Source of the DNA: Bacteroidales bacterium | GTDB lineage: Bacteria; Bacteroidota; Bacteroidia; Bacteroidales; F082 | Length of the DNA: 64,000 nucleotides | Assembly (NCBI GenBank): GCA_017549805.1 | Contig: JAFYNJ010000015.1 | Location: forward strand, 18,568-82,567 | Direction of reading: 5' to 3' | Shown here: positions 1 to 64,000 of the stretch, in pieces | How the letters are laid out: each line of letters begins with the position of its first letter | Position numbering within the stretch: position 1 is the stretch's first letter | Translations under genes and position numbers: made by a program | Notes under the pieces: model-generated | The model's database searches: none | Told to the model about the DNA's origin: nothing | The model's input: the letters and a program-made list of their open reading frames with translations, nothing else

Positions 1-424
1 CTTCGTGCTGGCCGCCTTGATCGGCTTTTCCACGGGCACTTCCTGGGGAACGATGGCCATCCTGTATCCCCTGATTTTGCCTGCTTCGTGGCTATTGTGC
101 CAGGATCAGGGCATGACCATGGATGCCACTCTGCCCATCTTTTACAATGTGGTTGCTTCCGTGTTGGCTGGTGCCGTCATGGGCGACCATTGTTCTCCCA
201 TCTCCGACACCACCATCATGAGTTCCTTGGCGAGCCAGTGCGACCACTTGAAGCATGTCAGTACCCAGATGCCCTACGCGTTGACGGTGGGTACGGTGGC
301 CTTGTTGGCCGGAGTACTGCCCGCCGCCTTTGGACTGCCCTCGTGGCTGGCCTTCCTGATAGCCGTTGCGGTGTTATGGTGTGTGGTGCGTTTCGTAGGT
401 AAAAAAGTAAAACAAATTGTTTAA
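1..424 (+). CDS. NhaC-family Na+/H+ antiporter, C-terminal part (gene starts upstream)
   Basis: The reading frame is open from the left edge, so this is the last ~140 residues of a longer membrane protein. It contains the conserved stretch GDHCSPISDTTIMSS, typical of the NhaC/MleN antiporter superfamily (PF03553), preceded by GFSTGTSWGT, another hallmark of the family. Three or four hydrophobic segments are visible, and the protein ends in a short basic tail. Known members exchange Na+ for H+, or a carboxylate such as malate for lactate, across the inner membrane; the substrate cannot be told from this fragment. The next gene starts 20 bases downstream and may be co-transcribed. Confidence 0.85.
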   Translation, partial: FVLAALIGFSTGTSWGTMAILYPLILPASWLLCQDQGMTMDATLPIFYNVVASVLAGAVMGDHCSPISDTTIMSSLASQCDHLKHVSTQMPYALTVGTVALLAGVLPAAFGLPSWLAFLIAVAVLWCVVRFVGKKVKQIV

Positions 425-443
425 CCATAAAAATAGCTGAATC

Positions 444-803
444 ATGATCGAACTGAATGAAAATTTCACCGTTGCCGATCTCGCCAACGTGAAGAAAGAG
501 GTCTTCGACCCCATGTTTAACAAAACCCGTGCTTCCTCTTGGAACGGACACATGTACATCACCCCTGACAAGATGTATTACATTGTAGAGCCTGCAGGCT
601 TGGAAGGCAAAACCGTTTGGGATATGGGCGGTGCTCCGAAGTCGTGGTGCATCGACTTGAGCGAAATCGCGTCATACGGCAAGTATGGCTTGGGCGGTTT
701 CAAGATTGAATTGAAAGACGGAACAACGCTCCGCTTCACCAACGTGTTCCGCAAGATGCGCAACGGCATCACGGAAGCCCTTGAGGAGAGAATGGGAAAG
801 TGA
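444..803 (+). CDS. small hypothetical cytoplasmic protein (119 aa)
   Basis: No family is recognised. The protein has no signal peptide or membrane segment. It alternates short beta-type stretches (MYITPDKMYYIV, GFKIELKDGTTLRFTNVF) with a final amphipathic helix, which suggests a small PH/GRAM-like beta barrel capped by a helix; that is inference from the pattern only. It follows the antiporter by 20 bases on the same strand. Its stop codon is the first element of a 7-base-period repeat hairpin (802-878) that separates it from the convergent deaminase gene. Normal codon use supports it being a real gene. Confidence 0.7.
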   Translation: MIELNENFTVADLANVKKEVFDPMFNKTRASSWNGHMYITPDKMYYIVEPAGLEGKTVWDMGGAPKSWCIDLSEIASYGKYGLGGFKIELKDGTTLRFTNVFRKMRNGITEALEERMGK

Positions 804-878
804 AACGGAAAACGGAAAGTGGAAAACGGAAAACTATCAATTCTCAGTTTTCCGTTTTCAGTTTTCAGTTCTCCGTTT
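802..878. repeat. heptad-repeat hairpin between convergent genes
   Basis: The left arm (802-834) is built of 7-base units related to GAAAACG. The right arm (847-878) is built of units related to GTTTTCC/GTTTTCA and is nearly the reverse complement of the left, with a 12-base loop. The hairpin overlaps the stop codons of both flanking convergent genes (TGA at 801-803, minus-strand TAA at 877-879). It could act as a bidirectional terminator or mRNA 3'-end stabiliser, although it lacks a pure T-run. Confidence 0.7.
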
Positions 879-1905
879 ATTTCTGTCCTGCGTATTGCTG
901 TACCTCGTCGTATTTATAGACGAGTTCGATGCCCACTTGCTTGAACATCTCTTCCGACTCGGCGCCGTCGTGGTAGCGGCGTTCGCATACCACACGCACG
1001 ATGCCGCAGTTGATGATGAGCATGGCGCAGGTGCGGCAGGGAGTCATGCGGCAATACAGCGTGCTGCCATCCAAGGCGATGCCCCTGCGGGCAGCCTGGC
1101 AGATGGCGTTCTGCTCGGCATGTACCGTGCGGACGCAGTGTTGTGTTACGGAGCCGTCCTCGTGGATGACCTTGCGGAAGAGGTGTCCCACGTCGTCGCA
1201 ATGGGGAAGCCCTTTGGGTGAGCCTACATAGCCCGTCACCAAGATTTGTTTGTCCTTGACGATGACGCAGCCGCTACGGCCACGGTCGCAGGTGGCACGT
1301 TCACTCACCGTGTCGGCGAGGTTCAGGAAATAGTCGTCCCAGGTGGGGCGGACATGCAGCTGGGTAAGGACCTTCTCCACTTGCTGGTGCAGCTCGGGGA
1401 TGGTGCCGTCGTTGGTGAATACGAAGTCGGCTTGGTGGATGCATTCGCCGAGGTTCTGCTTGTTGGGGTCGGTGGCGGTCATCTCGCGTTCTTCATTGGC
1501 CACGAAGGTCTCGAAGTCGATATGGTCGGTCTCTGAGCCGCGCAGGTAGATGCGGTCGTAACGGATCTTGCGGTCGGCATCGACGGCGAAGAGGTAGAAC
1601 TCGCCTTTTTGGCGCAACGAGGCAATCTCGCCAGGCGTGCGTACACTCTCGATGACGGCGTTCTTGCCATTGGCCTTGGCCCGCTCGAAGAGCTGGTCGG
1701 TGATATAGCTCGGACAATGCGTTGCGCGCAGCTCGTTGCCCATGGCGGTCAGCGTGTCGCGGTTCACTTCCTCTCCGCGTTTCTCAATCTCTTCCGTGAT
1801 GAAGGCCCGCACCGAATAGTGCACGAAACCTCTTTCCTTAACCAAGTAATCGACGATGGTGCCTTTCCCAGCTCCCAGCGTCCCAGTTATACCAATAATA
1901 ATCAT
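877..1905 (-). CDS. P-loop kinase-like / deoxycytidylate deaminase fusion protein
   Basis: The 342-residue protein has two parts. Residues 1-~185 are a nucleotide-kinase-like P-loop domain (GTLGAGKGT at 8-16) of the dephospho-CoA/NMP kinase type. Residues ~190-342 are a zinc-dependent dCMP deaminase, with HAE at 262-264 and PCRTC at 289-293 forming the catalytic zinc site, plus extra Cys/His (CDRGRSG, LPHCDD, HC before HAE) as in the ComEB/dCMP deaminase family. The expected reaction is dCMP to dUMP, feeding dTMP synthesis. Yeast Dcd1 and the antiphage deaminase DcdV/AvcD also put a P-loop domain ahead of a deaminase, but DcdV is longer. It lies 33 bases after a LOG-type gene on the same strand, so the two are probably one transcript. 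The role of the P-loop half is unknown. Confidence 0.85.
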   Translation of the reverse strand: MIIIGITGTLGAGKGTIVDYLVKERGFVHYSVRAFITEEIEKRGEEVNRDTLTAMGNELRATHCPSYITDQLFERAKANGKNAVIESVRTPGEIASLRQKGEFYLFAVDADRKIRYDRIYLRGSETDHIDFETFVANEEREMTATDPNKQNLGECIHQADFVFTNDGTIPELHQQVEKVLTQLHVRPTWDDYFLNLADTVSERATCDRGRSGCVIVKDKQILVTGYVGSPKGLPHCDDVGHLFRKVIHEDGSVTQHCVRTVHAEQNAICQAARRGIALDGSTLYCRMTPCRTCAMLIINCGIVRVVCERRYHDGAESEEMFKQVGIELVYKYDEVQQYAGQK

Positions 1906-1907
1906 AT

Positions 1908-1958
1908 CTCTAAACTTTAAACTCTAAACTCTAAACTCTCACCTTTCACCTTTCACCT
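1908..1958. repeat. heptad repeat, two unit types in phase
   Basis: On the plus strand this reads as four TCTAAAC-type units (one TTTAAAC), followed without a phase break by TCTCACC and TTTCACC units. The repeat lies between two minus-strand genes and encodes the last residues and stop codon (QVKGER*) of the upstream gene. Confidence 0.75.
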
Positions 1959-2538
1959 GTTCCTTAATCTCCACCACCCATTTCTTCACATCAGTTGGCT
2001 GGAACCGTTCCATCATTTCAAGCAATTCCTTTGGATTGTCGCTGACGATGAGGTTGTAGGCGTGTTCTTTGCGGATGAAGCCTTCCTTGGCGGCATGGTC
2101 GATGAAGCGGATGATGTCGTCGTAAAAGCCGTTCACGTTGTAGAGGGCCACGGGTTTGTCGAAGACCCGCAGCTGGCTGAGCACAAAGGCCTCGAAGAAT
2201 TCGTCCATGGTGCCCAGTCCGCCTGGCATGGCAATGAAGCCGTCTGCCATGTCTTCCAAAATCTTCTTGCGTTCAGCCATCGAATCCACCACAATCAGCT
2301 CGTCAATGTCGTTATAGCCCACTTCCATGTCCATGAGGTGCTCGGTGATGGTGCCGATGACCTTGCATTTCCGGTCCATCATCACATCGGCGATGATTTT
2401 CATCAGCCCCACACTGCCACCGCCGTACAATAGCTCGCACTGCTTGTCGGCCATGGCTTGACCGAGTTCAGCGGCTTTCTCGCGATAAATAGGGTCGAAG
2501 CCCATGCTGCTGCCGCAAAAAATGCAGATTTTCTTCAT
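1939..2538 (-). CDS. LOG-family protein / cytokinin riboside 5'-monophosphate phosphoribohydrolase-like (TIGR00730)
   Basis: The 199-residue Rossmann-fold protein carries the family motif PGGLGTMDE (PGGxGTxxE) and the N-terminal CIFCGSSMG and GGGSVGLM nucleotide-binding segments. Members of the lysine-decarboxylase-like LOG family actually cleave nucleoside 5'-monophosphates such as AMP to base and ribose 5-phosphate. It is complete, of usual length, cytoplasmic, and driven by a TACTTTTG promoter 14 bases upstream of the start. The dCMP deaminase fusion follows, so both genes of this transcript act on nucleotides. The C-terminal tail EQVKGER is encoded by the adjacent 7-base repeat and so is unlikely to be functionally conserved. 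Confidence 0.88.
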   Translation of the reverse strand: MKKICIFCGSSMGFDPIYREKAAELGQAMADKQCELLYGGGSVGLMKIIADVMMDRKCKVIGTITEHLMDMEVGYNDIDELIVVDSMAERKKILEDMADGFIAMPGGLGTMDEFFEAFVLSQLRVFDKPVALYNVNGFYDDIIRFIDHAAKEGFIRKEHAYNLIVSDNPKELLEMMERFQPTDVKKWVVEIKEQVKGER

Positions 2539-2552
2539 TCGTTAATTTTTTG

Positions 2553-2579
2553 CAAAAGTAGTTTTTTTATATAAATTTG
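2553..2579. promoter_or_regulatory. divergent Bacteroidota promoters
   Basis: The minus-strand -7 element TACTTTTG (2553-2560) faces the LOG gene. The plus-strand -7 element TAAATTTG (2572-2579) faces the lipoprotein gene starting at 2602. Both match TAnnTTTG, with 12 bases between them. Confidence 0.7.
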
Positions 2580-2601
2580 CAAAGACTAACTCCGAAAGAT
2601 C

Positions 2602-3294
2602 ATGAAAACCACCAAACTTCTCGTTGTGTTGGGCATTACACTTGCTATGGCTTGTTGTGGATTTAATCATACTCCGAAACCTCAGGATGTTGAATCCAAC
2701 AAGCCTTTGGAATGGGATTTCGACTTGATGTGGAAAGTGTTTATGACGATGCCAAACAAGGGTTATGACATGGATATTGTGGATACGATCCAATCGGTTC
2801 GTGAGCGAGTACAGAAGGAATATGAGCTCCAGACTATGAAGAATAGGCTTTATGTCTATACTGATGACCCGATTCCTTGTGGCCAATGGGTTAACATCAA
2901 GTGCTTCAAGTACCAAGATGCTGATAAACTATTTGTGTTTTACGATTATGATGAAGATTGTGGAGCATGCAATTACTATGTCCAAACCTATTCCTATGAT
3001 TTGAACGACGGAACCCTGACCGATGTTGACTTCCCGATTATGCCGTTGAAACTCAAGGATTTCTTCGACGAAGCGACGCTGGCAGAAGGTTCGGAGAGCG
3101 AATGGGAGGAGATGGAAGAAGAGAACGATTGTGTGGACATTTACTATGAATTAGACAACGAAAAAGCCGACCTATTGCTGAAAGCTGGATGGTTTGGCGG
3201 TTATGAATTTGAGGGGCGCGACAATCGTTTGGCTTTTGACTGGAATGGCCACGAGTTTGTTCGTAAACCCGAGGCAGATACTAGAGGTAAATGA
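2602..3294 (+). CDS. hypothetical lipoprotein (230 aa)
   Basis: The protein has a short basic start, a hydrophobic core and a lipobox-like MACCG ending near residue 19, so it is predicted to be exported and lipidated. The mature part is acidic, rich in Asp, Glu and Tyr (for example DYDEDCGACNYYVQTY and SEWEEMEEENDC), with two Cys in DCGAC. No family is recognised. It has its own TAAATTTG promoter 23 bases upstream. Its stop TGA overlaps the ATG of the nucleosidase gene (ATGA), so translation of the two is probably coupled although no functional link is evident. Confidence 0.75.
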   Translation: MKTTKLLVVLGITLAMACCGFNHTPKPQDVESNKPLEWDFDLMWKVFMTMPNKGYDMDIVDTIQSVRERVQKEYELQTMKNRLYVYTDDPIPCGQWVNIKCFKYQDADKLFVFYDYDEDCGACNYYVQTYSYDLNDGTLTDVDFPIMPLKLKDFFDEATLAEGSESEWEEMEEENDCVDIYYELDNEKADLLLKAGWFGGYEFEGRDNRLAFDWNGHEFVRKPEADTRGK

Positions 3295-4052
3295 TTATGG
3301 AAAGGACAATTGGAGTTTTGGGCGCCATGGCCGAGGAAATCGACGAGGTGAAGGCCCTCTTGACGAACAAGACTGTTGTTAAAATCGCGAATCGCGAATT
3401 CGTCGTGGGCAAAATCAATGGTATTGCTTGTGTGGTTGCCTTCTCCAAGTGGGGCAAGGTGGCTGCGACAATCACAGCTACCTTATTGATACAAGAGTTC
3501 GGCGTCACGGATCTCTTCTTCATCGGTACGGCAGGTGCCTTGGCTGACGGCCTCAAGGTGGGCGACATTGTCATCTCCAAGCGTCTTGTCCAGCATGATT
3601 TGGATGCCCGTCCCATCATTTCGCGCTTTGAGCTTCCACTACTCAACCGTATTTATGTCAACAGCGACCCTGGTCTGACCGAGCTGGCAGGCAAGGCGGT
3701 GACGAACCTGTTGAGCAGAGGCGTGGAACACATGGTAGGAGAGGAGGCCGTCAAGGAGTTTGGTTTGAATCCGACCTTGTATTTTGGCGACATCGCCAGC
3801 GGCGACCAGTTCATCAACAGCGATGAGAAACGCAATGAGATCCTTTCGTTCTTGCCTGATGTGCTTTGCGTGGAGATGGAAGGTGCCGCCGTGGCACAGG
3901 TATGCCTCGAATTTGGCACGCCCTTTACCGTCATCCGCACCATTAGCGATAGTGCCGACCACAATGCACGCGTCGATTTTGGGAAGTTTGTTGTTGAGGT
4001 GGCGAATGCTTATTCGAGGGCGATTATATCGGAGATTATGAGGATGCTCTGA
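3291..4052 (+). CDS. mtnN: 5'-methylthioadenosine/S-adenosylhomocysteine nucleosidase
   Basis: The N-terminus (IGVLGAMAEEIDEVKALL) is typical of MtnN/Pfs. The middle has FIGTAGALADGLKVGDIVIS, and the active-site region has EMEGAAVAQV and TISDSAD, which hold the ribose-binding Glu and the catalytic Asp. The enzyme cleaves MTA and SAH to adenine and the thioribose or ribosyl-homocysteine, recycling the by-products of SAM reactions. It is 253 residues long, slightly above the usual ~230 because of a short insert in the middle. Two ATGs (3291, 3297) are possible; 3291 overlaps the upstream stop. The stop codon is adjacent to that of the convergent M20 gene. Confidence 0.93.
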   Translation: MIMERTIGVLGAMAEEIDEVKALLTNKTVVKIANREFVVGKINGIACVVAFSKWGKVAATITATLLIQEFGVTDLFFIGTAGALADGLKVGDIVISKRLVQHDLDARPIISRFELPLLNRIYVNSDPGLTELAGKAVTNLLSRGVEHMVGEEAVKEFGLNPTLYFGDIASGDQFINSDEKRNEILSFLPDVLCVEMEGAAVAQVCLEFGTPFTVIRTISDSADHNARVDFGKFVVEVANAYSRAIISEIMRML

Positions 4053-5183
4053 TTATCCCTCCAATTCCTGCCTAATGATTTCCCAGAACATGGTCATTCC
4101 TGTTCCCAAGATGTCGTCTGGAAAGTCGAACATTGGGTCATGCAATGCAGGTAGTTCGGTACCCGAACCCAATCCAAAGAAGCCTATCGGACAGACGCTG
4201 CCGAACCGACCAAAGTCTTCCGACCAGCGGAAGGGCTCTGCCAAGTGACCAATGTTCAGCTCAAGGTTTTGAGCGGCTTGTTCAATAATATGGATGCAGT
4301 TGTCGTCGCAGTTGGTGGCAGCAAAGGCCTCGTGTTCGGAGAAACTGAAGTCAAAAAGATGATCTTTCGCTTTAGAATGACAGAGCTCGATGATTTGTGA
4401 GGCCATCACGTCAAGGTTGTGATCATCATAACTGCGTAAGGTGAGCCATATCTCAGCATGGCCGGGTGCCACGCCGAAGGTCTCCTCGCCCAAGACGGAG
4501 TGTGTGATGATGAAGGTCGTCAAAGGCTTCACGGCTTTCAGCTGTTCGCGTTTCTTTTCTAAGTTGTGGATAAGCAGTGCTAATAGCTCCGAGGGACTAT
4601 GTCCTGTCTCAGGTTGGGAGGCGTGCGCAGTGCGACCGTCAAAGCATAGTTTCAGGCCAAAAGATGCCGCCGCAAAACAGCCTTGGCGTACCACCACTTG
4701 GCCTTTTTCGAAACCAGGAAGATTGTGCAGTCCAAAGGCCACATCGGGCTTGATCTGCTCAAACAGCGGATCTTCCAAAATGGCCTTTGCGCCTTGTCCC
4801 GTCTCCTCGGCAGGCTGGAACAGCAGTGCCACTTCGCCTTGATCGGGACGCTGCTCGCCGAGCCATTGCGCCAGTCCACAGAGGATGGTGGCGTGGCCAT
4901 CGTGACCGCATTTGTGTGACACGCCTTGGTTTTGCGATTTATAAGGCACATCATTGGGTTCGGGAATGTGCAAGGCATCAATGTCGCCTCGGATTAGAAT
5001 GCGTTTTCCAGGTTGAGCACCTTTATAGACTGCTGCCAAACCATAACCGCCAATTTTATTTATTTGCAAGTCGGGTCTGGTCTGTTTCACCCATTCATTC
5101 AGTATCTTGTTAGTCAGTACTTCCTTCCCCGAAAGCTCAGGATGCGCATGAAGGATATGCCGGAGTTCAATGAGAGTATCCAT
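4053..5183 (-). CDS. M20-family amidohydrolase (carboxypeptidase/deacetylase type)
   Basis: The protein has the M20D signature: HAHPELSGKE near the N-terminus, SHKCGHDGHATILCG for di-metal binding, and FQPAEETGQGA with the catalytic Glu pair. A dimerisation domain lies between. Relatives hydrolyse N-acyl amino acids (IAA-amino acid hydrolase, N-acetyl-diaminopimelate deacetylase, hippurate hydrolase); the substrate cannot be assigned here. The open frame extends to 5216, but a TACCTTTG promoter at 5204-5211 places the transcription start near 5197, so the ATG at 5183 (MDTLIELRHI) is chosen, giving 376 residues. No signal peptide remains with this start, so it is cytoplasmic. Confidence 0.87.
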   Translation of the reverse strand: MDTLIELRHILHAHPELSGKEVLTNKILNEWVKQTRPDLQINKIGGYGLAAVYKGAQPGKRILIRGDIDALHIPEPNDVPYKSQNQGVSHKCGHDGHATILCGLAQWLGEQRPDQGEVALLFQPAEETGQGAKAILEDPLFEQIKPDVAFGLHNLPGFEKGQVVVRQGCFAAASFGLKLCFDGRTAHASQPETGHSPSELLALLIHNLEKKREQLKAVKPLTTFIITHSVLGEETFGVAPGHAEIWLTLRSYDDHNLDVMASQIIELCHSKAKDHLFDFSFSEHEAFAATNCDDNCIHIIEQAAQNLELNIGHLAEPFRWSEDFGRFGSVCPIGFFGLGSGTELPALHDPMFDFPDDILGTGMTMFWEIIRQELEG

Positions 5184-5203
5184 TCGGAGCTGTTGTTTCA
5201 TTG

Positions 5204-5261
5204 CAAAGGTAAACACTTTTATCTTTTATCTCTTATCTTTTACCTTTTTATCTTATCTTTG
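5204..5261. promoter_or_regulatory. divergent promoters separated by a heptad repeat
   Basis: The minus-strand -7 element TACCTTTG (5204-5211) serves the M20 gene. The plus-strand -7 element TATCTTTG (5254-5261) serves manA. The intervening 5216-5260 is an imperfect run of 7-base TTTTATC/TTTTACC units whose last copy merges into the manA -7 element. Confidence 0.7.
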
Positions 5262-5284
5262 CCCCGCAAAAACAACGAGCATCC

Positions 5285-6271
5285 ATGTCAACCGTACTTT
5301 ACCCACTGAAATTCAAGCCCATCTTCAAGGATAAGATCTGGGGCGGACGCAAGATCAAGGAAGTGCTTGGGGTGGACTATGGTCCGCTGCCCAACTGTGG
5401 TGAGGCTTGGCTGCTCTCGGGTCTCTGGGACGAACAAAGTGTGATTGCCAACGGCGACTTCGAAGGCGATGAGATCAACGATCTCGTGGAGACCTTCATG
5501 GGCGACCTCGTGGGCGAAGGGGTGTTCGACAAATACGGCGAACAGTTTCCGCTGCTCATCAAGATCATCGATGCCAACGATTGGCTCTCGGTGCAGGTGC
5601 ATCCTGACGATGAGCTGGCCGAGAAGCGTGAGATCGGCAACGGCAAGACCGAGATGTGGTATGTGATGCAAGCCGACCGGGGTGCCGAGCTCGTTTCGGG
5701 TTTCAACTGCGAGATGAATCGCATGAAATACATCCGCGTGCTCAAGGACAATGCCATCGAATCGGTGCTGAATCATGAGACGGCCGAAAAGGGCGATGTG
5801 TTCTACATCCCCGCCGGACGCGTCCATGCGCTCGGTCCTGGCATCATGGTGGCAGAGATCCAGCAGACCAGCGACACCACCTACCGCATCTACGACTGGG
5901 ACCGCATCGACCTGGCCGGCATGCGCCGCGAGTTGCACATCCCACAGTCGCTGGATGCCGTCGATTTTGATCCTGTCGAGAACTACAAGTCGCCTTATGA
6001 GGATGTCATAAACAAGACCGTCCCCGTGGTGGATTCACCCTATTTCACCACCAACCTGCTGCATCTCAACGGCGAGATGGCCAAGGACTATTCGGAGCTC
6101 GATTCCTTTGTGCTGTTGATGCCCGTTGAAGGAAAATTTTTGCTTGAATGGGAAAATGGCTCGGTATTTGTTAATACGGGTGAAGTTGTCTTGATCCCAA
6201 ATGTCATCGAAAAGGTGAACATCAAGGCACAGGGCGACTGCAAACTCCTTGAAGTTTATAACGATATTTAA
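5285..6271 (+). CDS. manA: mannose-6-phosphate isomerase, class I
   Basis: This cupin-type zinc isomerase interconverts mannose 6-phosphate and fructose 6-phosphate, supplying GDP-mannose and fucose for surface glycans. The zinc and substrate motifs are clear: SVQVHPDDELA, GKTEMWYVM, and YIPAGRVHALGPG. Its 328 residues match the short (Bacillus-type) class I enzymes rather than the longer enterobacterial ManA. The start at 5285 lies 24 bases after a TATCTTTG -7 element. The C-terminal cupin domain (EGKFLLEWENGSVFVNTGE) is intact. A 7-base AT-rich repeat follows the stop, before the TlpA gene. Confidence 0.93.
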   Translation: MSTVLYPLKFKPIFKDKIWGGRKIKEVLGVDYGPLPNCGEAWLLSGLWDEQSVIANGDFEGDEINDLVETFMGDLVGEGVFDKYGEQFPLLIKIIDANDWLSVQVHPDDELAEKREIGNGKTEMWYVMQADRGAELVSGFNCEMNRMKYIRVLKDNAIESVLNHETAEKGDVFYIPAGRVHALGPGIMVAEIQQTSDTTYRIYDWDRIDLAGMRRELHIPQSLDAVDFDPVENYKSPYEDVINKTVPVVDSPYFTTNLLHLNGEMAKDYSELDSFVLLMPVEGKFLLEWENGSVFVNTGEVVLIPNVIEKVNIKAQGDCKLLEVYNDI

Positions 6272-6303
6272 TTGATAATTAATAATTTAGAATTAATAAT
6301 ACT
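6269..6303. repeat. heptad repeat (ATTAATA type)
   Basis: An AT-rich run with 7-base period (ATTAATA, ATTTAGA, ATTAATA) spans the manA stop codon and the spacer before the TlpA-like gene. It also creates a spurious upstream ATG in frame with that gene. Confidence 0.55.
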
Positions 6304-6307
6304 GAAA

Positions 6308-6802
6308 ATGAAAAAGCTATTCACTCTCTTATTCGCTGTGCTGATGATTACAGGTGTTCAGGCCCAGCAGAAATCGGACCTTCCGAATGTTACCATCAAG
6401 AATTTGCAAGGCAAGGATGTCAACATCGCCAAGCTGTCGAACAATGGCAAGCCTTTCGTGATCACCTTCTGGGCCACCTGGTGCGGTCCATGCATCAAGG
6501 AACACAATGCCTTGGACGAGGTTTATGCCGACTGGAAGGCTGAAACTGGCGTGAAGATCTATTCCGTCTCAATCGACGACTCACGTTCCACTGCCAAGGT
6601 GAAGCCTTTCGTCGAGGGCAAGGGCTGGGATTTCGAAGTCCTGCTGGATGTCAACAAGGATCTGGCTCGCGCCATGAACGTGAACAACCCGCCCTATACC
6701 TTCCTGTTTGATGGCAATGGTAAGTTGGTCTATCAGCATTCGGGCTATTTCGAAGGCGCAGAGAACGATCTTTACGAGGAAATCCTAAAGATAAAGAAGT
6801 AA
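6308..6802 (+). CDS. secreted TlpA-like thioredoxin
   Basis: The protein is 164 residues with a Sec signal (MKKLFTLLFAVLMITGVQAQ) and a thioredoxin fold carrying the redox motif WCGPC in FWATWCGPCIKEHNAL. Its overall pattern (LQGKDVNIAKLS, YTFLFDGNGKLVYQHSGY) is that of TlpA/ResA periplasmic thiol reductases. An in-frame ATG at 6272 is rejected because it lies in a repeat and would bury the signal peptide; the start is 6308. It is followed by a DUF6029 barrel and an Omp28-like lipoprotein with its own CxxC, which suggests thiol-redox maintenance of secreted or outer-membrane proteins. That link is inferred from context. Confidence 0.9.
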   Translation: MKKLFTLLFAVLMITGVQAQQKSDLPNVTIKNLQGKDVNIAKLSNNGKPFVITFWATWCGPCIKEHNALDEVYADWKAETGVKIYSVSIDDSRSTAKVKPFVEGKGWDFEVLLDVNKDLARAMNVNNPPYTFLFDGNGKLVYQHSGYFEGAENDLYEEILKIKK

Positions 6803-6832
6803 GAGGTCAGGAGACAGAAGATAGAAGCAATA
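6803..6832. repeat. heptad repeat (AGGTCAG/AAGATAG type)
   Basis: Right after the TlpA stop codon is a degenerate run of 7-base units (AGGTCAG, GAGACAG, AAGATAG, AAGCAA), ending just before the DUF6029 start at 6835. Confidence 0.5.
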
Positions 6833-6834
6833 TT

Positions 6835-8574
6835 ATGAAAAGAATATTACTACCACTTTTAATATTCGTCTTATCGGGCGTGCAGCTACTGCATGCCCAA
6901 TCTTTTTTAGAAAACGCCCAAGTGAACGGCAGTTTTCAGACGGATGCACAATACTATCGATTGGACCAGGGTATCGGCATCACCGACCTCAACGGCAAGA
7001 AGCTTGGCATCAACGGCTTCGGCAAGGTGGGCTATTCCTACGGCAACTTCTCCGCGGGGATCCGCTTCGAAGCCTTCCTGCCTGCGCTGAACGGCTTCCG
7101 CAATGAACTCAACGGTGTGGGACTGGCCAATTTCTTCGCCACCTACGACGACGGCTTCATCGGCGTCACGGTGGGCGATGTGTACGACCAGTTTGGTAGC
7201 GGCTTGGTGTTCCGCACCTATGAAGAATGGTCGCTGGGCATGGACAACGCCTTGCGCGGCGTGCGGACGATCATCCGTCCCACCCAAGGGGTGACCTTGA
7301 AGGGCGTGTATGGCCGCCAGCGCTATTTCTGGGCGCCTTACAACGAACGCGACTTCGCTGCCGACGACTACCGTGGCATCGTGCGCGGCGTGGATGGCGA
7401 GTGGGACCTCAACCAGAGCATCGCTTCGATGAACGACTCCGAGTTCAAGATGAGCTTGGGCGGTAGCTTCGTCAGCAAGAAACAATACGACCAAAGCCTG
7501 TTCTATTACATCCCGGAGAACGTGGGTGCCGCCGCAGGACGCATCAACCTGGGCTACGGACGCTTTGCCTTCAGCACGGAATATGCCTACAAGATCAACG
7601 ACCCGTCGGCCATCAACAACTTCATTTACAAGGAAGGCCAGGCTTTGCTGTCGTCGCTTTCCTATTCGCAAAAGGGTCTAGGTGTGGTGCTGCAGTTGAA
7701 GCGCACCGACAACATGAGCTTCAAGTCGATGTACACTGCCAAGCAGAACGACCTCGACATCAACTTTATCCCGCCGATCAACTACACCCATACGCACAGC
7801 CTGCCTTCCATGTACACCTATTCCACCCAGCCTAACGGCGAGATGGCAGGCCAGTTCCAGGTGAACTACACCATCCCGAAAGGTACCGCGCTGGGCGGCA
7901 AATATGGTACCAAGCTTGCCTTGAACGTCAGCCAGGTGAACGACATTGTGCGCGACTCCATCATGGACAACGGCCAGCTGGTGCTCAACAAGAAAGGCAC
8001 CTTGGGCTATAGCTCCGACTTTTTCGCGGTGAGCGACCATCGCTTCTTCCGCGACATCAACTTCGAGATCGACAAGAAGATCAACAAGGATTGGCATGTC
8101 ACCGCTCAGTATATCAACCTGTTCTACGACATCGAGACCATCGAGGGTCATGCTGGCGCTCCCGACGTGAAGGCCAATATCGGCTTCCTGGATGTGACCT
8201 ACAAGCTCAACAAGCGCCAGAGCTTGCGCTTCGAGCTGCAAGGCCTGTGGGAGAACGAGGTCCACAAGGGCTATCTGGTGAACGACGACGAGAAGAAGGA
8301 CTACCAGAAGCGTGGCGACTGGGCTGCCGCCTTGGTGGAATACACCATCACCCCGCATTGGTCGTTCTCCATCGCCGACAAGTGGAATTACGGCAATCCC
8401 GTGGAGGAATACCGTGACCATTACTTCACCGGAACGGTCAGCTACCTGCATGATGCCACCCGTGTCATGCTGAGCGCAGGCCGCCAGAGCGAGGGCGTGG
8501 TTTGCGTCGGTGGCGTGTGCCGCACCGTTCCCGCCTCTTCGGGTGTCACTTTAACCGTTTCAACATCCTTCTAA
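6835..8574 (+). CDS. DUF6029-type outer-membrane beta-barrel protein
   Basis: The protein is 579 residues with a signal peptide (ending LLHAQ), then alternating amphipathic beta strands rich in Tyr and Gly (FGKVGYSYGNFSAGIRFEAF, VSYLHDATRVMLSAGRQ), ending in a final strand with terminal Phe (GVTLTVSTSF) as in barrels inserted by BamA. I match it to the Bacteroidota family DUF6029 from its start (VNGSFQTDAQYY) and its position between TlpA and Omp28 genes. The function is unknown. The gene is 10 bases from the Omp28 gene and certainly co-transcribed. A CVGGVC motif near the C-terminus holds two cysteines that could form a disulfide, of interest next to a thioredoxin. Confidence 0.75.
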   Translation: MKRILLPLLIFVLSGVQLLHAQSFLENAQVNGSFQTDAQYYRLDQGIGITDLNGKKLGINGFGKVGYSYGNFSAGIRFEAFLPALNGFRNELNGVGLANFFATYDDGFIGVTVGDVYDQFGSGLVFRTYEEWSLGMDNALRGVRTIIRPTQGVTLKGVYGRQRYFWAPYNERDFAADDYRGIVRGVDGEWDLNQSIASMNDSEFKMSLGGSFVSKKQYDQSLFYYIPENVGAAAGRINLGYGRFAFSTEYAYKINDPSAINNFIYKEGQALLSSLSYSQKGLGVVLQLKRTDNMSFKSMYTAKQNDLDINFIPPINYTHTHSLPSMYTYSTQPNGEMAGQFQVNYTIPKGTALGGKYGTKLALNVSQVNDIVRDSIMDNGQLVLNKKGTLGYSSDFFAVSDHRFFRDINFEIDKKINKDWHVTAQYINLFYDIETIEGHAGAPDVKANIGFLDVTYKLNKRQSLRFELQGLWENEVHKGYLVNDDEKKDYQKRGDWAAALVEYTITPHWSFSIADKWNYGNPVEEYRDHYFTGTVSYLHDATRVMLSAGRQSEGVVCVGGVCRTVPASSGVTLTVSTSF

Positions 8575-8584
8575 ACGCTGAACT

Positions 8585-9385
8585 ATGAACAAGATATTCT
8601 CAATGATTGCCATGGCAGCCGTGATGCTTTTTGCCATGGGCTGCGATAAAATCGATAATCCTCATAAGCCTTACACGCCTTCGGGTGGCAACAAGACCGT
8701 GCTGATTAAGGATTTCACGGGTGCCCGTTGCGTCAACTGTCCCGCCGCCGCTGCAACGGCCCATGAACTGCAGCACCAGCTGGGCGAGGACAGAGTGTTC
8801 GTCATGAGTGTCCATGCCGGTTACCTGGCCCAGCCTATCGGCAAGTTCCCCGATTTCACCACTCCCGAGGGAACCGTTTGGTATAACGACAATTCGGCCA
8901 ACCCCTTGTTTAGCGTCGACCATGTGGCGCTGACCGAGGGCAATACCTTGAACGAATCGCAACTCGACACGCCTGTCAGCGATGCCTTGGCTGAACCGCA
9001 GTTGTTCGACATCGTCATCAACAACACCTATAACGAGCTTACCCGCAGTTTGAGTGTGGAAAACCGCTTCAACCCCACTGGCGACGGTCAGGGTGAGTAT
9101 TACGCCACCGTCTGCCTGTTGGAGGACAGCATCGTCGGTCGTCAGGTGATTCCTGGCGGCGTCGATACGGCATACGTTTTCCGCAATGTGTTCCGGGGCA
9201 CCTTGAATGGCGCCGACGGTGAATTGGTTTCGAACGGTGCCTTCTATGTGGACGATTCCTTCACGACGACTTGCGGTATCGAGCTTGATACCACCTTTAA
9301 CGCCGACCAGTGCTACGTCTTGACCTATATCTATGACAAGATCGACGGCAAGATCCTGCAGACGGCCATGAGGAAGGTCAGGTGA
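8585..9385 (+). CDS. Omp28-related outer-membrane lipoprotein
   Basis: The protein has a signal peptide with a lipobox (LFAMGCDK), so it is a predicted lipoprotein of ~266 residues. The segment KTVLIKDFTGARCVNCPAAA is the hallmark of Omp28-like proteins of Porphyromonas and relatives; it resembles a thioredoxin active-site region with CVNC. The rest is beta-rich. It is the last gene of the TlpA-DUF6029-Omp28 cluster. The family is known as surface-exposed in P. gingivalis with adhesin-like suggestions; a redox role is plausible from the CxxC but unproven. The gene ends at a heptad repeat shared with the convergent trmO. Confidence 0.85.
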   Translation: MNKIFSMIAMAAVMLFAMGCDKIDNPHKPYTPSGGNKTVLIKDFTGARCVNCPAAAATAHELQHQLGEDRVFVMSVHAGYLAQPIGKFPDFTTPEGTVWYNDNSANPLFSVDHVALTEGNTLNESQLDTPVSDALAEPQLFDIVINNTYNELTRSLSVENRFNPTGDGQGEYYATVCLLEDSIVGRQVIPGGVDTAYVFRNVFRGTLNGADGELVSNGAFYVDDSFTTTCGIELDTTFNADQCYVLTYIYDKIDGKILQTAMRKVR

Positions 9386-9420
9386 TAGTTTAGAGTTTAG
9401 GGTTTAGAGTTTAGAGTTGT
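9386..9420. repeat. heptad repeat (TTTAGAG type) between convergent genes
   Basis: Four tandem 7-base units (TTTAGAG, TTTAGGG, TTTAGAG, TTTAGAG) follow the Omp28-like stop. The minus-strand stop codon and last residues (NSKP*) of trmO are encoded inside the repeat. Confidence 0.75.
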
Positions 9421-10077
9421 TTCCAAGACGCTGAGTTTTGTTCCGGCAACCTTGAATTTCACTTCGAGGTGGGCGTATTCCATGCCGTAGATGCGTTCGG
9501 GGTCGTCCTGGTACTGCGGTCGCGGGTCGTGGGCGAGCACGGCCATCAGGCTCTCGCGATGTTCCATCGGGACTTTTCCAAGCAATTCATCCGGGAAATC
9601 CACTTCCAACAGGTATTCCGCCGGTTTGACGGCAAATCCGCTGACGGCCTCGGGATGACTGTCGGTATAGGCGATATAGGGCTTGATGTCGTAGATGGGT
9701 GTGCCGTTCATCAGGTCAGCACCCGAAACATGAAGCACAGGCCCGAGCTTCGGGTCGGTTTCGATTTTTTCCAGTTTTACCGAGGATAGTCCGATAGGAT
9801 TGGGTCGGAAGGGCGAACGGGTGGCAAAGACGCCTTTGCGCACATTGCCGCCGAGTCGGGGAGGCCGCACCGTGGGCGACCATTCGTCGCGTTTTGCCTC
9901 TGAGAACTCCCAAATCAGCCAGATATGCGAGAACTCTTCCAAGCCGCGGATGGCCTCTGGATTGCGGTATTCCGGCTCAAAAACGATGCGTCCTTGCAGC
10001 GAATCGATGATGCCGCTTTGCCGCGGAATCCCGAACTTTTTCGGGAAATCGTTGAAAATGTGGGCGATGATCTTCAC
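9397..10077 (-). CDS. trmO: tRNA (N6-threonylcarbamoyladenosine37-N6)-methyltransferase TrmO
   Basis: This is a UPF0066/TsaA-fold enzyme that methylates t6A37 of certain tRNAs using SAM. The family blocks are present: KFGIPRQSG near the start, FSHIWLIWEF, the strongly conserved ATRSPFRPNPIGLS, and a C-terminal LAHDPRPQYQ. Its 226 residues match the usual length. The gene is single and divergent from a secreted-protein gene, sharing an interlocked promoter (10095-10110). The last four residues come from the adjacent heptad repeat. Confidence 0.93.
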   Translation of the reverse strand: MKIIAHIFNDFPKKFGIPRQSGIIDSLQGRIVFEPEYRNPEAIRGLEEFSHIWLIWEFSEAKRDEWSPTVRPPRLGGNVRKGVFATRSPFRPNPIGLSSVKLEKIETDPKLGPVLHVSGADLMNGTPIYDIKPYIAYTDSHPEAVSGFAVKPAEYLLEVDFPDELLGKVPMEHRESLMAVLAHDPRPQYQDDPERIYGMEYAHLEVKFKVAGTKLSVLETTLNSKP

Positions 10078-10094
10078 TATTTTAAAAATACTTA

Positions 10095-10110
10095 TATCTT
10101 TGCAAAGTTA
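10095..10110. promoter_or_regulatory. interlocked divergent promoter (palindromic pair of -7 elements)
   Basis: The 16 bases TATCTTTGCAAAGTTA hold a plus-strand -7 element TATCTTTG (10095-10102) and a minus-strand -7 element TAACTTTG (10103-10110) directly abutting. The plus strand reads into the secreted protein gene at 10131 and the minus strand into trmO. Confidence 0.7.
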
Positions 10111-10130
10111 AACCTAAAAATGAAATCATC

Positions 10131-10766
10131 ATGAAAAAACTGTTTTTACTGTTTGTGATGTTTGTGGGAACGGCTTCGATGTTCGCACAGGCACCATACT
10201 GCTGTGTCACTAAGGGCGCAGTGCTGACTTATACCGACTATGATGCCAAGGGCAAGGAGACGGGTACGACCACGGAAGTCTTCAAAGATGTTACCGTGAT
10301 CAACGACATGGATTATGACGTGGTCATGGAAACCACCGTGAATGCCGGTGGCACCGTGACGACCATGGAGACCACCATGGAGGTGCGCAACGGCAATGCC
10401 ATGATTTCCATGGGTCAGGGCAGCATCGACCTCACCGCCACCGACCCTGAACTGCTACGCATTCCCAATAAACTTGCTGTCGGATACAAACTACCGTTGG
10501 GCGAGATGATTGTCGATCTTGGAGGTTTCCGCGTGAAAAGCACCATCACGGAGAACGAAGTCATCGCCAGGGAAGAGATCACCACCCCGGCGGGCACCTT
10601 CAAGTGCTATGTGGTGAAGCAAACGTCCTCCGGTCGCGTGCTGGGCATGAAGAGCGAGACCACGCTCAAGATTTGGTATGCCCGTGGCATCGGACAGGTC
10701 AAGACGGAAACCTATTCAAAGGGCGATTTGTTCAGCAGCAGCGTGCTGACTTCCGTTAGTAAATAA
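10131..10766 (+). CDS. secreted protein, DUF3108/TapB-like (211 aa)
   Basis: A signal peptide (MKKLFLLFVMFVGTASMFAQ) is followed by a beta-rich domain with pattern GAVLTYTDYDAKGKETG, TTPAGTFKCYVVKQT and KIWYARGIGQVKTETYSKG. That arrangement is seen in Bacteroidota TapB/DUF3108-like secreted proteins, and I assign it with moderate confidence. No catalytic motif is evident. It starts 28 bases after the interlocked promoter. A small coiled-coil secreted protein follows 35 bases downstream and may share its transcript. Confidence 0.7.
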   Translation: MKKLFLLFVMFVGTASMFAQAPYCCVTKGAVLTYTDYDAKGKETGTTTEVFKDVTVINDMDYDVVMETTVNAGGTVTTMETTMEVRNGNAMISMGQGSIDLTATDPELLRIPNKLAVGYKLPLGEMIVDLGGFRVKSTITENEVIAREEITTPAGTFKCYVVKQTSSGRVLGMKSETTLKIWYARGIGQVKTETYSKGDLFSSSVLTSVSK

Positions 10767-10801
10767 TCAAAACCATTGTTGAATTTTAAAAATCTACTGT
10801 C

Positions 10802-11212
10802 ATGAAAAAAATATTCGTCTTATTGATAATGATGTTCGCTGTGGCGTTGGTCCCGGCGAAGGCACAAATTGGTGGAATTATCGGAAGAGCCGTCCAAAAA
10901 GGTGTTGAAAAAGCCGTCCAGAAAGAAGCGGACAAACAGGCAGAGAAAATCTCTCAGACGATCGAAAACGAAATAGAGAAGGCGGCTGAAAAGCAGGCAG
11001 CCAAGCTCGATTCCATCAACCAGGCGGCCAAAGAGGCCAACGATGCCTTGAATGAGGAGCAGGAACGTCTCGAAGCTGAGCAGGAAGCTGCCAAGGACAA
11101 GAACGCTGGCAAGAAAGGCTCGGGAACTGTTGACACTTCGAAATACGATGCCATCAATGCCGAACGCAAGGCAGCGAATGCCAAACTCAATTACGATAGA
11201 TGGGATTATTAA
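10802..11212 (+). CDS. small secreted coiled-coil protein (136 aa)
   Basis: A signal peptide (MKKIFVLLIMMFAVALVPAKAQ) precedes a Gly-rich segment IGGIIGRAVQKG. Residues ~40-110 are a long charged helix rich in Lys, Glu, Ala and Gln with heptad-like spacing, probably a coiled coil. The tail is SKYDAINAERKAANAKLNYDRWDY. No family is recognised. It could be a periplasmic or surface spacer protein. Its stop codon shares the tetranucleotide TTAA (11209-11212) with the stop of the convergent aspartate kinase gene. Confidence 0.65.
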   Translation: MKKIFVLLIMMFAVALVPAKAQIGGIIGRAVQKGVEKAVQKEADKQAEKISQTIENEIEKAAEKQAAKLDSINQAAKEANDALNEEQERLEAEQEAAKDKNAGKKGSGTVDTSKYDAINAERKAANAKLNYDRWDY

Positions 11213-12498
11213 CTGCCAACTACAAACTGTAAAGTGCTTCTGCTACTCTGTTTCAGATACACTTTCTTTCCCTTGAGGAACTCATCGCCTATGGTATAGG
11301 CGTTGTCGTAATGGCGAATGGTAAACAAGGTCAAGCCTTGGTTGTATTTAACTTGGAAGGTCTCGCGGAGCGATCCGACGAGGCCTTTTAGTTTGCGCTC
11401 GTCATGGTCGAAGCAGAACGAGAGCATCAAGGCGGAGGTTTGGATTACGTTGGCATGGATGCCCCATTCGTCGCAGGCTGCGAAGATGAGCTGCAGGTTG
11501 TGCTCGTTCATGAACGAATAGTCGCGAGGCGAGATGGACACCAGCGTCTGCTTGTCCTTGACGATGTATGACGGCACTTTTCCGATGCTCCGATCGGCTT
11601 TGCTGTCAATGATGGAGGGCGTGTGCTCGGGATGGAGGAACGACTGTACCTTGAGCGTGATGTTCTTGTTTTGCAGCGGCTTGATGGTCTTGGGGTGGAT
11701 GATGGAGGCGCCGTAGAAGGCCAGCTCGATGGCTTCGGAGTAGGTAATGTGCGGTAGCTGGACCGTCTGCTCGAAGCGTTTCGGGTCGGCATTGAGCAGC
11801 CCGTCCACGTCCTTCCAGATGGTGACCTCCTCGGCGTCGAGGCAGTTGGCGAAGATGGCGGCGGTGTAGTCGGAACCTTCGCGGCCCAGGGTGACGCTGT
11901 GCTTGCCATCGACGGTGGCCCCGATGAAGCCTTGGGTGATGCACACGATGCCGTGGATGTGCTCGTCGTTGAGCTTGGAAATCCTTAGTCTTGTCTCATC
12001 CCAGTCGGGCGAAGCCGCGCGGAAGCGGTCGTCGGTCAACACGTATTTCCTGGCATCCAGCCAGCGGCAGGGGACGTCGCAATGGTTGAGGTATTCCTGA
12101 ATGATGGTGGTAGAGATGAGCTCGCCGTAGCTCACCGTCTGGTCATACTGGTAGTCGTAGGGCTGGTCGGTGTTTTGGAGTTTTTCCCAAAGCTCGATGA
12201 ACAGCTCCGACACTGATTCGATGACGGGATGCTCGTGGTTTTGGTCGAACAAATCCAAGATAATCTTTTCGTGATAGCTCATCACTTCGTTGAGCGCGTC
12301 GATGCCTAACTCGCCATCATGCTCGCGGAAGTCGTTGAGCGCTTTTTCCAGCATGTTGGTGGTCTTGCCCATGGCCGACACCACTAGGAAGATGTCCTCA
12401 TCTTTGTGTTGCGCCACAATATTCTTGAGATTGCGGACAGCGTCGGCATCCTTTACCGAGGCACCTCCGAATTTATAGATTTTCTTGATCATGGTCAT
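11209..12498 (-). CDS. lysC: aspartate kinase (monofunctional)
   Basis: The N-terminal KFGGASV is the aspartokinase signature, followed by SAMGKTTNML, GREGSDYTAA for the ATP/aspartate site, and ACT regulatory domains toward the C-terminus (ISPRDYSFMNEHNLQLIF). The enzyme phosphorylates aspartate, the first step to lysine/diaminopimelate, threonine and methionine. It has no homoserine dehydrogenase domain, unlike ThrA of many Bacteroides. The open frame extends to 12555, but a TAAATTTG -7 element at 12513-12520 places the start at 12498 (MTMIKKIYKFGG) or 12492. The last residues (STLQFVVGS) are encoded by a short heptad repeat. Confidence 0.9.
   Translation of the reverse strand: MTMIKKIYKFGGASVKDADAVRNLKNIVAQHKDEDIFLVVSAMGKTTNMLEKALNDFREHDGELGIDALNEVMSYHEKIILDLFDQNHEHPVIESVSELFIELWEKLQNTDQPYDYQYDQTVSYGELISTTIIQEYLNHCDVPCRWLDARKYVLTDDRFRAASPDWDETRLRISKLNDEHIHGIVCITQGFIGATVDGKHSVTLGREGSDYTAAIFANCLDAEEVTIWKDVDGLLNADPKRFEQTVQLPHITYSEAIELAFYGASIIHPKTIKPLQNKNITLKVQSFLHPEHTPSIIDSKADRSIGKVPSYIVKDKQTLVSISPRDYSFMNEHNLQLIFAACDEWGIHANVIQTSALMLSFCFDHDERKLKGLVGSLRETFQVKYNQGLTLFTIRHYDNAYTIGDEFLKGKKVYLKQSSRSTLQFVVGS
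11210..11236. repeat. short heptad repeat (AACTGCC/AACTACA/AACTGTA)
   Basis: Three or four 7-base units follow the shared TTAA stop and form the 3' coding end of the aspartate kinase gene. Confidence 0.5.
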
Positions 12499-12512
12499 TG
12501 TTGTTTCAAACG

Positions 12513-12547
12513 CAAATTTAGAAAAAAACTCTTTTTTACTATCTTTG
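12513..12547. promoter_or_regulatory. divergent promoters for lysC and a HAD gene
   Basis: The minus-strand -7 element TAAATTTG (12513-12520) serves lysC. The plus-strand -7 element TATCTTTG (12540-12547) serves the HAD gene at 12567. Confidence 0.7.
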
Positions 12548-12566
12548 TGCGCCAAGAATAATCACT

Positions 12567-13157
12567 ATGCATAAAAACATCATATTCGACTACGGTGGTG
12601 TCCTCCTGGATTGGAATCCACATTATCTATATGATCCCTATTTTGGCGATGTCGAAAAAGCCGAATGGTTTTTGACGAACATCTGCACTTACGAGTGGAA
12701 TGCCCAGCACGACAATGGCAAGCCCATTGTCGAAGGAACCGCTGAATTAATTGTTCAGCATCCCGAGTGGGAGAAGGAGATCCGTATGTATTACGATGAG
12801 TTCATGAAGATGATGGGCGGACAAATTCCTGGCATGAAAGAACTGATAAAGGATTTGAAGGCCAAGGGTTGCCATGTGTTTGGTCTCTCCAACTGGTCGG
12901 TGGAGACTTTCGCCTTGGTGCGTCCCGTTTATCCCGTGCTCAACTTGATGGAAGACATGGTGATTTCCGGCGTTGAGAAAGTGATGAAGCCTGATCACCG
13001 CATCTTTGAGCTGGCTTTGGAACGTTTCGGAATCAAAGCCGAGGAAACCGTTTTTATCGATGACAATCCCAATAATGTCAGGGCTGCCTGTGAAGTGGGG
13101 ATCTGCGGGATCCTCTTCCAGTCGAAAGAAAAGCTGATTGAGGCACTTGATCAGTAG
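12567..13157 (+). CDS. HAD-superfamily phosphatase, YihX-like
   Basis: The protein is 196 residues with HAD motif I as FDYGGVLLD, motif II around GLSNWS, a conserved Lys in VMKPDHRIF, and motif IV as FIDDNPNN. The second Asp of the usual DxD is Gly, as in the YihX subgroup (sugar-phosphate phosphatases such as alpha-glucose-1-phosphatase), so the family placement is YihX-like, with substrate unknown. It is cytoplasmic and monocistronic, with its own TATCTTTG promoter. The 3' end overlaps the convergent esterase gene by 7 bases. Confidence 0.85.
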   Translation: MHKNIIFDYGGVLLDWNPHYLYDPYFGDVEKAEWFLTNICTYEWNAQHDNGKPIVEGTAELIVQHPEWEKEIRMYYDEFMKMMGGQIPGMKELIKDLKAKGCHVFGLSNWSVETFALVRPVYPVLNLMEDMVISGVEKVMKPDHRIFELALERFGIKAEETVFIDDNPNNVRAACEVGICGILFQSKEKLIEALDQ

Positions 13158-14239
13158 TTAACCATCACCTTCCTAACAACTCCTTCCTTGGTCTTGAGAA
13201 AATACAATCCCTCTTGAAGACTGCCTAAATCTATAAAGTTCATTCCATTTTGAACGAGATAGGTCGTCACGATACGCCCTTGAAGGTCGAATACCGTGAG
13301 GTCTGTGTCGGCATCCACTTGGATGGTGCATAAACCCGAAGTGGGATTGGGCCAGAGGCGAAGTCCTGAAGAAACGGGTTCGGCAATGCCGACCTGACCG
13401 CTGCCTGTGGTGAAAAACTTGTGGATCTCTGTCAGATAGCCGATGTCGTATTGATCTTCGCTGTGATACCAACTATGATTGCCGCCGATGACCTTGATGT
13501 GTTGCAACTCGGCATCGCCTTCGTAAGTGTAGCGTACAAAGCGCAGACCGTCGTTGTGGAGGTCGGGAAGAGTGTCGATCGTAGGTTCGTCGAGACAGTG
13601 GTTGGCATTTTTCCAATAATTGACGATGGCCTCCACGCTCAGACCGAGGTTGCCCCCGAAATACTGCGAGTTGCCGTCATAGCCCACCACAGGGTCGCTG
13701 GTGCCGTGGATGTGAAGCATCCTGACGGGCGCTACCGCCGCATGCGAAGCCATCGCATGGGTGATGAGTCCACTCACGGGAGCGCAGGCCGTGATGCGGT
13801 CGCCATGCTCGATGGCCATTCGGTGCGTCATGAAACCGCCCATCGAGAAGCCAGTGAAGAAGACGCTGTCCAAATTGACCGAATGATGTACGGCGAGGGT
13901 ATCGAGAAGTGCCATCAGAAACCCCGAGTCGTCGATGCTGCTGCTCATCAGTGCTGCGTTCCACATGGTACCATAGCCCTCGTTCAGTGCCTGAGGCACC
14001 ACTAGCATCCATCCGAAATCGTCGGCCACCTGCTGGAATTGGAACTCGTTGTCCAAACGGGTGATGTTGTCGCCCAAGCCATGCAGGAAATACAACACAG
14101 GTATTGTCTCGTTATGTTCTGAAGGAATCTTCACAAGATATTCGCGTTGAACGCCTTGCCATTCGAATTGTTGAATTTGGGCTTGAGCCATTGTTGCTAT
14201 CACGAAGAGCAATAGGATAAAAATGTATTTCTTTGCCAT
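13151..14239 (-). CDS. secreted alpha/beta-hydrolase esterase (PHB depolymerase/LpqC type) with T9SS C-terminal domain
   Basis: The signal peptide is MAKKYIFILLLFVIATMAQAQ; the upstream in-frame ATG at 14272 would bury it, so 14239 is used (362 aa). The catalytic domain has the oxyanion segment LYFLHGLGDN, the nucleophile GFSMGG (Ser at about residue 132), the Asp region HIHGTSDPVVGYDG and a late His in GGNHSWYHSED, as in PHB depolymerase/feruloyl esterase-like enzymes. The last ~75 residues (LRLWPNPTSG, VFDLQGRIV, GLYFLKTKEG) form a type IX secretion sorting domain, so the enzyme is expected on the surface or released, perhaps acting on plant-wall esters. Confidence 0.85.
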   Translation of the reverse strand: MAKKYIFILLLFVIATMAQAQIQQFEWQGVQREYLVKIPSEHNETIPVLYFLHGLGDNITRLDNEFQFQQVADDFGWMLVVPQALNEGYGTMWNAALMSSSIDDSGFLMALLDTLAVHHSVNLDSVFFTGFSMGGFMTHRMAIEHGDRITACAPVSGLITHAMASHAAVAPVRMLHIHGTSDPVVGYDGNSQYFGGNLGLSVEAIVNYWKNANHCLDEPTIDTLPDLHNDGLRFVRYTYEGDAELQHIKVIGGNHSWYHSEDQYDIGYLTEIHKFFTTGSGQVGIAEPVSSGLRLWPNPTSGLCTIQVDADTDLTVFDLQGRIVTTYLVQNGMNFIDLGSLQEGLYFLKTKEGVVRKVMVNY

Positions 14240-14284
14240 AATGAATCTGAGTTGGATGGTTGTCAATGGCAAAAATAGGAAATT

Positions 14285-14316
14285 TTTGTTTTTTTCCTGA
14301 AATAGTTCTACCTTTG
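14285..14316 (+). promoter_or_regulatory. Bacteroidota promoter for POT transporters
   Basis: TTTG (14285-14288), 20 bases, then TACCTTTG (14309-14316). It reads into the transporter gene starting at 14374. Confidence 0.7.
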
Positions 14317-14373
14317 CGCCTACTTATTCTGGAGAGAATTGAAAACAACAAATAATCATTAAAAATCTCAATT

Positions 14374-16035
14374 ATGGGTACATTAGCAAATCTTTGGCAA
14401 AACCACAGGACATTGGTGGTCTTTGTCATGATCCTAATCATTGTCATCCCTTTCTTGATCTTCTACTTGAGAAAGGCTAGGAATGAACATCCCAAAGGCT
14501 TGATCGCCGCTGCCTTGAGTAACATGGGCGAGCGCTTCGGGTACTACATCATGAACGCCGTGCTGGTGCTGTTCATCTGCTCCAAGTTCGGTATCTCCGA
14601 TGAGACCTCGGGCCTGATCTTCGGTGTGTTCTATTTCTTAATCTATGTGCTTGCGCTTCCTGGCGGTATCATTGCCGACCGCACGCAGAACTACAAGAGG
14701 ACCATCATTACAGGTATCGTCGTGATGGCCATCGGTTATGGATTGCTGTCCATCCCCGTGTTCAGCACTGGTGGCGGCATGAAGTCATGGCCTTTCGTCC
14801 TCGCCATGATTGCCTTGCTGCTCATCGCCTGCGGTAATGGTCTCTTCAAAGGCAACCTGCAAGCTATCGTGGGTCAGCTGTATGACGACTTCGAGGCTGA
14901 AGCCGCCAAGAAAGGCCCTGAGGCTCTGGCTGCAGCCAAGGAAAAGCGCGACAGCGGTTTCCAGATTTTCTATGTGTTCATCAACATCGGTGGTGTGATC
15001 GCCCCGTTTGTGGCTCCCCTTATCCGTGACTGGTGGCTGAGAACCAAGGAATTGGTTTACAACGCCGACCTCCCGCGTCTGTGCCATAAGTTCATCATGG
15101 ACACCATGGAAGGCAACGACATGACCAACCTCACGGCCCTTTCACAAAACTATCCTGGTGCTGCCGAGAACCTCTCTGGTTTCTGCGAGAACTACCTCCA
15201 AGTGTACAACACTGGCGTGCACTATTCCTTCCTCGTCTCCGTGCTGGCTATGCTGATATCGTTGGCAATCTTCATCGCTGTCCGTCACAAACTGCCGAAC
15301 CCGGTGAAGAAGGAAAAGGCCAGTGTCCAGGAATACACCGAAGCTGAACGTCAGGCCGACGCCAAGGAAATCAAGCAGCGCATGGCCGCTTTGTATGCTG
15401 TGTTGGGTATCGCCGTGTTCTTCTGGCTCTCGTTCCACCAGAACGCCCAGTCGCTCTCCATCTTTGCTCGCGACTTCGTGGATACCAGCGCGCTTCCACC
15501 TGAGATTTTGCAATTCATCAACCCGTTCTTCGTGATCGTACTGACGCCTATCGTCATGTGGATTTTTGCCGCATTGGCGCGCAAGGGCAAAGAAGTGTCC
15601 ACGCCTAAGAAGATTGCATTGGGTATGTTCATCGCGGCATGTGCTTACATCTTCCTGATTATCATCGCAGTGGCCAACAACTATCCTTCAGGCAACGCTT
15701 TCAAGGCCCTGCCCGAAGCCGACAAGATGGCGATGAAGACTACGCCGTATGTGATGATCGTGACTTACTTCTTCCTTACTGTGGCTGAGCTGTTCATCTC
15801 GCCATTGGGACTCTCCTTCGTTTCGAAGATCGCTCCTCGCCACATGGTGGGTATGTGCCAAGGTTTGTGGCTGTCGGCCACTGCCATCGGCAACCTCCTC
15901 ATCTTCCTCGGCGTGAGAATGCTCAACGCTTTCCCGCACCAGTGGATGACATGGGGTGTCTTCGCAGTGATATGCCTCGTCTCGATGGGCATCATGCTTG
16001 GTATGCTGAAATGGTTAGAGAGAGTTGCCAAGTAA
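14374..16035 (+). CDS. POT/PTR2-family proton-coupled oligopeptide transporter 1
   Basis: The protein is 553 residues with the POT signature GERFGYYIMNAVLVLFI and a second one, GNGLFKGNLQAIVGQLYD. About 12-14 transmembrane helices are visible. It imports di- or tripeptides with protons across the inner membrane. Unusually, an extra N-terminal hydrophobic helix (LVVFVMILIIVIPFLIFYL) precedes the normal start HPKGL. A long soluble loop rich in Lys, Glu and Ala follows the fourth helix. The second POT gene lies 35 bases downstream, separated by a heptad repeat, so both form one transcript. Confidence 0.9.
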   Translation: MGTLANLWQNHRTLVVFVMILIIVIPFLIFYLRKARNEHPKGLIAAALSNMGERFGYYIMNAVLVLFICSKFGISDETSGLIFGVFYFLIYVLALPGGIIADRTQNYKRTIITGIVVMAIGYGLLSIPVFSTGGGMKSWPFVLAMIALLLIACGNGLFKGNLQAIVGQLYDDFEAEAAKKGPEALAAAKEKRDSGFQIFYVFINIGGVIAPFVAPLIRDWWLRTKELVYNADLPRLCHKFIMDTMEGNDMTNLTALSQNYPGAAENLSGFCENYLQVYNTGVHYSFLVSVLAMLISLAIFIAVRHKLPNPVKKEKASVQEYTEAERQADAKEIKQRMAALYAVLGIAVFFWLSFHQNAQSLSIFARDFVDTSALPPEILQFINPFFVIVLTPIVMWIFAALARKGKEVSTPKKIALGMFIAACAYIFLIIIAVANNYPSGNAFKALPEADKMAMKTTPYVMIVTYFFLTVAELFISPLGLSFVSKIAPRHMVGMCQGLWLSATAIGNLLIFLGVRMLNAFPHQWMTWGVFAVICLVSMGIMLGMLKWLERVAK

Positions 16036-16070
16036 ATCACTCTAAACTCTAAACATTAAACTTTAAACTA
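16036..16070. repeat. heptad repeat (TCTAAAC type) between POT genes
   Basis: Four in-phase 7-base units (TCTAAAC, TCTAAAC, ATTAAAC, TTTAAAC) fill the spacer and end two bases before the ATG of the second transporter. This is the same unit type as at 1908-1935 and, on the opposite strand, 9386-9420. Confidence 0.7.
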
Positions 16071-17753
16071 ATGTTCAAGGGTCATCCTAAAGGCCTCTAT
16101 GCGCTCGCCCTCGCCAACACGGGCGAGCGCTTTGGCTATTATACGATGCTGGCTATCTTCGTGCTCTTCCTGCAAGCCAAGTTCGGCTACAACGAGGCAC
16201 AGGCTGGCAACATCTATGGCATCTTCCTCGGGTGCGTCTATTTCATGCCCCTCATCGGTGGTATGCTGGCCGACCGCTTTGGCTATGGCAAGATGGTCCG
16301 TACGGGCATCATCGTGATGTTCCTCGGCTACCTGCTGTTGGCCGTACCGATGGCGACAGCCACAGCTAAAATCACCATGTTCTCCGCCCTGGCACTGATT
16401 GCTATTGGTACAGGTTTGTTCAAGGGCAACCTCCAAGTGATGGTGGGTAACCTCTACGACGAGGCCAAGTATAGCGCTTTTCGCGACAACGGTTTCAGCC
16501 TGTTCTATATGGCCATCAACATCGGTTCGATGTTCGCTCCCATGGCTGCCACCAAGGTGACCGACCTTTTCCTTGGAAAGGCGGGTTACACATACGTGCC
16601 GCAGATTCCTTCGTTGGCACATCAGTACCTTGATGGAACCATCTCAGCCGACGCTTTGTCAAGTTTTGAAGCCTTGGCAGTGCAGCAGGGAGGCAACGTC
16701 AATGATTTGGCTGGCTTTGCCAACAGCTATATTGATGCTCTTTCTGGAGCTTATAACTATGGTTTTGGTGTGGCCTGCATCTCGCTGATCCTCTCCATGG
16801 CCATCTATCTCGGTTTCCGCAAATGGTACAAGCACGCCGATGTCAACACCAAACAGGCCAAGACGATGGAAAGCACTACGGTCAATGTGGTGGAACTCTC
16901 GAAGGAGCAGACCCGCGAGCGTATCACTGCCTTGGTGATGGTCTTCGCCGTGGTCATCTTCTTCTGGATGTCGTTCCAGCAGGCTGGCCTTTGCCTGACC
17001 TACTTCGCGCGCGACTACACGCAAAGCACCGTTTCGGGCCTTACACGGTTTGGCTTCAATATCTGGTCGTTGACTTTGATAGCCATCTCGATCTATACGA
17101 TGTTCGGAGCGTATCAGGCTACGAAGCCGTTGAACAGGGGATTATTGTGTGGCGTTACGACATTCTTGTGGGTTATGGCAATAATGATCTATAAGACCAT
17201 GCCCGATCCGATCAATGTACTGCCGCAACAGTTCCAGCAGTTCAATCCCTTCTTTGTGGTGGCCCTGACACCTGTCTCGATGGCGGTGTTCGGCGCCTTG
17301 GCAAGAAAGGGGAAGGAACCGTCCTCGCCGCGTAAGATTGGCATGGGTATGATTGTAGCTGCTCTCGGTTTCCTCATCCTGGTGGTCTGTTCTTTCTCGC
17401 TGGCCAGTCCGGCCGAACTGAAAGCGCAAGGCGGTGTGAGCAGCACCTTGGTGTCGCCCAACTGGTTGATCAGCACCTATTTCGTGTTAACTTTCGCTGA
17501 GTTGTTGTTGAGCCCCATCGGCATCTCCTTCGTCACGAAAGTGGCACCACCCAAGTACAAGGGCATGATGATGGGCTTGTGGTTCTGCGTGACCGCCATC
17601 GGCAACTACCTCACCAGTGTCATCGCACGCATCTGGGGTACGGGTATGCCGCTCTGGATGGTCTGGGGCGTCCTCGTGGTGCTTTGTCTCCTCTCTGCCA
17701 TCTTCATCTTCTCGATCATGAAACGGTTGGAGAAGGCTACTTCTGGATGCTAA
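16071..17753 (+). CDS. POT/PTR2-family proton-coupled oligopeptide transporter 2
   Basis: The protein is 560 residues with POT motifs NTGERFGYYTMLAIFVLF and GTGLFKGNLQVMVGNLYD, and 12-14 predicted transmembrane helices. It begins directly at HPKGL, without the extra helix of its upstream paralogue. Clear similarity along the whole length marks the two as a tandem duplication that has diverged, possibly in peptide preference. A strong bidirectional terminator (17766-17803) follows. Confidence 0.9.
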   Translation: MFKGHPKGLYALALANTGERFGYYTMLAIFVLFLQAKFGYNEAQAGNIYGIFLGCVYFMPLIGGMLADRFGYGKMVRTGIIVMFLGYLLLAVPMATATAKITMFSALALIAIGTGLFKGNLQVMVGNLYDEAKYSAFRDNGFSLFYMAINIGSMFAPMAATKVTDLFLGKAGYTYVPQIPSLAHQYLDGTISADALSSFEALAVQQGGNVNDLAGFANSYIDALSGAYNYGFGVACISLILSMAIYLGFRKWYKHADVNTKQAKTMESTTVNVVELSKEQTRERITALVMVFAVVIFFWMSFQQAGLCLTYFARDYTQSTVSGLTRFGFNIWSLTLIAISIYTMFGAYQATKPLNRGLLCGVTTFLWVMAIMIYKTMPDPINVLPQQFQQFNPFFVVALTPVSMAVFGALARKGKEPSSPRKIGMGMIVAALGFLILVVCSFSLASPAELKAQGGVSSTLVSPNWLISTYFVLTFAELLLSPIGISFVTKVAPPKYKGMMMGLWFCVTAIGNYLTSVIARIWGTGMPLWMVWGVLVVLCLLSAIFIFSIMKRLEKATSGC

Positions 17754-17765
17754 CGAATTATTACA

Positions 17766-17803
17766 AAAATGGGGCTATCACGATGTGGTAGCCCCATTTT
17801 TTT
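17766..17803. terminator. bidirectional intrinsic terminator
   Basis: A 12-base perfect stem (AAAATGGGGCTA / TAGCCCCATTTT) with an 11-base loop, A-run on one side and T-run on the other. It lies between the convergent POT and nucleotidase genes. Confidence 0.9.
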
Positions 17804-17815
17804 GTTTATTATCCT

Positions 17816-19447
17816 TTATTTAATATCCTTGATACGGCCTTCGGTGTCGGCATATTCGGTGCCGACATGGTTGTTCTTGTAATTCTCCAAGAAGTTCTGA
17901 ATGATGTCAGTATCAAGAACGCCTGCATCTTGGATGTTGGTGCAGCGTTCCATCATGGCAAAGCCGTCGCCGTGGTCGATGGCCATATAACTTGAGGCTG
18001 CGAAAGTATAAGTCTTATTGATATCCAAAGGTTCGTATTTTCCTGTTTCCTTGTTCAGGATTTCAACTCTCTTGACACGGCGTTCTCCATTAACGCCAGC
18101 AAAGCTATGGTCGGCGTCATAAACTACAGGAGATGGAATGCTGGAGTCGTACTCAAACCTGAGTCCGGAAACTTGTTGGAAACCTCCGAATTCACCTGGG
18201 GCAATGGAAACTGAGAACTCGAGTATGTCGAGCAACAGTTCGCCTGTGCATTCGCCCTTGCAAGTGCCATTCTCGAACGGGAACATGGTGTAAAGGTCGT
18301 TGAAGGTCACATTCCCTTTGGGAAGGTCGGCCCTGATGCTGCCGCCACCGAGGAAAGCAATGTCAGTGCCGAACACCGTCCTGTAAGCATCGGCGCAGAA
18401 GTTGCCGATGTTGCATTCCTGGTTGCGGACGAGGCGGTTGTTTTGCTCATCGTAGGAGCCGAGCCGGACATCGCTGGTGAAGATGACTTGTTCGGCGACT
18501 TTCTTATAACCTTCCTTGATTTCATCGATGAAATTAAGCACTCTGAAGTTTGTTTTGGTGTAGGTTTCGGTTGGGATGAGTTCGGTCTTGAATTTGCCGT
18601 TAGGGTGGATGGTAAGCACACCCATATATTGGAATTTGGTACCTGTGGAGGTCAGGGTGACGTTCTCGCCTTTCTTGTTCTTGACAATGCTGTCAAGAAT
18701 CACGCTGTGGGAGTGGCCGTCGAGAACGACGTCGATGCCGTATGTGTTTTCAATCATGCTGGGAGAGTTGACGCCGCCTTCGCCTTCGCTCTCGTCGCCG
18801 AGGTGAGATAGAACAACCACAAAATCGGCACCTTCCTTTTTGGCTGAGTTGACAGCGTTTTGAACGACGTCGTAAAAGTTGTCAATGCAAAAACTATACA
18901 CGAAATTACCATCCTCATCCTTAAAATAGGAAGGTGTTGAGGAGTTGATCGTATAGGGAGTGGACATCCCGACGAAAGCCACGTCAAAATCGCCGTATTT
19001 GACGATGTGATAAGGTTCGTAAAGCTGCTTTCCCGTCCTGAGATCCTTGAAGTTGCAGCAAAGGCATTTGGCTTCAAGAGCCTCCATGAGCTCCATCTGG
19101 CGGGGAATGCCGTAGTCAAACTCATGGTTACCTAACGTGACATAGTCATAGCCCACTTCGTTCATGATGTTGATGATGTTGCGTCCGTGAGAAGCGGCGC
19201 CCAAACTTCCGCCTTGAACAAAATCGCCATTGGAGACCACCGTGACGTATGGGTGAGTCGCCTTCATCTCGTCCTTGAGAGCGGCAAAGTTGGCATAGCC
19301 ATCAACGCCGCAGTGAACGTCGTTTTCATATAGGACGATGATGTCCTGTGAAGCAGTTGAAGAAACGCGGTTGCTCGAACCGCAAGAAACTGAAAGGCAG
19401 CAGCAGAGGATGCTGGAAGCCAGGAATAGTGCAAAATGTTTTTTCAT
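17816..19447 (-). CDS. 5'-nucleotidase/UshA-type metallophosphatase lipoprotein
   Basis: The lipoprotein signal ends at LSVSC (Cys about residue 22). The N-terminal calcineurin-like domain has VLYENDVHC, VSNGDFVQGG, GNHEFDYG and GHSHSV, the di-metal motifs. The C-terminal 5'-nucleotidase substrate domain includes FLGGGSIRADLPKG and FAASSYMAIDHGDGF. Relatives hydrolyse extracellular nucleotides to nucleosides and phosphate. Its 543 residues match the usual length. It is monocistronic, with a TACTTTTG promoter at 19469-19476 divergent from the queuosine operon. Confidence 0.9.
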   Translation of the reverse strand: MKKHFALFLASSILCCCLSVSCGSSNRVSSTASQDIIVLYENDVHCGVDGYANFAALKDEMKATHPYVTVVSNGDFVQGGSLGAASHGRNIINIMNEVGYDYVTLGNHEFDYGIPRQMELMEALEAKCLCCNFKDLRTGKQLYEPYHIVKYGDFDVAFVGMSTPYTINSSTPSYFKDEDGNFVYSFCIDNFYDVVQNAVNSAKKEGADFVVVLSHLGDESEGEGGVNSPSMIENTYGIDVVLDGHSHSVILDSIVKNKKGENVTLTSTGTKFQYMGVLTIHPNGKFKTELIPTETYTKTNFRVLNFIDEIKEGYKKVAEQVIFTSDVRLGSYDEQNNRLVRNQECNIGNFCADAYRTVFGTDIAFLGGGSIRADLPKGNVTFNDLYTMFPFENGTCKGECTGELLLDILEFSVSIAPGEFGGFQQVSGLRFEYDSSIPSPVVYDADHSFAGVNGERRVKRVEILNKETGKYEPLDINKTYTFAASSYMAIDHGDGFAMMERCTNIQDAGVLDTDIIQNFLENYKNNHVGTEYADTEGRIKDIK

Positions 19448-19468
19448 AAGGATGACTGTCTAGTGTCG

Positions 19469-19518
19469 CAAAAGTATGTTTTTTTTCCGTGCTGATTGCA
19501 AACGTTTTGCTAATTTTG
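19469..19518. promoter_or_regulatory. divergent promoters for nucleotidase and que operon
   Basis: The minus-strand -7 element TACTTTTG lies at 19469-19476. The plus-strand -7 element TAATTTTG (19511-19518) is 18 bases before the queF start. The leader is too short to hold a preQ1 riboswitch. Confidence 0.7.
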
Positions 19519-19536
19519 CATTCAAATAATCATTTT

Positions 19537-20022
19537 ATGTCAAGAAACGAACAAGAACTGAAAGGCGTTACATTGCTGGGAAACCAGAATACCCAGTATC
19601 GTTACGATTACACGCCCGAGGTGCTGGAGACCTTTGAAAACAAGCATCCCGAGAACGACTATCTGGTGACGCTGGACTGTCCGGAGTTCACCTCGCTGTG
19701 CCCCAAGACGGGCCAACCCGACTTTGGACACATCATCATCAACTATATTCCGCGCACATTGATGGTGGAGAGCAAGAGCCTGAAACTTTATCTTTTTAGT
19801 TTCCGCAACCATGGCGACTTCCACGAAGATTGTGTGAACATCATCATGAAGGACTTGGTCAAGCTGATGGATCCTAAATACCTGGAGGTCATTGGCCTGT
19901 TCAATCCCCGTGGAGGTATTTCAATAAAGCCTTTTGCCAACTACGGCGATAAGGAACATCAAGACATGGTGAAACAACGTTTAATTGAACAACTGAATAA
20001 CTCCCAACTTCAAACTAAATGA
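19537..20022 (+). CDS. queF: NADPH-dependent 7-cyano-7-deazaguanine reductase QueF
   Basis: The short (YkvM-like, single-domain) QueF reduces the nitrile of preQ0 to the amine of preQ1. Visible motifs are [14 protein letters not shown], with the catalytic Cys and Asp, [20 protein letters not shown], with the substrate/NADPH residues, and GGISIKPF. It has 161 residues from the ATG at 19537; an upstream frame start at 19489 lies before the promoter and is rejected. The stop overlaps the queC start (ATGA). The last residues (SQLQTK) come from a heptad-like AACTTCA repeat. It is the first gene of the queF-C-D-E operon, although QueF acts last. Confidence 0.95.
19985..20021. repeat. degenerate heptad repeat inside the queF 3' end
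   Basis: AACTGAA, TAACTCC, CAACTTC and AAACTAA units with 7-base period encode the queF C-terminal residues and run up to the ATGA overlap with queC. Confidence 0.45.
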
Positions 20023-20678
20023 AGGATGCAGTAATCATCATATCCGGAGGCATGGATTCCACCACCATGTTGTATGAATACCAAGATGAGATTGCCTTGG
20101 CCATTACCTTCGACTATGGCTCCACTCAGAATGGTCGTGAGCGTATCTGTGCCATCACGCATTGCCAACGATTGGGCATCAAGCACATTGTCATCCCGCT
20201 GGAATTCATGCATCGCTATTTCAAGAGTGCTTTGTTGGGTGATCCCGAAGATATTCCGGAAGGTAATTATGATGATGAGAGTATGAAATCAACGGTGGTA
20301 CCTTTTCGCAACGGCATTATGTTGGCCATTGCCGCGGGTATCGCCGAGAGCAACGGTTTGAAACGGGTGATGATTGCCAACCATGCCGGTGACCATTCCA
20401 TCTATCCCGACTGTCGTCCAAGCTTTGTCAATGCGATGTCGGAAGCCATGTCGGCAGGGACGTATGAGAATATCACGGTGTGGGCACCCTACACTTATCT
20501 AAGCAAAAAGGAAATCGCCGAGCATGGAAAAGCCTTGGGCCTGGACTATAGCGAGACTTATTCCTGCTATAAAGGTGGCGAGAAGCATTGCGGTAAATGT
20601 GGTACCTGCCGCGAACGCATCCAAGCCCTGAAGGACGCAGGCATTGTGGATACCACTGAATATGAAACGGAAAACTGA
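20019..20678 (+). CDS. queC: 7-cyano-7-deazaguanine synthase QueC
   Basis: This PP-loop ATPase converts 7-carboxy-7-deazaguanine to preQ0 with ammonia and ATP. The N-terminal [12 protein letters not shown] is the PP-loop (SGGxDS). The C-terminal [18 protein letters not shown] supplies the four zinc-binding Cys. Its 219 residues match the family. The start overlaps the queF stop by four bases. The stop codon and last residues (ETEN*) are encoded within a heptad repeat of GAAAACT units. Confidence 0.96.
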
Positions 20679-20712
20679 AAACTGAACAACTGACTAACTT
20701 CCAACTGAACAA
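20662..20712. repeat. heptad repeat (GAAAACT/CAACTGA type) between queC and queD
   Basis: GAAACG, GAAAACT, GAAAACT and then looser GAACAACT-like units run from the queC stop to the queD ATG. Confidence 0.6.
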
Positions 20713-21065
20713 TGTATTACGTAAGAAAAACCTTGGAGATTTCTGCTTGTCACCAATTGTACCTTGATTACGAGAGCAAATGCGAGAACTTGCATGGCCA
20801 TAACTGGAAGATCAATGTATATTGCAGGGCTGAAAAGCTCGACAGCAACGGCATGGTATGTGACTTTACCGAAATCAAACGCTTGATTCATGGTAAGATC
20901 GACCATACCAACATCAACGAGGTGCTTGACTTCAACCCGACGGCTGAAAATCTGGCGCATTGGATTGTGGAAACCGTTCCGAACTGCTACCGCGCCGACG
21001 TGTGGGAGTCGCGTGACAATAAGGCATCTTATATCAAGGACGACGCGCCGCAATGTTTCGAATAA
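20712..21065 (+). CDS. queD: 6-carboxy-5,6,7,8-tetrahydropterin synthase QueD
   Basis: This T-fold enzyme makes 6-carboxytetrahydropterin from dihydroneopterin triphosphate. Zinc ligands and catalytic Cys are visible: His in SACHQLY, then CENLHGHNW with Cys and the HxH pair. A further DHTNIN and a late Glu (VWES) complete the active site. It has 117 residues, the usual short form. Its 3' end overlaps queE by 13 bases in another frame, indicating tight translational coupling. Confidence 0.95.
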   Translation: MYYVRKTLEISACHQLYLDYESKCENLHGHNWKINVYCRAEKLDSNGMVCDFTEIKRLIHGKIDHTNINEVLDFNPTAENLAHWIVETVPNCYRADVWESRDNKASYIKDDAPQCFE

Positions 21066-21640
21066 ACGAAATATTCCATTCTCTCCAAGGCGAAGGCTTC
21101 CACACGGGGACGCCTGCCGTATTTGTGCGTTTCAGCGGATGCAACCTGCGTTGTGCCTTCTGCGACACGCAACACCACGAAGGTGTGACGATGTCGCTGC
21201 AAGAAATTGTCGCTGAAATCAACCGATATCCCGATGTGCCGCTGGTAGTGCTTACGGGTGGTGAGCCGTCGCTATTCATCAATGAAGCTTTTATCGAAGA
21301 ACTCAAAAAAACCGGCAAACGCATTGCTATCGAAACCAACGGTACAAGGCCCTTGCCGAAGAATCTGGATTGGGTGACATTCTCGCCCAAGACCGGTTTC
21401 GATGGGGGAGACGTTGAGCCCGTCCTCCTCAAGGAATGTGATGAGCTGAAGGTGGTTTATCTGGGGCAAGATCTCTCACAATATGACGGCATCCAAGCCG
21501 CCCATCGTTTTCTCCAGCCTTGTTTTTCGGAAAATGAAAACGAGCGCCAAGTCAATATGAAAGCTTGTGTGGAGGCGGTGATGAATAACCCTGGTTGGCG
21601 TCTTTCGCTACAAGTCCATCGGATATTGAATATCCGTTAA
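21053..21640 (+). CDS. queE: 7-carboxy-7-deazaguanine synthase QueE (radical SAM)
   Basis: This radical SAM enzyme rearranges 6-carboxytetrahydropterin to 7-carboxy-7-deazaguanine. The Cys cluster is CNLRCAFC (CX3CX2C), preceded by the family start IFHSLQGEGFHTGTPAVF and followed by LTGGEPS for SAM binding. It has 195 residues, a normal short QueE. It is the last gene of the que operon. The stop shares TTAA (21637-21640) with the stop of the convergent methyltransferase gene. Confidence 0.95.
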   Translation: MFRINEIFHSLQGEGFHTGTPAVFVRFSGCNLRCAFCDTQHHEGVTMSLQEIVAEINRYPDVPLVVLTGGEPSLFINEAFIEELKKTGKRIAIETNGTRPLPKNLDWVTFSPKTGFDGGDVEPVLLKECDELKVVYLGQDLSQYDGIQAAHRFLQPCFSENENERQVNMKACVEAVMNNPGWRLSLQVHRILNIR

Positions 21641-22380
21641 CCTCTCTGTCTTCTGAATTCTGTCTTCTGACTTCTATAAACAAGAAACACCGCCGGTTTC
21701 TTGTTCAGATCCCCTTTGAACGACTTCCACTCCCCGATGCTTTGGCTGACGATGAGCTCGTCGTCGCAGGTGAGGTTGCACGCGACGCAGAGCAGGGTGG
21801 AGGGGTGCAGGTTCTTGCACAGGTCCTGCAACATGGCGTTGTTGCGGAAAGGCGTCTCGATGAAGAGCTCTGTCTCGTTGTTGGCTGCCGACCTGCGTTC
21901 CAAGTCCTTGATGGCGTTTTGCCGTTCGGGGCTCTTGATGGGTAGGTAGCCGTGGAAAGCGAAGGCCTGTCCGTTGAACCCCGAGGCCATCAAGGCTAAG
22001 ATCATGGCGTTGGGGCCCACCAACGGGATGACTTGGATGCCGGCCGAGTGGGCCAGATCGACCACTAAGGCTCCTGGGTCGGCCACGCAAGGCGTTCCGG
22101 CTTCCGACATCAAGCCCATGTCTTCTCCGTTGAGGCAGGCACCGAGGTGTTCCATCAGGTCGAGGTTATGGGCATTGTGCTTGTCAAGCTCGATGAACTC
22201 GATCTCGTCGATGGCACAATCCATGCCGATGCGGCTCAGCACGCGGCGTGAGGTTCGGGTGTTCTCCACCACGAAATGCTTCAACTTCTTGATGATGGTC
22301 AAAGTGCCTTCAGGCAGCACCTGCTCGGGCTTTGTCGCTCCCAACAGATTGGGTACCAGATAGAGTTTTCCGAAAGGCAT
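21637..22380 (-). CDS. RsmI-like SAM-dependent (tetrapyrrole methylase fold) methyltransferase
   Basis: The protein is 247 residues with the RsmI-type pattern KLYLVPNLLG, GLMSEAGTPCVADPG and PLVGPNAMILALMASGF, and a late FIETPFRN. RsmI 2'-O-methylates C1402 of 16S rRNA. This protein is shorter than E. coli RsmI and lacks its C-terminal helical domain, as in many Bacteroidota, which often carry two such genes. I therefore keep the call to RsmI-like. Its tail QKTEFRRQRG is encoded by the adjacent heptad repeat. The start is 7 bases downstream of the dnaA stop on the same strand. Confidence 0.82.
   Translation of the reverse strand: MPFGKLYLVPNLLGATKPEQVLPEGTLTIIKKLKHFVVENTRTSRRVLSRIGMDCAIDEIEFIELDKHNAHNLDLMEHLGACLNGEDMGLMSEAGTPCVADPGALVVDLAHSAGIQVIPLVGPNAMILALMASGFNGQAFAFHGYLPIKSPERQNAIKDLERRSAANNETELFIETPFRNNAMLQDLCKNLHPSTLLCVACNLTCDDELIVSQSIGEWKSFKGDLNKKPAVFLVYRSQKTEFRRQRG
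21641..21681. repeat. heptad repeat (TCTGTCT/TCTGAAT type)
   Basis: Five 7-base units (TCTGTCT, TCTGAAT, TCTGTCT, TCTGACT, TCTATAA) begin right after the queE stop. On the minus strand they encode the C-terminal residues QKTEFRRQRG of the RsmI-like protein. Confidence 0.7.
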
Positions 22381-22386
22381 GGAAGA

Positions 22387-23808
22387 TCAGATGAGGATTT
22401 TCTTTTCGATTTCCGCCAACATCGCCTTGAACTGCTTGTCGGTGTCCAAACGGTCCGATACGGTCTTGCAGGCGTGATGAACGGTGGCATGGTCCTTATT
22501 GCCGCATTGCTGTCCGATGACGGCCAGACTGCAGTTGGAGTATTTCTTGGAGAAATACATGACGATTTGGCGGGCTTGGACCACTTCGTGCTTACGGGTG
22601 TTTTGCGAGAGCGTTTCCATCGGGATGGAGAAGAAATCGCATACCACGTTCATGATGTATTCCACCGAGACCTCTTTCACCGAGTTGCGGATGAAACGCT
22701 CGATGATTTGCTGGGCGAGCTCGATGGTGATGGCTTTCTTGTTCAGTGACGACTGGGCGACCAGGGAGATAAGTACGCCTTCGAGCTCGCGGATGTTGGT
22801 CCGTACGGTTGTGGCGATATAGTCGATGATTTCGTCGGGGAGGACGATGCCGTTGGTGTAAAGCTTGTTCTTCAGGATGGCGTTGCGCGTTGCGGCGTCG
22901 GGCATCTGGAGGTCGGCGGTGAGTCCCCATTTGAAGCGTGACAGCAGGCGAGGCTCCATGTCCTGCAAATCGACGGGCAGCTTGTCGCTGGTCAAAACCA
23001 GCTGCTTGCCGTTTTGATGCAGGTAGTTGAAGATGTGGAAGAAGGTCTCCTGTGTCCTGGTTTTCTTGGCGAGGAACTGGATGTCGTCGATGAGCAGCAC
23101 GTCAATCGCTTGGTAGAAATGGACGAAGTCGTTCAGGTTCTGGTTCTTGGAAGCGTTGACGAACTGGTTGATGAACTGCTCGGTCTGCACATACAGCACG
23201 GTCTTGTCGGGGAACTTGTGCTTGACATGCAATCCAATGGCATGGCACAGGTGGGTCTTGCCCAACCCCGTCTGGCTATAGATCAACAACGGGTTGAAGG
23301 CGGTCTTGCCGGGATTTTCGGCGATGGCCAAACCGGCGGAACGGGCCAGACGGTTGCAGTCCCCCTCAATGAAGTTGTCGAACGAATAGTTCTCGTTAAG
23401 CTGCGAGTCGATCTCCATCTTCTTCAAGCCAGGGAAGATGAACGGGTTGACAGGACTATTGGTAAGGCCTTCTGGAGCCGGTCCACCTAACGTCCGATTC
23501 TTGACATCGTCGCGGCTGGTACCGGGAAGCACGATGCGTCCCTGGGGATCGCTGCTATCCATGATGATGCTGTATTCCAGCTTGCCTTCCGTGCCGAGCA
23601 CCTTCTTGATGGTCTTTTTCAACAGGTCGAGATAATGCTCCTCAAGCCATTCATAGAAGAACTGGCTTGGAACCTGGATGGTGAGCACGCTGTTCGAAAA
23701 AGCGATGGGAATAATAGGCATGAACCACGTAGCATAAACCTGCTCCGAGGTGTTGTCCTTGATAATCTCAAGACACTTCCTCCATATCTCGTTGTGGTTC
23801 TTGACCAT
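22387..23808 (-). CDS. dnaA: chromosomal replication initiator protein DnaA
   Basis: The protein is 473 residues: domain I at 1-~80, a linker, the AAA+ domain with Walker A YSQTGLGKT (177-185) and Walker B VLLIDD (~237-242), and domain IV with the DNA-binding signature KDHATVHHA near residue 445. It opens oriC and loads the helicase. Walker A begins YSQT instead of the more common YGxx, but the GxGKT core is intact. A near-consensus -7 element (GATCTTTG, minus strand) lies in the AT-rich 158 bases upstream. It is followed by the RsmI-like gene 7 bases downstream. Confidence 0.97.
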   Translation of the reverse strand: MVKNHNEIWRKCLEIIKDNTSEQVYATWFMPIIPIAFSNSVLTIQVPSQFFYEWLEEHYLDLLKKTIKKVLGTEGKLEYSIIMDSSDPQGRIVLPGTSRDDVKNRTLGGPAPEGLTNSPVNPFIFPGLKKMEIDSQLNENYSFDNFIEGDCNRLARSAGLAIAENPGKTAFNPLLIYSQTGLGKTHLCHAIGLHVKHKFPDKTVLYVQTEQFINQFVNASKNQNLNDFVHFYQAIDVLLIDDIQFLAKKTRTQETFFHIFNYLHQNGKQLVLTSDKLPVDLQDMEPRLLSRFKWGLTADLQMPDAATRNAILKNKLYTNGIVLPDEIIDYIATTVRTNIRELEGVLISLVAQSSLNKKAITIELAQQIIERFIRNSVKEVSVEYIMNVVCDFFSIPMETLSQNTRKHEVVQARQIVMYFSKKYSNCSLAVIGQQCGNKDHATVHHACKTVSDRLDTDKQFKAMLAEIEKKILI

Positions 23809-23966
23809 GGATAAAATTACTAGTTCTTCACTCGATTTTGAGACTGCAAAGATCGAATGAAAAAAGTTAATAAAAAATTTTTTTTGCTATTGACTTTACA
23901 CTTTTTTATGCGTAAATTACGAGTGCGAAGTGTTGTAAAAAATTATTCAAAATATAAATAATTGAT
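23809..23966. other. AT-rich region upstream of dnaA
   Basis: 158 bases very rich in A and T, with a run TAATAAAAAATTTTTTTT and three TTTACAC/TTTACAAC-like words on one strand or the other. No consensus DnaA box (TTATCCACA) is seen. It contains the dnaA promoter, and an origin role is possible but unsupported. Confidence 0.4.
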
Positions 23967-24581
23967 TTACACCGTTTTAAGAAAAGTAACGGTAAGGCCA
24001 AAAATGTTTTTAAATTTGGCCACAATTCGATCCGCTTCGTTTTTTCTTGTTGAAAACTCTAAGTAACAGTCCATTTCGAAGCGGGAGTTGAGCTGCTCTA
24101 AACCTTCCTCTTTCATCACCCGCATGACATCGTTCATCAAAGGGTAGGGAAATTCAAGACTGTAAACTTCGTTGACGGTTTTTTCGACGATTTGGGCGTT
24201 GTCGAGTGCTTCGCGTGCCGCCGTCTTGTAGGCGTTGATCAAGCCGCTGACGCCAAGTTTGATGCCGCCGAAGTAGCGGACCACGATGACGCAGACGTTG
24301 GTGACATCTTTCGACAGGATTTGATTGAGGATGGGTTTCCCCGCCGTGCCCGATGGCTCGCCGTCGTCAGAAGATCGGAAACAGGTCTTGTCAGGGCCGA
24401 TCATGTAGGCGTAGCAGTGGTGCCGGGCATCGAAGTATTTCTTTTTCACTTCCGCCAAGGCCTTCTTCACATCGTCCTCGCACATCACCGTAAAGGCGGA
24501 CGCGATGAACTTGCTGCCTTTCTCTTTGTAGAGCCCCTCGCCGGGTGCCGCGAGCATCTTATAAGTGTCGTCGAACATCAT
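23967..24581 (-). CDS. IMPACT/YigZ-family protein
   Basis: About 204 residues. The N-terminal UPF0029/IMPACT domain has KGSKFIASAF, RHHCYAYMIG, SDDGEPSGTAGKPIL and VIVVRYFGGIKLGVSGL, all diagnostic. The C-terminal DUF1949 domain has an RNA-binding-like ferredoxin fold. Bacterial YigZ function is not settled; the eukaryotic IMPACT protein regulates translation through GCN2. The start is at ATGATG (24581/24578), overlapping the TGA of the upstream EamA gene, so translation is coupled; a longer frame start at 24692 lies inside that gene and is rejected. Confidence 0.9.
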   Translation of the reverse strand: MMFDDTYKMLAAPGEGLYKEKGSKFIASAFTVMCEDDVKKALAEVKKKYFDARHHCYAYMIGPDKTCFRSSDDGEPSGTAGKPILNQILSKDVTNVCVIVVRYFGGIKLGVSGLINAYKTAAREALDNAQIVEKTVNEVYSLEFPYPLMNDVMRVMKEEGLEQLNSRFEMDCYLEFSTRKNEADRIVAKFKNIFGLTVTFLKTV

Positions 24582-25450
24582 GGCTTCACGGTTATTAATA
24601 CTACTGCGATGATGGCGATGACCAGGCCGAGGTAGTTTATCCAAGTGAGTTTCTCCTTGAACAGGAGCCATCCAGCCAAAGCGGTGAGGCAAACGACGCC
24701 GATATTATAGACGGGAAACAGCACCACGTTGTCGAACACTCGCATGGCTTGATACACCGAGTAGGTGGAAAAGAAATTGACCACGCCAAGGACAACACCC
24801 CCCGAGGCGTTCTTCCACTGCCATTTAGACTTGCCCTTGATGAGATCGTAACCCATGAGCAGGAGGCTGAACACGAACGAAACGCCGTAGATGAAAGCAA
24901 CCATGAAGGTGGGGTCGTTCTCGTGGCCGTTGGCGGTCTCTGTGATCTTCATCAAGACATCGCCGATGCCGGTGCTGAAGAATATCAAGATGGGCAATAA
25001 GACGATGAGGGTCGTTTTTTCGGTCTTGGCTTGGTTCTTATCCTTCCCACCCAATACCAAAAACAAGGCGGTCAGGGCTAAAACGATGCCAGTGGCAGGC
25101 ATCAATCCAAGGGCTTCCTTTAGGAAAATTACACCGAACAAGGTGGGGATGACCACGGAGAGCTTGCTCGACAGCGAAGTGACGGTGACCCCTGAACGCT
25201 GGCTGGAAACGACCATCAATACATAGGTCAGGATGAACCAGAAACCAGTCAGGATGGAGAGCGGGAACCAAGGCTCCGACACGGGAGAAGCGACAGTTCC
25301 GTTGGCAGCGCTCATTGCAAATCCGATTGCCGTGGCTGTGGCATAGTTCCACATCAAGGCCTGATGGTTGTCGAGGTTGAAGCGGCTGAAAAGCCTCATG
25401 GCCACGAAGATGGCGCTCGAAAACAGGATAGCGAGAATCAAGTATATCAT
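24578..25450 (-). CDS. EamA/DMT-superfamily transporter
   Basis: The integral membrane protein of about 290 residues has ten predicted helices in two EamA-like repeats. The first repeat ends PTLFGVIFLKEALG and the second ends LAGWLLFKEKLTWINYLG, the usual family markers. It is probably an exporter or permease of small metabolites; the substrate is unknown. A start at 25459 would fall in the -7 element (25457-25464), so ATG 25450 is chosen. Its stop overlaps the start of the IMPACT gene. Confidence 0.87.
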   Translation of the reverse strand: MIYLILAILFSSAIFVAMRLFSRFNLDNHQALMWNYATATAIGFAMSAANGTVASPVSEPWFPLSILTGFWFILTYVLMVVSSQRSGVTVTSLSSKLSVVIPTLFGVIFLKEALGLMPATGIVLALTALFLVLGGKDKNQAKTEKTTLIVLLPILIFFSTGIGDVLMKITETANGHENDPTFMVAFIYGVSFVFSLLLMGYDLIKGKSKWQWKNASGGVVLGVVNFFSTYSVYQAMRVFDNVVLFPVYNIGVVCLTALAGWLLFKEKLTWINYLGLVIAIIAVVLITVKP

Positions 25451-25456
25451 AATCTG

Positions 25457-25506
25457 CAAAGATAAAAATTTTAGAAGTCAGTAGTCAGAAGAAAGAAGTA
25501 TTTTTG
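25457..25506. promoter_or_regulatory. divergent promoters with a heptad repeat between
   Basis: The minus-strand -7 element TATCTTTG (25457-25464) serves the EamA gene. The plus-strand TATTTTTG (25499-25506) serves prmC, ending only 4 bases before its ATG. Between them, ~25472-25500 is a 7-base-period run AGAAGTC, AGTAGTC, AGAAGAA, AGAAGTA. Confidence 0.6.
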
Positions 25507-25510
25507 CAGG

Positions 25511-26374
25511 ATGATTGGTTTTAATCTGAACAAGGCAAAACGGCATTTTACGGAGGAACTGGGCAGAGGTTTCACACAGCGTGAGGCGGAGCAGTTGATG
25601 CGCATCTTGCTGGAGGACCTCTTTGATATCGACCAAAAGCGTCAGTTGATGGAGCCGAAACTGCGTATCGACGAGCTTCAGTATGCCCAGTTGGAACAAG
25701 CCGTCAAGCAGCTGCTGGAGGGTGTTCCCGTGCAGTATGTCACGGGCAGGGCTTGGTTCGACGGACTGCTTCTCCATGTGGACGAGTCGGTGCTGATCCC
25801 AAGGCCCGAGACGGAGGAGTTGGTGCAAAAGATCTCGGAGGTTTTGCCGAACGATAGACCTATCAGGATATGGGACATCGGCACGGGGTCGGGGTGCATC
25901 GCCGTGGCCTTGGCAAAGCGTTTCCCTTTGGCCGAGGTGAAGGCGTTTGACGTCTCAGCACAGGCCTTGGCTACGGCTTCGCGCAATGCGGAATACAATA
26001 AGGTGCAGGTGGAATTCGTGTGCGACGATGTACTGCATCCCCAATCGGAAAGTTGGCTGCATCCTGTGGATTTGGTGGTGAGCAACCCGCCTTACATTCG
26101 AGAAAGCGAAAAGGCAGCCATGGAACGTAACGTCTTGGAACATGAACCGCATTCGGCGCTTTTTGTTCCCGATGACGACCCGTTGCTGTTTTACCGGCAG
26201 ATACTAAAACTTGCCAAACCCCAACTGCATCCCGATGGGGCGGTTTGGTTCGAAATCAATGAAGCCATGGGAGAGGCGATGCTCCAATTGGCTCGGGAAA
26301 TGGGTTTCGAGGCTGTCCTTCATGAGGACTATTTAGGGAAACCTCGCTTCGCGTCATTTACAAACTTTCTTTGA
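25511..26374 (+). CDS. prmC: peptide chain release factor N5-glutamine methyltransferase PrmC
   Basis: This enzyme methylates the Gln of the GGQ motif in RF1 and RF2. It has an N-terminal helical domain (FTQREAEQLMRILLEDLF), motif I IWDIGTGSGCIAVALAK and the catalytic VSNPPYIRESE. Its 287 residues match the family. The -7 element sits so close to the ATG that the transcript may be leaderless or nearly so. Its 3' end overlaps the convergent subtilase gene by 21 bases. Confidence 0.94.
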   Translation: MIGFNLNKAKRHFTEELGRGFTQREAEQLMRILLEDLFDIDQKRQLMEPKLRIDELQYAQLEQAVKQLLEGVPVQYVTGRAWFDGLLLHVDESVLIPRPETEELVQKISEVLPNDRPIRIWDIGTGSGCIAVALAKRFPLAEVKAFDVSAQALATASRNAEYNKVQVEFVCDDVLHPQSESWLHPVDLVVSNPPYIRESEKAAMERNVLEHEPHSALFVPDDDPLLFYRQILKLAKPQLHPDGAVWFEINEAMGEAMLQLAREMGFEAVLHEDYLGKPRFASFTNFL

Positions 26375-28885
26375 GACCATCCCGTCGTCGGTTAGCAAAT
26401 TGACGACATAGATACCTTTCGGGAGTCGCTCGAGAATCGACAGGGAGTTGTCTGTGTCAGTAAAGCCTTCGTAAACCACCTGTCCAAGGGTGTTGATGAT
26501 GCTGATGCGTTGGATGCCGTCTGGCACCTTGTTTTCGTCAACGGCCATCACGGTCTTGTCGAGGCAGTCCGACCAGGCGATGTTTGCGCCGCCATCGTTG
26601 CTGATGCCGTATTTGTACTGGCCGATGGGAAGCGCATCCCAACCATAGTCCACATAGTGTGCCTCGGCTACCTCGGTGGCAATCAATTCGGGCGCATTGC
26701 CCGTGCAGTTGTCGCGATACACGTTGAAGGGGTTGCCAACGGTAATATCGTCGATATAGAAAGCGTTCTCGTAGTCGCCTTCAGAGAGTTGGTTGATATA
26801 CTTCCATTCAAGTTGATGGTTGCCGGGGCTAAGCGTGAACGAGTATTGCGTCCAGGGTACCTCGTCCTTGATGGTTTCGCCTTGCTGCATATTGTCGATG
26901 AGGAACCCACCGCCATTGAGAGGAAAGCAACTGATGCGAGCTTCATAACTAATGACGCAGGTGACAGGGACATTGACACCCAAGGTCAGGCTGCTGGAGG
27001 AAAACATGCCAGTGTTGGTTGACTTGGCGCAATACATGCCTTCATAAGGATTGTTGGTGGTTGTTATCCAAGGGCTGGAGGCATCATTAAACCACATGTT
27101 CTGATAAAAATCACCCGACTCGAAGCCGTCAACGATGCTGTTGGGCATGTTCCATGAAAGGTTCACCCTCTGGTTGTTGATGACCTCGGCTTCAATCTCG
27201 ATATCCTTCCTGACAAAAACGTAATTGGAAGGCAAGGTGGTGAGTCCGTTATCGAGGACAGCCGTCACATAATAGGTGTAGTTGCCTCCGTAGTTCAGAT
27301 GGTCGGTATGGGTTGTTGTGGTAATGTTGTTGGCGATGCGCAAGCCGTCGCGATACACCTCATAAGAGGTGGCAGTGGCAGGGGCTTCCCAGCTCAAGTC
27401 AACATTTTCTCCATCAAAAGCGGCGGTAAGGTTGGCGGGGCCGTGGTAGAAAAGGGCATTGACGGCGGCCAACGCGTCGATGCGGCCTGATCCGGTGCTA
27501 TTGTTTTTATTGTAGTTGCCGATCTTTGTGGCGGTAAGTTCGATGATGGAATCAATCTCGGCGGGACATAAGTTGGGTTCAGCTTCCAAGAGCAGGGCCA
27601 TCACACCGGCAACGCAGGGTGTTGCCATCGAGGTGCCGTCATGAGTGTCGTAGGCGGTGTTGCCAGGAAAACCAAGTGAGGTGATGTTGGCACCTGGTGC
27701 CGAGATGTCGGGACGGATCAAACCGGGCATGTCGGGGTTGCCGACCTCGTAGGGATAGTCGCTGTATTCGCCGATGTTGGCGCCTTCAGCCCAAGTCACA
27801 GGCCCTACTGACGAGAAACCGCTGTGCTTATCGGTGGCATCGGTGGCACCGACACATACCACGGCGGTGTGACCTCCATGGAGTGTTTGGTCGGGATGGA
27901 ACCAAGGTGGAGGACAGTTGCCGGGTGCTTCGACATTGAAAGGTTTCGGATAGGTGTATTGTTGGTCGCCGACGTTGCCTGCGGCTACCGCAGCCACCAC
28001 TCCGGCATCCAAAACAGTCTCATACAACTGACGATAAAGAGCGTAGCCACCTGTCTCGGGGTCGCCGAAAGAACAACTTAATATGTCGGCGTCATGAGTC
28101 AGAGCAAACTCAATGCCTTCGATAATCTGCGCGTCGCCGCCATAGCCGGTTTCATCCATGATTTTCACCGCCATGATCTTGGCACCTGGCGCGATACCTG
28201 TTTGAGTGCCGGCATTACCTTGTCCAGCCACTATGCCGGCACAATGTGTGCCGTGCATATAGTCATCCATGGGGTCGTTGTCATGGTTGACGACATCATA
28301 GCCGTGGTGAGGAAACTCTGGACCTCCATCCCACATGCTATTTACGATGTCAATGTGATTGTAATTCACGCCAGTGTCGAGGATGGCCACGATGACGCCA
28401 TTGCCAGTGTAGCCAGTTGATCCGTTGTAGTTCCACACAGCAGGCGCATTTACCTTTTCCACATGCCAAGCCATTTCTTTCGATTCGATGGGTTGGGTTT
28501 CGCCAAGCTCGGGAAGCATGCGACGGAGCTCGTCATGGTAAACATAGGCCACATCGCGGCGTGCCTCCAGTTGGTGGATGGCTTCGTCGGTGGCCATGCA
28601 AGCAAAGCCGTTGATAGCCCAGAAAGGATTGACGGCCTGTACCTCATTTGCCATACCGTCCACAAACTGCAGCACTTCTTGCTGCGAAGCTTGGCAGAAA
28701 GCCTTGTGGTCGCCGATCACAAAGTCGCGCCGTTGAGTCTTGTCCATGAATTGGGTCTTGCGGGCCATGCCCACCTCGTCGTATTGCTCGGCCATTACGA
28801 CGATGACATGCCGGAGCTCTTTGTTTTGCCCGAATGTGAAGCTAAAACAGAGAGCGAAATACAGTAAAAGGGTCGTTTTTTTCAT
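26354..28885 (-). CDS. secreted subtilisin-like serine protease (S8) with T9SS sorting domain
   Basis: The signal peptide starts at 28885 (MKKTTLLLYFALCFSFTFGQ); an upstream frame ATG at 28921 precedes the promoter. After a propeptide, the S8 domain shows the triad ILDTGVNYNH (Asp ~170), HGTHCAGIVAG (His ~211) and DGTSMATPCVAGVMALL (Ser ~419). A fibronectin-III-like domain (LSWEAPATATSYEVYRDG) and a MAM/carbohydrate-binding-like region (~residues 610-750) follow. The last ~70 residues end with KGIYVVNLLTDDG and a KVCK tail, typical of type IX secretion. It is expected on the cell surface, degrading proteins and feeding peptide uptake. Length 843 aa. Confidence 0.92.
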   Translation of the reverse strand: MKKTTLLLYFALCFSFTFGQNKELRHVIVVMAEQYDEVGMARKTQFMDKTQRRDFVIGDHKAFCQASQQEVLQFVDGMANEVQAVNPFWAINGFACMATDEAIHQLEARRDVAYVYHDELRRMLPELGETQPIESKEMAWHVEKVNAPAVWNYNGSTGYTGNGVIVAILDTGVNYNHIDIVNSMWDGGPEFPHHGYDVVNHDNDPMDDYMHGTHCAGIVAGQGNAGTQTGIAPGAKIMAVKIMDETGYGGDAQIIEGIEFALTHDADILSCSFGDPETGGYALYRQLYETVLDAGVVAAVAAGNVGDQQYTYPKPFNVEAPGNCPPPWFHPDQTLHGGHTAVVCVGATDATDKHSGFSSVGPVTWAEGANIGEYSDYPYEVGNPDMPGLIRPDISAPGANITSLGFPGNTAYDTHDGTSMATPCVAGVMALLLEAEPNLCPAEIDSIIELTATKIGNYNKNNSTGSGRIDALAAVNALFYHGPANLTAAFDGENVDLSWEAPATATSYEVYRDGLRIANNITTTTHTDHLNYGGNYTYYVTAVLDNGLTTLPSNYVFVRKDIEIEAEVINNQRVNLSWNMPNSIVDGFESGDFYQNMWFNDASSPWITTTNNPYEGMYCAKSTNTGMFSSSSLTLGVNVPVTCVISYEARISCFPLNGGGFLIDNMQQGETIKDEVPWTQYSFTLSPGNHQLEWKYINQLSEGDYENAFYIDDITVGNPFNVYRDNCTGNAPELIATEVAEAHYVDYGWDALPIGQYKYGISNDGGANIAWSDCLDKTVMAVDENKVPDGIQRISIINTLGQVVYEGFTDTDNSLSILERLPKGIYVVNLLTDDGMVSKKVCK

Positions 28886-28905
28886 GATTGCTTTGAAATG
28901 TAGCG

Positions 28906-28913
28906 CAAAAATA
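28906..28913 (-). promoter_or_regulatory. -7 element of the subtilase gene
   Basis: Minus-strand TATTTTTG, 21 bases upstream of the subtilase ATG at 28885. Confidence 0.65.
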
Positions 28914-28918
28914 AGAAA

Positions 28919-28965
28919 CACCTTTCAATTTTCACCTTTCAATTTTCATTTTTTCCCTATTTTTG
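28919..28965 (+). promoter_or_regulatory. heptad repeat and RNase P RNA promoter
   Basis: TTTCAAT, TTTCACC, TTTCAAT and TTTCATT units (7-base period) run directly into TATTTTTG (28958-28965), the -7 element of rnpB, whose RNA begins near 28971. Confidence 0.65.
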
Positions 28966-28970
28966 CCGCG

Positions 28971-29347
28971 GCGATGAGAGGGACTGTCGCGGGTCGGGAA
29001 AGCCGGCGCGAGGAAAGTCGGGACAGCACAGAGCACCATACTTCCTAACGGGAAGGTGCCCGCAAGGGCAACAGCAAGTGCCACAGAAAACTACCGCCTC
29101 ACAAGAGGTAAGGGTGAAAACGTGAGGTAAGAGCTCACGCATCGGATGGCGACATCCCGATGGGGTAAACCTTATGGGCTGCAAGTCCAAGTATAGAGGC
29201 AATGGCCGTTTCGGCGGCCGAACGGGCTGCTCGTCCGTCGTCTCAGGGTAGGGCGCTTGAGCCTGCGGGTGACCGCAGGCCTAGAGAAATGACAGTCGCC
29301 CCGAAAGGGGAACAGAATCCCGCTTACGACTCTCATCGCCTTTTTTC
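28971..29347 (+). ncRNA. rnpB: RNase P RNA, class A, with terminator
   Basis: This is the catalytic RNA that removes tRNA 5' leaders. The universally conserved elements are in order: GAGGAAAGTC (29010-29019, CR-I), an ACAGAAA segment near 29091, AGAGAAATGACAG (from 29283) and ACAGAATCCCGCTTAC (29312-29327). Helix P1 is formed by GCGATGAGAG (28971-28980) and CTCTCATCGC (29330-29339), and P1 followed by a T-run (29341-29346) acts as the terminator. The length of about 370 nt is normal for Bacteroidota. Confidence 0.97.
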
Positions 29348-29400
29348 AATCGTCATAGAATTTTTTGTGGATTCAAGCGTTTTCTTTCAAGAATAATAAG

Positions 29401-29408
29401 TATTTTCG
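29401..29408 (+). promoter_or_regulatory. possible variant -7 element (TATTTTCG)
   Basis: TATTTTCG differs from TAnnTTTG at one base and lies 17 bases before the TPR gene. No perfect element is seen between the rnpB terminator and the gene. Confidence 0.35.
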
Positions 29409-29425
29409 TACCAAATTTTTGTGAA

Positions 29426-32400
29426 ATGAAAATGAGATTTTTACATATTGCCGCAATGCTGTTGCTGTTGTTCTCAACCAACTCATTGCCAGCCCAGAAG
29501 CATATCTCCAACTATGATCCCAATGCCCTTTACGAACAAGGTTTGATTCTTTTCCAGCATGAGGAATATGGCGCTGCCTTGGAGTCGTTTTCAAAGTATT
29601 TGGATGCAGTGGAGGACAAAAAGCTTCAAAAGGCGGTGGACGCCCAGTATTATGTTGCGGTCAGCGCCCTCTATTCCGGACAAAGCGATGCCGAAGCCAA
29701 GATCATGGCTTTCGTGAACGACAATCCGGGCAGCACCTGGGCTCGGCATGCCAACTTCCTCTATGCCAACGTGCTGTTTGGAAGGAAGAAATACCAAGAT
29801 GCCTTGGCACTTTACAATCAGACCTCACCGTCCTCGCTGACCCAGAACGAGGCCCAACAGATGCAGTTCAACATGGGTTATGCCTATTTCCAGCTGAACG
29901 AGTTGGACAAGGCCTTGCCGATTCTTCAGGGTGCCGCCTTGAACGAAGGCAAATACCAGCAAGACGCAAAATACTACTATGCCTATATCCAATATTTGAA
30001 AGGCAACGACTTGGAGGCGCTTCGCTATTTCGAACAGCTTCGCAACCAGCCGGTGTATGCCAAAGTGGTGCCTGCCTACATCATGCAGATCAACTACCGC
30101 CATGGCAACTACCAAGCCGTGTTGGCAGACGGTCCCGATGCGGTGCGCAACGCTGACAAGAGCAGGCAAGGTGAGATGGCCCTGATGGTCGCGGACGCTT
30201 ATTTCCAGCAGAAAGATTACGACAATGCCCTTGTGTATTATACCTACTACACCAAAAGCGGCTCCGTTCGCAACATGCCCCGTGAGGTGTGCTATCAGAT
30301 GGGTGTCTGCAAGATGAAAACCGACAACCTCAAGGGCGCCATCGCTGACCTGCAGAAAGTCGCCAGCGACAAGGACACCTTGGGCCAATATGCCTCCTAT
30401 TACTTGGCTTCGTGCTATGCCGACACCGACCAGCCGAAATTCGCTCGCAACGCCTTTTACACAGCCTATTCGGCTGGATTCGACAAGACGATTAGCGAAG
30501 ATGCGCTTTTCAACTATGCCTATTTGAGCTTGACTCCCGGTGCCGATCCTTTCAACGAAGCCGTTGCCCAGCTGGATGCCTTTGTGGCGGAGCAACCCAA
30601 GTCGAAACGGAAGGCAGAGGCGGAAGAACTTGCCGTGTATCTGCTGCTCAATACGAAAAACAACGACCAAGCTTTGGCTCGCCTGGAGAAGATGCGCAAA
30701 AAGTCACCGGAGTTGAGAGCCGCTTACGACGAGCTCCTGTTCTCAACGGGTGTGGACCATTTCCAAAACCAACGATTCGACAAGGCGCAGTCGTGTTTCT
30801 CCAAGATTCTGAAAGGCAACCAGACGGGTAGGAGAAAGGCCGAAGCTACCTTCTGGCTGGCCGAATCGGCATACGCCGCCCAAGACTATTCCACGGCACA
30901 GCGTTATTTCAAGCAGGTCAAAAACAGCGTTTCCTCGAGCCCCGAGCTGTTGAACATGGCCGATTACGGCTTGGGCTATATCAATTACCAAAAAGCAGAT
31001 TACGACGAAGCAGTGGCGAACTTCAGAAGCTTCGTGCAGCGATGCGACGACCGCCAGTCCGACTTGAAGAGCGATGCCTACATCCGTCTTGGCGACTGCT
31101 TCTTTGTGGACCGCAGCTACGACCAGGCCATCAACTACTATGACCTGGCAACACGCATCAACAAGCGCAATGCCGATTATGCCATCTTCCAGCAGGGATT
31201 GTGCTATGGCGCCAAAGGCAACGCTAACAAGAAGATCGCCATGCTCGACGACATGATGAGGACCTATCCGAGCACCAATTATTACGATAAGGCATTGTTC
31301 GAGATTGGCAACACACATCTGGTCTATGGCGACAAGCGTTCCGCCATCGCGGCGTTCAACCGCTTGATCAAGGAGCGGCCTCGCTCGTCCTACACCCGCC
31401 AGGCCTTGATGAAGGTCGGCATGATCTATTACAACAACAACCAGTACGACCAGGCCTTGACCAACCTCAAGACCTTGGTCCAGGCCTATCCCAACACCGA
31501 CGAGTCGCGCGAGGCCATGTCGATTATCCGTAACATCTACATGGAGCAGAACAACCTGAATGCCTATTTCGGCTATGTGGAGTCGTCAGGCTCGGGTCAG
31601 ATCCAAGTAACCCAGCAGGACTCGCTGGCCTTTGCCAATGCCGAGAACTTCTACCTCGAAGGACGCTATCAGGATGCCGAAAAGGCCTTGAAGTACTACT
31701 TCGACCATTTCCAGCGGGGAGCCTATGCCCTGAAGGCACACTACTATGCTTCGGAATGTGCTGAGAAAGTAGGGACGGAAGAGGAGGTGAAGTCGCACCT
31801 GAACTATATCGTGAGCCAGCCGCTCAACGACTATACCGACAACGCCTTGCTGAAGCTGGCCCGTATCGAATACGACCATTCCAACTATGAAAAGGCAGGA
31901 CAATACTACGGGCGCCTCGCCAGCATCACCGAGGAACCGCTGCGTAAGCTCGAGGCACTTGAAGGCGGCATGAAGAGCAACTTCTTCATGGAGAACTACG
32001 ACAAAGCCATCGAGATGGGAGAGAGCCTGAGCAACTCCAAGGATCTGACCACGGAACAGGTCAACCAGATCAACCATATCGTTGGAAAGTCATATGTCAT
32101 GAAAGGCAACTACGCGACGGCCATGACCTGGCTCGACAAGAGTGTTAGGGCCGATAGGTCGGTGTATGGCGCCGAGAGTGCCTATTACTCGGCCATGGCA
32201 TCGTTCAAGACCAACAACCTCGATGAGGCGGAGACCAAGGTGTTCGACATCTCCGACAAGTTTGCTTCGCACGAATACTGGGTGGCCAAGTCGTTCATCC
32301 TGCTGGCCGACGTCTATGTGGCCAAGGACAATGAATTCCAGGCCAAGGAGACGCTCCGAAGCGTCATCGACAACTGTTCCATCCAAGAGCTGAAAAACGA

Positions 32401-32434
32401 GGCACAACACAGACTGGATCACATTAAGGAATAA
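29426..32434 (+). CDS. large periplasmic/secreted TPR-repeat protein (1002 aa)
   Basis: The signal peptide ends around SLPAQ. The rest is a long array of tetratricopeptide repeats, for example ALYEQGLILFQHEEYGAALE, YYLASCYADTDQPKFARNAF, AEATFWLAESAYAAQDYSTA, ALFEIGNTHLVYGDKRSAIA and ALMKVGMIYYNNNQYDQALT, resembling YbgF/CpoB and PorW-type scaffolds. No lipobox is seen. TPR arrays bind other proteins; here the next gene, 15 bases downstream, encodes a plug-less beta barrel, so this may be its periplasmic partner. That pairing is inference. A second ATG at 29432 is equally possible as the start. Confidence 0.88.
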   Translation: MKMRFLHIAAMLLLLFSTNSLPAQKHISNYDPNALYEQGLILFQHEEYGAALESFSKYLDAVEDKKLQKAVDAQYYVAVSALYSGQSDAEAKIMAFVNDNPGSTWARHANFLYANVLFGRKKYQDALALYNQTSPSSLTQNEAQQMQFNMGYAYFQLNELDKALPILQGAALNEGKYQQDAKYYYAYIQYLKGNDLEALRYFEQLRNQPVYAKVVPAYIMQINYRHGNYQAVLADGPDAVRNADKSRQGEMALMVADAYFQQKDYDNALVYYTYYTKSGSVRNMPREVCYQMGVCKMKTDNLKGAIADLQKVASDKDTLGQYASYYLASCYADTDQPKFARNAFYTAYSAGFDKTISEDALFNYAYLSLTPGADPFNEAVAQLDAFVAEQPKSKRKAEAEELAVYLLLNTKNNDQALARLEKMRKKSPELRAAYDELLFSTGVDHFQNQRFDKAQSCFSKILKGNQTGRRKAEATFWLAESAYAAQDYSTAQRYFKQVKNSVSSSPELLNMADYGLGYINYQKADYDEAVANFRSFVQRCDDRQSDLKSDAYIRLGDCFFVDRSYDQAINYYDLATRINKRNADYAIFQQGLCYGAKGNANKKIAMLDDMMRTYPSTNYYDKALFEIGNTHLVYGDKRSAIAAFNRLIKERPRSSYTRQALMKVGMIYYNNNQYDQALTNLKTLVQAYPNTDESREAMSIIRNIYMEQNNLNAYFGYVESSGSGQIQVTQQDSLAFANAENFYLEGRYQDAEKALKYYFDHFQRGAYALKAHYYASECAEKVGTEEEVKSHLNYIVSQPLNDYTDNALLKLARIEYDHSNYEKAGQYYGRLASITEEPLRKLEALEGGMKSNFFMENYDKAIEMGESLSNSKDLTTEQVNQINHIVGKSYVMKGNYATAMTWLDKSVRADRSVYGAESAYYSAMASFKTNNLDEAETKVFDISDKFASHEYWVAKSFILLADVYVAKDNEFQAKETLRSVIDNCSIQELKNEAQHRLDHIKE

Positions 32435-32449
32435 ATAACAGGATAAAAA

Positions 32450-34222
32450 ATGCATACCATGCGCATCAAACATATTTTTCTGATTCTCGCTCTTTCCATG
32501 AGTTTTGGGCTGTTTGCCCAGCATAACGAGGAAGTCACCATAGAGGGCACCTACCGTCCGACGGTCAACAAGGTGGACAAGATCCTGATGAAGCCCGAGA
32601 CGCCCGAGCAGTCGTTCACCATGCCTGAGACGCAAGTGAAGGTGCTTGACGTCGATCATCGTTTTCGGTTGAATCTGGATAAGCTCAGCCCGTTGAACTA
32701 CAGGGGAGGGAAAGGCTTGGGCGAGGAGGTCGCGAAGAACTTCCTGATGGCCGGCATGGGATCGCGCATCTCGCCGGTGTTTCTTTATAAGCACAACTCC
32801 AAACTCACCAAGAACCTGGGCCTGGGTGTGGGAATCAAGCATTTCTCCTCATGGCTCGACATCAAGGACTACGCCCCCTCAAGCTTCATGAACAACGCTT
32901 TTGATATTGGCCTTACCAGTAGCAAATACAAGAATGTTCAACTGGGTGGCGGCGTGTATTACAAGAACGATATGTACCATTATTATGGCGTTAATCTGAC
33001 TAATACGCCGTTGACGGATGCCCAAATTGAGCAATATTGCCCGCGCCAAACCTATAATACCATTGGTGGTCATTTTGGCTTGGCAACCACTTCCACCCGT
33101 TCCGGCGAAACGATCCATCGGGCCAATGTGGATTATCATCACACCTTCGACAACACCTATGCGAAAGAGCATTTCGTGGGTGCGGAATACGGTTTCGGCT
33201 ACACCCAGAACTGGTGGGGTAACAAGAGTTATCCTCAAAAAATCGGAATGGATTTGGCTTTCCAATATGAATATTTCGACTCGAGCCATCTCGATCAAAC
33301 CATGATGCCTGTGGCTAATAGGAGCGATTTGTACTTGATGAAAGCCAATCCATACTTTGAGATGAGCGATGAATTCTACAAGCTTCATTTGGGCGTGCGT
33401 CTGGATGGTGTGAATCGCGTTCAGAACAAGGATAAGCTTTTGGCGGTGCGCCCCGACATCAGCGGAAGTTTGTATGTGCTGAACAAGAAGCTGGAGTTTT
33501 ACGCAGGCTTGAACGGCGGTAGGAAACTGCTGACCTACAGCGATGTTATTAGCGAGAATCCCTTTGTCGGGAGCGACCTCACCATGCTTGCCCAAAACGT
33601 CAAACTCGGTTTCGACGGTGGCGTTCGGACCAATATTGCCGAGGTGGTTGACATGCACTTGGGCGTCCGTTACCGTCATACGGATAACGATCCATTGTAT
33701 GTCAGCAGTTATCTTGTAAACGCCATGCCATTCCCAGGCGGCAAGCCCATCTATAACGCATTCGATCTGGTGTATGACGAGACCCAGCAGGTGAGTGTGC
33801 TTGCCGATATGCGATTGAAACTTCGCGGCGGTTTTGCTGCTGATTTGGGCTTCTCTTACAACAGCTGGAATCCGACTGAAGAGGAATACGCATGGTATCG
33901 CCCGGCAATTGAAGGCAAATTGAAGCTGACTTACGATGTCAATGAGAAATTGGCCTTTAACAGTACCTTCCTCTATCAGGGAGAACGTTATGCCAAGGTG
34001 TTCAATGACGGTCCATCTTGGATGGCCAAGTATCCTCCTCGGTATGACGCAGTGAAGATGAAAGATGTCTTCGATCTTGGCCTTGGTGCTGACTATCGTG
34101 TCAACGATCAATTGGGCGTGTTTGTCAAGGCCGACAACCTGCTCAACCAGAAGTACCAACTCTATTATGACTATCCTGTAACGGGTATCGAGTTCTTTGC
34201 CGGATTGAAAATGACCTTTTAA
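32450..34222 (+). CDS. outer-membrane beta-barrel protein (590 aa)
   Basis: The signal peptide is MRIKHIFLILALSMSFGLFAQ (ATG at 32450 or 32459). The mature start EEVTIEGTYRPTVNKVDKI resembles the short segment before the barrel in TonB-dependent-like Bacteroidota proteins, but no plug domain is seen. About 24 amphipathic beta strands follow, rich in Tyr and Asn. The C-terminus (DQLGVFVKADNLLNQKYQLY...FFAGLKMTF) matches the last strands of TonB-receptor-like barrels and ends in Phe. The function is unknown. It is co-transcribed with the TPR protein upstream. No terminator is seen before the gyrB promoter. Confidence 0.82.
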   Translation: MHTMRIKHIFLILALSMSFGLFAQHNEEVTIEGTYRPTVNKVDKILMKPETPEQSFTMPETQVKVLDVDHRFRLNLDKLSPLNYRGGKGLGEEVAKNFLMAGMGSRISPVFLYKHNSKLTKNLGLGVGIKHFSSWLDIKDYAPSSFMNNAFDIGLTSSKYKNVQLGGGVYYKNDMYHYYGVNLTNTPLTDAQIEQYCPRQTYNTIGGHFGLATTSTRSGETIHRANVDYHHTFDNTYAKEHFVGAEYGFGYTQNWWGNKSYPQKIGMDLAFQYEYFDSSHLDQTMMPVANRSDLYLMKANPYFEMSDEFYKLHLGVRLDGVNRVQNKDKLLAVRPDISGSLYVLNKKLEFYAGLNGGRKLLTYSDVISENPFVGSDLTMLAQNVKLGFDGGVRTNIAEVVDMHLGVRYRHTDNDPLYVSSYLVNAMPFPGGKPIYNAFDLVYDETQQVSVLADMRLKLRGGFAADLGFSYNSWNPTEEEYAWYRPAIEGKLKLTYDVNEKLAFNSTFLYQGERYAKVFNDGPSWMAKYPPRYDAVKMKDVFDLGLGADYRVNDQLGVFVKADNLLNQKYQLYYDYPVTGIEFFAGLKMTF

Positions 34223-34293
34223 GGGCTTTTGATTTTTTCGCCTTTTTTCTGCCTTTTAAGACATTTTTAACAAAAAACAAAATTTTCAACTTT

Positions 34294-36346
<2,053 letters not shown>

Positions 36347-36386
36347 GAATCAGGCGATTCGCAACTTTTTTTTCCAAAAAGCAAAA

Positions 36387-36413
36387 AAAACTCTTCCAAA
36401 CGGAAGAGTTTTT
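36387..36413 (+). terminator. intrinsic terminator after gyrB
   Basis: Stem AAAACTCTTCC / GGAAGAGTTTT with loop AAAC, followed by T. The next -7 element begins 4 bases later. Confidence 0.85.
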
Positions 36414-36416
36414 CAT

Positions 36417-36445
36417 TATTTTTGTAACAATGAACCTTCGGTTCA
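36417..36445 (+). promoter_or_regulatory. promoter and 5'-terminal hairpin of the A2M-pbpC transcript
   Basis: The -7 element TATTTTTG lies at 36417-36424. Seven bases later, at the predicted transcription start, an inverted repeat TGAACC-TTC-GGTTCA (36431-36445) would cap the mRNA with a hairpin. The coding start is 44 bases further on. Confidence 0.6.
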
Positions 36446-36488
36446 TCAAGAATCCATAAAAAATACAATAACAATTAATTATACTACA

Positions 36489-39400
36489 ATGAAAACATTG
36501 AAACTGCCCCGTGTTTTTGTGCTTTTCATGGGAGTCCTTCTTCTTGGTGCATTGGCCTCATGCAATCAGGAAAATCAACAGGCTGCCAAAGGACAGGTAC
36601 AAAACTTCAGCTTGATTGATGTTGAACCCAATTACACCGCTGATCAGGTTCAATATGACGTAAAAGTCTTCTTCACCCAACCTATCGACGAAGAAGAAGC
36701 ATTGAAAATCTTCCCTTCCGACTTTGTGAAAAAATATGAAGTGTCATCCACCTATCTTGGCGACAGGAGGTACAGCTTCCAGTTGAACAACATCAAAAGA
36801 GGGAATGCGGACGCCACCATTGAGATGGTGCTCGATGGCAAACCGTTGAAGTCGAAGTCTAAGGTCAGCCGCGATTTGCAAGTCCTGGCCAAGAACGAGT
36901 TCAAGGCCGTGGACGTCAAGGTTGACAAGGAAAACAACGCTGCTACGGTCTTCTTCAGCCAGCCGGTCAAACAAACCAATATCGACGGCTTTGTGGAGGT
37001 CAAACCGCAAATGGGCTTCCGTACCGAGATCGTAGGAAACAAGATTGTGTTCTATTTCGATAGGTCGAATGTGTCAAGCTATGACCTGAGAAACGTCGAA
37101 CTCAAGGTTCGTGGGGGCATCAAGGATGTTGAAGGCAATTCGCTGAAGAATACCCAGACCTTTACCTTCGACCTTACCGACCTGAAGCCGAAAGTGAAAT
37201 GGACCGAAAAGGGCGTGATCGTTCCCGAGGTGGGCGAAGCTGTCGTTTATTTCGATGCCATTTGCCTGAATTCAGTGGTACTTCGTGTGGTTCGTGTTTT
37301 TGACGACAATGTCCTGTCATTTATCCAAGATAATGATTTCGACGACGAATACGGCATCAGGAAAGTGGGTCGTTTGGTGAAGAAAGTCAACATCGCCCTC
37401 GACAATCCGGATCCGACACAATGGAAAACCTTCCCCATTGTGCTTTCCGACTATGTCGATGTGAAAGCGGGCGACATGTACCAACTCATCCTTGACTTTG
37501 GCCCGGCCGACTATGCCTTCGCTACCGAAGAATCCAAGAAGCTCACCCTCGAGGACGAGGCACTGGAGGCCAAGTACTGGGATGGGCAGTCCTACGATTT
37601 CAAGAGGGAGGATTACGATGGCAGTTGGGACGACCCGCTGTCCGCCACCTATTATAATTATGTGGAGGAAAAGAAGAACATCCTGGTTACCGACCTCGCC
37701 GTTACCGCGAAGATGGGTGCCGACGACGCCATCGATGTGTTTGTCTTCCAGATCTCCGATGCCAAGCCGGTTGCAGGAACGGAAGTCAGCGCCTACAACT
37801 ACCAGCGCCAACTGATTGCCACGGGCCGTACCGACGGCAAGGGACATGCACATCTGACTTGTGCCAACCGTCCTTCCTTCATCGTCGCCAAAGACAAGAA
37901 GGGTGGCCAGTCATACATCAAGACAAACAATGGAGAAGCCTTGTCGTACAGCAAGTTCGACATCGGAGGCGAGACCATCGAAAAGGGCGTGGCTGCCTTT
38001 GCCTATACCAACCGCGGTGTGTGGCGCCCGGGCGACGAGCTGCAGCTCAACCTGATGCTTTCCGACCTAGATTCCAAGCTGCCTGCCGACTATCCGGTGG
38101 TCATGGAAATCTATGACGCCTCCAACCGCCTCTATTCACGGCTGTCCAACAACAGCCCCGTCGGAGGCATCTACACCTATAGTGTCCAAACCAGCCCCAA
38201 CGATGAGACGGGCTTGTGGAGGGCCAGCTTCAAGGTGGGCAACAGTGTCATCAACAAGTATCTGAGAGTGGAAACCGTGAAGCCGAACCGTCTGGAAATC
38301 AAGTTTGAGACACCCGAAGTCATCAGTCTTTCCGACCCAAGCAGCGCCAAATTGAACGCCAAGTGGCTCAATGGCCTCATCGCATCCGGCCTCAAGGCTG
38401 AGATTGATGTGAAGGTGCGCCAAGGCCAGACTTCTTTCAAGAACTTCCCGACCTATACCTTCGGCAACGATTCGGAGAACTTCTATTCCGACGAGATGTC
38501 GCTGTTCAGCGGACCGCTCGACGGTCAGGGTAACGCCACCGTCGGTTTCAACCCATTGAAAGACCTCTCCTCGAACCAGATGATCAACGCGACCTTCGTG
38601 ACGAAGGTGTTTGAACCGAGTGGCGATTTCAGCATTGCCAGCTCTACCGGCAAGCTGTCACCGTATGAAAGATACGTCGGCGTTGAGATGCCTGCCACCG
38701 AGTCCAAGTATGGCAGTTATTACTTCACGAACCGCAATTGGAAGTTCCCCATCGCCGTAGTCAAGGAAAACGGCGAACTGGCCAAGTCAACCATCGCATT
38801 GGAATTCCAGCTGTATAAGCTCGATGGCTATTGGTGGTGGTCAAGCGAGGATGCCTACACCCTCCAGAAATACATCAGGGGAACCTACAAACATCCTGAG
38901 ATGAACGGTGTCCTGACCTGCAACAACGGCAAGACAGAACTTCAGATCAATATCCCGAAAGAGAAATGGGGTCTGTATCTGCTTGTGATCAATGACCAGA
39001 CTGGTGGTAACACCTTTGCGAAGGTGATGCGGTTCGACTGGGACTATGCCACCATCCACTCCACAGGTAGCTCCGATGCACCGATGCAGCTGTCGATGAG
39101 CAGCACCAAGGACAACTACAAGGTGGGAGAGAACATCATCGTGAACTTCCCGTCGAACGAGAAGGCAAGGGCGCTCGTCACCGTTGAGTCCAACGACAGG
39201 ATTCTCCAAAGCATAGTGCTCGACAACCTGGGTACAGAAGGCAAGGTGGAGTTCAAGGCTACCGAGGAGATGATCCCGAACGTCTATGTCTATGTGTCGC
39301 TGCTCCAGCCGCGCAACGCCGGCAACGACATGCCGCTGCGCATGTATGGCGTCGTCCCAGTGAAGGTGGAGGACAGCAACTTGCAACTGAAGCCAGTGCT

Positions 39401-41678
39401 CAACGTTCCTGACAACTCCAACACTAAGAAGAAGATCCAGGTGACCGTGTCGGAAGAGAACGCCAAAGCGATGACATACACCCTAGCCATCGTTGACGAG
39501 GGCATCCTCGGCCTGACCAACTATAAGACCCCGAATCCGTACGACTACTTCAACGCGAAACAGTCGCTCAAGGTCCGCACCTGGGATAACTACAGGTATG
39601 TCATCGATGCCTTCTCGGGCGAACTTGGAACGGTTTATGCCATCGGCGGCGACGGATTCATCAACCAGGAAGTCACTCTCGACAAGCGCTTTAAGGCCTA
39701 TGCCGTAACCTTGGGACCTTTCGAGCTCAAGGCTGGAAAGGGCTCGGTCAACACCCACGAATTCGAGGTGCCTCAATGCTCCGGCGCGCTCCGCTTCATG
39801 GTGGTGGCCAAGGGTCAAGGCAAGTCATTCGGCGCTGCCGAGAAGGAGATGAAAGTCATCGACCCGATCACGCTCTATCCTTCAGCACCGCGCGTCACTG
39901 CCCCTGGCGATGAGATGAACCTCAAAGTGCAAGTCTTAGCTCCTACCATGAAGGGCAAAGACCTCACTGTCACTGTGAATAACAAGAACCTCAACGTCAT
40001 TGGCGAGACCCCGACTTCGGTGAAGGTTGACAATAACGGCGAGGCCATGGTGGTGATGAAGGTCAAGGTGCCTGAAACCTTAGGCAACGCCGTCATGGAT
40101 GTCAAGGTCTCGGGCAGCGGCTACGAAGCCCAGACCACGACGGAGATTCCGATTCGCATGCCTTACTCCGAGAAGCGCATGACCTATTCGAAGGAGATTG
40201 CTCCCAAGGCTACCGAGGTGATGAACTTCGACATCCAAGGCTTGGCGGGAACGCAGGAAGGCAACGTCACGGTGGCCTCTCTCATCCCAGTGGATCTCTA
40301 CAGCCGTCTCGACTACCTTACCACCTATCCTTACGGCTGCCTTGAACAAGTGGTTTCGGCTGCCTTCCCACAACTGTACATCAACCACTTCATCCAGCAG
40401 ACGGAGGAGGCTGAGAACAAGACTCGCGACGCCATCCAGAACGGCATCGCCAGCCTGAAGTCGTACCAGAAGTCCGACTTCTCGCTCACCAACTGGGTCG
40501 GCGGCACCTACGTGGATCCTTGGACGGAGATCTATGCCCTGCACTTCCTTGTGGAAGCCAAGAACCAAGGCTTTGATGTACCGGCTTATCTGCTCGATGG
40601 CATGATGGCTCATCAGGCCGATGTCGCCAAGTTGTGGAAGATGAATCCCGACTTCAAGCAAGGCGAGACCATCCAAGCCTACCGCCTCTTTGTGCTGGCC
40701 CTCGGCGGCAAGCCGGAGATGGGTGCACTCAACCGCTTCAAGGAACTGAAGATGAACTACAGCCTGTCGTCGGTGCTGACCGCAGCCACCTATGCCCAAG
40801 TGGGCAAGAAAAACATGGTGGCGCAGTTCTGGCCTGACAACGCCAACACCGAGAGGATGTCGGATTACATCTCGTCCTTCGGCTCAGCTACCCGCGACCT
40901 GGCCTTCCTGACCTATTCGGAGATGCTCTGCAGTAAGGATGAGAAGTCGATCCAAGGCCATGTCAACGACCTTTGCGAGGTCTTGAACAGCGGCCGTTGG
41001 CTCGATACCCAATCCACCGCCTTCGCCCTGTTCGTCTTGGGCAAATACGCTGAAAAAGTGGGTGCCACCAATTCGCCGATCTCCGCTTCCGTGAAGGTCA
41101 ACGGTGAGGCCCGAACTTTGAGCACCAACATGGGTTCAACGGGATTCGCCATCACCCCGAAGGTGGGCGACAACAAGGTGGAGATCACCAACAACTCCGA
41201 CCAGAAGCTGACGGCCAAGGTCTTTGCTAAGACGGCCGTGGCTGAATACGAGACGGCCGAGAGTGGCAACTTCATCAAGATGAAGGTGGAATACTTCGAC
41301 AAGAAGGGTGCCGCTCTCAATCCTGCCTCCCTGCCGATGGGCACCGACTTCATAGTGGAGATCACTGTGGAGAATCCGAGCGACTATCGTGTGACAGAAC
41401 TTGCCTTGTCGTACTATTTGGCTTCGGGTTGGGAAATCGTCAACGAACGCGTAGCTGAAGAGGGTGCTGGGTTATCGTCAGATGCCAAGCATACGGATAT
41501 CCGCGACGACAGAGCTTACTACTTCTTTGACCTCTATGCACATTCTAAGGCGACCTTCAGACTCAAGCTGAATGCCACCTATGAAGGATCGTTCATGTTG
41601 CCTGCAGTGCGCTGCGAGGACATGTATAACAACGACATTTATTACCAGGTGCCGGCTCGTCCGGTCGTGGTCAAATGA
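36489..41678 (+). CDS. bacterial alpha-2-macroglobulin lipoprotein (YfhM/MagD type)
   Basis: The protein is 1729 residues with a lipoprotein signal ending LASC. After MG-type beta domains it has the A2M bait/MG7 region (GVWRPGDELQLNLML), and the thioester motif PYGCLEQ with CLEQ at about residues 1284-1287, followed by the alpha-alpha toroid domain. Bacterial A2Ms trap and inhibit foreign proteases in the periplasm and are usually encoded next to PBP1C, as here: its stop overlaps the pbpC start (ATGA). The frame extends further upstream, but ATG 36489 gives the signal peptide and lies after the promoter. The thioester Cys is intact, so covalent trapping is expected. Confidence 0.95.
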   Translation: MKTLKLPRVFVLFMGVLLLGALASCNQENQQAAKGQVQNFSLIDVEPNYTADQVQYDVKVFFTQPIDEEEALKIFPSDFVKKYEVSSTYLGDRRYSFQLNNIKRGNADATIEMVLDGKPLKSKSKVSRDLQVLAKNEFKAVDVKVDKENNAATVFFSQPVKQTNIDGFVEVKPQMGFRTEIVGNKIVFYFDRSNVSSYDLRNVELKVRGGIKDVEGNSLKNTQTFTFDLTDLKPKVKWTEKGVIVPEVGEAVVYFDAICLNSVVLRVVRVFDDNVLSFIQDNDFDDEYGIRKVGRLVKKVNIALDNPDPTQWKTFPIVLSDYVDVKAGDMYQLILDFGPADYAFATEESKKLTLEDEALEAKYWDGQSYDFKREDYDGSWDDPLSATYYNYVEEKKNILVTDLAVTAKMGADDAIDVFVFQISDAKPVAGTEVSAYNYQRQLIATGRTDGKGHAHLTCANRPSFIVAKDKKGGQSYIKTNNGEALSYSKFDIGGETIEKGVAAFAYTNRGVWRPGDELQLNLMLSDLDSKLPADYPVVMEIYDASNRLYSRLSNNSPVGGIYTYSVQTSPNDETGLWRASFKVGNSVINKYLRVETVKPNRLEIKFETPEVISLSDPSSAKLNAKWLNGLIASGLKAEIDVKVRQGQTSFKNFPTYTFGNDSENFYSDEMSLFSGPLDGQGNATVGFNPLKDLSSNQMINATFVTKVFEPSGDFSIASSTGKLSPYERYVGVEMPATESKYGSYYFTNRNWKFPIAVVKENGELAKSTIALEFQLYKLDGYWWWSSEDAYTLQKYIRGTYKHPEMNGVLTCNNGKTELQINIPKEKWGLYLLVINDQTGGNTFAKVMRFDWDYATIHSTGSSDAPMQLSMSSTKDNYKVGENIIVNFPSNEKARALVTVESNDRILQSIVLDNLGTEGKVEFKATEEMIPNVYVYVSLLQPRNAGNDMPLRMYGVVPVKVEDSNLQLKPVLNVPDNSNTKKKIQVTVSEENAKAMTYTLAIVDEGILGLTNYKTPNPYDYFNAKQSLKVRTWDNYRYVIDAFSGELGTVYAIGGDGFINQEVTLDKRFKAYAVTLGPFELKAGKGSVNTHEFEVPQCSGALRFMVVAKGQGKSFGAAEKEMKVIDPITLYPSAPRVTAPGDEMNLKVQVLAPTMKGKDLTVTVNNKNLNVIGETPTSVKVDNNGEAMVVMKVKVPETLGNAVMDVKVSGSGYEAQTTTEIPIRMPYSEKRMTYSKEIAPKATEVMNFDIQGLAGTQEGNVTVASLIPVDLYSRLDYLTTYPYGCLEQVVSAAFPQLYINHFIQQTEEAENKTRDAIQNGIASLKSYQKSDFSLTNWVGGTYVDPWTEIYALHFLVEAKNQGFDVPAYLLDGMMAHQADVAKLWKMNPDFKQGETIQAYRLFVLALGGKPEMGALNRFKELKMNYSLSSVLTAATYAQVGKKNMVAQFWPDNANTERMSDYISSFGSATRDLAFLTYSEMLCSKDEKSIQGHVNDLCEVLNSGRWLDTQSTAFALFVLGKYAEKVGATNSPISASVKVNGEARTLSTNMGSTGFAITPKVGDNKVEITNNSDQKLTAKVFAKTAVAEYETAESGNFIKMKVEYFDKKGAALNPASLPMGTDFIVEITVENPSDYRVTELALSYYLASGWEIVNERVAEEGAGLSSDAKHTDIRDDRAYYFFDLYAHSKATFRLKLNATYEGSFMLPAVRCEDMYNNDIYYQVPARPVVVK

Positions 41679-43981
41679 CCAGGTATCGCGTGGTTACTAG
41701 AACAGGCCTGATTATCGCAGGCCTGTTCCTTCTTTTTCTATGCATCCCCGTCCCGAGGTTCGACGATCCCTATTCCACGGTGTTGAAGGCCAGGGACGGT
41801 GAATTGCTGGGAGCCCGCATTGCCGACGACGGCCAATGGCGGTTCCCGGCCACCAACAGCTATTCGGAAAAGTACATTGCCTGCGTGCTCGAATACGAGG
41901 ACCAGCAGTTTTTCCGTCATGCAGGCTTCAACCCCGTTGCCTTCATCCAAGCCATGGTTGAAAATGCCAAGGCGGGGAAGGTGGTAAGGGGCGGTAGCAC
42001 CATTTCGATGCAAGTGGTACGTTTGGCGAGAAAGAACAAGCCGAGGACCTATTGGGAGAAAGCCCTTGAGGTTGTGTTGGCCGTGCGATTGGAGATGCGC
42101 TATTCCAAGAAGTCCATCCTTGACATGTATGCCGCCCATGCGCCATTTGGCGGTAATGTGGTAGGTATCGACGCGGCGGCGTGGCGCTATTTCCATACTA
42201 CTCCCGACAGGCTTACTTGGAGCGAGGCCGCCCTGCTCGCTGTGCTTCCCAACTCGCCTGCGATGATCCACCCTGGACGGTCAAGGGAACGATTGCTTGA
42301 CAAACGTAATGCGTTGCTGTCGCGTTTGACGACTTCGACAGTCCGTTGCCCTAAACGGTTTGGGGTCCCGAAACTGAGCAAGGAAGACTGTGAATTGGCG
42401 TTGATGGAGAGCTTGCCCGACAAGCCTTTCGAGATGCCCATGTTGGCTTATCATTACCTTATGGACCAAGAGAAGAAGCACAAGGGCGAACAGATTCATT
42501 CCGAATTGGACTATGGCCTGCAACGCAACGTGACGGAAATCATGGAAAGGCACCATCAGGCCAACTCGGAAAACCAGATTGAAAATGCTGCGGTTTATGT
42601 CATCGACTACCTCAACGACGAGGTGGTGGCTTATGTGGGTAACAACGCCAATGCCAAAGATGCCGCCATGGTTGATATGGTTAAGGCGCAACGTTCCACT
42701 GGAAGCATCCTGAAGCCTTTTCTATTTGCCGCCATGCTGGATGAAGGCACCTTGTTGCCCACCATGCTACTTCCCGATGTGCCGATGAGTCTCTCGGGTT
42801 TCACGCCCAAGAACTATTCAGGCCAGTATTGGGGTGTGGTACCAGCCAATGAGGCATTGCAACATTCGTTGAACGCGCCTTTCGTGTATCTGCTCAAGGA
42901 GTATGGACACCAACGCTTCCATTCCCTGTTGAAGCGTTTGGACATCTCCGGCATTGTTTACGACAGCGACCATTATGGGCTGTCGTTGATTGTGGGTGGG
43001 GCGGAGGCTTCGCTGTTCGACTTGGTAAATGCCTACGGCAAAATGGGCAGGAAACTTGCCGCCTCGGTAAACGAGAAGTTCAATGAGCAGGTTTCCGATG
43101 AGACATCGCCGTTTTCTGCCGATGCCATCGCCATTACCTTCGATGTGATGAAGGGATTGACCCGTCCGAGCAGCCAGATTGGCTGGAGCGGCTTCTCTTC
43201 ATCGAAGCAGGTGGCCTGGAAGACGGGCACCAGTTTCGGCTTCCGCGATGCTTGGGCCATTGGGTTGACCGACCGTTATGTTATAGGTGTTTGGGTTGGC
43301 AATGCCGATGGAGAGGGACGTCCCGGCTTGACGGGTGTGGGCGCCGCTGCTCCTTTGCTGTTCGATGTGGCAGGCGTGTTGAAGGACAGCTATACCTATC
43401 CTGCCGCCACGGCAACGGCTATTGAGGTGGAAGTGTGCGCCGAATCGGGTTACCCCAACTCGGATATTTGCAACAACGTCAAGAAGGTGATGATGCCCAA
43501 CGTGGAGATCAAGACAGGCGTTTGTCCCTATCACCAGAAGGTGTTCCTGGATGCCACCCGGCAGTATCAGGTGTTGCCCGACTGCTATCCCGTTGACCAG
43601 CGTTGCTATGAGAACTACTTTGTGCTTCCTCCTGTCCTTGAATGGTTCTACAAGCGCCATTCAGCCAGGTACAGGCCGCTTCCAGCCCTGTATCCCAGCT
43701 GCGCCTCCGCGCATCCCGACGACATCATGGCCTTCATCTATCCCAAGTCGGATGCCCGTGTCACCATCCCTATCGGCATCAAGGGCGACCGGCAACAGGT
43801 CATCTTCGAAATCGCGCATCGCGACCCCAAGAAAACCATCTTTTGGACTTTGAACGATGTCTATATCGGACAAACACGCTTGAATCATCAGATGCCGATC
43901 GATGTGGAGAAAGGTTCGTATAATTTGCGTTGCGTGGATGAAGACGGGGTTGAACTCAACAGGAAGATTGTTGTGAATTGA
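41675..43981 (+). CDS. pbpC: penicillin-binding protein 1C (peptidoglycan glycosyltransferase)
   Basis: The protein is 768 residues with one N-terminal membrane anchor (GLIIAGLFLLFLCI). The GT51 glycosyltransferase domain has EYEDQQFFRHAGF, with the catalytic Glu, and GGSTISMQVVRL. The transpeptidase domain has STGSILKP (SxxK near residue 342) and KTGTS (near 514). A C-terminal BiPBP_C domain contains ARVTIPIGIKGDRQQVIFE. PBP1C polymerises glycan; its transpeptidase activity is often weak. It is translationally coupled to the alpha-2-macroglobulin gene, consistent with a protease-defence and wall-repair pair. Confidence 0.95.
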   Translation: MTRYRVVTRTGLIIAGLFLLFLCIPVPRFDDPYSTVLKARDGELLGARIADDGQWRFPATNSYSEKYIACVLEYEDQQFFRHAGFNPVAFIQAMVENAKAGKVVRGGSTISMQVVRLARKNKPRTYWEKALEVVLAVRLEMRYSKKSILDMYAAHAPFGGNVVGIDAAAWRYFHTTPDRLTWSEAALLAVLPNSPAMIHPGRSRERLLDKRNALLSRLTTSTVRCPKRFGVPKLSKEDCELALMESLPDKPFEMPMLAYHYLMDQEKKHKGEQIHSELDYGLQRNVTEIMERHHQANSENQIENAAVYVIDYLNDEVVAYVGNNANAKDAAMVDMVKAQRSTGSILKPFLFAAMLDEGTLLPTMLLPDVPMSLSGFTPKNYSGQYWGVVPANEALQHSLNAPFVYLLKEYGHQRFHSLLKRLDISGIVYDSDHYGLSLIVGGAEASLFDLVNAYGKMGRKLAASVNEKFNEQVSDETSPFSADAIAITFDVMKGLTRPSSQIGWSGFSSSKQVAWKTGTSFGFRDAWAIGLTDRYVIGVWVGNADGEGRPGLTGVGAAAPLLFDVAGVLKDSYTYPAATATAIEVEVCAESGYPNSDICNNVKKVMMPNVEIKTGVCPYHQKVFLDATRQYQVLPDCYPVDQRCYENYFVLPPVLEWFYKRHSARYRPLPALYPSCASAHPDDIMAFIYPKSDARVTIPIGIKGDRQQVIFEIAHRDPKKTIFWTLNDVYIGQTRLNHQMPIDVEKGSYNLRCVDEDGVELNRKIVVN

Positions 43982-43991
43982 TTTTTTTTCA

Positions 43992-43999
43992 TATCTTTG
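43992..43999 (+). promoter_or_regulatory. -7 element of the guaB operon
   Basis: TATCTTTG, 23 bases before the guaB ATG. The 41-base spacer after pbpC holds no terminator. Confidence 0.7.
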
Positions 44000-44019
44000 C
44001 AGATTAATTACAATTATAG

Positions 44020-45495
<1,476 letters not shown>

Positions 45496-45521
45496 AGAAC
45501 CAATAATTTTTCAAAATAGCG

Positions 45522-47540
45522 ATGAAAGGGATTAAAAGCATAAGATTAGTTGTCGCAGCGGTTTTTGTTGTTGCTTTCCTTGGTGCCTCGGCACAATCAA
45601 AACTCGACAAGAAGGTGCTCATGACCATTGGTAATGAAAAGGTCACCGTGAAGGAGTTCACCGATGTCTATAACAAGAACAACATGAAAAGCGATGTCAT
45701 CGAGAAAAAGTCTGTTGACGAGTATCTTGACCTTTTCGTGAATTTCCGCATGAAGGTCATGGAAGCTTATGAGATGAAGCTTGACACCAATGCGAAGTTC
45801 AAGAAGGAATTGGATGGATATCGCAAGCAGTTGGCAAAGCCGTATTTTACCAACGACGATGTCAGCGAGGAACTTGTTGAGGAAGCCTATCAGAGAAAAC
45901 TCAAAGACATCCGTGCTTCCCATATCCTCATCACCTGTGACAGTCATGCCTTGCCCGCTGACACCTTGAAAGCCTACAACAAGGCCTTGGATATTAGGAA
46001 AAGGGCGGTGAAAGGTGAGGATTTTGCCGCTTTGGCCGATGCCTATTCCCAAGATCCTTCCGCACGTGACCGAAAAGCCACGGAGAATGCGCCTGCCCGT
46101 CCTGGGAACCATGGCGATTTAGGCTATTTTACCGTGTTCGATATGGTTTATCCTTTTGAAACCGGAGCCTACAACACCAAAGAAGGTGAGATATCCATGC
46201 CGATTCGCAGTGATTTCGGTTACCATGTCATCAAGGTCAATAGCATTACGGATGCCATGGGTGTCATCAACGCCGCTCATATCTTCCTTCAACTTCCTCC
46301 CGATGCTACCGATGAGGATGTGAAAAGCATGAAAACCAAGGCGGATAATATCTATAATGAATTGATGGCACAAAATGGAAAGAACTGGAATGAAGAAGTG
46401 GTCAAGTATTCTGACGATCGCGGCTCGGCAACTCGCAATGGTACACTGAGCCCCTTCTCGGTAAGTCGTATTGTGCCTGAATTTGTTGAGACATTGAAAC
46501 AGATGCAGCCGGGAGAAATCTCCAAACCGGTGCGTACGAACTACGGATACCACATCATCAAGTTTATCGGTGCCTCTAAGGTGGGTAGTTTTGAGAAGGA
46601 AAAGCAGGCCATTGCCGAACGCGTTGAGAAGGATATGCGCTCCAAGAAGTCAGAAGAAGTCGTGATGCAACAGATCAAGAAAGAGTATGGCTATAAGTCC
46701 AACGAAAAGAACCTTGTTGAATTCATGGCTACTGTTGACAGCACCATTTTGAGGGGCTCGTTCGTCCCGTCACAGGAAGCCGACATGAACGCCATGCTTT
46801 TCAGTATCGGGAAGTCGAACAACACAGTCGGTGATTTTGTGGAGTACATCAAAGCCAAACAGACTCCTCAAAAGTTTATCACTGCCCAGACATACGCATA
46901 CCAGCTTTTTGAAGCGTTCCAAAAACAAAGGATCATGGACTATGCCGATGAGCATCTGGAAGAAAGATACCCTGAGTTCAAGTCGTTGGTTAAAGAATAC
47001 AACGACGGCATCCTTTTGTTCGATTTGATGAACAAGGAGGTTTGGAATAAGGCAGTAACAGATACGGCTGGCCTTCAAGACTTCTATGCCCGTCATGCCA
47101 ACGATTATCTTTGGGGCGATAGGGTGAAGGCTTGCATCATCACGGTTGACCGTCCTGAATCGTTGCCCAAGGTCAGAAAATACCTTGCCGACGGCGTTCC
47201 GTTTGACAGTTTGAGAACCACCGTGGCCCGTGATACGGTCAAGTTTGTTCGCGTCCGCAATGGGTTCTTCCAAAGAGGCGACAACCAGTTTGTGGATGAG
47301 ACCGAATGGAAGGCTGGCGTGATGAAGGAAATACCTTCGACGGTGGATAATTCCACGGTGATTGTCAATATCATCGAGGTGCGTCAACCCGAGCCCAAGA
47401 CCCTTCGTGAAGCCAAGGGCGTGGTAACCTCCGACTATCAGCTGGAACTGGAGGAAAAATGGTTGGAGTCGCTTCGTAAAAAGTATCCGGTCGTTGTTAA
47501 CGAAAAAGTCCTTGAAAAAGTCAGAGCGCTTTATCAATGA
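45522..47540 (+). CDS. periplasmic parvulin-type peptidyl-prolyl isomerase (672 aa)
   Basis: A signal peptide (ending LGASAQ) is followed by a SurA-N-like chaperone region (EKVTVKEFTDVYNKNN) and a rotamase domain starting RASHILITCDSHALPADTL and ending PIRSDFGYHVIKVN. A second PpiC-like repeat, AAHIFLQLPPDATDEDV, ends PVRTNYGYHIIKF. The long C-terminal half is helical. Such proteins help outer-membrane proteins fold. It starts 26 bases after guaB and overlaps the next gene by four bases (ATGA), so it is the first of a three-gene foldase group. Confidence 0.9.
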   Translation: MKGIKSIRLVVAAVFVVAFLGASAQSKLDKKVLMTIGNEKVTVKEFTDVYNKNNMKSDVIEKKSVDEYLDLFVNFRMKVMEAYEMKLDTNAKFKKELDGYRKQLAKPYFTNDDVSEELVEEAYQRKLKDIRASHILITCDSHALPADTLKAYNKALDIRKRAVKGEDFAALADAYSQDPSARDRKATENAPARPGNHGDLGYFTVFDMVYPFETGAYNTKEGEISMPIRSDFGYHVIKVNSITDAMGVINAAHIFLQLPPDATDEDVKSMKTKADNIYNELMAQNGKNWNEEVVKYSDDRGSATRNGTLSPFSVSRIVPEFVETLKQMQPGEISKPVRTNYGYHIIKFIGASKVGSFEKEKQAIAERVEKDMRSKKSEEVVMQQIKKEYGYKSNEKNLVEFMATVDSTILRGSFVPSQEADMNAMLFSIGKSNNTVGDFVEYIKAKQTPQKFITAQTYAYQLFEAFQKQRIMDYADEHLEERYPEFKSLVKEYNDGILLFDLMNKEVWNKAVTDTAGLQDFYARHANDYLWGDRVKACIITVDRPESLPKVRKYLADGVPFDSLRTTVARDTVKFVRVRNGFFQRGDNQFVDETEWKAGVMKEIPSTVDNSTVIVNIIEVRQPEPKTLREAKGVVTSDYQLELEEKWLESLRKKYPVVVNEKVLEKVRALYQ

Positions 47541-48388
47541 GAATAACCGGCTTTGTTTTATCGGTCATATTGCTGTTGTCAGCCGCAAGTTGTCGCGATT
47601 ATTTGATGAAATCGGACCGCATTGTGGTGGCAGAGTGTTATGGCAATAAGCTGTATGCCGAGGACCTTGAAGGTGTGGTTCCAGCCGATGCCGGCAAAAT
47701 GGACAGTCTGTCCCGAGTCAATGCCTTCATCGACAATTGGATTCATACCCAACTGTTGATTCATCAGGCTGAGATCAATCTCCCTCCCGAACAACTGGAT
47801 TTCTCTAAGCAGTTACAGGATTATCGCAATTCCTTGACCATTTATGCATACGAGACCCAGATGATAGAACAGTATCTGGATACCGTTGTCAGCGATGAGG
47901 AGATTGCCGCCTATTATAATGACCACAAGGAGAATTTCCAGCTGAGGGCGACTATGGTAAAAGCGGCGTATGTCGTATTGGACGAGGACTGCAAGCATGA
48001 GAAGGAATTCAAAAAGGTGATGAGTCAACGCGATACCTTGATCATGTCACAGCTGAACGAACTTGTGGAGGAATATGCCGTATCGAGTTTTCTGGATGTG
48101 GATGAGTGGATCCGGCTCGAAGACCTGCTTTCAACAGTCCCCATTGAGATCTACAATGCGGAAAGTTTCCTGAAGAGAAACCGTTTTGTTTCATTCGAGA
48201 AAGACAACCTGCTATATCTGGTTCGTTTTGAGGATTATTTGATGGAAAAAAGCGTATCGCCTCTTGAGATTGAAAGCGATCACATCAAGAGTATCATCCT
48301 GCTGAAAAGGCAAAAGGAACTGCTGCAGCGGATGAACGTCGAATTGTATGAAAGAGCGGAAAAAGAAAAAGTTTTTGCAATTTATTAA
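47537..48388 (+). CDS. SurA/PpiC-like lipoprotein (283 aa)
   Basis: A lipoprotein signal (LLLSAASC) precedes a helical region like the N-terminus of SurA/PpiD chaperones: RVNAFIDNWIHTQLLIHQAE, then SDEEIAAYYNDHKENFQLRATMVKAAYV. That last element is the usual lead-in to a rotamase domain, but a recognisable parvulin active site is missing, so it is probably a chaperone without isomerase activity. It sits between two parvulin proteins and its start overlaps the upstream stop by four bases. Confidence 0.8.
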   Translation: MRITGFVLSVILLLSAASCRDYLMKSDRIVVAECYGNKLYAEDLEGVVPADAGKMDSLSRVNAFIDNWIHTQLLIHQAEINLPPEQLDFSKQLQDYRNSLTIYAYETQMIEQYLDTVVSDEEIAAYYNDHKENFQLRATMVKAAYVVLDEDCKHEKEFKKVMSQRDTLIMSQLNELVEEYAVSSFLDVDEWIRLEDLLSTVPIEIYNAESFLKRNRFVSFEKDNLLYLVRFEDYLMEKSVSPLEIESDHIKSIILLKRQKELLQRMNVELYERAEKEKVFAIY

Positions 48389-48398
48389 TGTTGTTATC

Positions 48399-49787
48399 AT
48401 GGAGAAAAGATTTTTGCTGTTTTTTGTCGCAAGCCTTTTGGCAACTGCCGTCTCGGCACAAGAGCCGAAAACACAGGTGGTCGATAAAGTGGTTGCCGTG
48501 GTGGGGAAGAACATCATTCTGCAGTCGGATGTGGAGAGCCAATACATGCAATATCGCATGCAGGGAAACATTGAAGGAAGCGGCTCGGCCATGCGTTGTG
48601 CCATTCTTGAGGAACTGCTGTTCCAAAAGTTGATGCTGAATCAGGCGGAGATGGATAGCTTGACGATTTCCGATAACGAAGTGGACATGGAGTTGAACCG
48701 TCGTATCAGTGAGTTGATCGGGCGTGCAGGCTCCCAGGAAAAGCTGGAGTCATACTTCAATAAGACCATGCCGGAAATCAAGGATGAGTTACGCCGCCTT
48801 GTCAAGGAAAAGAGCTTGCAGGATAAGGTAAGAGCAGGGATTCTCGAGGGTGTTGTGGTCACACCTGCCGAGGTAAAGGCATTTTATCGCAGCCTGCCTG
48901 TTGACAGCCTCCCCATGGTGGGCACGGAATATGAAATCATGCAGATTGTGAAGCGTCCTCCGGTCAGTATTGACCAAAAACTGGCGGTTAAGAACCAATT
49001 GTACGAAATCAGGAAACGCATTCTTGAAGGAGAGAGCAGCTTCTCAACCATGGCAATCCTTTATTCTGAAGACCCGGGATCGGCCAAGAAGGGTGGAGAG
49101 TTGGGCTTTACCGGACGAGGAGAGTTTGCTCCCGAATTTGAGGCTACGGCTTTTAATCTCCGCGATGGTGAGATATCAGAGGTAATCGAAACCCAGTTTG
49201 GTTATCATATCATCCAACTGATTGAAAAACGAGGCGATTATGTGAATTGCCGCCACATCCTACTGACGGCCAAAGTGCCTGTGGAGTCCCTTGAGAAAGC
49301 CCAACGCGAGTTGGATTCAGCCGCCATGCTGATTCGCAATGGAGACATGACTTTCGAGGAAGCATGCAAGAAGTTCAGCGACGACGATTCGAAGATCAAC
49401 GGCGGCTTTATTGTGAATCCTATGGCAGGAGGCTATAGGATAGGGCTTCAGGACATTCAGGAATTGGAAGAGTACCCTGGGTATGAAGAGTTCAAGAACC
49501 TGTCGTTTGTCGTTAGTAAACTCGACGAGGGCGTGGTCAGTGATCCTGTTCCGATGATGACCAGCGACAATAAGGATGCTTTCCGCTTGGTGATGGTAAA
49601 GAAGAAGTATGACGCGCACAAAGCCAATCTGACGGATGATTATTGGCGCATTCAAACATGGGCGTTGAACCAGAAGAATCAAGAGGTAATTCAGGATTGG
49701 ATCAGGAAAAAGGCCAAGAAAGCCTTCATCCGTGTGGATGAGGATTTCGCGGACTGCGACTTCCAGTTTGAATGGCAGCGCAAGTAA
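48399..49787 (+). CDS. surA: SurA-type periplasmic chaperone/peptidyl-prolyl isomerase
   Basis: A signal peptide (MEKRFLLFFVASLLATAVSAQ) precedes the classic SurA_N domain (VDKVVAVVGKNIILQSDVESQY), then two parvulin domains: YEIMQIVKRPP...GYHIIQLIEKRGD and RHILLTAKVPVESLEKA. It is 462 residues from the ATG at 48399; an earlier in-frame start at 48348 lies inside the previous gene and would hide the signal. It escorts outer-membrane proteins to the Bam machine. It is third in the foldase group; the MoxR ATPase follows 28 bases downstream. Confidence 0.93.
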   Translation: MEKRFLLFFVASLLATAVSAQEPKTQVVDKVVAVVGKNIILQSDVESQYMQYRMQGNIEGSGSAMRCAILEELLFQKLMLNQAEMDSLTISDNEVDMELNRRISELIGRAGSQEKLESYFNKTMPEIKDELRRLVKEKSLQDKVRAGILEGVVVTPAEVKAFYRSLPVDSLPMVGTEYEIMQIVKRPPVSIDQKLAVKNQLYEIRKRILEGESSFSTMAILYSEDPGSAKKGGELGFTGRGEFAPEFEATAFNLRDGEISEVIETQFGYHIIQLIEKRGDYVNCRHILLTAKVPVESLEKAQRELDSAAMLIRNGDMTFEEACKKFSDDDSKINGGFIVNPMAGGYRIGLQDIQELEEYPGYEEFKNLSFVVSKLDEGVVSDPVPMMTSDNKDAFRLVMVKKKYDAHKANLTDDYWRIQTWALNQKNQEVIQDWIRKKAKKAFIRVDEDFADCDFQFEWQRK

Positions 49788-49815
49788 TTAAAAATCGGTT
49801 TTAGGTTTCAGAGCA

Positions 49816-50778
49816 ATGTACAGTTCAGATGTTGAAGGCGCCAAAGCTTTGGTTGAGAAATACGAGCGTCTGCGCCAAGAAATAGGGAAAGTGATTGTGG
49901 GCCAGGATGAGGTCATCCACCAAACGGTGCTGTCCATTTTCAGTCAGGGCCATGTGTTGTTGGTAGGTGTGCCGGGTTTGGCCAAGACTTTGCTGGTCAA
50001 TACCATTGGCCGTGCTTTGGGGTTGAGTTTCAACCGCATCCAATTCACTCCCGACCTGATGCCGTCCGACATCATCGGCACGGAAATCTTGGATGAGTCA
50101 AGACAGTTTAGATTCATCAAGGGTCCTGTGTTCGCCAACATTATCCTTGCCGACGAAATCAACCGCACACCGCCCAAAACCCAGGCGGCCTTGCTGGAAG
50201 CCATGCAGGAGAAGTGCGTTACGGTGTCGGGAAAAACCTATAAGCTTCAGGAGCCATTTTTTGTGTTGGCTACCCAAAACCCCATTGAACAGGAAGGGAC
50301 TTATCCATTGCCGGAAGCCCAGCTGGACCGTTTCATGTTCAATTTGCTCCTTGACTATCCGTCATACCAGGAAGAGGTGGAGATTGTGAAAAGCACCACC
50401 GTCGGCAAGGATGTTGAAGTGAATGCGGTGCTGTCGCCGGAAGAGATTGTCTATTTCCAACAATTGGTGCGTCGGGTACCGGTTTCGGATCATGTATATG
50501 AATATGCCGTCTCGTTGTCTGCTAAGACGCGTCCCAACACAGGTCAAGCCCATGAATGGGCGAACCGTTTTTTGAGTTGGGGTGCTGGTCCGCGTGCTTC
50601 CCAGTACCTGATCATCGGTGCCAAGGCCAATGCCTTGCTGAGCGGGAAATACTCGCCCGACATCGAGGATGTTAAAAAGGTGGCCGTCCCTATCTTGCGG
50701 CACCGTATCATCAGGAATTACACTGCAGAGGCGGAAGGCGTCAGCATTGAAGCCATCATCGAGGAGCTCATGAAATAA
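49816..50778 (+). CDS. MoxR-family AAA+ ATPase
   Basis: The protein is 320 residues. Walker A is GVPGLAKTLL, Walker B is ILADEINRTPPKTQAALLEAM, and sensor 1 is VLATQNPIEQEGTYPLPEAQLDRF, the exact MoxR signature. MoxR ATPases act as chaperones that mature metal-dependent or VWA-domain protein complexes. No VWA or DUF58 partner is adjacent, because a terminator follows immediately; this is unusual, since moxR in Bacteroidota usually precedes DUF58 and VWA genes (BatA/BatB). Last gene of the guaB-foldase transcript. Confidence 0.93.
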   Translation: MYSSDVEGAKALVEKYERLRQEIGKVIVGQDEVIHQTVLSIFSQGHVLLVGVPGLAKTLLVNTIGRALGLSFNRIQFTPDLMPSDIIGTEILDESRQFRFIKGPVFANIILADEINRTPPKTQAALLEAMQEKCVTVSGKTYKLQEPFFVLATQNPIEQEGTYPLPEAQLDRFMFNLLLDYPSYQEEVEIVKSTTVGKDVEVNAVLSPEEIVYFQQLVRRVPVSDHVYEYAVSLSAKTRPNTGQAHEWANRFLSWGAGPRASQYLIIGAKANALLSGKYSPDIEDVKKVAVPILRHRIIRNYTAEAEGVSIEAIIEELMK

Positions 50779-50810
50779 AAAAACGGCCCGGAAACTTCCG
50801 GGCCGTTTTT
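50777..50810. terminator. bidirectional intrinsic terminator
   Basis: Strong stem AAACGGCCCGGAA / TTCCGGGCCGTTT with a tiny loop, flanked by A-run and T-run. It separates moxR from the convergent HTH gene and overlaps the moxR stop. Confidence 0.92.
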
Positions 50811-50828
50811 ATGATATCCTTGCTATGA

Positions 50829-51149
50829 TTAGATACCTGGGTTCGCTGAGATTTTTCTCTTGGCTTCCTTTGAGAAGATGGAGAAAAAGTCGCGGTGCAG
50901 GATAACGGAGATGCGCATCAAAAGCTCAGTGTCGATGTCCTGGCGGCGGAAAATGTTGTAAACGTTGGTGCGGTCGCAATCCAGTTTGCGTGCGAGCCAT
51001 GAAACAGTGCGTTCCTGGTTCTTCAATTCCTGCTGGATGAGCGTGCCAATAAAGATGGCGTTTTCGTCACCTGCAGCTGCAGTGGCTCTTTTGGCCCTAG
51101 GCTTTCTTGTGCCTTTCTTCGTTTCTTTGATCTCGTTTGTGTTTTCCAT
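50829..51149 (-). CDS. small HTH DNA-binding protein (XRE-like)
   Basis: 106 residues from ATG 51149 (MENTNEIKE); the frame start at 51173 is possible too. After a basic, Ala-rich N-terminal tail (KGTRKPRAKRATAAAG), residues ~40-100 form a helix-turn-helix: GTLIQQELKNQERTVSWLARKLDCDRTNVYNIFRRQDIDTELLMRIS with an F-rich end. It resembles small XRE-type regulators common in Bacteroidales. It lies 33 bases downstream of a predicted structured RNA whose end looks like a terminator, so it may depend on read-through or be regulated by that leader. Confidence 0.82.
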   Translation of the reverse strand: MENTNEIKETKKGTRKPRAKRATAAAGDENAIFIGTLIQQELKNQERTVSWLARKLDCDRTNVYNIFRRQDIDTELLMRISVILHRDFFSIFSKEAKRKISANPGI

Positions 51150-51181
51150 GTTGATAGATGGTTTTAAAGGCATTCGATCTC

Positions 51182-51460
51182 AAAAAATGTGGGATCACTA
51201 TATACGTCCACAGGAGCCTGGAAAAACCTGCTTATCTCATAGCGTATCCCACATCTATTCCGATGGCGGACACTAGCTTTATTGAGATGGTTCCTTGACT
51301 TGGGCGGGGAATTCCCTCTGCTTCAGTCAAAAGAAATGTTTCCAAGGCTTTTCTTTGAACGTATAATAATACTAATGCCGTTGTTAAATCTAATGTTTAT
51401 TTGTATGCTCTATTTATTCTTACTTCTTCTAATGGTTGTTTTTATTCAAATTCTATTTAT
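51182..51460 (-). ncRNA. candidate structured RNA (6S-like or leader RNA), minus strand
   Basis: This is a non-coding stretch read on the minus strand after a TATATTTG -7 element (51467-51474). Its 3' part folds into a long hairpin: ATGTGGGAT (51246-51254) pairs with ATCCCACAT (51186-51194), extended by six further pairs after one bulge, with an inner CAGG/CCTG stem, and is followed by TTTTTT, so it ends like an intrinsic terminator. Upstream, TTGACT and AGTCAA (near 51330 and 51298) bracket a GGGAATTCCC palindrome. Size up to ~280 nt. The layout resembles a 6S-type or Bacteroidales-specific RNA, but the identity cannot be fixed by eye; an attenuating leader of the HTH gene is the alternative. 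Confidence 0.6.
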
Positions 51461-51590
51461 ACAATGCAAATATAGTAAATATTATTTCATATTGCCGATA
51501 TAATAATAAATTTATTGAATTTATATCATAAATATGATTTATTCAACTATAAACCAATATAATACAACTGAAATTTAGAATAAATCTAAA
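51461..51590. other. AT-rich spacer with a minus-strand promoter
   Basis: Very A/T-rich DNA between the candidate RNA and the end of the LUD gene. It holds the -7 element TATATTTG (minus, 51467-51474). No gene is seen; the open frame across 51282-51503 on the plus strand has no coding character. Confidence 0.5.
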
Positions 51591-52259
51591 TTACTCATCA
51601 ATAAGAAACACAGCGATTTGGCGTGGACCGAACACGCCTTGGATCAGTTCCTGCTCAATGTCGTAGGTTCGGGTTTGGCCGGTGATGATGACGGCCTGGC
51701 TGGCTTCCTGTGAGCTGAATCTGCTCTTTAGGTTCTGAAGGGCTTCTTTTACGCCGCCAACGATCTGGTCGGTGCGAGCCAACACCAGAAGCACGTCGGA
51801 GTCGGTGTAGGCTTTGCGCGAACCGGAGTTGTAGTCCGTGATGATGATGCTTCCCGTTTGGGCAATGAGATACTCGCAGTCGGTGATGCATACAATCTTG
51901 CGCTTGTCTTCAATGTAAGGCTCAATGCTGTATCTCAAGCCGTATTGCTCCAATAGCTGCTGCATTTTGGGGCTGGTGCACCAGAGGGGTTCCCAACCGT
52001 TTTGGGGTGCCAGCTGTCTCACACAGTCGCCGAACTCGGCTTCGCTTTCCAGATAGATGAAGATGCCCCCCATGTCCTTGAATTTTTGGACAAAGGTAAT
52101 GGCGTTGCCGTCTTCTTCCTTGATGGGCTTCCATGTGTCGCTCCGAAGGTCGATGTCCTGAAAAATGGCTTCGGGCTTCTCGATGATGGCGTTTCTCACC
52201 ATGGCGAGAATCTGCTCCTTATTGGTGGTTCCTTTATCCGATCCCTTCCTGTCCTTCAT
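51591..52259 (-). CDS. LUD-domain (LutC/YkgG-like) protein
   Basis: 222 residues from ATG 52259, overlapping the ftsH 3' end by 26 bases. LUD-domain pattern: an N-terminal helix, AITFVQKFKDMGGIFIYLES, then CITDCEYLIAQTGSIIITDYNSGSRKAYTDSDVLLVLARTDQIV, and a final nucleotide-binding-like IITGQTRTYDIEQELIQGVFGPRQIAVFLID. Family members act in lactate oxidation (LutC), but this Bacteroidota version follows ftsH, often with cdsA next; cdsA is absent here. The function is unknown. The longer frame start at 52382 lies inside ftsH and is rejected. Confidence 0.85.
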   Translation of the reverse strand: MKDRKGSDKGTTNKEQILAMVRNAIIEKPEAIFQDIDLRSDTWKPIKEEDGNAITFVQKFKDMGGIFIYLESEAEFGDCVRQLAPQNGWEPLWCTSPKMQQLLEQYGLRYSIEPYIEDKRKIVCITDCEYLIAQTGSIIITDYNSGSRKAYTDSDVLLVLARTDQIVGGVKEALQNLKSRFSSQEASQAVIITGQTRTYDIEQELIQGVFGPRQIAVFLIDE

Positions 52260-54177
52260 GGCTTTCCTGTTTTTGTTCGTTGGTGTTCTCCTCATTGGCA
52301 TTGTTGTCCCATGGGCGTTTCCCGAAGATGTGCTCCAGGTCTTCTCCGAAAATGACTTCTTTCTCGATAAGTTTGTTGGCAAGTTGCGTCAAGCCTTCCT
52401 TGTGCTCACTCAGGATTTTCAGGGCTTCCTGGTAGGCCTGTTCGGCCAGCTTGCTGACCTGTTTGTCGATAATCTCGGCGGTTTTTTCACTGTAAGGCTT
52501 GGTAAGACTATAGTCTTGTTGCCCTGTGGAATCATAGTAGCTCAGGTTGCCGATGGTTTCGTCAAGGCCATAATAGGTCACCATGGCAAAGGCCTGCTTG
52601 GTCACCTTCTCCAGATCGGAGAGGGCTCCCGTGGATATTTGTCCAAAGATGACTTGCTCTGCAGCGCGTCCGCCCATGGTGGCGACCATCTCATGATACA
52701 GCTGTTCCTTGGTCGTGATTTGGCGCTCTTCGGGGAGATACCAGGCGGCACCTAACGACTTGCCGCGGGGTACGATAGTCACCTTGACCAGCGGATGGGC
52801 ATACTGCAACAGCCAACTGGTGGTAGCATGGCCTGCTTCGTGGAAGGCGATGACCTTCTTCTCGTCGGCGGTAATGATCTTGTTTTTCTTTTCCAAGCCG
52901 CCAATGATGCGGTCGATGGCGTCCATGAAATCTTGTTTCTCAATCATATCCTTGCCTTTGCGGGCTGCCATCAAAGCGGCTTCGTTGCACACGTTGGCGA
53001 TGTCGGCGCCGGAAAAACCGGGCGTCTGTTTGGCAAGGAACTCGCGGTCAACATCGGGACCGAGTTTCAGGTTACGCATGTGAACCTCGAAGATCTCCTT
53101 CCTGCCGATTAAATCCGGCAATTCCACATAGATCTGACGGTCGAAACGTCCTGCACGCATCAAGGCTTTGTCGAGGATGTCGGCACGGTTGGTGGCTGCC
53201 AACACGATGACACCGGAGTTGGTGCCAAAGCCGTCCATTTCGGTAAGCAGTTGGTTCAAGGTGCTTTCCCTTTCGTCATTGCCGCCATTGATGGGGTTCT
53301 TCCCGCGGGCACGGCCGATGGCGTCGATTTCATCAATGAAGATGATGCACGGCGATTTCTGCTTGGCGTTGTTGAACAGGTCGCGAACACGCGATGCGCC
53401 TACACCCACGAACATTTCCACAAAGTCGGAACCGGAGATGCTGAAGAATGGTACGTTAGCCTCGCCGGCAACCGACTTGGCCAACAGGGTCTTTCCTGTT
53501 CCTGGAGGGCCTACAAGCAGTACGCCTTTCGGGATTTTGCCGCCCAATTTGGTGTATTTCTCGGGATTCTTCAGGAAATCGACAATCTCGATGATTTCCA
53601 CCTTGGCTTCCTCAAGTCCCGCCACATCCTTGAAGGTCACGTTGACAGGCACATTGTCTTTGTCGAACAACTGGGCCTTGGATTTCCCGATGTTGAAGAT
53701 CTGACCTCCTCCGCCCATGCTTCCTCGTCCCATGCCGCGCATGAGCACGACCCAAAAAACGATCACAAGGATGAGGGGCAGCAACAAATTCACCAGGATG
53801 TCAAGTCCCCAGCTCTTGTGCTGCACATTCGTGATGTAAATCGGATTCTCGATGCCGCTTTCTTCCTGAACCTTTTCCACTGTCTCCTCGAAGCGTTCCA
53901 GCGATCCGATACGATAAGTGTATTTGACGGTTTTCGGATCATCCTTCATGTAGATCTCGGCATCTTCCTTGTTGACGAGGTCGATTTTGGAGACTTCGCC
54001 TTTTTTCAGCATCTCGATGAGCTGTCCCATGTTGATCTCCTCCTGCGAGGACTCGTCCTTGCCGGAAAAATACAAGGCAAACAGGATCACCGTCAAGATG
54101 ATATAGATCCAATAGAAATTGAATCGTTTCTTGCCGCCTGGCTGGGGGGACATATTGGGGAACTTCTTTTCTTCCAT
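52234..54177 (-). CDS. ftsH: ATP-dependent zinc metalloprotease FtsH
   Basis: The membrane-anchored AAA+ protease degrades misfolded membrane proteins and regulators such as LpxC. Its 647 residues have two N-terminal membrane helices ([14 protein letters not shown] and [20 protein letters not shown]) flanking a periplasmic domain. Walker A GPPGTGKT lies near residue 228, the SRH region includes [18 protein letters not shown], and the zinc site HEAGH is near 445. It is translationally linked to the LUD gene downstream and lies 21 bases after rsfS, a conserved Bacteroidota order. Confidence 0.97.
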
Positions 54178-54198
54178 AAAAACGAATAGTGCTTAGAA

Positions 54199-54576
54199 TC
54201 AGTTTTCCTCACCGTTCACGATCTTCTCCGCATCGGCCCAAAGCTCTTCCAGTTGGTAGTATTTGCGCATGGACTGCAGAAATACGTGAACCACGACATC
54301 CACGAAGTCGATCAGGATCCATTCTGTGTTGTCCCTGCCTTCCACATGGTAGGGCTTGATCCTGTTTTTGTCAAAAACCTCATCGATGATCTTGTCGGCA
54401 ATGGCATCCACCTGGGTCTTGGAGTTGGCGTGACAAATCACGAAATAGTCGGTTACGGACGTTCCTGTCTCCCTTAGGTCCAAGGTGACAATCTCTTTTC
54501 CCTTCAAGGAATCCATGGCCTCGACGATGGTGGCCACTAGTTGTTCGGTATTTTCAGACTGATGTCTAATTCTCAT
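54199..54576 (-). CDS. rsfS: ribosomal silencing factor RsfS
   Basis: 125 residues from ATG 54576 (MRIRHQSENTEQL). The DUF143/RsfS pattern is clear: GKEIVTLDLRETGTSVTDYFVICHANSKTQVDAIA and GRDNTEWILIDFVDVVVHVFLQSMRKYYQLEELW. It binds ribosomal protein L14 and keeps subunits apart in starvation. The open frame runs to 54744, but a TACTTTTG -7 element at 54610-54617 precedes only the 54576 start. First gene of rsfS-ftsH-LUD. Confidence 0.94.
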   Translation of the reverse strand: MRIRHQSENTEQLVATIVEAMDSLKGKEIVTLDLRETGTSVTDYFVICHANSKTQVDAIADKIIDEVFDKNRIKPYHVEGRDNTEWILIDFVDVVVHVFLQSMRKYYQLEELWADAEKIVNGEEN

Positions 54577-54609
54577 TGTTGATTGCTTGATAACTTTGAT
54601 AATAAAATA

Positions 54610-54679
54610 CAAAAGTACACAAAATAGTTTGATTGTTGCCATTTTTTTAGTCGGATATGGCAAAAAATGACTAATTTCG
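54610..54679. promoter_or_regulatory. divergent promoters for rsfS and kdsC
   Basis: The minus-strand -7 element TACTTTTG (54610-54617) serves the rsfS-ftsH operon. On the plus strand a variant TAATTTCG (54672-54679) lies 21 bases before kdsC. Confidence 0.55.
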
Positions 54680-54700
54680 TGCATCCAAACAAAAGAATGC

Positions 54701-55222
54701 ATGAGCGAACTGAATGAATTGCTATCTGAAGTCACCACCTTCATCTTCGATTACGACGGTGTGATGACCGATGGCACCGTATATATGGATAGCAACGGCG
54801 ACCCGCTCCGCACCTCCAACGTGAAGGACGGCTATGCCATCCAGCTTGCGAGTAAGTTGGGGTATCATCTTGCGGTGATCTCGGGCGCGATTGTAACCAA
54901 CATCACGAAAAGGTTGAACGGTTTGGGCGTCAAGGACGTGTTTACGGGTGTTCCCGACAAGGTGCTGAAACTTGAGGAGTATCTGGAGCAGCACCAGCTG
55001 ACACCCAATCAGGTTGTCTTCATGGGCGACGACATTCCCGATATCAAGGTGATGCGCAAGGTGGGTGTGCCAGTATGCCCAGCCGACGCCGCCGACGAAG
55101 TAAAAGAGATCAGCATGTATGTGAGCCATTGTCCTGGCGGCCGAGGATGCGTGCGCGATGTGATAGAGAAAACACTCAAGGTGCAAGGGAAATGGCTGAC
55201 TGCCGAAGCGTATTCATGGTAA
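54701..55222 (+). CDS. kdsC: 3-deoxy-D-manno-octulosonate 8-phosphate phosphatase (KdsC-like HAD)
   Basis: The 173-residue HAD enzyme without a cap domain releases phosphate from KDO 8-phosphate in LPS core synthesis. Motif I is FDYDGVMTDGT, motif II VISGA, and motif IV FMGDDIPDIKVM, all matching KdsC. The C-terminal SHCPGGRGCVRDVIE loop, which shapes the KdsC active site from the next subunit, is present. It starts the kdsC-maf-surE-small membrane protein-lpxB transcript; with LpxB, two genes of this transcript serve LPS. Confidence 0.92.
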   Translation: MSELNELLSEVTTFIFDYDGVMTDGTVYMDSNGDPLRTSNVKDGYAIQLASKLGYHLAVISGAIVTNITKRLNGLGVKDVFTGVPDKVLKLEEYLEQHQLTPNQVVFMGDDIPDIKVMRKVGVPVCPADAADEVKEISMYVSHCPGGRGCVRDVIEKTLKVQGKWLTAEAYSW

Positions 55223-55235
55223 TAAAGAAGAAGGT

Positions 55236-55820
55236 ATGATGCTGGATCATCTTGAAAACTATACGGTTGTCCTTGCCTCGAAGTCACCGCGCCGTCAGGA
55301 ATTGTTGAAAGGGATGGGGGTGAGGTTTGTCTGCATGACCAAGGAGACGCCAGAGGATTATCCCGACATGCCGTTCAAAAAAGTGCCGGAATACCTTAGT
55401 CGCCAGAAATCGCTTGCCTTCACCGACACGGAACTGCCTGCGAACTATCTGTTGATAACCGCCGACACGGTGGTGATTGCCGAAAACGAGATTCTCGGGA
55501 AACCCGTGGATCGCGAGGATGCCATGCGGATGATGCGGATCCTGTCCGGAAAGCCACATCATGTGGTGACAGGCGTCACGGTCAGGACTAAGGACAAAAT
55601 GAAGACCTTTTCCGCCGTGTCGAAAGTGACTTTTGCCCCCTTGGACGAAGAAGAGATGGCCTATTATGTGGACTGCTTCAAGCCTTACGACAAGGCGGGT
55701 GCATACGGCATCCAGGAATGGATCGGCTATGTAGGCATCTCTGGATTGCAAGGATCCTTCTATAACGTCATGGGATTGCCAACTCGAAAACTGTATCAAA
55801 CCTTGAAATGCTATCAATGA
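55236..55820 (+). CDS. maf: Maf-like nucleoside triphosphate pyrophosphatase
   Basis: The 194-residue protein carries the Maf signature VLASKSPRRQELLKGMG, followed by ITADTVVIAENEILGKP and VVTGVTVRT, with the Asp and Lys residues of the NTP pyrophosphatase site. Members hydrolyse dTTP, UTP or modified nucleotides to prevent their incorporation, and overexpression blocks septation. ATG 55236 or 55239 may start it. Its stop overlaps the surE start by four bases. Confidence 0.93.
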   Translation: MMLDHLENYTVVLASKSPRRQELLKGMGVRFVCMTKETPEDYPDMPFKKVPEYLSRQKSLAFTDTELPANYLLITADTVVIAENEILGKPVDREDAMRMMRILSGKPHHVVTGVTVRTKDKMKTFSAVSKVTFAPLDEEEMAYYVDCFKPYDKAGAYGIQEWIGYVGISGLQGSFYNVMGLPTRKLYQTLKCYQ

Positions 55821-56611
55821 CTGGGACGATGGAACACAAACCTCTCATATTGATTACCAATGACGACGGCTATCAGGCCAAAGGGTTGCGGAAGTTGATC
55901 TCGCTGATGCGACCCTTGGGCGAATTGGTCGTCATCTCCACCGACAAGGTGATGTCGGCGAAAGGCCATTCCATCACCACCACGCCCACCTTGACTGCCA
56001 CTTTGATCGATCGCGGCACCGATTATCGGGAATATGTGTGCAACGGCACGCCTGTCGATTGCGTGAAGGTCGGCTACCAGTGGATTCTGGACCGTATGCC
56101 CGACTTGGTGGTTTCGGGTATCAACCATGGCTCCAACGCCTCCACCAATGTGATCTATTCGGGTACCATGGCAGCGGCTATTGAGGCTTGCATGGACGGC
56201 ATCAACGCGATAGGCTATAGCCTCGACTGCTATGATCTTGATGCCGATTTCGACCATCTTGACGGCTACATCACTGCCATCACCAAGGATGTGCTCGATC
56301 ATGGACTTCCCGATGGGGTGTGCCTGAATGTCAACTTCCCGAAACGAGGGGATGAGCCGATCAAGGGATTGAAAGTCTGCCGTCAAGCCAAGGCCAAATG
56401 GATTGAGGTGTATAGCGAGTGTCAAGATGAGCAGGGCGGTACCTGCCTAAAGCTGGGCGGCAAGTTCGTGTATGAAGACCATGGCGACGACACCGATTAC
56501 ATCGCATTGCAGAATAACTATATATCGTTGGTTCCAACACATTTCGACCTGACTGCCACGCAATATTTGAAAGAAATGACCCGTTTTGAAAACATTATTG
56601 AAAAAAGATGA
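55817..56611 (+). CDS. surE: 5'/3'-nucleotidase SurE
   Basis: SurE is a metal-dependent nucleoside monophosphate phosphatase of stationary phase. The N-terminal LILITNDDGYQAKGL holds the metal-binding Asp pair, with HSITTTPTLTA, VSGINHGSNAS and YSGTMAAAIE further on. About 260 residues. The start is taken at 55817, overlapping the maf stop (ATGA); 55829 (MEHKPLIL) is also possible. Its stop overlaps the next start (ATGA at 56608). Confidence 0.94.
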   Translation: MTGTMEHKPLILITNDDGYQAKGLRKLISLMRPLGELVVISTDKVMSAKGHSITTTPTLTATLIDRGTDYREYVCNGTPVDCVKVGYQWILDRMPDLVVSGINHGSNASTNVIYSGTMAAAIEACMDGINAIGYSLDCYDLDADFDHLDGYITAITKDVLDHGLPDGVCLNVNFPKRGDEPIKGLKVCRQAKAKWIEVYSECQDEQGGTCLKLGGKFVYEDHGDDTDYIALQNNYISLVPTHFDLTATQYLKEMTRFENIIEKR

Positions 56612-56853
56612 GAATAAAAGATACCTTTTGGATAGGCCTGCTGATTGGAACAGCAGTATTTGCACTGTGTTTCTTGCTGTTATCCCTGTTTTCGTGGGGT
56701 GAGGCATACGCGAGAGCTCCTTATCTGTTGGCTTTTGTGCCGGGCATCATCCTTTTTAGGATGGCCATGGTTAAATGGAACATGGAAAAGTGCGGCAAAG
56801 GCATCCTGCTTGTGACTTTTGTCGGGATGTTGCTTGTGTTTTTCCTGGTTTGA
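56608..56853 (+). CDS. small integral membrane protein (81 aa)
   Basis: Three hydrophobic helices are visible: WIGLLIGTAVFALCFLLLSLF, PYLLAFVPGIILFRMAM and ILLVTFVGMLLVFFLV, with a short charged loop KWNMEKCGKG. No family is recognised. It is tightly packed between surE (4-base overlap) and lpxB (16 bases), which suggests a membrane or lipid A-related role, as inference from position only. Confidence 0.75.
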   Translation: MRIKDTFWIGLLIGTAVFALCFLLLSLFSWGEAYARAPYLLAFVPGIILFRMAMVKWNMEKCGKGILLVTFVGMLLVFFLV

Positions 56854-56869
56854 ATGAAAGAATGATATC

Positions 56870-57985
56870 ATGAAATACTATATCATTGCAGGGGAGGCGT
56901 CGGGCGATTTGCATGCTGCTAACCTGATTGCCGAAATCAAAAAGATTGACAACAAAGCCGAATTCAGGGCTTGGGGTGGCGACTTGATGCGTAAGCAAGG
57001 CGTTACCATGGTCAAGCATTACCGCCATACCGCCTTCATGGGTTTCGTGGAGGTGGCGGTCAACCTTAGGACTGTTTTGCGTAACATCAAGGAATGCAAG
57101 GCCGACATCGTGGCCTACCAACCCGATGTCGTGATTCTGGTGGATTATCCGGGATTCAACCTCCGAATTGCCAAGTTTGCCCATCAAAAGGGATTGAGGG
57201 TGTGTTATTACATCTCGCCCCAGGTGTGGGCTTGGAAACGGCATCGCGTATATAAGATCAGGAGCTGCGTCGACAAGATGTTGGTAATACTTCCTTTCGA
57301 AGAACCGTTTTACAGGGATTATGGCGTGAATGTCACTTTTGTCGGACATCCGCTTTTGGATGAGCTGGCGAAGCTGAATGCAACATCTCGCCTTAGCTTT
57401 GTGCACCGCAACAATCTTTCGGAGAAAAGGGAAATTATCGCCTTGCTGCCTGGTAGCAGGAAACAAGAGGTGGAACGCATGCTGGGCACTATGTTGAAAG
57501 TGATCCCGCACTTTCCGCAGTACCAATTTGTCATTGCGGGCGTTTCCTCACTTGACCAGAGTCTCTACCAGCGCATGATTGGTGACAAGGATGTGCGGTT
57601 GGTGGAAAACCAAACCTACGAACTGCTTCAGAATTCGAGCGCGGCGCTGGTCACTTCGGGTACGGCAACATTGGAAACGGCATTGCTGGCGGTTCCCGAA
57701 GTGGTGTGCTACAAGGCTAACAGGCTTTCCTATATGATTGCCAAGAACTTGGTTAAAGTGAACTACATCAGCTTGGTCAACCTGATCATGGAGCGCATGG
57801 TGGTCAAGGAGCTGATCCAAAACGATTTTACTGAGGAAAATCTGGTCAAGGAACTGGACTGTCTGTTGAAAGATCCTAAGAAACAGAAGCAGTTGCTTGA
57901 AGATATTGACACGCTCAAAGAGCGCTTGGGTAACTCGGGAGCCTCGAAAAACGCTGCTGAAGCTATCGTTGAAATGATAAAATAA
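56870..57985 (+). CDS. lpxB: lipid-A-disaccharide synthase
   Basis: This GT19 glycosyltransferase joins UDP-diacylglucosamine and lipid X to the disaccharide precursor of lipid A, at the inner membrane. Its 371 residues show IAGEASGDLHAANL, FMGFVEVAV, LVDYPGFNLRIAKFA, YYISPQVWAWKRHRV, GHPLLDEL and LLPGSRKQEVERML, all family blocks, and the late ALVTSGTATLETAL for UDP-sugar binding. It is the last gene of its transcript; no strong hairpin follows. Confidence 0.96.
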   Translation: MKYYIIAGEASGDLHAANLIAEIKKIDNKAEFRAWGGDLMRKQGVTMVKHYRHTAFMGFVEVAVNLRTVLRNIKECKADIVAYQPDVVILVDYPGFNLRIAKFAHQKGLRVCYYISPQVWAWKRHRVYKIRSCVDKMLVILPFEEPFYRDYGVNVTFVGHPLLDELAKLNATSRLSFVHRNNLSEKREIIALLPGSRKQEVERMLGTMLKVIPHFPQYQFVIAGVSSLDQSLYQRMIGDKDVRLVENQTYELLQNSSAALVTSGTATLETALLAVPEVVCYKANRLSYMIAKNLVKVNYISLVNLIMERMVVKELIQNDFTEENLVKELDCLLKDPKKQKQLLEDIDTLKERLGNSGASKNAAEAIVEMIK

Positions 57986-58056
57986 TAATAAATTAATTAT
58001 CTTTATTGATTTTTCATCTATAATTTGTAACTTGCGCCAAGTTATTGCGGGAAGTT

Positions 58057-60156
58057 ATGAATTGGAACAAGTATCCCTTTTTGAGGCTTGTGATCGCGCT
58101 GGCCGTGGGCATAGCGTTGCATCAATCCATTGGCTCGATTGGCATTGAATACTCTCGACTATATGTGTTACTGATCCTGCTGTTGGGTCTGATGGCGCTT
58201 CTTTCCCGTTTGTTGAAATCGTATCGCTACAGATGGACTTTCGGCGTGCTGATCCTGCTCGTGTTTGTGTTTCTGGGCTATTTCAGGGCTTGTCTGCAAG
58301 AGGTGACCGTGAAGAAGGACTATTATGGCAACCTTACCATAAGAAAAGGGTATTATTTGGCTCGTGTTGACGATCCGCCAATTGAAAAGGACAATTCATT
58401 GAAGGTGTTGCTGAAGTTGGAAGGTTTTAGAAGCGATAGCGTTGAAACCAAGATTTCGGGGAAAGTGATGGCGTATTTCCAGAAATCCGAAGCTTCCATG
58501 AACTTGAACTATGGCGAATTGGTGGCTTTTTCTGTTCCGATTGATACGGTGCCGCCACCTTTGAATCCTGGAGAATTTGATTATCGGAAATATCTTGAAA
58601 GGAGAGGCGTTACAGGAAGAGCCTATCTTAAAGACGGGGATTGGCACGATACCGGCATTGGGGAGGGTAATCCGGTTTTTGTATTTGCCTATCGTTTTCG
58701 TGATCGTTTGTTGGAGATTTTGCGTAATAGCGGGCTTTCAAAAGAGGAGTTCGGAATAGGCGCTGCGATCTTGTTGGGTTACGATGAGAGTCTGCCCGCT
58801 CAAGTGAGGCAGAGCTTTGTGGCGGCAGGCGCCATGCATATCCTGTGTGTGTCGGGGATGCATGTGGGGATCGTTTATCTGCTGGCTTCGTTTTTCCTCA
58901 GCCTTCTTGGAAGGGGAAAGAAGGCTGCTGTGGCCAAAAAGCTTGTATTGCTGTTCTTGATCTGGTTTTATGCTTTGATCACGGGTCTTTCCCCTTCGGT
59001 GATGCGTTCGGCGCTGATGATTTCCTTCCTGGTTGTCGGGGAATTGATCCGTAGGAAAGGCTTTGCCTTAAACTCCATCGCGGCCTCTGCCTTTGTGCTG
59101 TTGCTCATCGATCCGAATAATCTTTATGCCATCGGATTTCAGTTGTCGTACGTTGCTGTTGTGGGTATTGTGTTGCTACAAAAGCCGATTTATAAGTTGT
59201 TGTATGTTGAGAATAAAGTGTTGGACAAGCTTTGGGAAATTACAACGGTTTCACTGGCCGCCCAAATCGCGACCATGCCTTTCACGGTCTATTATTTCCA
59301 TCAATTTGCGCCTTACTTCTGGTTGAGCAATCTCTTCTTGACTCCGCTGTCCTTTTTGGTGATATTTCTTGGCATGTTGCTGTTGCTGCTATCCCGGGTT
59401 CCATGGCTGGGATGGTGCCTGGGAAAGTTGGTTTGGCTCAGCCTCAAAATGACGAATGGCGTGGTGTCGGGCATTGAGCAATTGCCTTTGTCGTTGGTGA
59501 AAGGTTTGTATATGAGTGATTTCCAGTTCGGCATGAGTTTAACGCTGTTGTTGTTGCTTTGGCTTTTCGTGAACCTGAAGAAAAAGCGGATGCTCATGGA
59601 GATGCTGGTGTTGTCGGTGTTGTTTTCAGCTTCGTTGGCGTTTGACAGTCAAAAGGCACTTCGGCAAAACCTGCTGATGGTGTATTCGTTGCGCAACCAT
59701 ACAGCTATCGACTTGGTATCGGGTGGCGACCATATATTGCTCTGCGACGAACAACTGTTGGGCGATCCTTCGTCGATTGACTATAGTTTGAAAGGCAATT
59801 GGGCGAAGCATCAGCTGACGATGGACCCGACTTGTTATGCCATGCAGGAGGAGTTTGAGACGGGTTCTGCCTTCAAGAAGGGTGGTCTGCTCTCATTTCA
59901 AGGCGTTCTGTTGGCATTTTGGGATCCTTCGATGGCGGTGGACAGCTGCTATCATCGGATTGCAGTGGATTACTTGTTGGTATGTGGAAAACAAACACCA
60001 GATCTTTTGCAAATTGGCAATTCTTATCAAATAGGTGGGTTGTTGATCGATGGATCTGTTCCGAAATACTTGACTCGTGAATGGATTCGACAGGCTGAGA
60101 GCTTGGCGATTCCCTGTCATGATCTAAAGGAAGGTGCTTTTATAATTGAATTATAA
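58057..60156 (+). CDS. comEC: ComEC/Rec2-family competence membrane protein
   Basis: The membrane protein of ~699 residues. After N-terminal helices and an OB-like extracellular part (KVMAYFQKSEASMNLNYGELVAF), the competence core reads AGAMHILCVSGMHVGIVYLLASFFL, SPSVMRSALMISFLVVGELIRRKG and VAVVGIVLLQKPIY, typical of ComEC, which passes single-stranded DNA across the inner membrane. The usual C-terminal beta-lactamase-like nuclease domain is not recognisable; the last ~150 residues keep no HxHxDH motif. The start is ATG 58057 rather than TTG 58045. Confidence 0.88.
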   Translation: MNWNKYPFLRLVIALAVGIALHQSIGSIGIEYSRLYVLLILLLGLMALLSRLLKSYRYRWTFGVLILLVFVFLGYFRACLQEVTVKKDYYGNLTIRKGYYLARVDDPPIEKDNSLKVLLKLEGFRSDSVETKISGKVMAYFQKSEASMNLNYGELVAFSVPIDTVPPPLNPGEFDYRKYLERRGVTGRAYLKDGDWHDTGIGEGNPVFVFAYRFRDRLLEILRNSGLSKEEFGIGAAILLGYDESLPAQVRQSFVAAGAMHILCVSGMHVGIVYLLASFFLSLLGRGKKAAVAKKLVLLFLIWFYALITGLSPSVMRSALMISFLVVGELIRRKGFALNSIAASAFVLLLIDPNNLYAIGFQLSYVAVVGIVLLQKPIYKLLYVENKVLDKLWEITTVSLAAQIATMPFTVYYFHQFAPYFWLSNLFLTPLSFLVIFLGMLLLLLSRVPWLGWCLGKLVWLSLKMTNGVVSGIEQLPLSLVKGLYMSDFQFGMSLTLLLLLWLFVNLKKKRMLMEMLVLSVLFSASLAFDSQKALRQNLLMVYSLRNHTAIDLVSGGDHILLCDEQLLGDPSSIDYSLKGNWAKHQLTMDPTCYAMQEEFETGSAFKKGGLLSFQGVLLAFWDPSMAVDSCYHRIAVDYLLVCGKQTPDLLQIGNSYQIGGLLIDGSVPKYLTREWIRQAESLAIPCHDLKEGAFIIEL

Positions 60157-60208
60157 ACTTATAAATCAATAAGATATAAAAATTCTTTAAAAAAATCGAA
60201 AAAAATGC

Positions 60209-60238
60209 TTGTGCATTTCAAAAATGGTAGTACCTTTG
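60209..60238 (+). promoter_or_regulatory. consensus promoter of tRNA-Asp
   Basis: TTG (60209-60211), 19 bases, then TACCTTTG (60231-60238). This is the best full match to the Bacteroidota consensus apart from the rRNA promoter. Confidence 0.85.
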
Positions 60239-60277
60239 CATCCGCAAAGCAAAGCAATAAAGTTCTTTTTCAAGGTT

Positions 60278-60352
60278 GGTCCGGTAGTTCAGTTTGGTTA
60301 GAATGCCTGCCTGTCACGCAGGAGGTCGCGAGTTCGAGCCTCGTCCGGACCG
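60278..60352 (+). tRNA. tRNA-Asp (GTC)
   Basis: The full cloverleaf has the acceptor pair GGTCCGG / CCGGACC plus discriminator G, a D-loop with AGTTCAGTTTGGTTAG, the anticodon stem CCTGC/GCAGG with loop CT-GTC-AC (anticodon 60313-60315), and the T-arm GCGAG-TTCGAGC-CTCGT. CCA is not encoded. The anticodon QUC would be a target of the queuosine made by the que operon in this window. Confidence 0.97.
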
Positions 60353-60354
60353 CT

Positions 60355-60387
60355 GAAGCGCAAGTCTCGAAGACCTGCGCTTTTTTT
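60355..60387 (+). terminator. intrinsic terminator after tRNA-Asp
   Basis: Stem AAGCGCA / TGCGCTT extended by GTC/GAC past an A/C mismatch, loop TCGAA, then seven T. It lies only four bases before the next coding start. Confidence 0.85.
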
Positions 60388-60391
60388 GTTT

Positions 60392-61552
60392 ATGAAAGCA
60401 AAAACAATAAGTCGGCAGCTGATGCTGTGCCTTTCGTTTGTTGTCTTGGTTTGGGTGATGATTTTTGCGTGTCTTACCCTGGACGAGGCGGCGTTGCGGG
60501 ATCGTGAGCGCAAGGAACGGGAGGCCTATCTTGCCGATAGTATTGTCACACTTGTTTTTGCTGGTGACGTCATGGGGCATTCACCCATGCGCACTGCAGC
60601 CTATAATCCCGCGACGGGCGTTTTCGAATTCCGGATTTGCTATCAGTATGTGGAGCCCTATATCCAGGAGGCTGATTTGGCTTGTGCCAACATGGAATTT
60701 ACCCTGGCGGGTAAACCTTACACCTCCTTCCCGAGTTTTTCCTTCCCCGACGAGATGCTCTACACCTTGCAGGATGTGGGCTTCGATGTCATCTTTACCG
60801 CCAACAACCATGTGTTGGACCATGGGAAAAAAGGGGTGGATCGTACGATACGGAAACTCGACAGCATCGGGATAGCCCATGCGGGAAGTTACGTGGATGC
60901 CGACAGTCGGGACACCACCTATCCTTTGGTGATGGAGGTGAAAGGCATGAAAATAGGCTTCCTCAACATGACGTACGGCACCAACGGCATTCCTGTCAGG
61001 AAGCCTTCGGTAATCAATTTGCTGGATACCGTGGAGGTGGCAAGGGATTTTGAACGGCTTTCGGAGCTGGGTGTTGACCTGAAGGTGGTTTATGTGCATT
61101 GGGGTGTTGAGTACCAGCTGAAGAGTAACTATGAGCAACATGCCTACGCGAGGTTCTTGGTCCGTCAGGGAGCCGACCTCATCATCGGAGGGCATCCCCA
61201 TGTGCCTCAGGAAGCCGACACCTTGTTTGCAGCAGACGGGAAACCCGTAGTCACCTATTATTCCTTGGGCAACTTCATTTCCAACCAAAAGGATCCCGAT
61301 ACCAAAGGAGGGTATATGGTCCGGGCACAGGTCAACCGCTTTACGGGAAGGGTTATTGCCACGGATTACATGCCCTATTATGTCCATAAGGGGACCATCC
61401 ATGGCAAGTATCAATATTACATTATTCCCACAATCCAATATTTCGACCGGCAGTATGATTTCAGCTTGTCAAAAAGCGACAGCGCTTTCGTGCAAAAACT
61501 CCAAGGTGAAATCATAGGAAGACTTGGAAACTTTACCTTGTGGACCAATTAA
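60392..61552 (+). CDS. CapA-family metallophosphatase-like protein
   Basis: 386 residues starting at ATG 60392 (MKAKTISRQ), with an N-terminal anchor [19 protein letters not shown]. The CapA/PgsA pattern is complete: [58 protein letters not shown] and [10 protein letters not shown]. CapA-family proteins take part in poly-gamma-glutamate or capsule anchoring, but many are of unknown function. There is no promoter between the tRNA terminator and the start, so expression would need read-through. Its 3' end reaches 12 bases past a false start of prfC (61540); the true prfC start is 14 bases after its stop. Confidence 0.88.
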
Positions 61553-61566
61553 AACACAATCCAACC

Positions 61567-63141
61567 ATGTCATTCATTGATGAAATCAAAAGGCGTAGGA
61601 CCTTTGCCATTGTGAGTCACCCCGATGCCGGTAAGACTACCCTTACCGAGAAACTGTTGTTGTATGGCGGTGCCATTCAGGTGGCCGGTGCTGTGAAGTC
61701 GAACAAAATCCGCAAGACCGCCACTTCCGACTGGATGGAAATTGAGCGGCAACGTGGCATTTCGGTGGCAACTTCGGTGATGGGCTTTGATTATCAAGGC
61801 GTAAAGATCAACATTTTGGACACCCCTGGCCATAAGGACTTCGCTGAAGACACCTTCCGCACTTTGACTGCCGTGGACAGTGTCATTGTGGTTATTGACG
61901 CGGCCAAGGGCGTTGAGTCGCAGACCGAGAAGTTGGTGGAGGTGTGCCGTATGCGCAACACGCCCATCATCGTCTTCATTAACAAGATGGACCGTCCCGG
62001 CAAGGATGCCTTCGAGTTGCTGGATGAGATTGAACAGAAGCTGAATCTACGCCTGACCCCACTGAGTTGGCCGATCAACATGGGACCGAAGTTCAAGGGG
62101 GTGTACAGCATCTATGACAAGAGCCTTTATCTGTTCAACTCGGATAAGCAACACATTACCCAAGGCATTGCTTTTGACGACTTGAATAATCCCGAACTCG
62201 ACAAGATGATTGGCGAGGATGCCGAAACATTGAGAAACGAGACGGATTTGGTGCAGGGTGTGTATGACTCTTTCTCCCGTGAGGCCTATCTCAATGGTGA
62301 CATCTGTCCGGTGTTCTTTGGCTCTGCATTGAACAACTTCGGTGTCAAGGAGCTGTTGGATTGTTTCATCCAGATTGCCCCGACGCCCATCGGCCGCGAC
62401 ACGGAAGAACGTCATATTGAGCCTACCGAGGAGAAGTTTACGGGTTTCGTCTTTAAGATCCATGCTAACATGGACCCAAACCATCGCGACCGCATTGCCT
62501 TTGTGAGGGTGGTGTCGGGCCGTTTCGAGCGCAACAAGAACTATTTCCATGTGCGTCAGCGTCGCGAATTGAAGTTTGCCAATCCTACCGCGTTCATGGC
62601 CCAAAAGAAATCGGTGCTCGACGAGGCCTATCCTGGCGACATTGTGGGTTTGTACGATGCCGGCAACTTCAAGATCGGCGATACTTTGACCGAAGGGGAG
62701 GTCCTGAATTACAAGGGTATTCCGAGTTTCTCGCCTGAACAGTTCCGCTATGTGGAAAATGCGGACCCGATGAAGGCCAAGCAACTTGCCAAGGGGCTGG
62801 AACAGCTTACCGATGAAGGCGTGGCGCAACTCTTCACGGGTAAGATGACAGGGCGAAAGATTATTGGTACGGTGGGCGAGCTCCAGTTCGAGGTGATCCA
62901 ATACCGCTTGTTGCACGAGTACAATGCTTCCTGCCGTTATGAGCCCATCTCGCTATATAAAACCGCTTGGATTACCAGTGACAATGAGGAACAGCTGAAG
63001 GATTTCAAGAACCGCAAGGCCTTGAATTTGGCCGAGGACAAGGAGGGCAGGGATGTGTTTTTGGCCGAATCGCCTTACGCTTTGCAAATCGCCATGGAAA
63101 AATATCCTGATATCGAATTTCATTTTACTTCGGAGTTTTGA
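61567..63141 (+). CDS. prfC: peptide chain release factor 3
   Basis: The GTPase that recycles RF1 and RF2 after termination, 524 residues. GTP motifs are [18 protein letters not shown] (G1), G3 DTPGHKDF and G4 NKMDR; a family-specific [26 protein letters not shown] contains the G2 loop. The C-terminal RF3 domain includes [10 protein letters not shown]. The frame extends to 61540, overlapping capA, but ATG 61567 ([11 protein letters not shown]) is the usual RF3 start. PrmC, which methylates RF1 and RF2, is also in this window. Confidence 0.96.
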
Positions 63142-63158
63142 TTTCTGAAAACTTTTCC

Positions 63159-63166
63159 TATTTTTG
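63159..63166 (+). promoter_or_regulatory. -7 element of mscL
   Basis: TATTTTTG, 47 bases before the mscL start. Confidence 0.65.
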
Positions 63167-63213
63167 CAAGGACATATTAATATAAATAGGTGTAAAACTT
63201 AATACTTCGAATC

Positions 63214-63630
63214 ATGGGATTTTTCAAGGAATTCAAGGAATTTGCCGTTAAGGGCAATGTCATGGACATGGCTATCGGTGTCGTCATCGGCGGCGCTTTC
63301 GGCAAGATTGTCACCTCTTTGGTGTCTGACATCATCATGCCGCTTATCAGCGCGGCTACGGGTGGTCTCACTTTCACCGATTGGAAGTGGGTCATTCGCG
63401 AAGCGATTATGGACGGAGAGACTGTGGTGAAGCCTGAATTGGCACTTACCTGGGGTAACTTCATCCAAGTGATCTTCGACTTCATCATCATTGCATTCTG
63501 CATCTTCTTGGTGGTGAAAGGCATGAACAAACTGAAGAAGAAGGAGGAAGAACCTGCTCCTGCTCCTGCTGAACCTTCAGAGGATGTCAAATTGTTGACT
63601 GAAATCCGCGATTTGCTGAAAAAAGATTGA
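63214..63630 (+). CDS. mscL: large-conductance mechanosensitive channel
   Basis: 138 residues. The N-terminal amphipathic helix [20 protein letters not shown] leads into TM1 [22 protein letters not shown], the pore-lining MscL signature. A periplasmic loop is followed by TM2 [19 protein letters not shown] and a cytoplasmic helix rich in Lys and Glu, ending [13 protein letters not shown]. It releases solutes during hypo-osmotic shock. Single gene with its own promoter and a strong terminator. Confidence 0.96.
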
Positions 63631-63647
63631 GTTTTTTCGGTAAAATG

Positions 63648-63680
63648 AAAGGCTGATTGGTAACAATCAGCCTTTTTTTT
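63648..63680 (+). terminator. intrinsic terminator after mscL
   Basis: Stem AAAGGCTGATT / AATCAGCCTTT with loop GGTAAC and eight T. Confidence 0.92.
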
Positions 63681-63740
63681 GTTTGTAAAATACTGATTTC
63701 CAGCTAAAAGAAAAATATTTGAAAAAAAGTTGTAAAAAGT

Positions 63741-63771
63741 GTTGCGTGTAAGATAAAAAGCTGTACCTTTG
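63741..63771 (+). promoter_or_regulatory. rRNA operon promoter
   Basis: TTG (63742-63744), 19 bases, TACCTTTG (63764-63771): the full Bacteroidota sigma-ABfr consensus, with A/T-rich DNA upstream. Confidence 0.85.
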
Positions 63772-63777
63772 CACCCG

Positions 63778-63966
63778 TTTTCGGCCATGAGAAAAGGGCA
63801 GTGAAGATTGGAGTGCCGGAATACAGTTCTTTGAAAGCTTGAGGCCAGCAAAAGAAGCAAGAGTCGAGCGGGGGGCGCCTTGGTGGCGCGGACCCGCGCG
63901 GTAAGGAACAGCAAAAGAATCATAGCGGAGCCCTAAAACAGGAAAAGATTTAAGTACAACAATACT
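63778..63966 (+). other. rRNA leader with boxA-like and processing elements
   Basis: The leader of ~190 bases contains a boxA-like antitermination element AGTTCTTTGAAA (63825-63836), a GC-rich hairpin GCGCC-TTGGT-GGCGC (63875-63889) and CGCGG-ACC-CGCG next to it, likely 16S precursor processing sites. It ends in ACAACAATACTACA, the usual A-rich run before 16S. Confidence 0.6.
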
Positions 63967-64000
63967 ACAATGAAGAGTTTGATCCTGGCTCAGGATGAAC
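63967..64000 (+). rRNA. rrs: 16S rRNA, 5' end (truncated by window)
   Basis: The universal start AGAGTTTGATCCTGGCTCAG begins at 63974 and is followed by GATGAAC, the usual Bacteroidales continuation. Position 1 is estimated at 63967 by alignment to the E. coli numbering. Confidence 0.96.

What the first reader, a model, noticed from the sequence alone, without database searches (positions are those of the whole stretch)
801..28960. Dispersed intergenic repeats with a strict 7-base period but locus-specific units
At about 13 places (802-878, 1908-1958, 5216-5260, 6269-6303, 6803-6832, 9386-9420, 11210-11236, 16036-16070, 19985-20021, 20662-20712, 21641-21681, 25472-25500, 28919-28957) short gene-edge segments are built from degenerate 7-mers. 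The unit differs by site (TCTAAAC, TTTCACC, TTTTATC, GAAAACT, TCTGTCT, AGAAGTC...), and some units recur, also in reverse complement. Period 7 is kept even where two unit types join (1908-1958). Heptanucleotide STRR repeats are known in heterocystous cyanobacteria; I know of no description for Bacteroidales. Slippage, a templated origin or a regulatory role could explain them. All clear cases lie in the first 29 kb.
Basis: seen in the sequence. Interest (0 to 1): 0.72.

Follow-up and report, generated by a model that had tools for sequence, protein, structure and literature searches.

The report
Seven-base repeats overwriting bacterial gene ends
This uncultured rumen bacterium carries a large set of short 7-base tandem repeats that sit at the stop codons of genes, and even in frame inside essential enzymes, drawn from a few families that seem to be copied from place to place and are replaced quickly between sister species.

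Summary
Twelve of the 13 sites are periodic at lag 7 beyond chance. In 858 kb of this 2.73 Mb genome there are 115 lag-7 arrays, against 0-13 for each other period from 4 to 15 except 14 and 0-1 in Markov copies. The units are not locus-specific: they fall into about six families, and in one family unlinked arrays share the order of unit variants more than shuffled units do, which points to copying. Arrays cluster at stop codons, avoid divergent spacers, favour purine-rich sense, and pair as purine...pyrimidine hairpins. New here: they also lie in frame inside housekeeping genes (SufS, IleRS, GltD-like and others), at places that sister species fill with other units, with unrelated dispersed repeats, or leave short. 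Heptamer arrays are patchy across Bacteroidales (179 of 393 genomes). Xanthomonas GGGAATC arrays share the anatomy and TAACTGA arrays were reported in Bacteroidetes, so the kind is known; the multi-family, gene-invading form is a new variant. Best reading: 7-base slippage plus short-patch, microhomology-guided copying into tolerant sites.

The parts
803..877 (.). Purine array (AAACGGA) followed by pyrimidine array (TCCGTTT/TCAGTTT) between convergent genes 444-803(+) and 877-1905(-); long hairpin
   Evidence: lag-7 score 32.8, p 0.001; RNA fold z -5.75
1908..1958 (.). TCTAAAC array joined in phase to TTTCACC array; overlaps the C-terminal codons and stop of 1939-2538(-), upstream of 877-1905(-)
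   Evidence: lag-7 score 33.0, p 0.001
5216..5260 (.). TTTTATC array in the spacer between 4053-5216(-) and 5285-6271(+) (divergent)
   Evidence: p 0.003; AGATAAA family also at unlinked loci
6269..6303 (.). TAATTGA/TAATTAA array starting at the stop of 5285-6271(+)
   Evidence: p 0.001
6794..6832 (.). AGAAGNN-type array over the stop of 6272-6802(+)
   Evidence: p 0.01 for 6803-6832; member of the AGAAG family
9380..9420 (.). AGTTTAG array covering both stops of the convergent pair 8585-9385(+) / 9397-10077(-)
   Evidence: p 0.001 for 9386-9420
11210..11236 (.). Short AACTGCC/AACTACA array forming the C-terminus and stop of the aspartokinase-like gene 11209-12498(-)
   Evidence: p 0.018; C-terminal variation among relatives
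16036..16070 (.). TCTAAAC array filling the whole spacer between two POT transporter genes
   Evidence: p 0.001; other units and/or a hairpin in relatives
19985..20022 (.). AACTGAA/AACTCCC mixed 7/8-base array forming the QueF C-terminus and overlapping the QueC start
   Evidence: p 0.053; orthologous spacers in 15 distinct relatives
20662..20712 (.). AAACTGA/AACTGAC array between QueC and the next gene
   Evidence: p 0.005; by eye an array in 12 of 14 relatives, units differ
21641..21681 (.). TCTGTCT/TCTGAAT array at the stops of the convergent pair 21053-21640(+) / 21637-22380(-)
   Evidence: p 0.002
25472..25500 (.). AGAAGTC array between divergent genes 24578-25459(-) and 25511-26374(+)
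   Evidence: p 0.014
28919..28957 (.). TTTCACC/TTTTCAA array between the start of 26354-28921(-) and the RNase P RNA at 28971(+)
   Evidence: p 0.025; RNase P match
11209..12498 (-). Aspartokinase-like gene (PF00696): no array inside in this genome, but two relatives (G022, G010) carry an in-frame purine...pyrimidine heptamer hairpin at residues about 57-75
   Evidence: 2 of 26 aligned rows; Pfam

Best explanation
These are dispersed heptamer arrays that behave like selfish or neutral sequence 'patches'. Arrays lengthen, shorten and homogenise in 7-base steps, presumably by replication slippage (inferred). New sites are colonised when a short single-stranded stretch of an existing array, often with its hairpin partner, is copied into another locus through a few bases of microhomology (template switching or short-patch illegitimate recombination; inferred), replacing resident bases. 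Copies survive only where they do no harm: at stop codons, in short co-directional and convergent spacers, and in permissive loops or linkers of proteins, where they must stay in frame and free of stops. The same permissive sites are reused by other dispersed repeats. Hairpin pairs may act secondarily as terminators between convergent genes (inferred). Shown: period, families, positions, in-frame inserts, turnover between species, shared variant order in one family. Inferred: the enzymatic route and why the step is 7.
For: Strict period 7 in three genomes. About six related unit families reused at unlinked loci. In the AGAAG family (28 arrays; family chosen after its sharing was seen) 7 pairs of unlinked arrays share 26 bases or more, against a shuffled-unit mean of 0.83 and maximum of 4 in 300; that 26-mer with up to 1 mismatch occurs in 6 of 30 genus genomes. 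Arrays that begin at a stop match its last two bases more often than with random stops: 60% vs 26% (30 arrays, G000) and 60% vs 33% (35 arrays, G022). Spacers with arrays: co-directional 60 of 302, convergent 15 of 53, divergent 3 of 106; G022 60 of 230, 14 of 48, 5 of 77. In-frame arrays inside nine genes that match Pfam families, all nine that were scanned; SufS loop in 27 genomes: 9 heptamer (2 of them mixed), 6 other repeats, 12 short (by eye); of 60 in-frame indels of 5 aa or more in 213 orthologue pairs, 10 are periodic and 9 of these have period 7. One 7-base copy difference inside an array between close species.
Against: No copying event was caught between strains. Homologous exchange of alleles between species could mimic repeated invasion (near-identical SufS inserts in G003 and G020, which are not sisters). 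In the IleRS loop the resident codons already resemble the unit (AAGTTGAAAG), so growth in place is possible there. Over all 135 arrays the variant-order excess is modest (44 pairs sharing 24 bases or more, null mean 28, maximum 35 in 12 shuffles) and at 28 bases or more it lies within the null range (12 pairs, null maximum 17). A match of the stop's last base alone is hardly above expectation in G022 (86% vs 79%). Among indels between nine related loci only 2 of 158 are 7 bases long and only one of these is in an array, with no excess of multiples of 7. Three of the 13 window sites (5216, 25472, 28919) are not at a stop. 50 of the 60 coding indels show no periodicity. Nothing tested explains why the step is 7.
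Confidence: 0.5

Rival explanations
1. Pure local slippage: chance 7-base near-duplications, common at stop codons, grow in place by polymerase slippage because a 7-base loop fits the polymerase; units resemble each other only because starting sequences (stop codons, purine-rich tails) resemble each other.
For: 7-base copy difference between L056 and L057; heptamers over-represented in many bacteria, with a polymerase-footprint idea (Mrazek as cited in PMC4679880, and PMC4692102); resident AGTTTGT next to stops and AAGTTGAAAG in the IleRS loop look like seeds.
Against: Shared variant order between unlinked arrays of the AGAAG family; coding loops replaced by sequence with no visible seed in relatives (SufS, GltD-1, IleRS-2); matched purine and pyrimidine arms.
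Confidence: 0.25
2. Functional 3'-end elements: arrays act at RNA level as terminators, RNA-stability hairpins or translation spacers, and selection keeps the 7-base register.
For: Anchoring at stops, 2:1 purine-sense bias, opposite neighbouring pairs almost only purine-then-pyrimidine (24 against 1), stable hairpin at 795-885.
Against: Both orientations occur; the same spacer holds different units, other repeats or no spacer in sister species; arrays inside essential proteins; only 60 of 302 co-directional and 15 of 53 convergent spacers have one.
Confidence: 0.15
3. Mobile palindromes moved by an enzyme (REP/RAYT-like Y1 transposase or a telomerase-like reverse transcriptase templating 7-base repeats).
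For: Hairpin pairs; one Y1 transposase and two reverse-transcriptase matches, best to the groups UG26 and UG39 (the second from a 61-residue piece), in the genome. RT_UG26 carriers have (AACTNNN)4 arrays slightly more often, 7 of 11 against 172 of 382.
Against: The Y1 gene is followed by its own unrelated palindromes (read by eye); 172 of the 179 genomes with (AACTNNN)4 arrays lack RT_UG26 at E 1e-60; six unit families would need six templates. UG39 and other RTs were not surveyed.
Confidence: 0.07
4. Assembly or binning artefact of a metagenome-assembled genome.
For: Genome is a draft with 7.6% contamination; SufS appears identically in two contigs (C8, C30).
Against: Arrays are short (18-75 bases, median 34), occur between intact genes, and recur in many separately assembled genomes.
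Confidence: 0.02

Closest known systems
GGGAATC heptamer arrays of Xanthomonas (PMC4692102; section 10 and passages read)
   Same: 7-base arrays at 183-186 places per genome, closer to the upstream gene's end, inverted pairs, few between divergent genes, 7-11% at least partly inside genes, length and sequence variation between two related species
   Different: One G-rich quadruplex-forming unit there, and most arrays lie between the same genes in both species; here about six A/G-rich families, shared variant order in one of them, and in-frame inserts in housekeeping enzymes compared across species
TAACTGA heptamers of Beggiatoaceae, Cyanobacteria and five Bacteroidetes (PMC4679880; abstract, introduction and sections 10-12 read, passages elsewhere)
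   Same: Intergenic heptamer direct repeats; AACTGA-type units also here (QueF-QueC spacers); mixed heptamers in Microcystis
   Different: There one unit, mostly just upstream of starts in forward orientation and read as a possible translational signal; here arrays are anchored at stops, in both orientations, with many units
STRR heptamers of heterocystous cyanobacteria (recalled; Calothrix heptamers are mentioned in a passage of PMC4692102)
   Same: Several heptamer units in one genome
   Different: Unit sequences; no invasion of genes known to me
Rickettsia palindromic elements (PMC10969869; passages seen)
   Same: Dispersed palindromes inserted in frame in metabolic genes
   Different: Families of about 150 bases there; here short heptamer arrays, single or paired
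Short-patch double illegitimate recombination (recalled; the abbreviation occurs once each in three papers of the listing, none opened)
   Same: Short replacement of resident bases by ectopic DNA through microhomology
   Different: Known from mutation experiments; not tested here

Membership tests
Bacterial heptanucleotide tandem arrays (long simple sequence repeats) | Tandem copies with period 7 in excess over other periods | tested here: met
   115 vs 0-13 in 858 kb; 12 of 13 window sites; Markov copies 0-1
Bacterial heptanucleotide tandem arrays (long simple sequence repeats) | Copy number changes in 7-base steps | tested here: inconclusive
   One clean 7-base difference inside an array (L056/L057), no general excess of 7-base indels; no strain series
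Xanthomonas-type GGGAATC arrays | G-tract units able to form G-quadruplexes | tested here: not met
   GGG occurs in 12 of 135 arrays on the purine strand
Xanthomonas-type GGGAATC arrays | Near the end of the upstream gene, inverted pairs, few in divergent spacers | tested here: met
   compared
TAACTGA start-codon repeats | Forward orientation just upstream of start codons | tested here: not met
   No enrichment within 6 bases of downstream starts (46% vs 51% random in G000, 27% vs 36% in G022)
REP/RAYT palindromes | Conserved palindrome next to a Y1 transposase | tested here: not met
   The one Y1 gene found is followed by a different palindrome, not by heptamer arrays (by eye)
Telomerase-like or DRT-templated repeats | Co-occurrence with a particular reverse transcriptase | tested here: not met
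   RT_UG26 in 11 of 393 genomes, (AACTNNN)4 arrays in 179 of 393, both in 7; UG39 and other RTs not surveyed
Rickettsia palindromic elements | In-frame insertion in protein genes | tested here: met
   SufS, IleRS, GltD-like and aspartokinase-like comparisons
Rickettsia palindromic elements | Sequence of a known RPE family of about 150 bases | not tested
   RPE sequences were not compared; arrays here are 18-75 bases

The most novel reading that the evidence does not exclude
The genome runs a continuous 'overwriting' process: short patches of heptamer arrays and other dispersed repeats are copied by microhomology over any site that tolerates it, so that stop codons, C-terminal tails and loops of essential enzymes are rewritten from a shared, clade-specific vocabulary and replaced again within a few species divergences. 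Repeats would then be a main source of protein loop variation in this genus, and the mechanism may be general wherever heptamer arrays abound in Bacteroidales.
Probability: 0.35. Interest if true: 0.8.

Novelty: new variant of a known kind. Interest (0 to 1): 0.62.

Why it matters
Why heptamers are over-represented among longer simple repeats in many bacteria has been left as a slippage guess in the papers read here. This genus offers many species, several unit families with readable variant order, and arrays inside conserved coding sequence where the array-free state is known. Copying, slippage and selection can be told apart there. It also warns annotators: C-termini and loops in such genomes (peptides such as LSTLNSQ or TENGERR) can be repeat DNA, not protein family signal.

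Tried and rejected
Sequence-specific regulator or start-codon signal: rejected because orientation is mixed and starts are not enriched. Independent random seeds: rejected for the AGAAG family by variant order, not shown for the others. Reverse transcriptase UG26 as the general cause: no clear co-distribution. RAYT: the Y1 gene has its own palindrome. G-quadruplex reading: GGG in only 12 of 135 arrays. Foreign-island explanation for the array-free 29-64 kb: not supported, the ten proteins scanned there include gyrase B, IMPDH, FtsH and RF3, and GC is even. In one search the shuffle control had been run only at the lowest score; the zeros printed at higher scores were not computed, so the control was redone. 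The first indel script gave no output and was repeated with default options. My own gene caller (hexamer log-odds) stands in for a standard one; start codons are approximate. Random placement cannot overlap a gene while real arrays can, which helps the stop figure; the start figure has the same leniency and is not enriched. In one search an array between convergent genes can count once for each stop. Loop states in SufS, IleRS, GltD and aspartokinase were assigned by eye; my labels for the last three loci were shifted (L337 is a second G021 match, not G019), so its 26 rows come from 25 genomes. The tree (24 genomes) leaves the loops out but was built from SufS and IleRS themselves; support for some branches is low (0.19 for G000 with G004). 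In one search two row pairs are the same sequence (L059/L138, L054/L139) and were counted once. In one search L200 repeats L173 and was dropped. The arrays were chosen by their own rule (periodic right after the stop, not before it), not as a subset. In one search two of the nine period-7 indels belong to one insertion.
Full report
What was checked. The window is G000:C16:18568-82567 of a 2.73 Mb draft genome whose closest named relatives are uncultured Bacteroidales, mostly from ruminants. Of the 13 listed sites, 12 are periodic at lag 7 beyond shuffles of their own composition; the 13th (19985-20021) is marginal because it mixes 7- and 8-base steps. TRF lists a period-7 array at 9 of the 13. 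In a sample of 794 kb plus the window, lag-7 segments number 115, against 13 at lag 8, 7 at lag 12 and 0-5 at the others from 4 to 15 except the harmonic 14, with 73; five first-order Markov copies of the same 858 kb gave 0 or 1. Relative G022 has 118 in 687 kb (other periods 2-10, lag 14: 80) and the more distant G011 27 in 339 kb (others 0-8, lag 14: 10).

Units. The 107 arrays of the first census fall, by eye, into about six families on the purine strand: AGTTGAG/AGTTTAG, AGGTGAR, AGATAAR, AGAAGNN with AGAATTY, AACGGAR/AACTGAR/AGCTGAR and AGTKRGG. They are not private to a locus. For the AGAAG family, whose units vary enough to be informative and which I picked after seeing its sharing, 7 pairs of unlinked arrays share 26 bases or more in the same unit order, against a mean of 0.83 and a maximum of 4 in 300 unit shuffles (28 arrays). 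Over all 135 arrays the excess is smaller: 44 pairs at 24 bases or more against a mean of 28 and maximum of 35 in 12 shuffles, and no excess beyond the null range at 28 bases or more (12 pairs, null maximum 17). The 26-mer AGAAGTCAGAAGACAGAAGTAAGAAG with up to one mismatch occurs in 6 of 30 genus genomes, with 10 matches in G000 and 17 (14 places) in G010, and in none of the other 24. On the tree the five of these six that it includes form one clade; the sixth, G008, is not on it. Arrays of this family therefore share ancestry across loci; independent slippage from random seeds does not give this.

Position. Arrays occupy 60 of 302 co-directional, 15 of 53 convergent and 3 of 106 divergent spacers of 20-600 bases in G000, and 60 of 230, 14 of 48 and 5 of 77 in G022. 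In co-directional spacers 80% (G000) and 69% (G022) lie within 6 bases of, or over, the upstream stop, against 52% and 35% for random placement, with no enrichment at the downstream start. The purine strand is the sense strand in 41 of 61 and 45 of 64. Of 31 neighbouring array pairs within 150 bases, 24 run purine then pyrimidine, 1 the other way and 6 are of one type; the first kind gives hairpins such as window 795-885 (z -5.75). Of 88 array-stop pairs in G000, 50 have the array beginning at or before the first base of the stop, so that the array itself forms the stop and often C-terminal codons, and 23 begin one or two bases before the stop's end. Arrays that begin at a stop match its last two bases in 60% of cases in both genomes, against 26% and 33% with random stops, as expected if joining uses microhomology. 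In the window itself three sites (5216, 25472, 28919) are not at a stop.

Arrays inside genes. In G000 34 of 135 arrays lie more than 90% in called coding sequence, some of them at C-termini. Nine of the genes holding internal arrays were scanned and all nine matched Pfam families: a TRCF (Mfd) protein, a GltD-like oxidoreductase, isoleucyl-tRNA synthetase, a biotin carboxylase, an APH/RapZ-C protein, a Mur ligase, an S41 peptidase, a SufS-type aminotransferase and LptF/G. The reading frame is kept; typical peptides are LSTLNSQLST and ENGERRTENGE. In PDB alignments the SufS array and both IleRS arrays fall at gaps between conserved blocks; in some of the others, such as the biotin carboxylase and the APH/RapZ-C protein, the array lies in the linker between two matched domains.

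Comparison across the genus. SufS was found in 27 of 30 genomes: the same loop holds a heptamer array in 9 (two mixed with other sequence), another dispersed repeat in 6 and the short form in 12 (by eye). The hairpin insert of G022 and G008 is built of AACGGAA...TTCCGTT and that of G010, at the same place, of AGTGGAA...TTCCACT: both arms changed together. In IleRS loop 1 (25 rows) 4 carry heptamers, 8 a GGCTGCCACA...TGACAGCC palindrome, 10 the long loop and 3 short forms; in loop 2 (23 rows) 4 carry heptamers of three families, 2 other inserts and 17 none; in the GltD-like gene G000, G004 and G022 share the insert site but not the units (3 of 10 rows). In the window's own aspartokinase-like gene the array is absent, but G022 and G010 have an in-frame purine...pyrimidine insert (2 of 26 rows), and the gene's C-terminus ends in different short heptamer tails in several species. 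On a tree that leaves these loops out, heptamer presence needs at least 7 changes in SufS (23 genomes) and 4 each in the IleRS loops (24 and 23 genomes). Counting every loop state, the minimum is 12 changes in SufS (12.6 with shuffled labels) and 6 in IleRS loop 2 (5.9 shuffled), so there is no sign of inheritance, but 6 in IleRS loop 1 (12.0 shuffled), where the palindrome is inherited by a clade. Allele exchange between species could inflate these numbers. Without choosing genes beforehand, 213 orthologue pairs between G000 and G022 hold 60 in-frame indels of 5 residues or more; 50 show no periodicity, 9 have period 7 (two of them parts of one insertion) and 1 has period 6.

Spacers turn over as fast. 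Before QueC, 8 of 15 distinct relatives have heptamer-type arrays (several with 8-base steps), 5 have a bare ATGA overlap and 2 have other inserts; before the next gene 12 of 14 have arrays, with units such as AACTGAN, TTCTGAC or TTCTCAA (by eye). One pair of close species (L056, L057) differs by exactly one 7-base copy within an array, but in nine aligned loci 7-base indels are not in excess (2 of 158).

Distribution. The pattern (AACTNNN)4 occurs in 179 of 393 Bacteroidales genomes (117 of 206 genera), from none to more than 200 matches per genome, with different units per lineage in the matches listed; the reversed control pattern is also common in some genomes, so other heptamers behave alike. 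Across 66 other Bacteroidales loci (1.22 Mb) period 7 leads the periods that are not multiples of 3 (22, against 10 at lag 8 and 2-6 at 4, 5, 10, 11 and 13). Loci L051-L061 of relatives with 90-96% identical POT have fewer 7s (7 in 180 kb) and more 9s and 8s (21 and 9), so the step is not 7 everywhere.

Mechanism. Slippage in 7-base steps is needed for the period and is seen once directly. Copying between loci is needed for shared variant order and for replacement of loop sequence by unrelated arrays. Microhomology at stops, replacement without length change (the SufS loop of G000 has the same length as the short form) and reuse of the same loops by unrelated repeats fit short-patch template switching filtered by selection. 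The window holds a ComEC-like gene (58045-60156), so DNA uptake could supply donor strands; this is only a lead. Why 7 remains open; the polymerase-footprint idea of Mrazek is cited in PMC4679880 and PMC4692102.

Known relatives. The GGGAATC arrays of Xanthomonas match many anatomical points: upstream-gene proximity, inverted pairs, few in divergent spacers, 7-11% at least partly intragenic, and length and sequence variation between two species, although most lie between the same genes in both (PMC4692102). MacGregor's TAACTGA study covers five Bacteroidetes (PMC4679880). In-frame palindromes are known from Rickettsia (PMC10969869). Searches for such repeats in Bacteroidetes or Bacteroidales, for the encoded peptides and for insertions in coding sequence listed no paper recognisable as a description of this pattern, judged from titles and abstract starts (in the held library only). 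The kind is known; the multi-family, gene-invading form with evidence of copying is a new variant.

Noticed in passing
L059, L054, L057, L052 (QueF-QueC and neighbouring spacers): Palindromic spacer elements 100-190 bases long built of degenerate 9-base repeats (ACGAATTAC..., ACAAAACCG...); period 9 outnumbers period 7 in loci L051-L061 (21 against 7).
   Followed up: partly
L174, L175, L187 (SufS loop); L052, L137 (spacer before QueC): REP-like element GTCATTGCGAGG...GCAATCC found both in spacers and in frame in the SufS loop.
   Followed up: partly
L205-L207, L209, L212, L213, L222, L223 (IleRS loop 1): The palindrome GGCTGCCACA...TGACAGCC, like one in POT-QueF spacers, sits in frame in IleRS of 8 species.
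   Followed up: partly
G000:C8:27493-28704 and G000:C30:70952-72163: SufS is present identically on two contigs: probable redundant contig in the draft genome (contamination 7.6%).
   Followed up: no
L307:1100-2400: Single Y1 transposase gene followed by repeated palindromes GGGCATCCGCC...GGCGGATGC with GCTAGC: looks like a RAYT with its REPs.
   Followed up: partly
L305, L306: Two reverse-transcriptase matches, best to the defence groups UG26 and UG39 (the second from a 61-residue piece).
   Followed up: partly
window 29000-64000: No heptamer arrays in 35 kb holding core genes (gyrase B, IMPDH, FtsH, RF3, ComEC-like); 135 arrays per 858 kb would predict five or six.
   Followed up: partly
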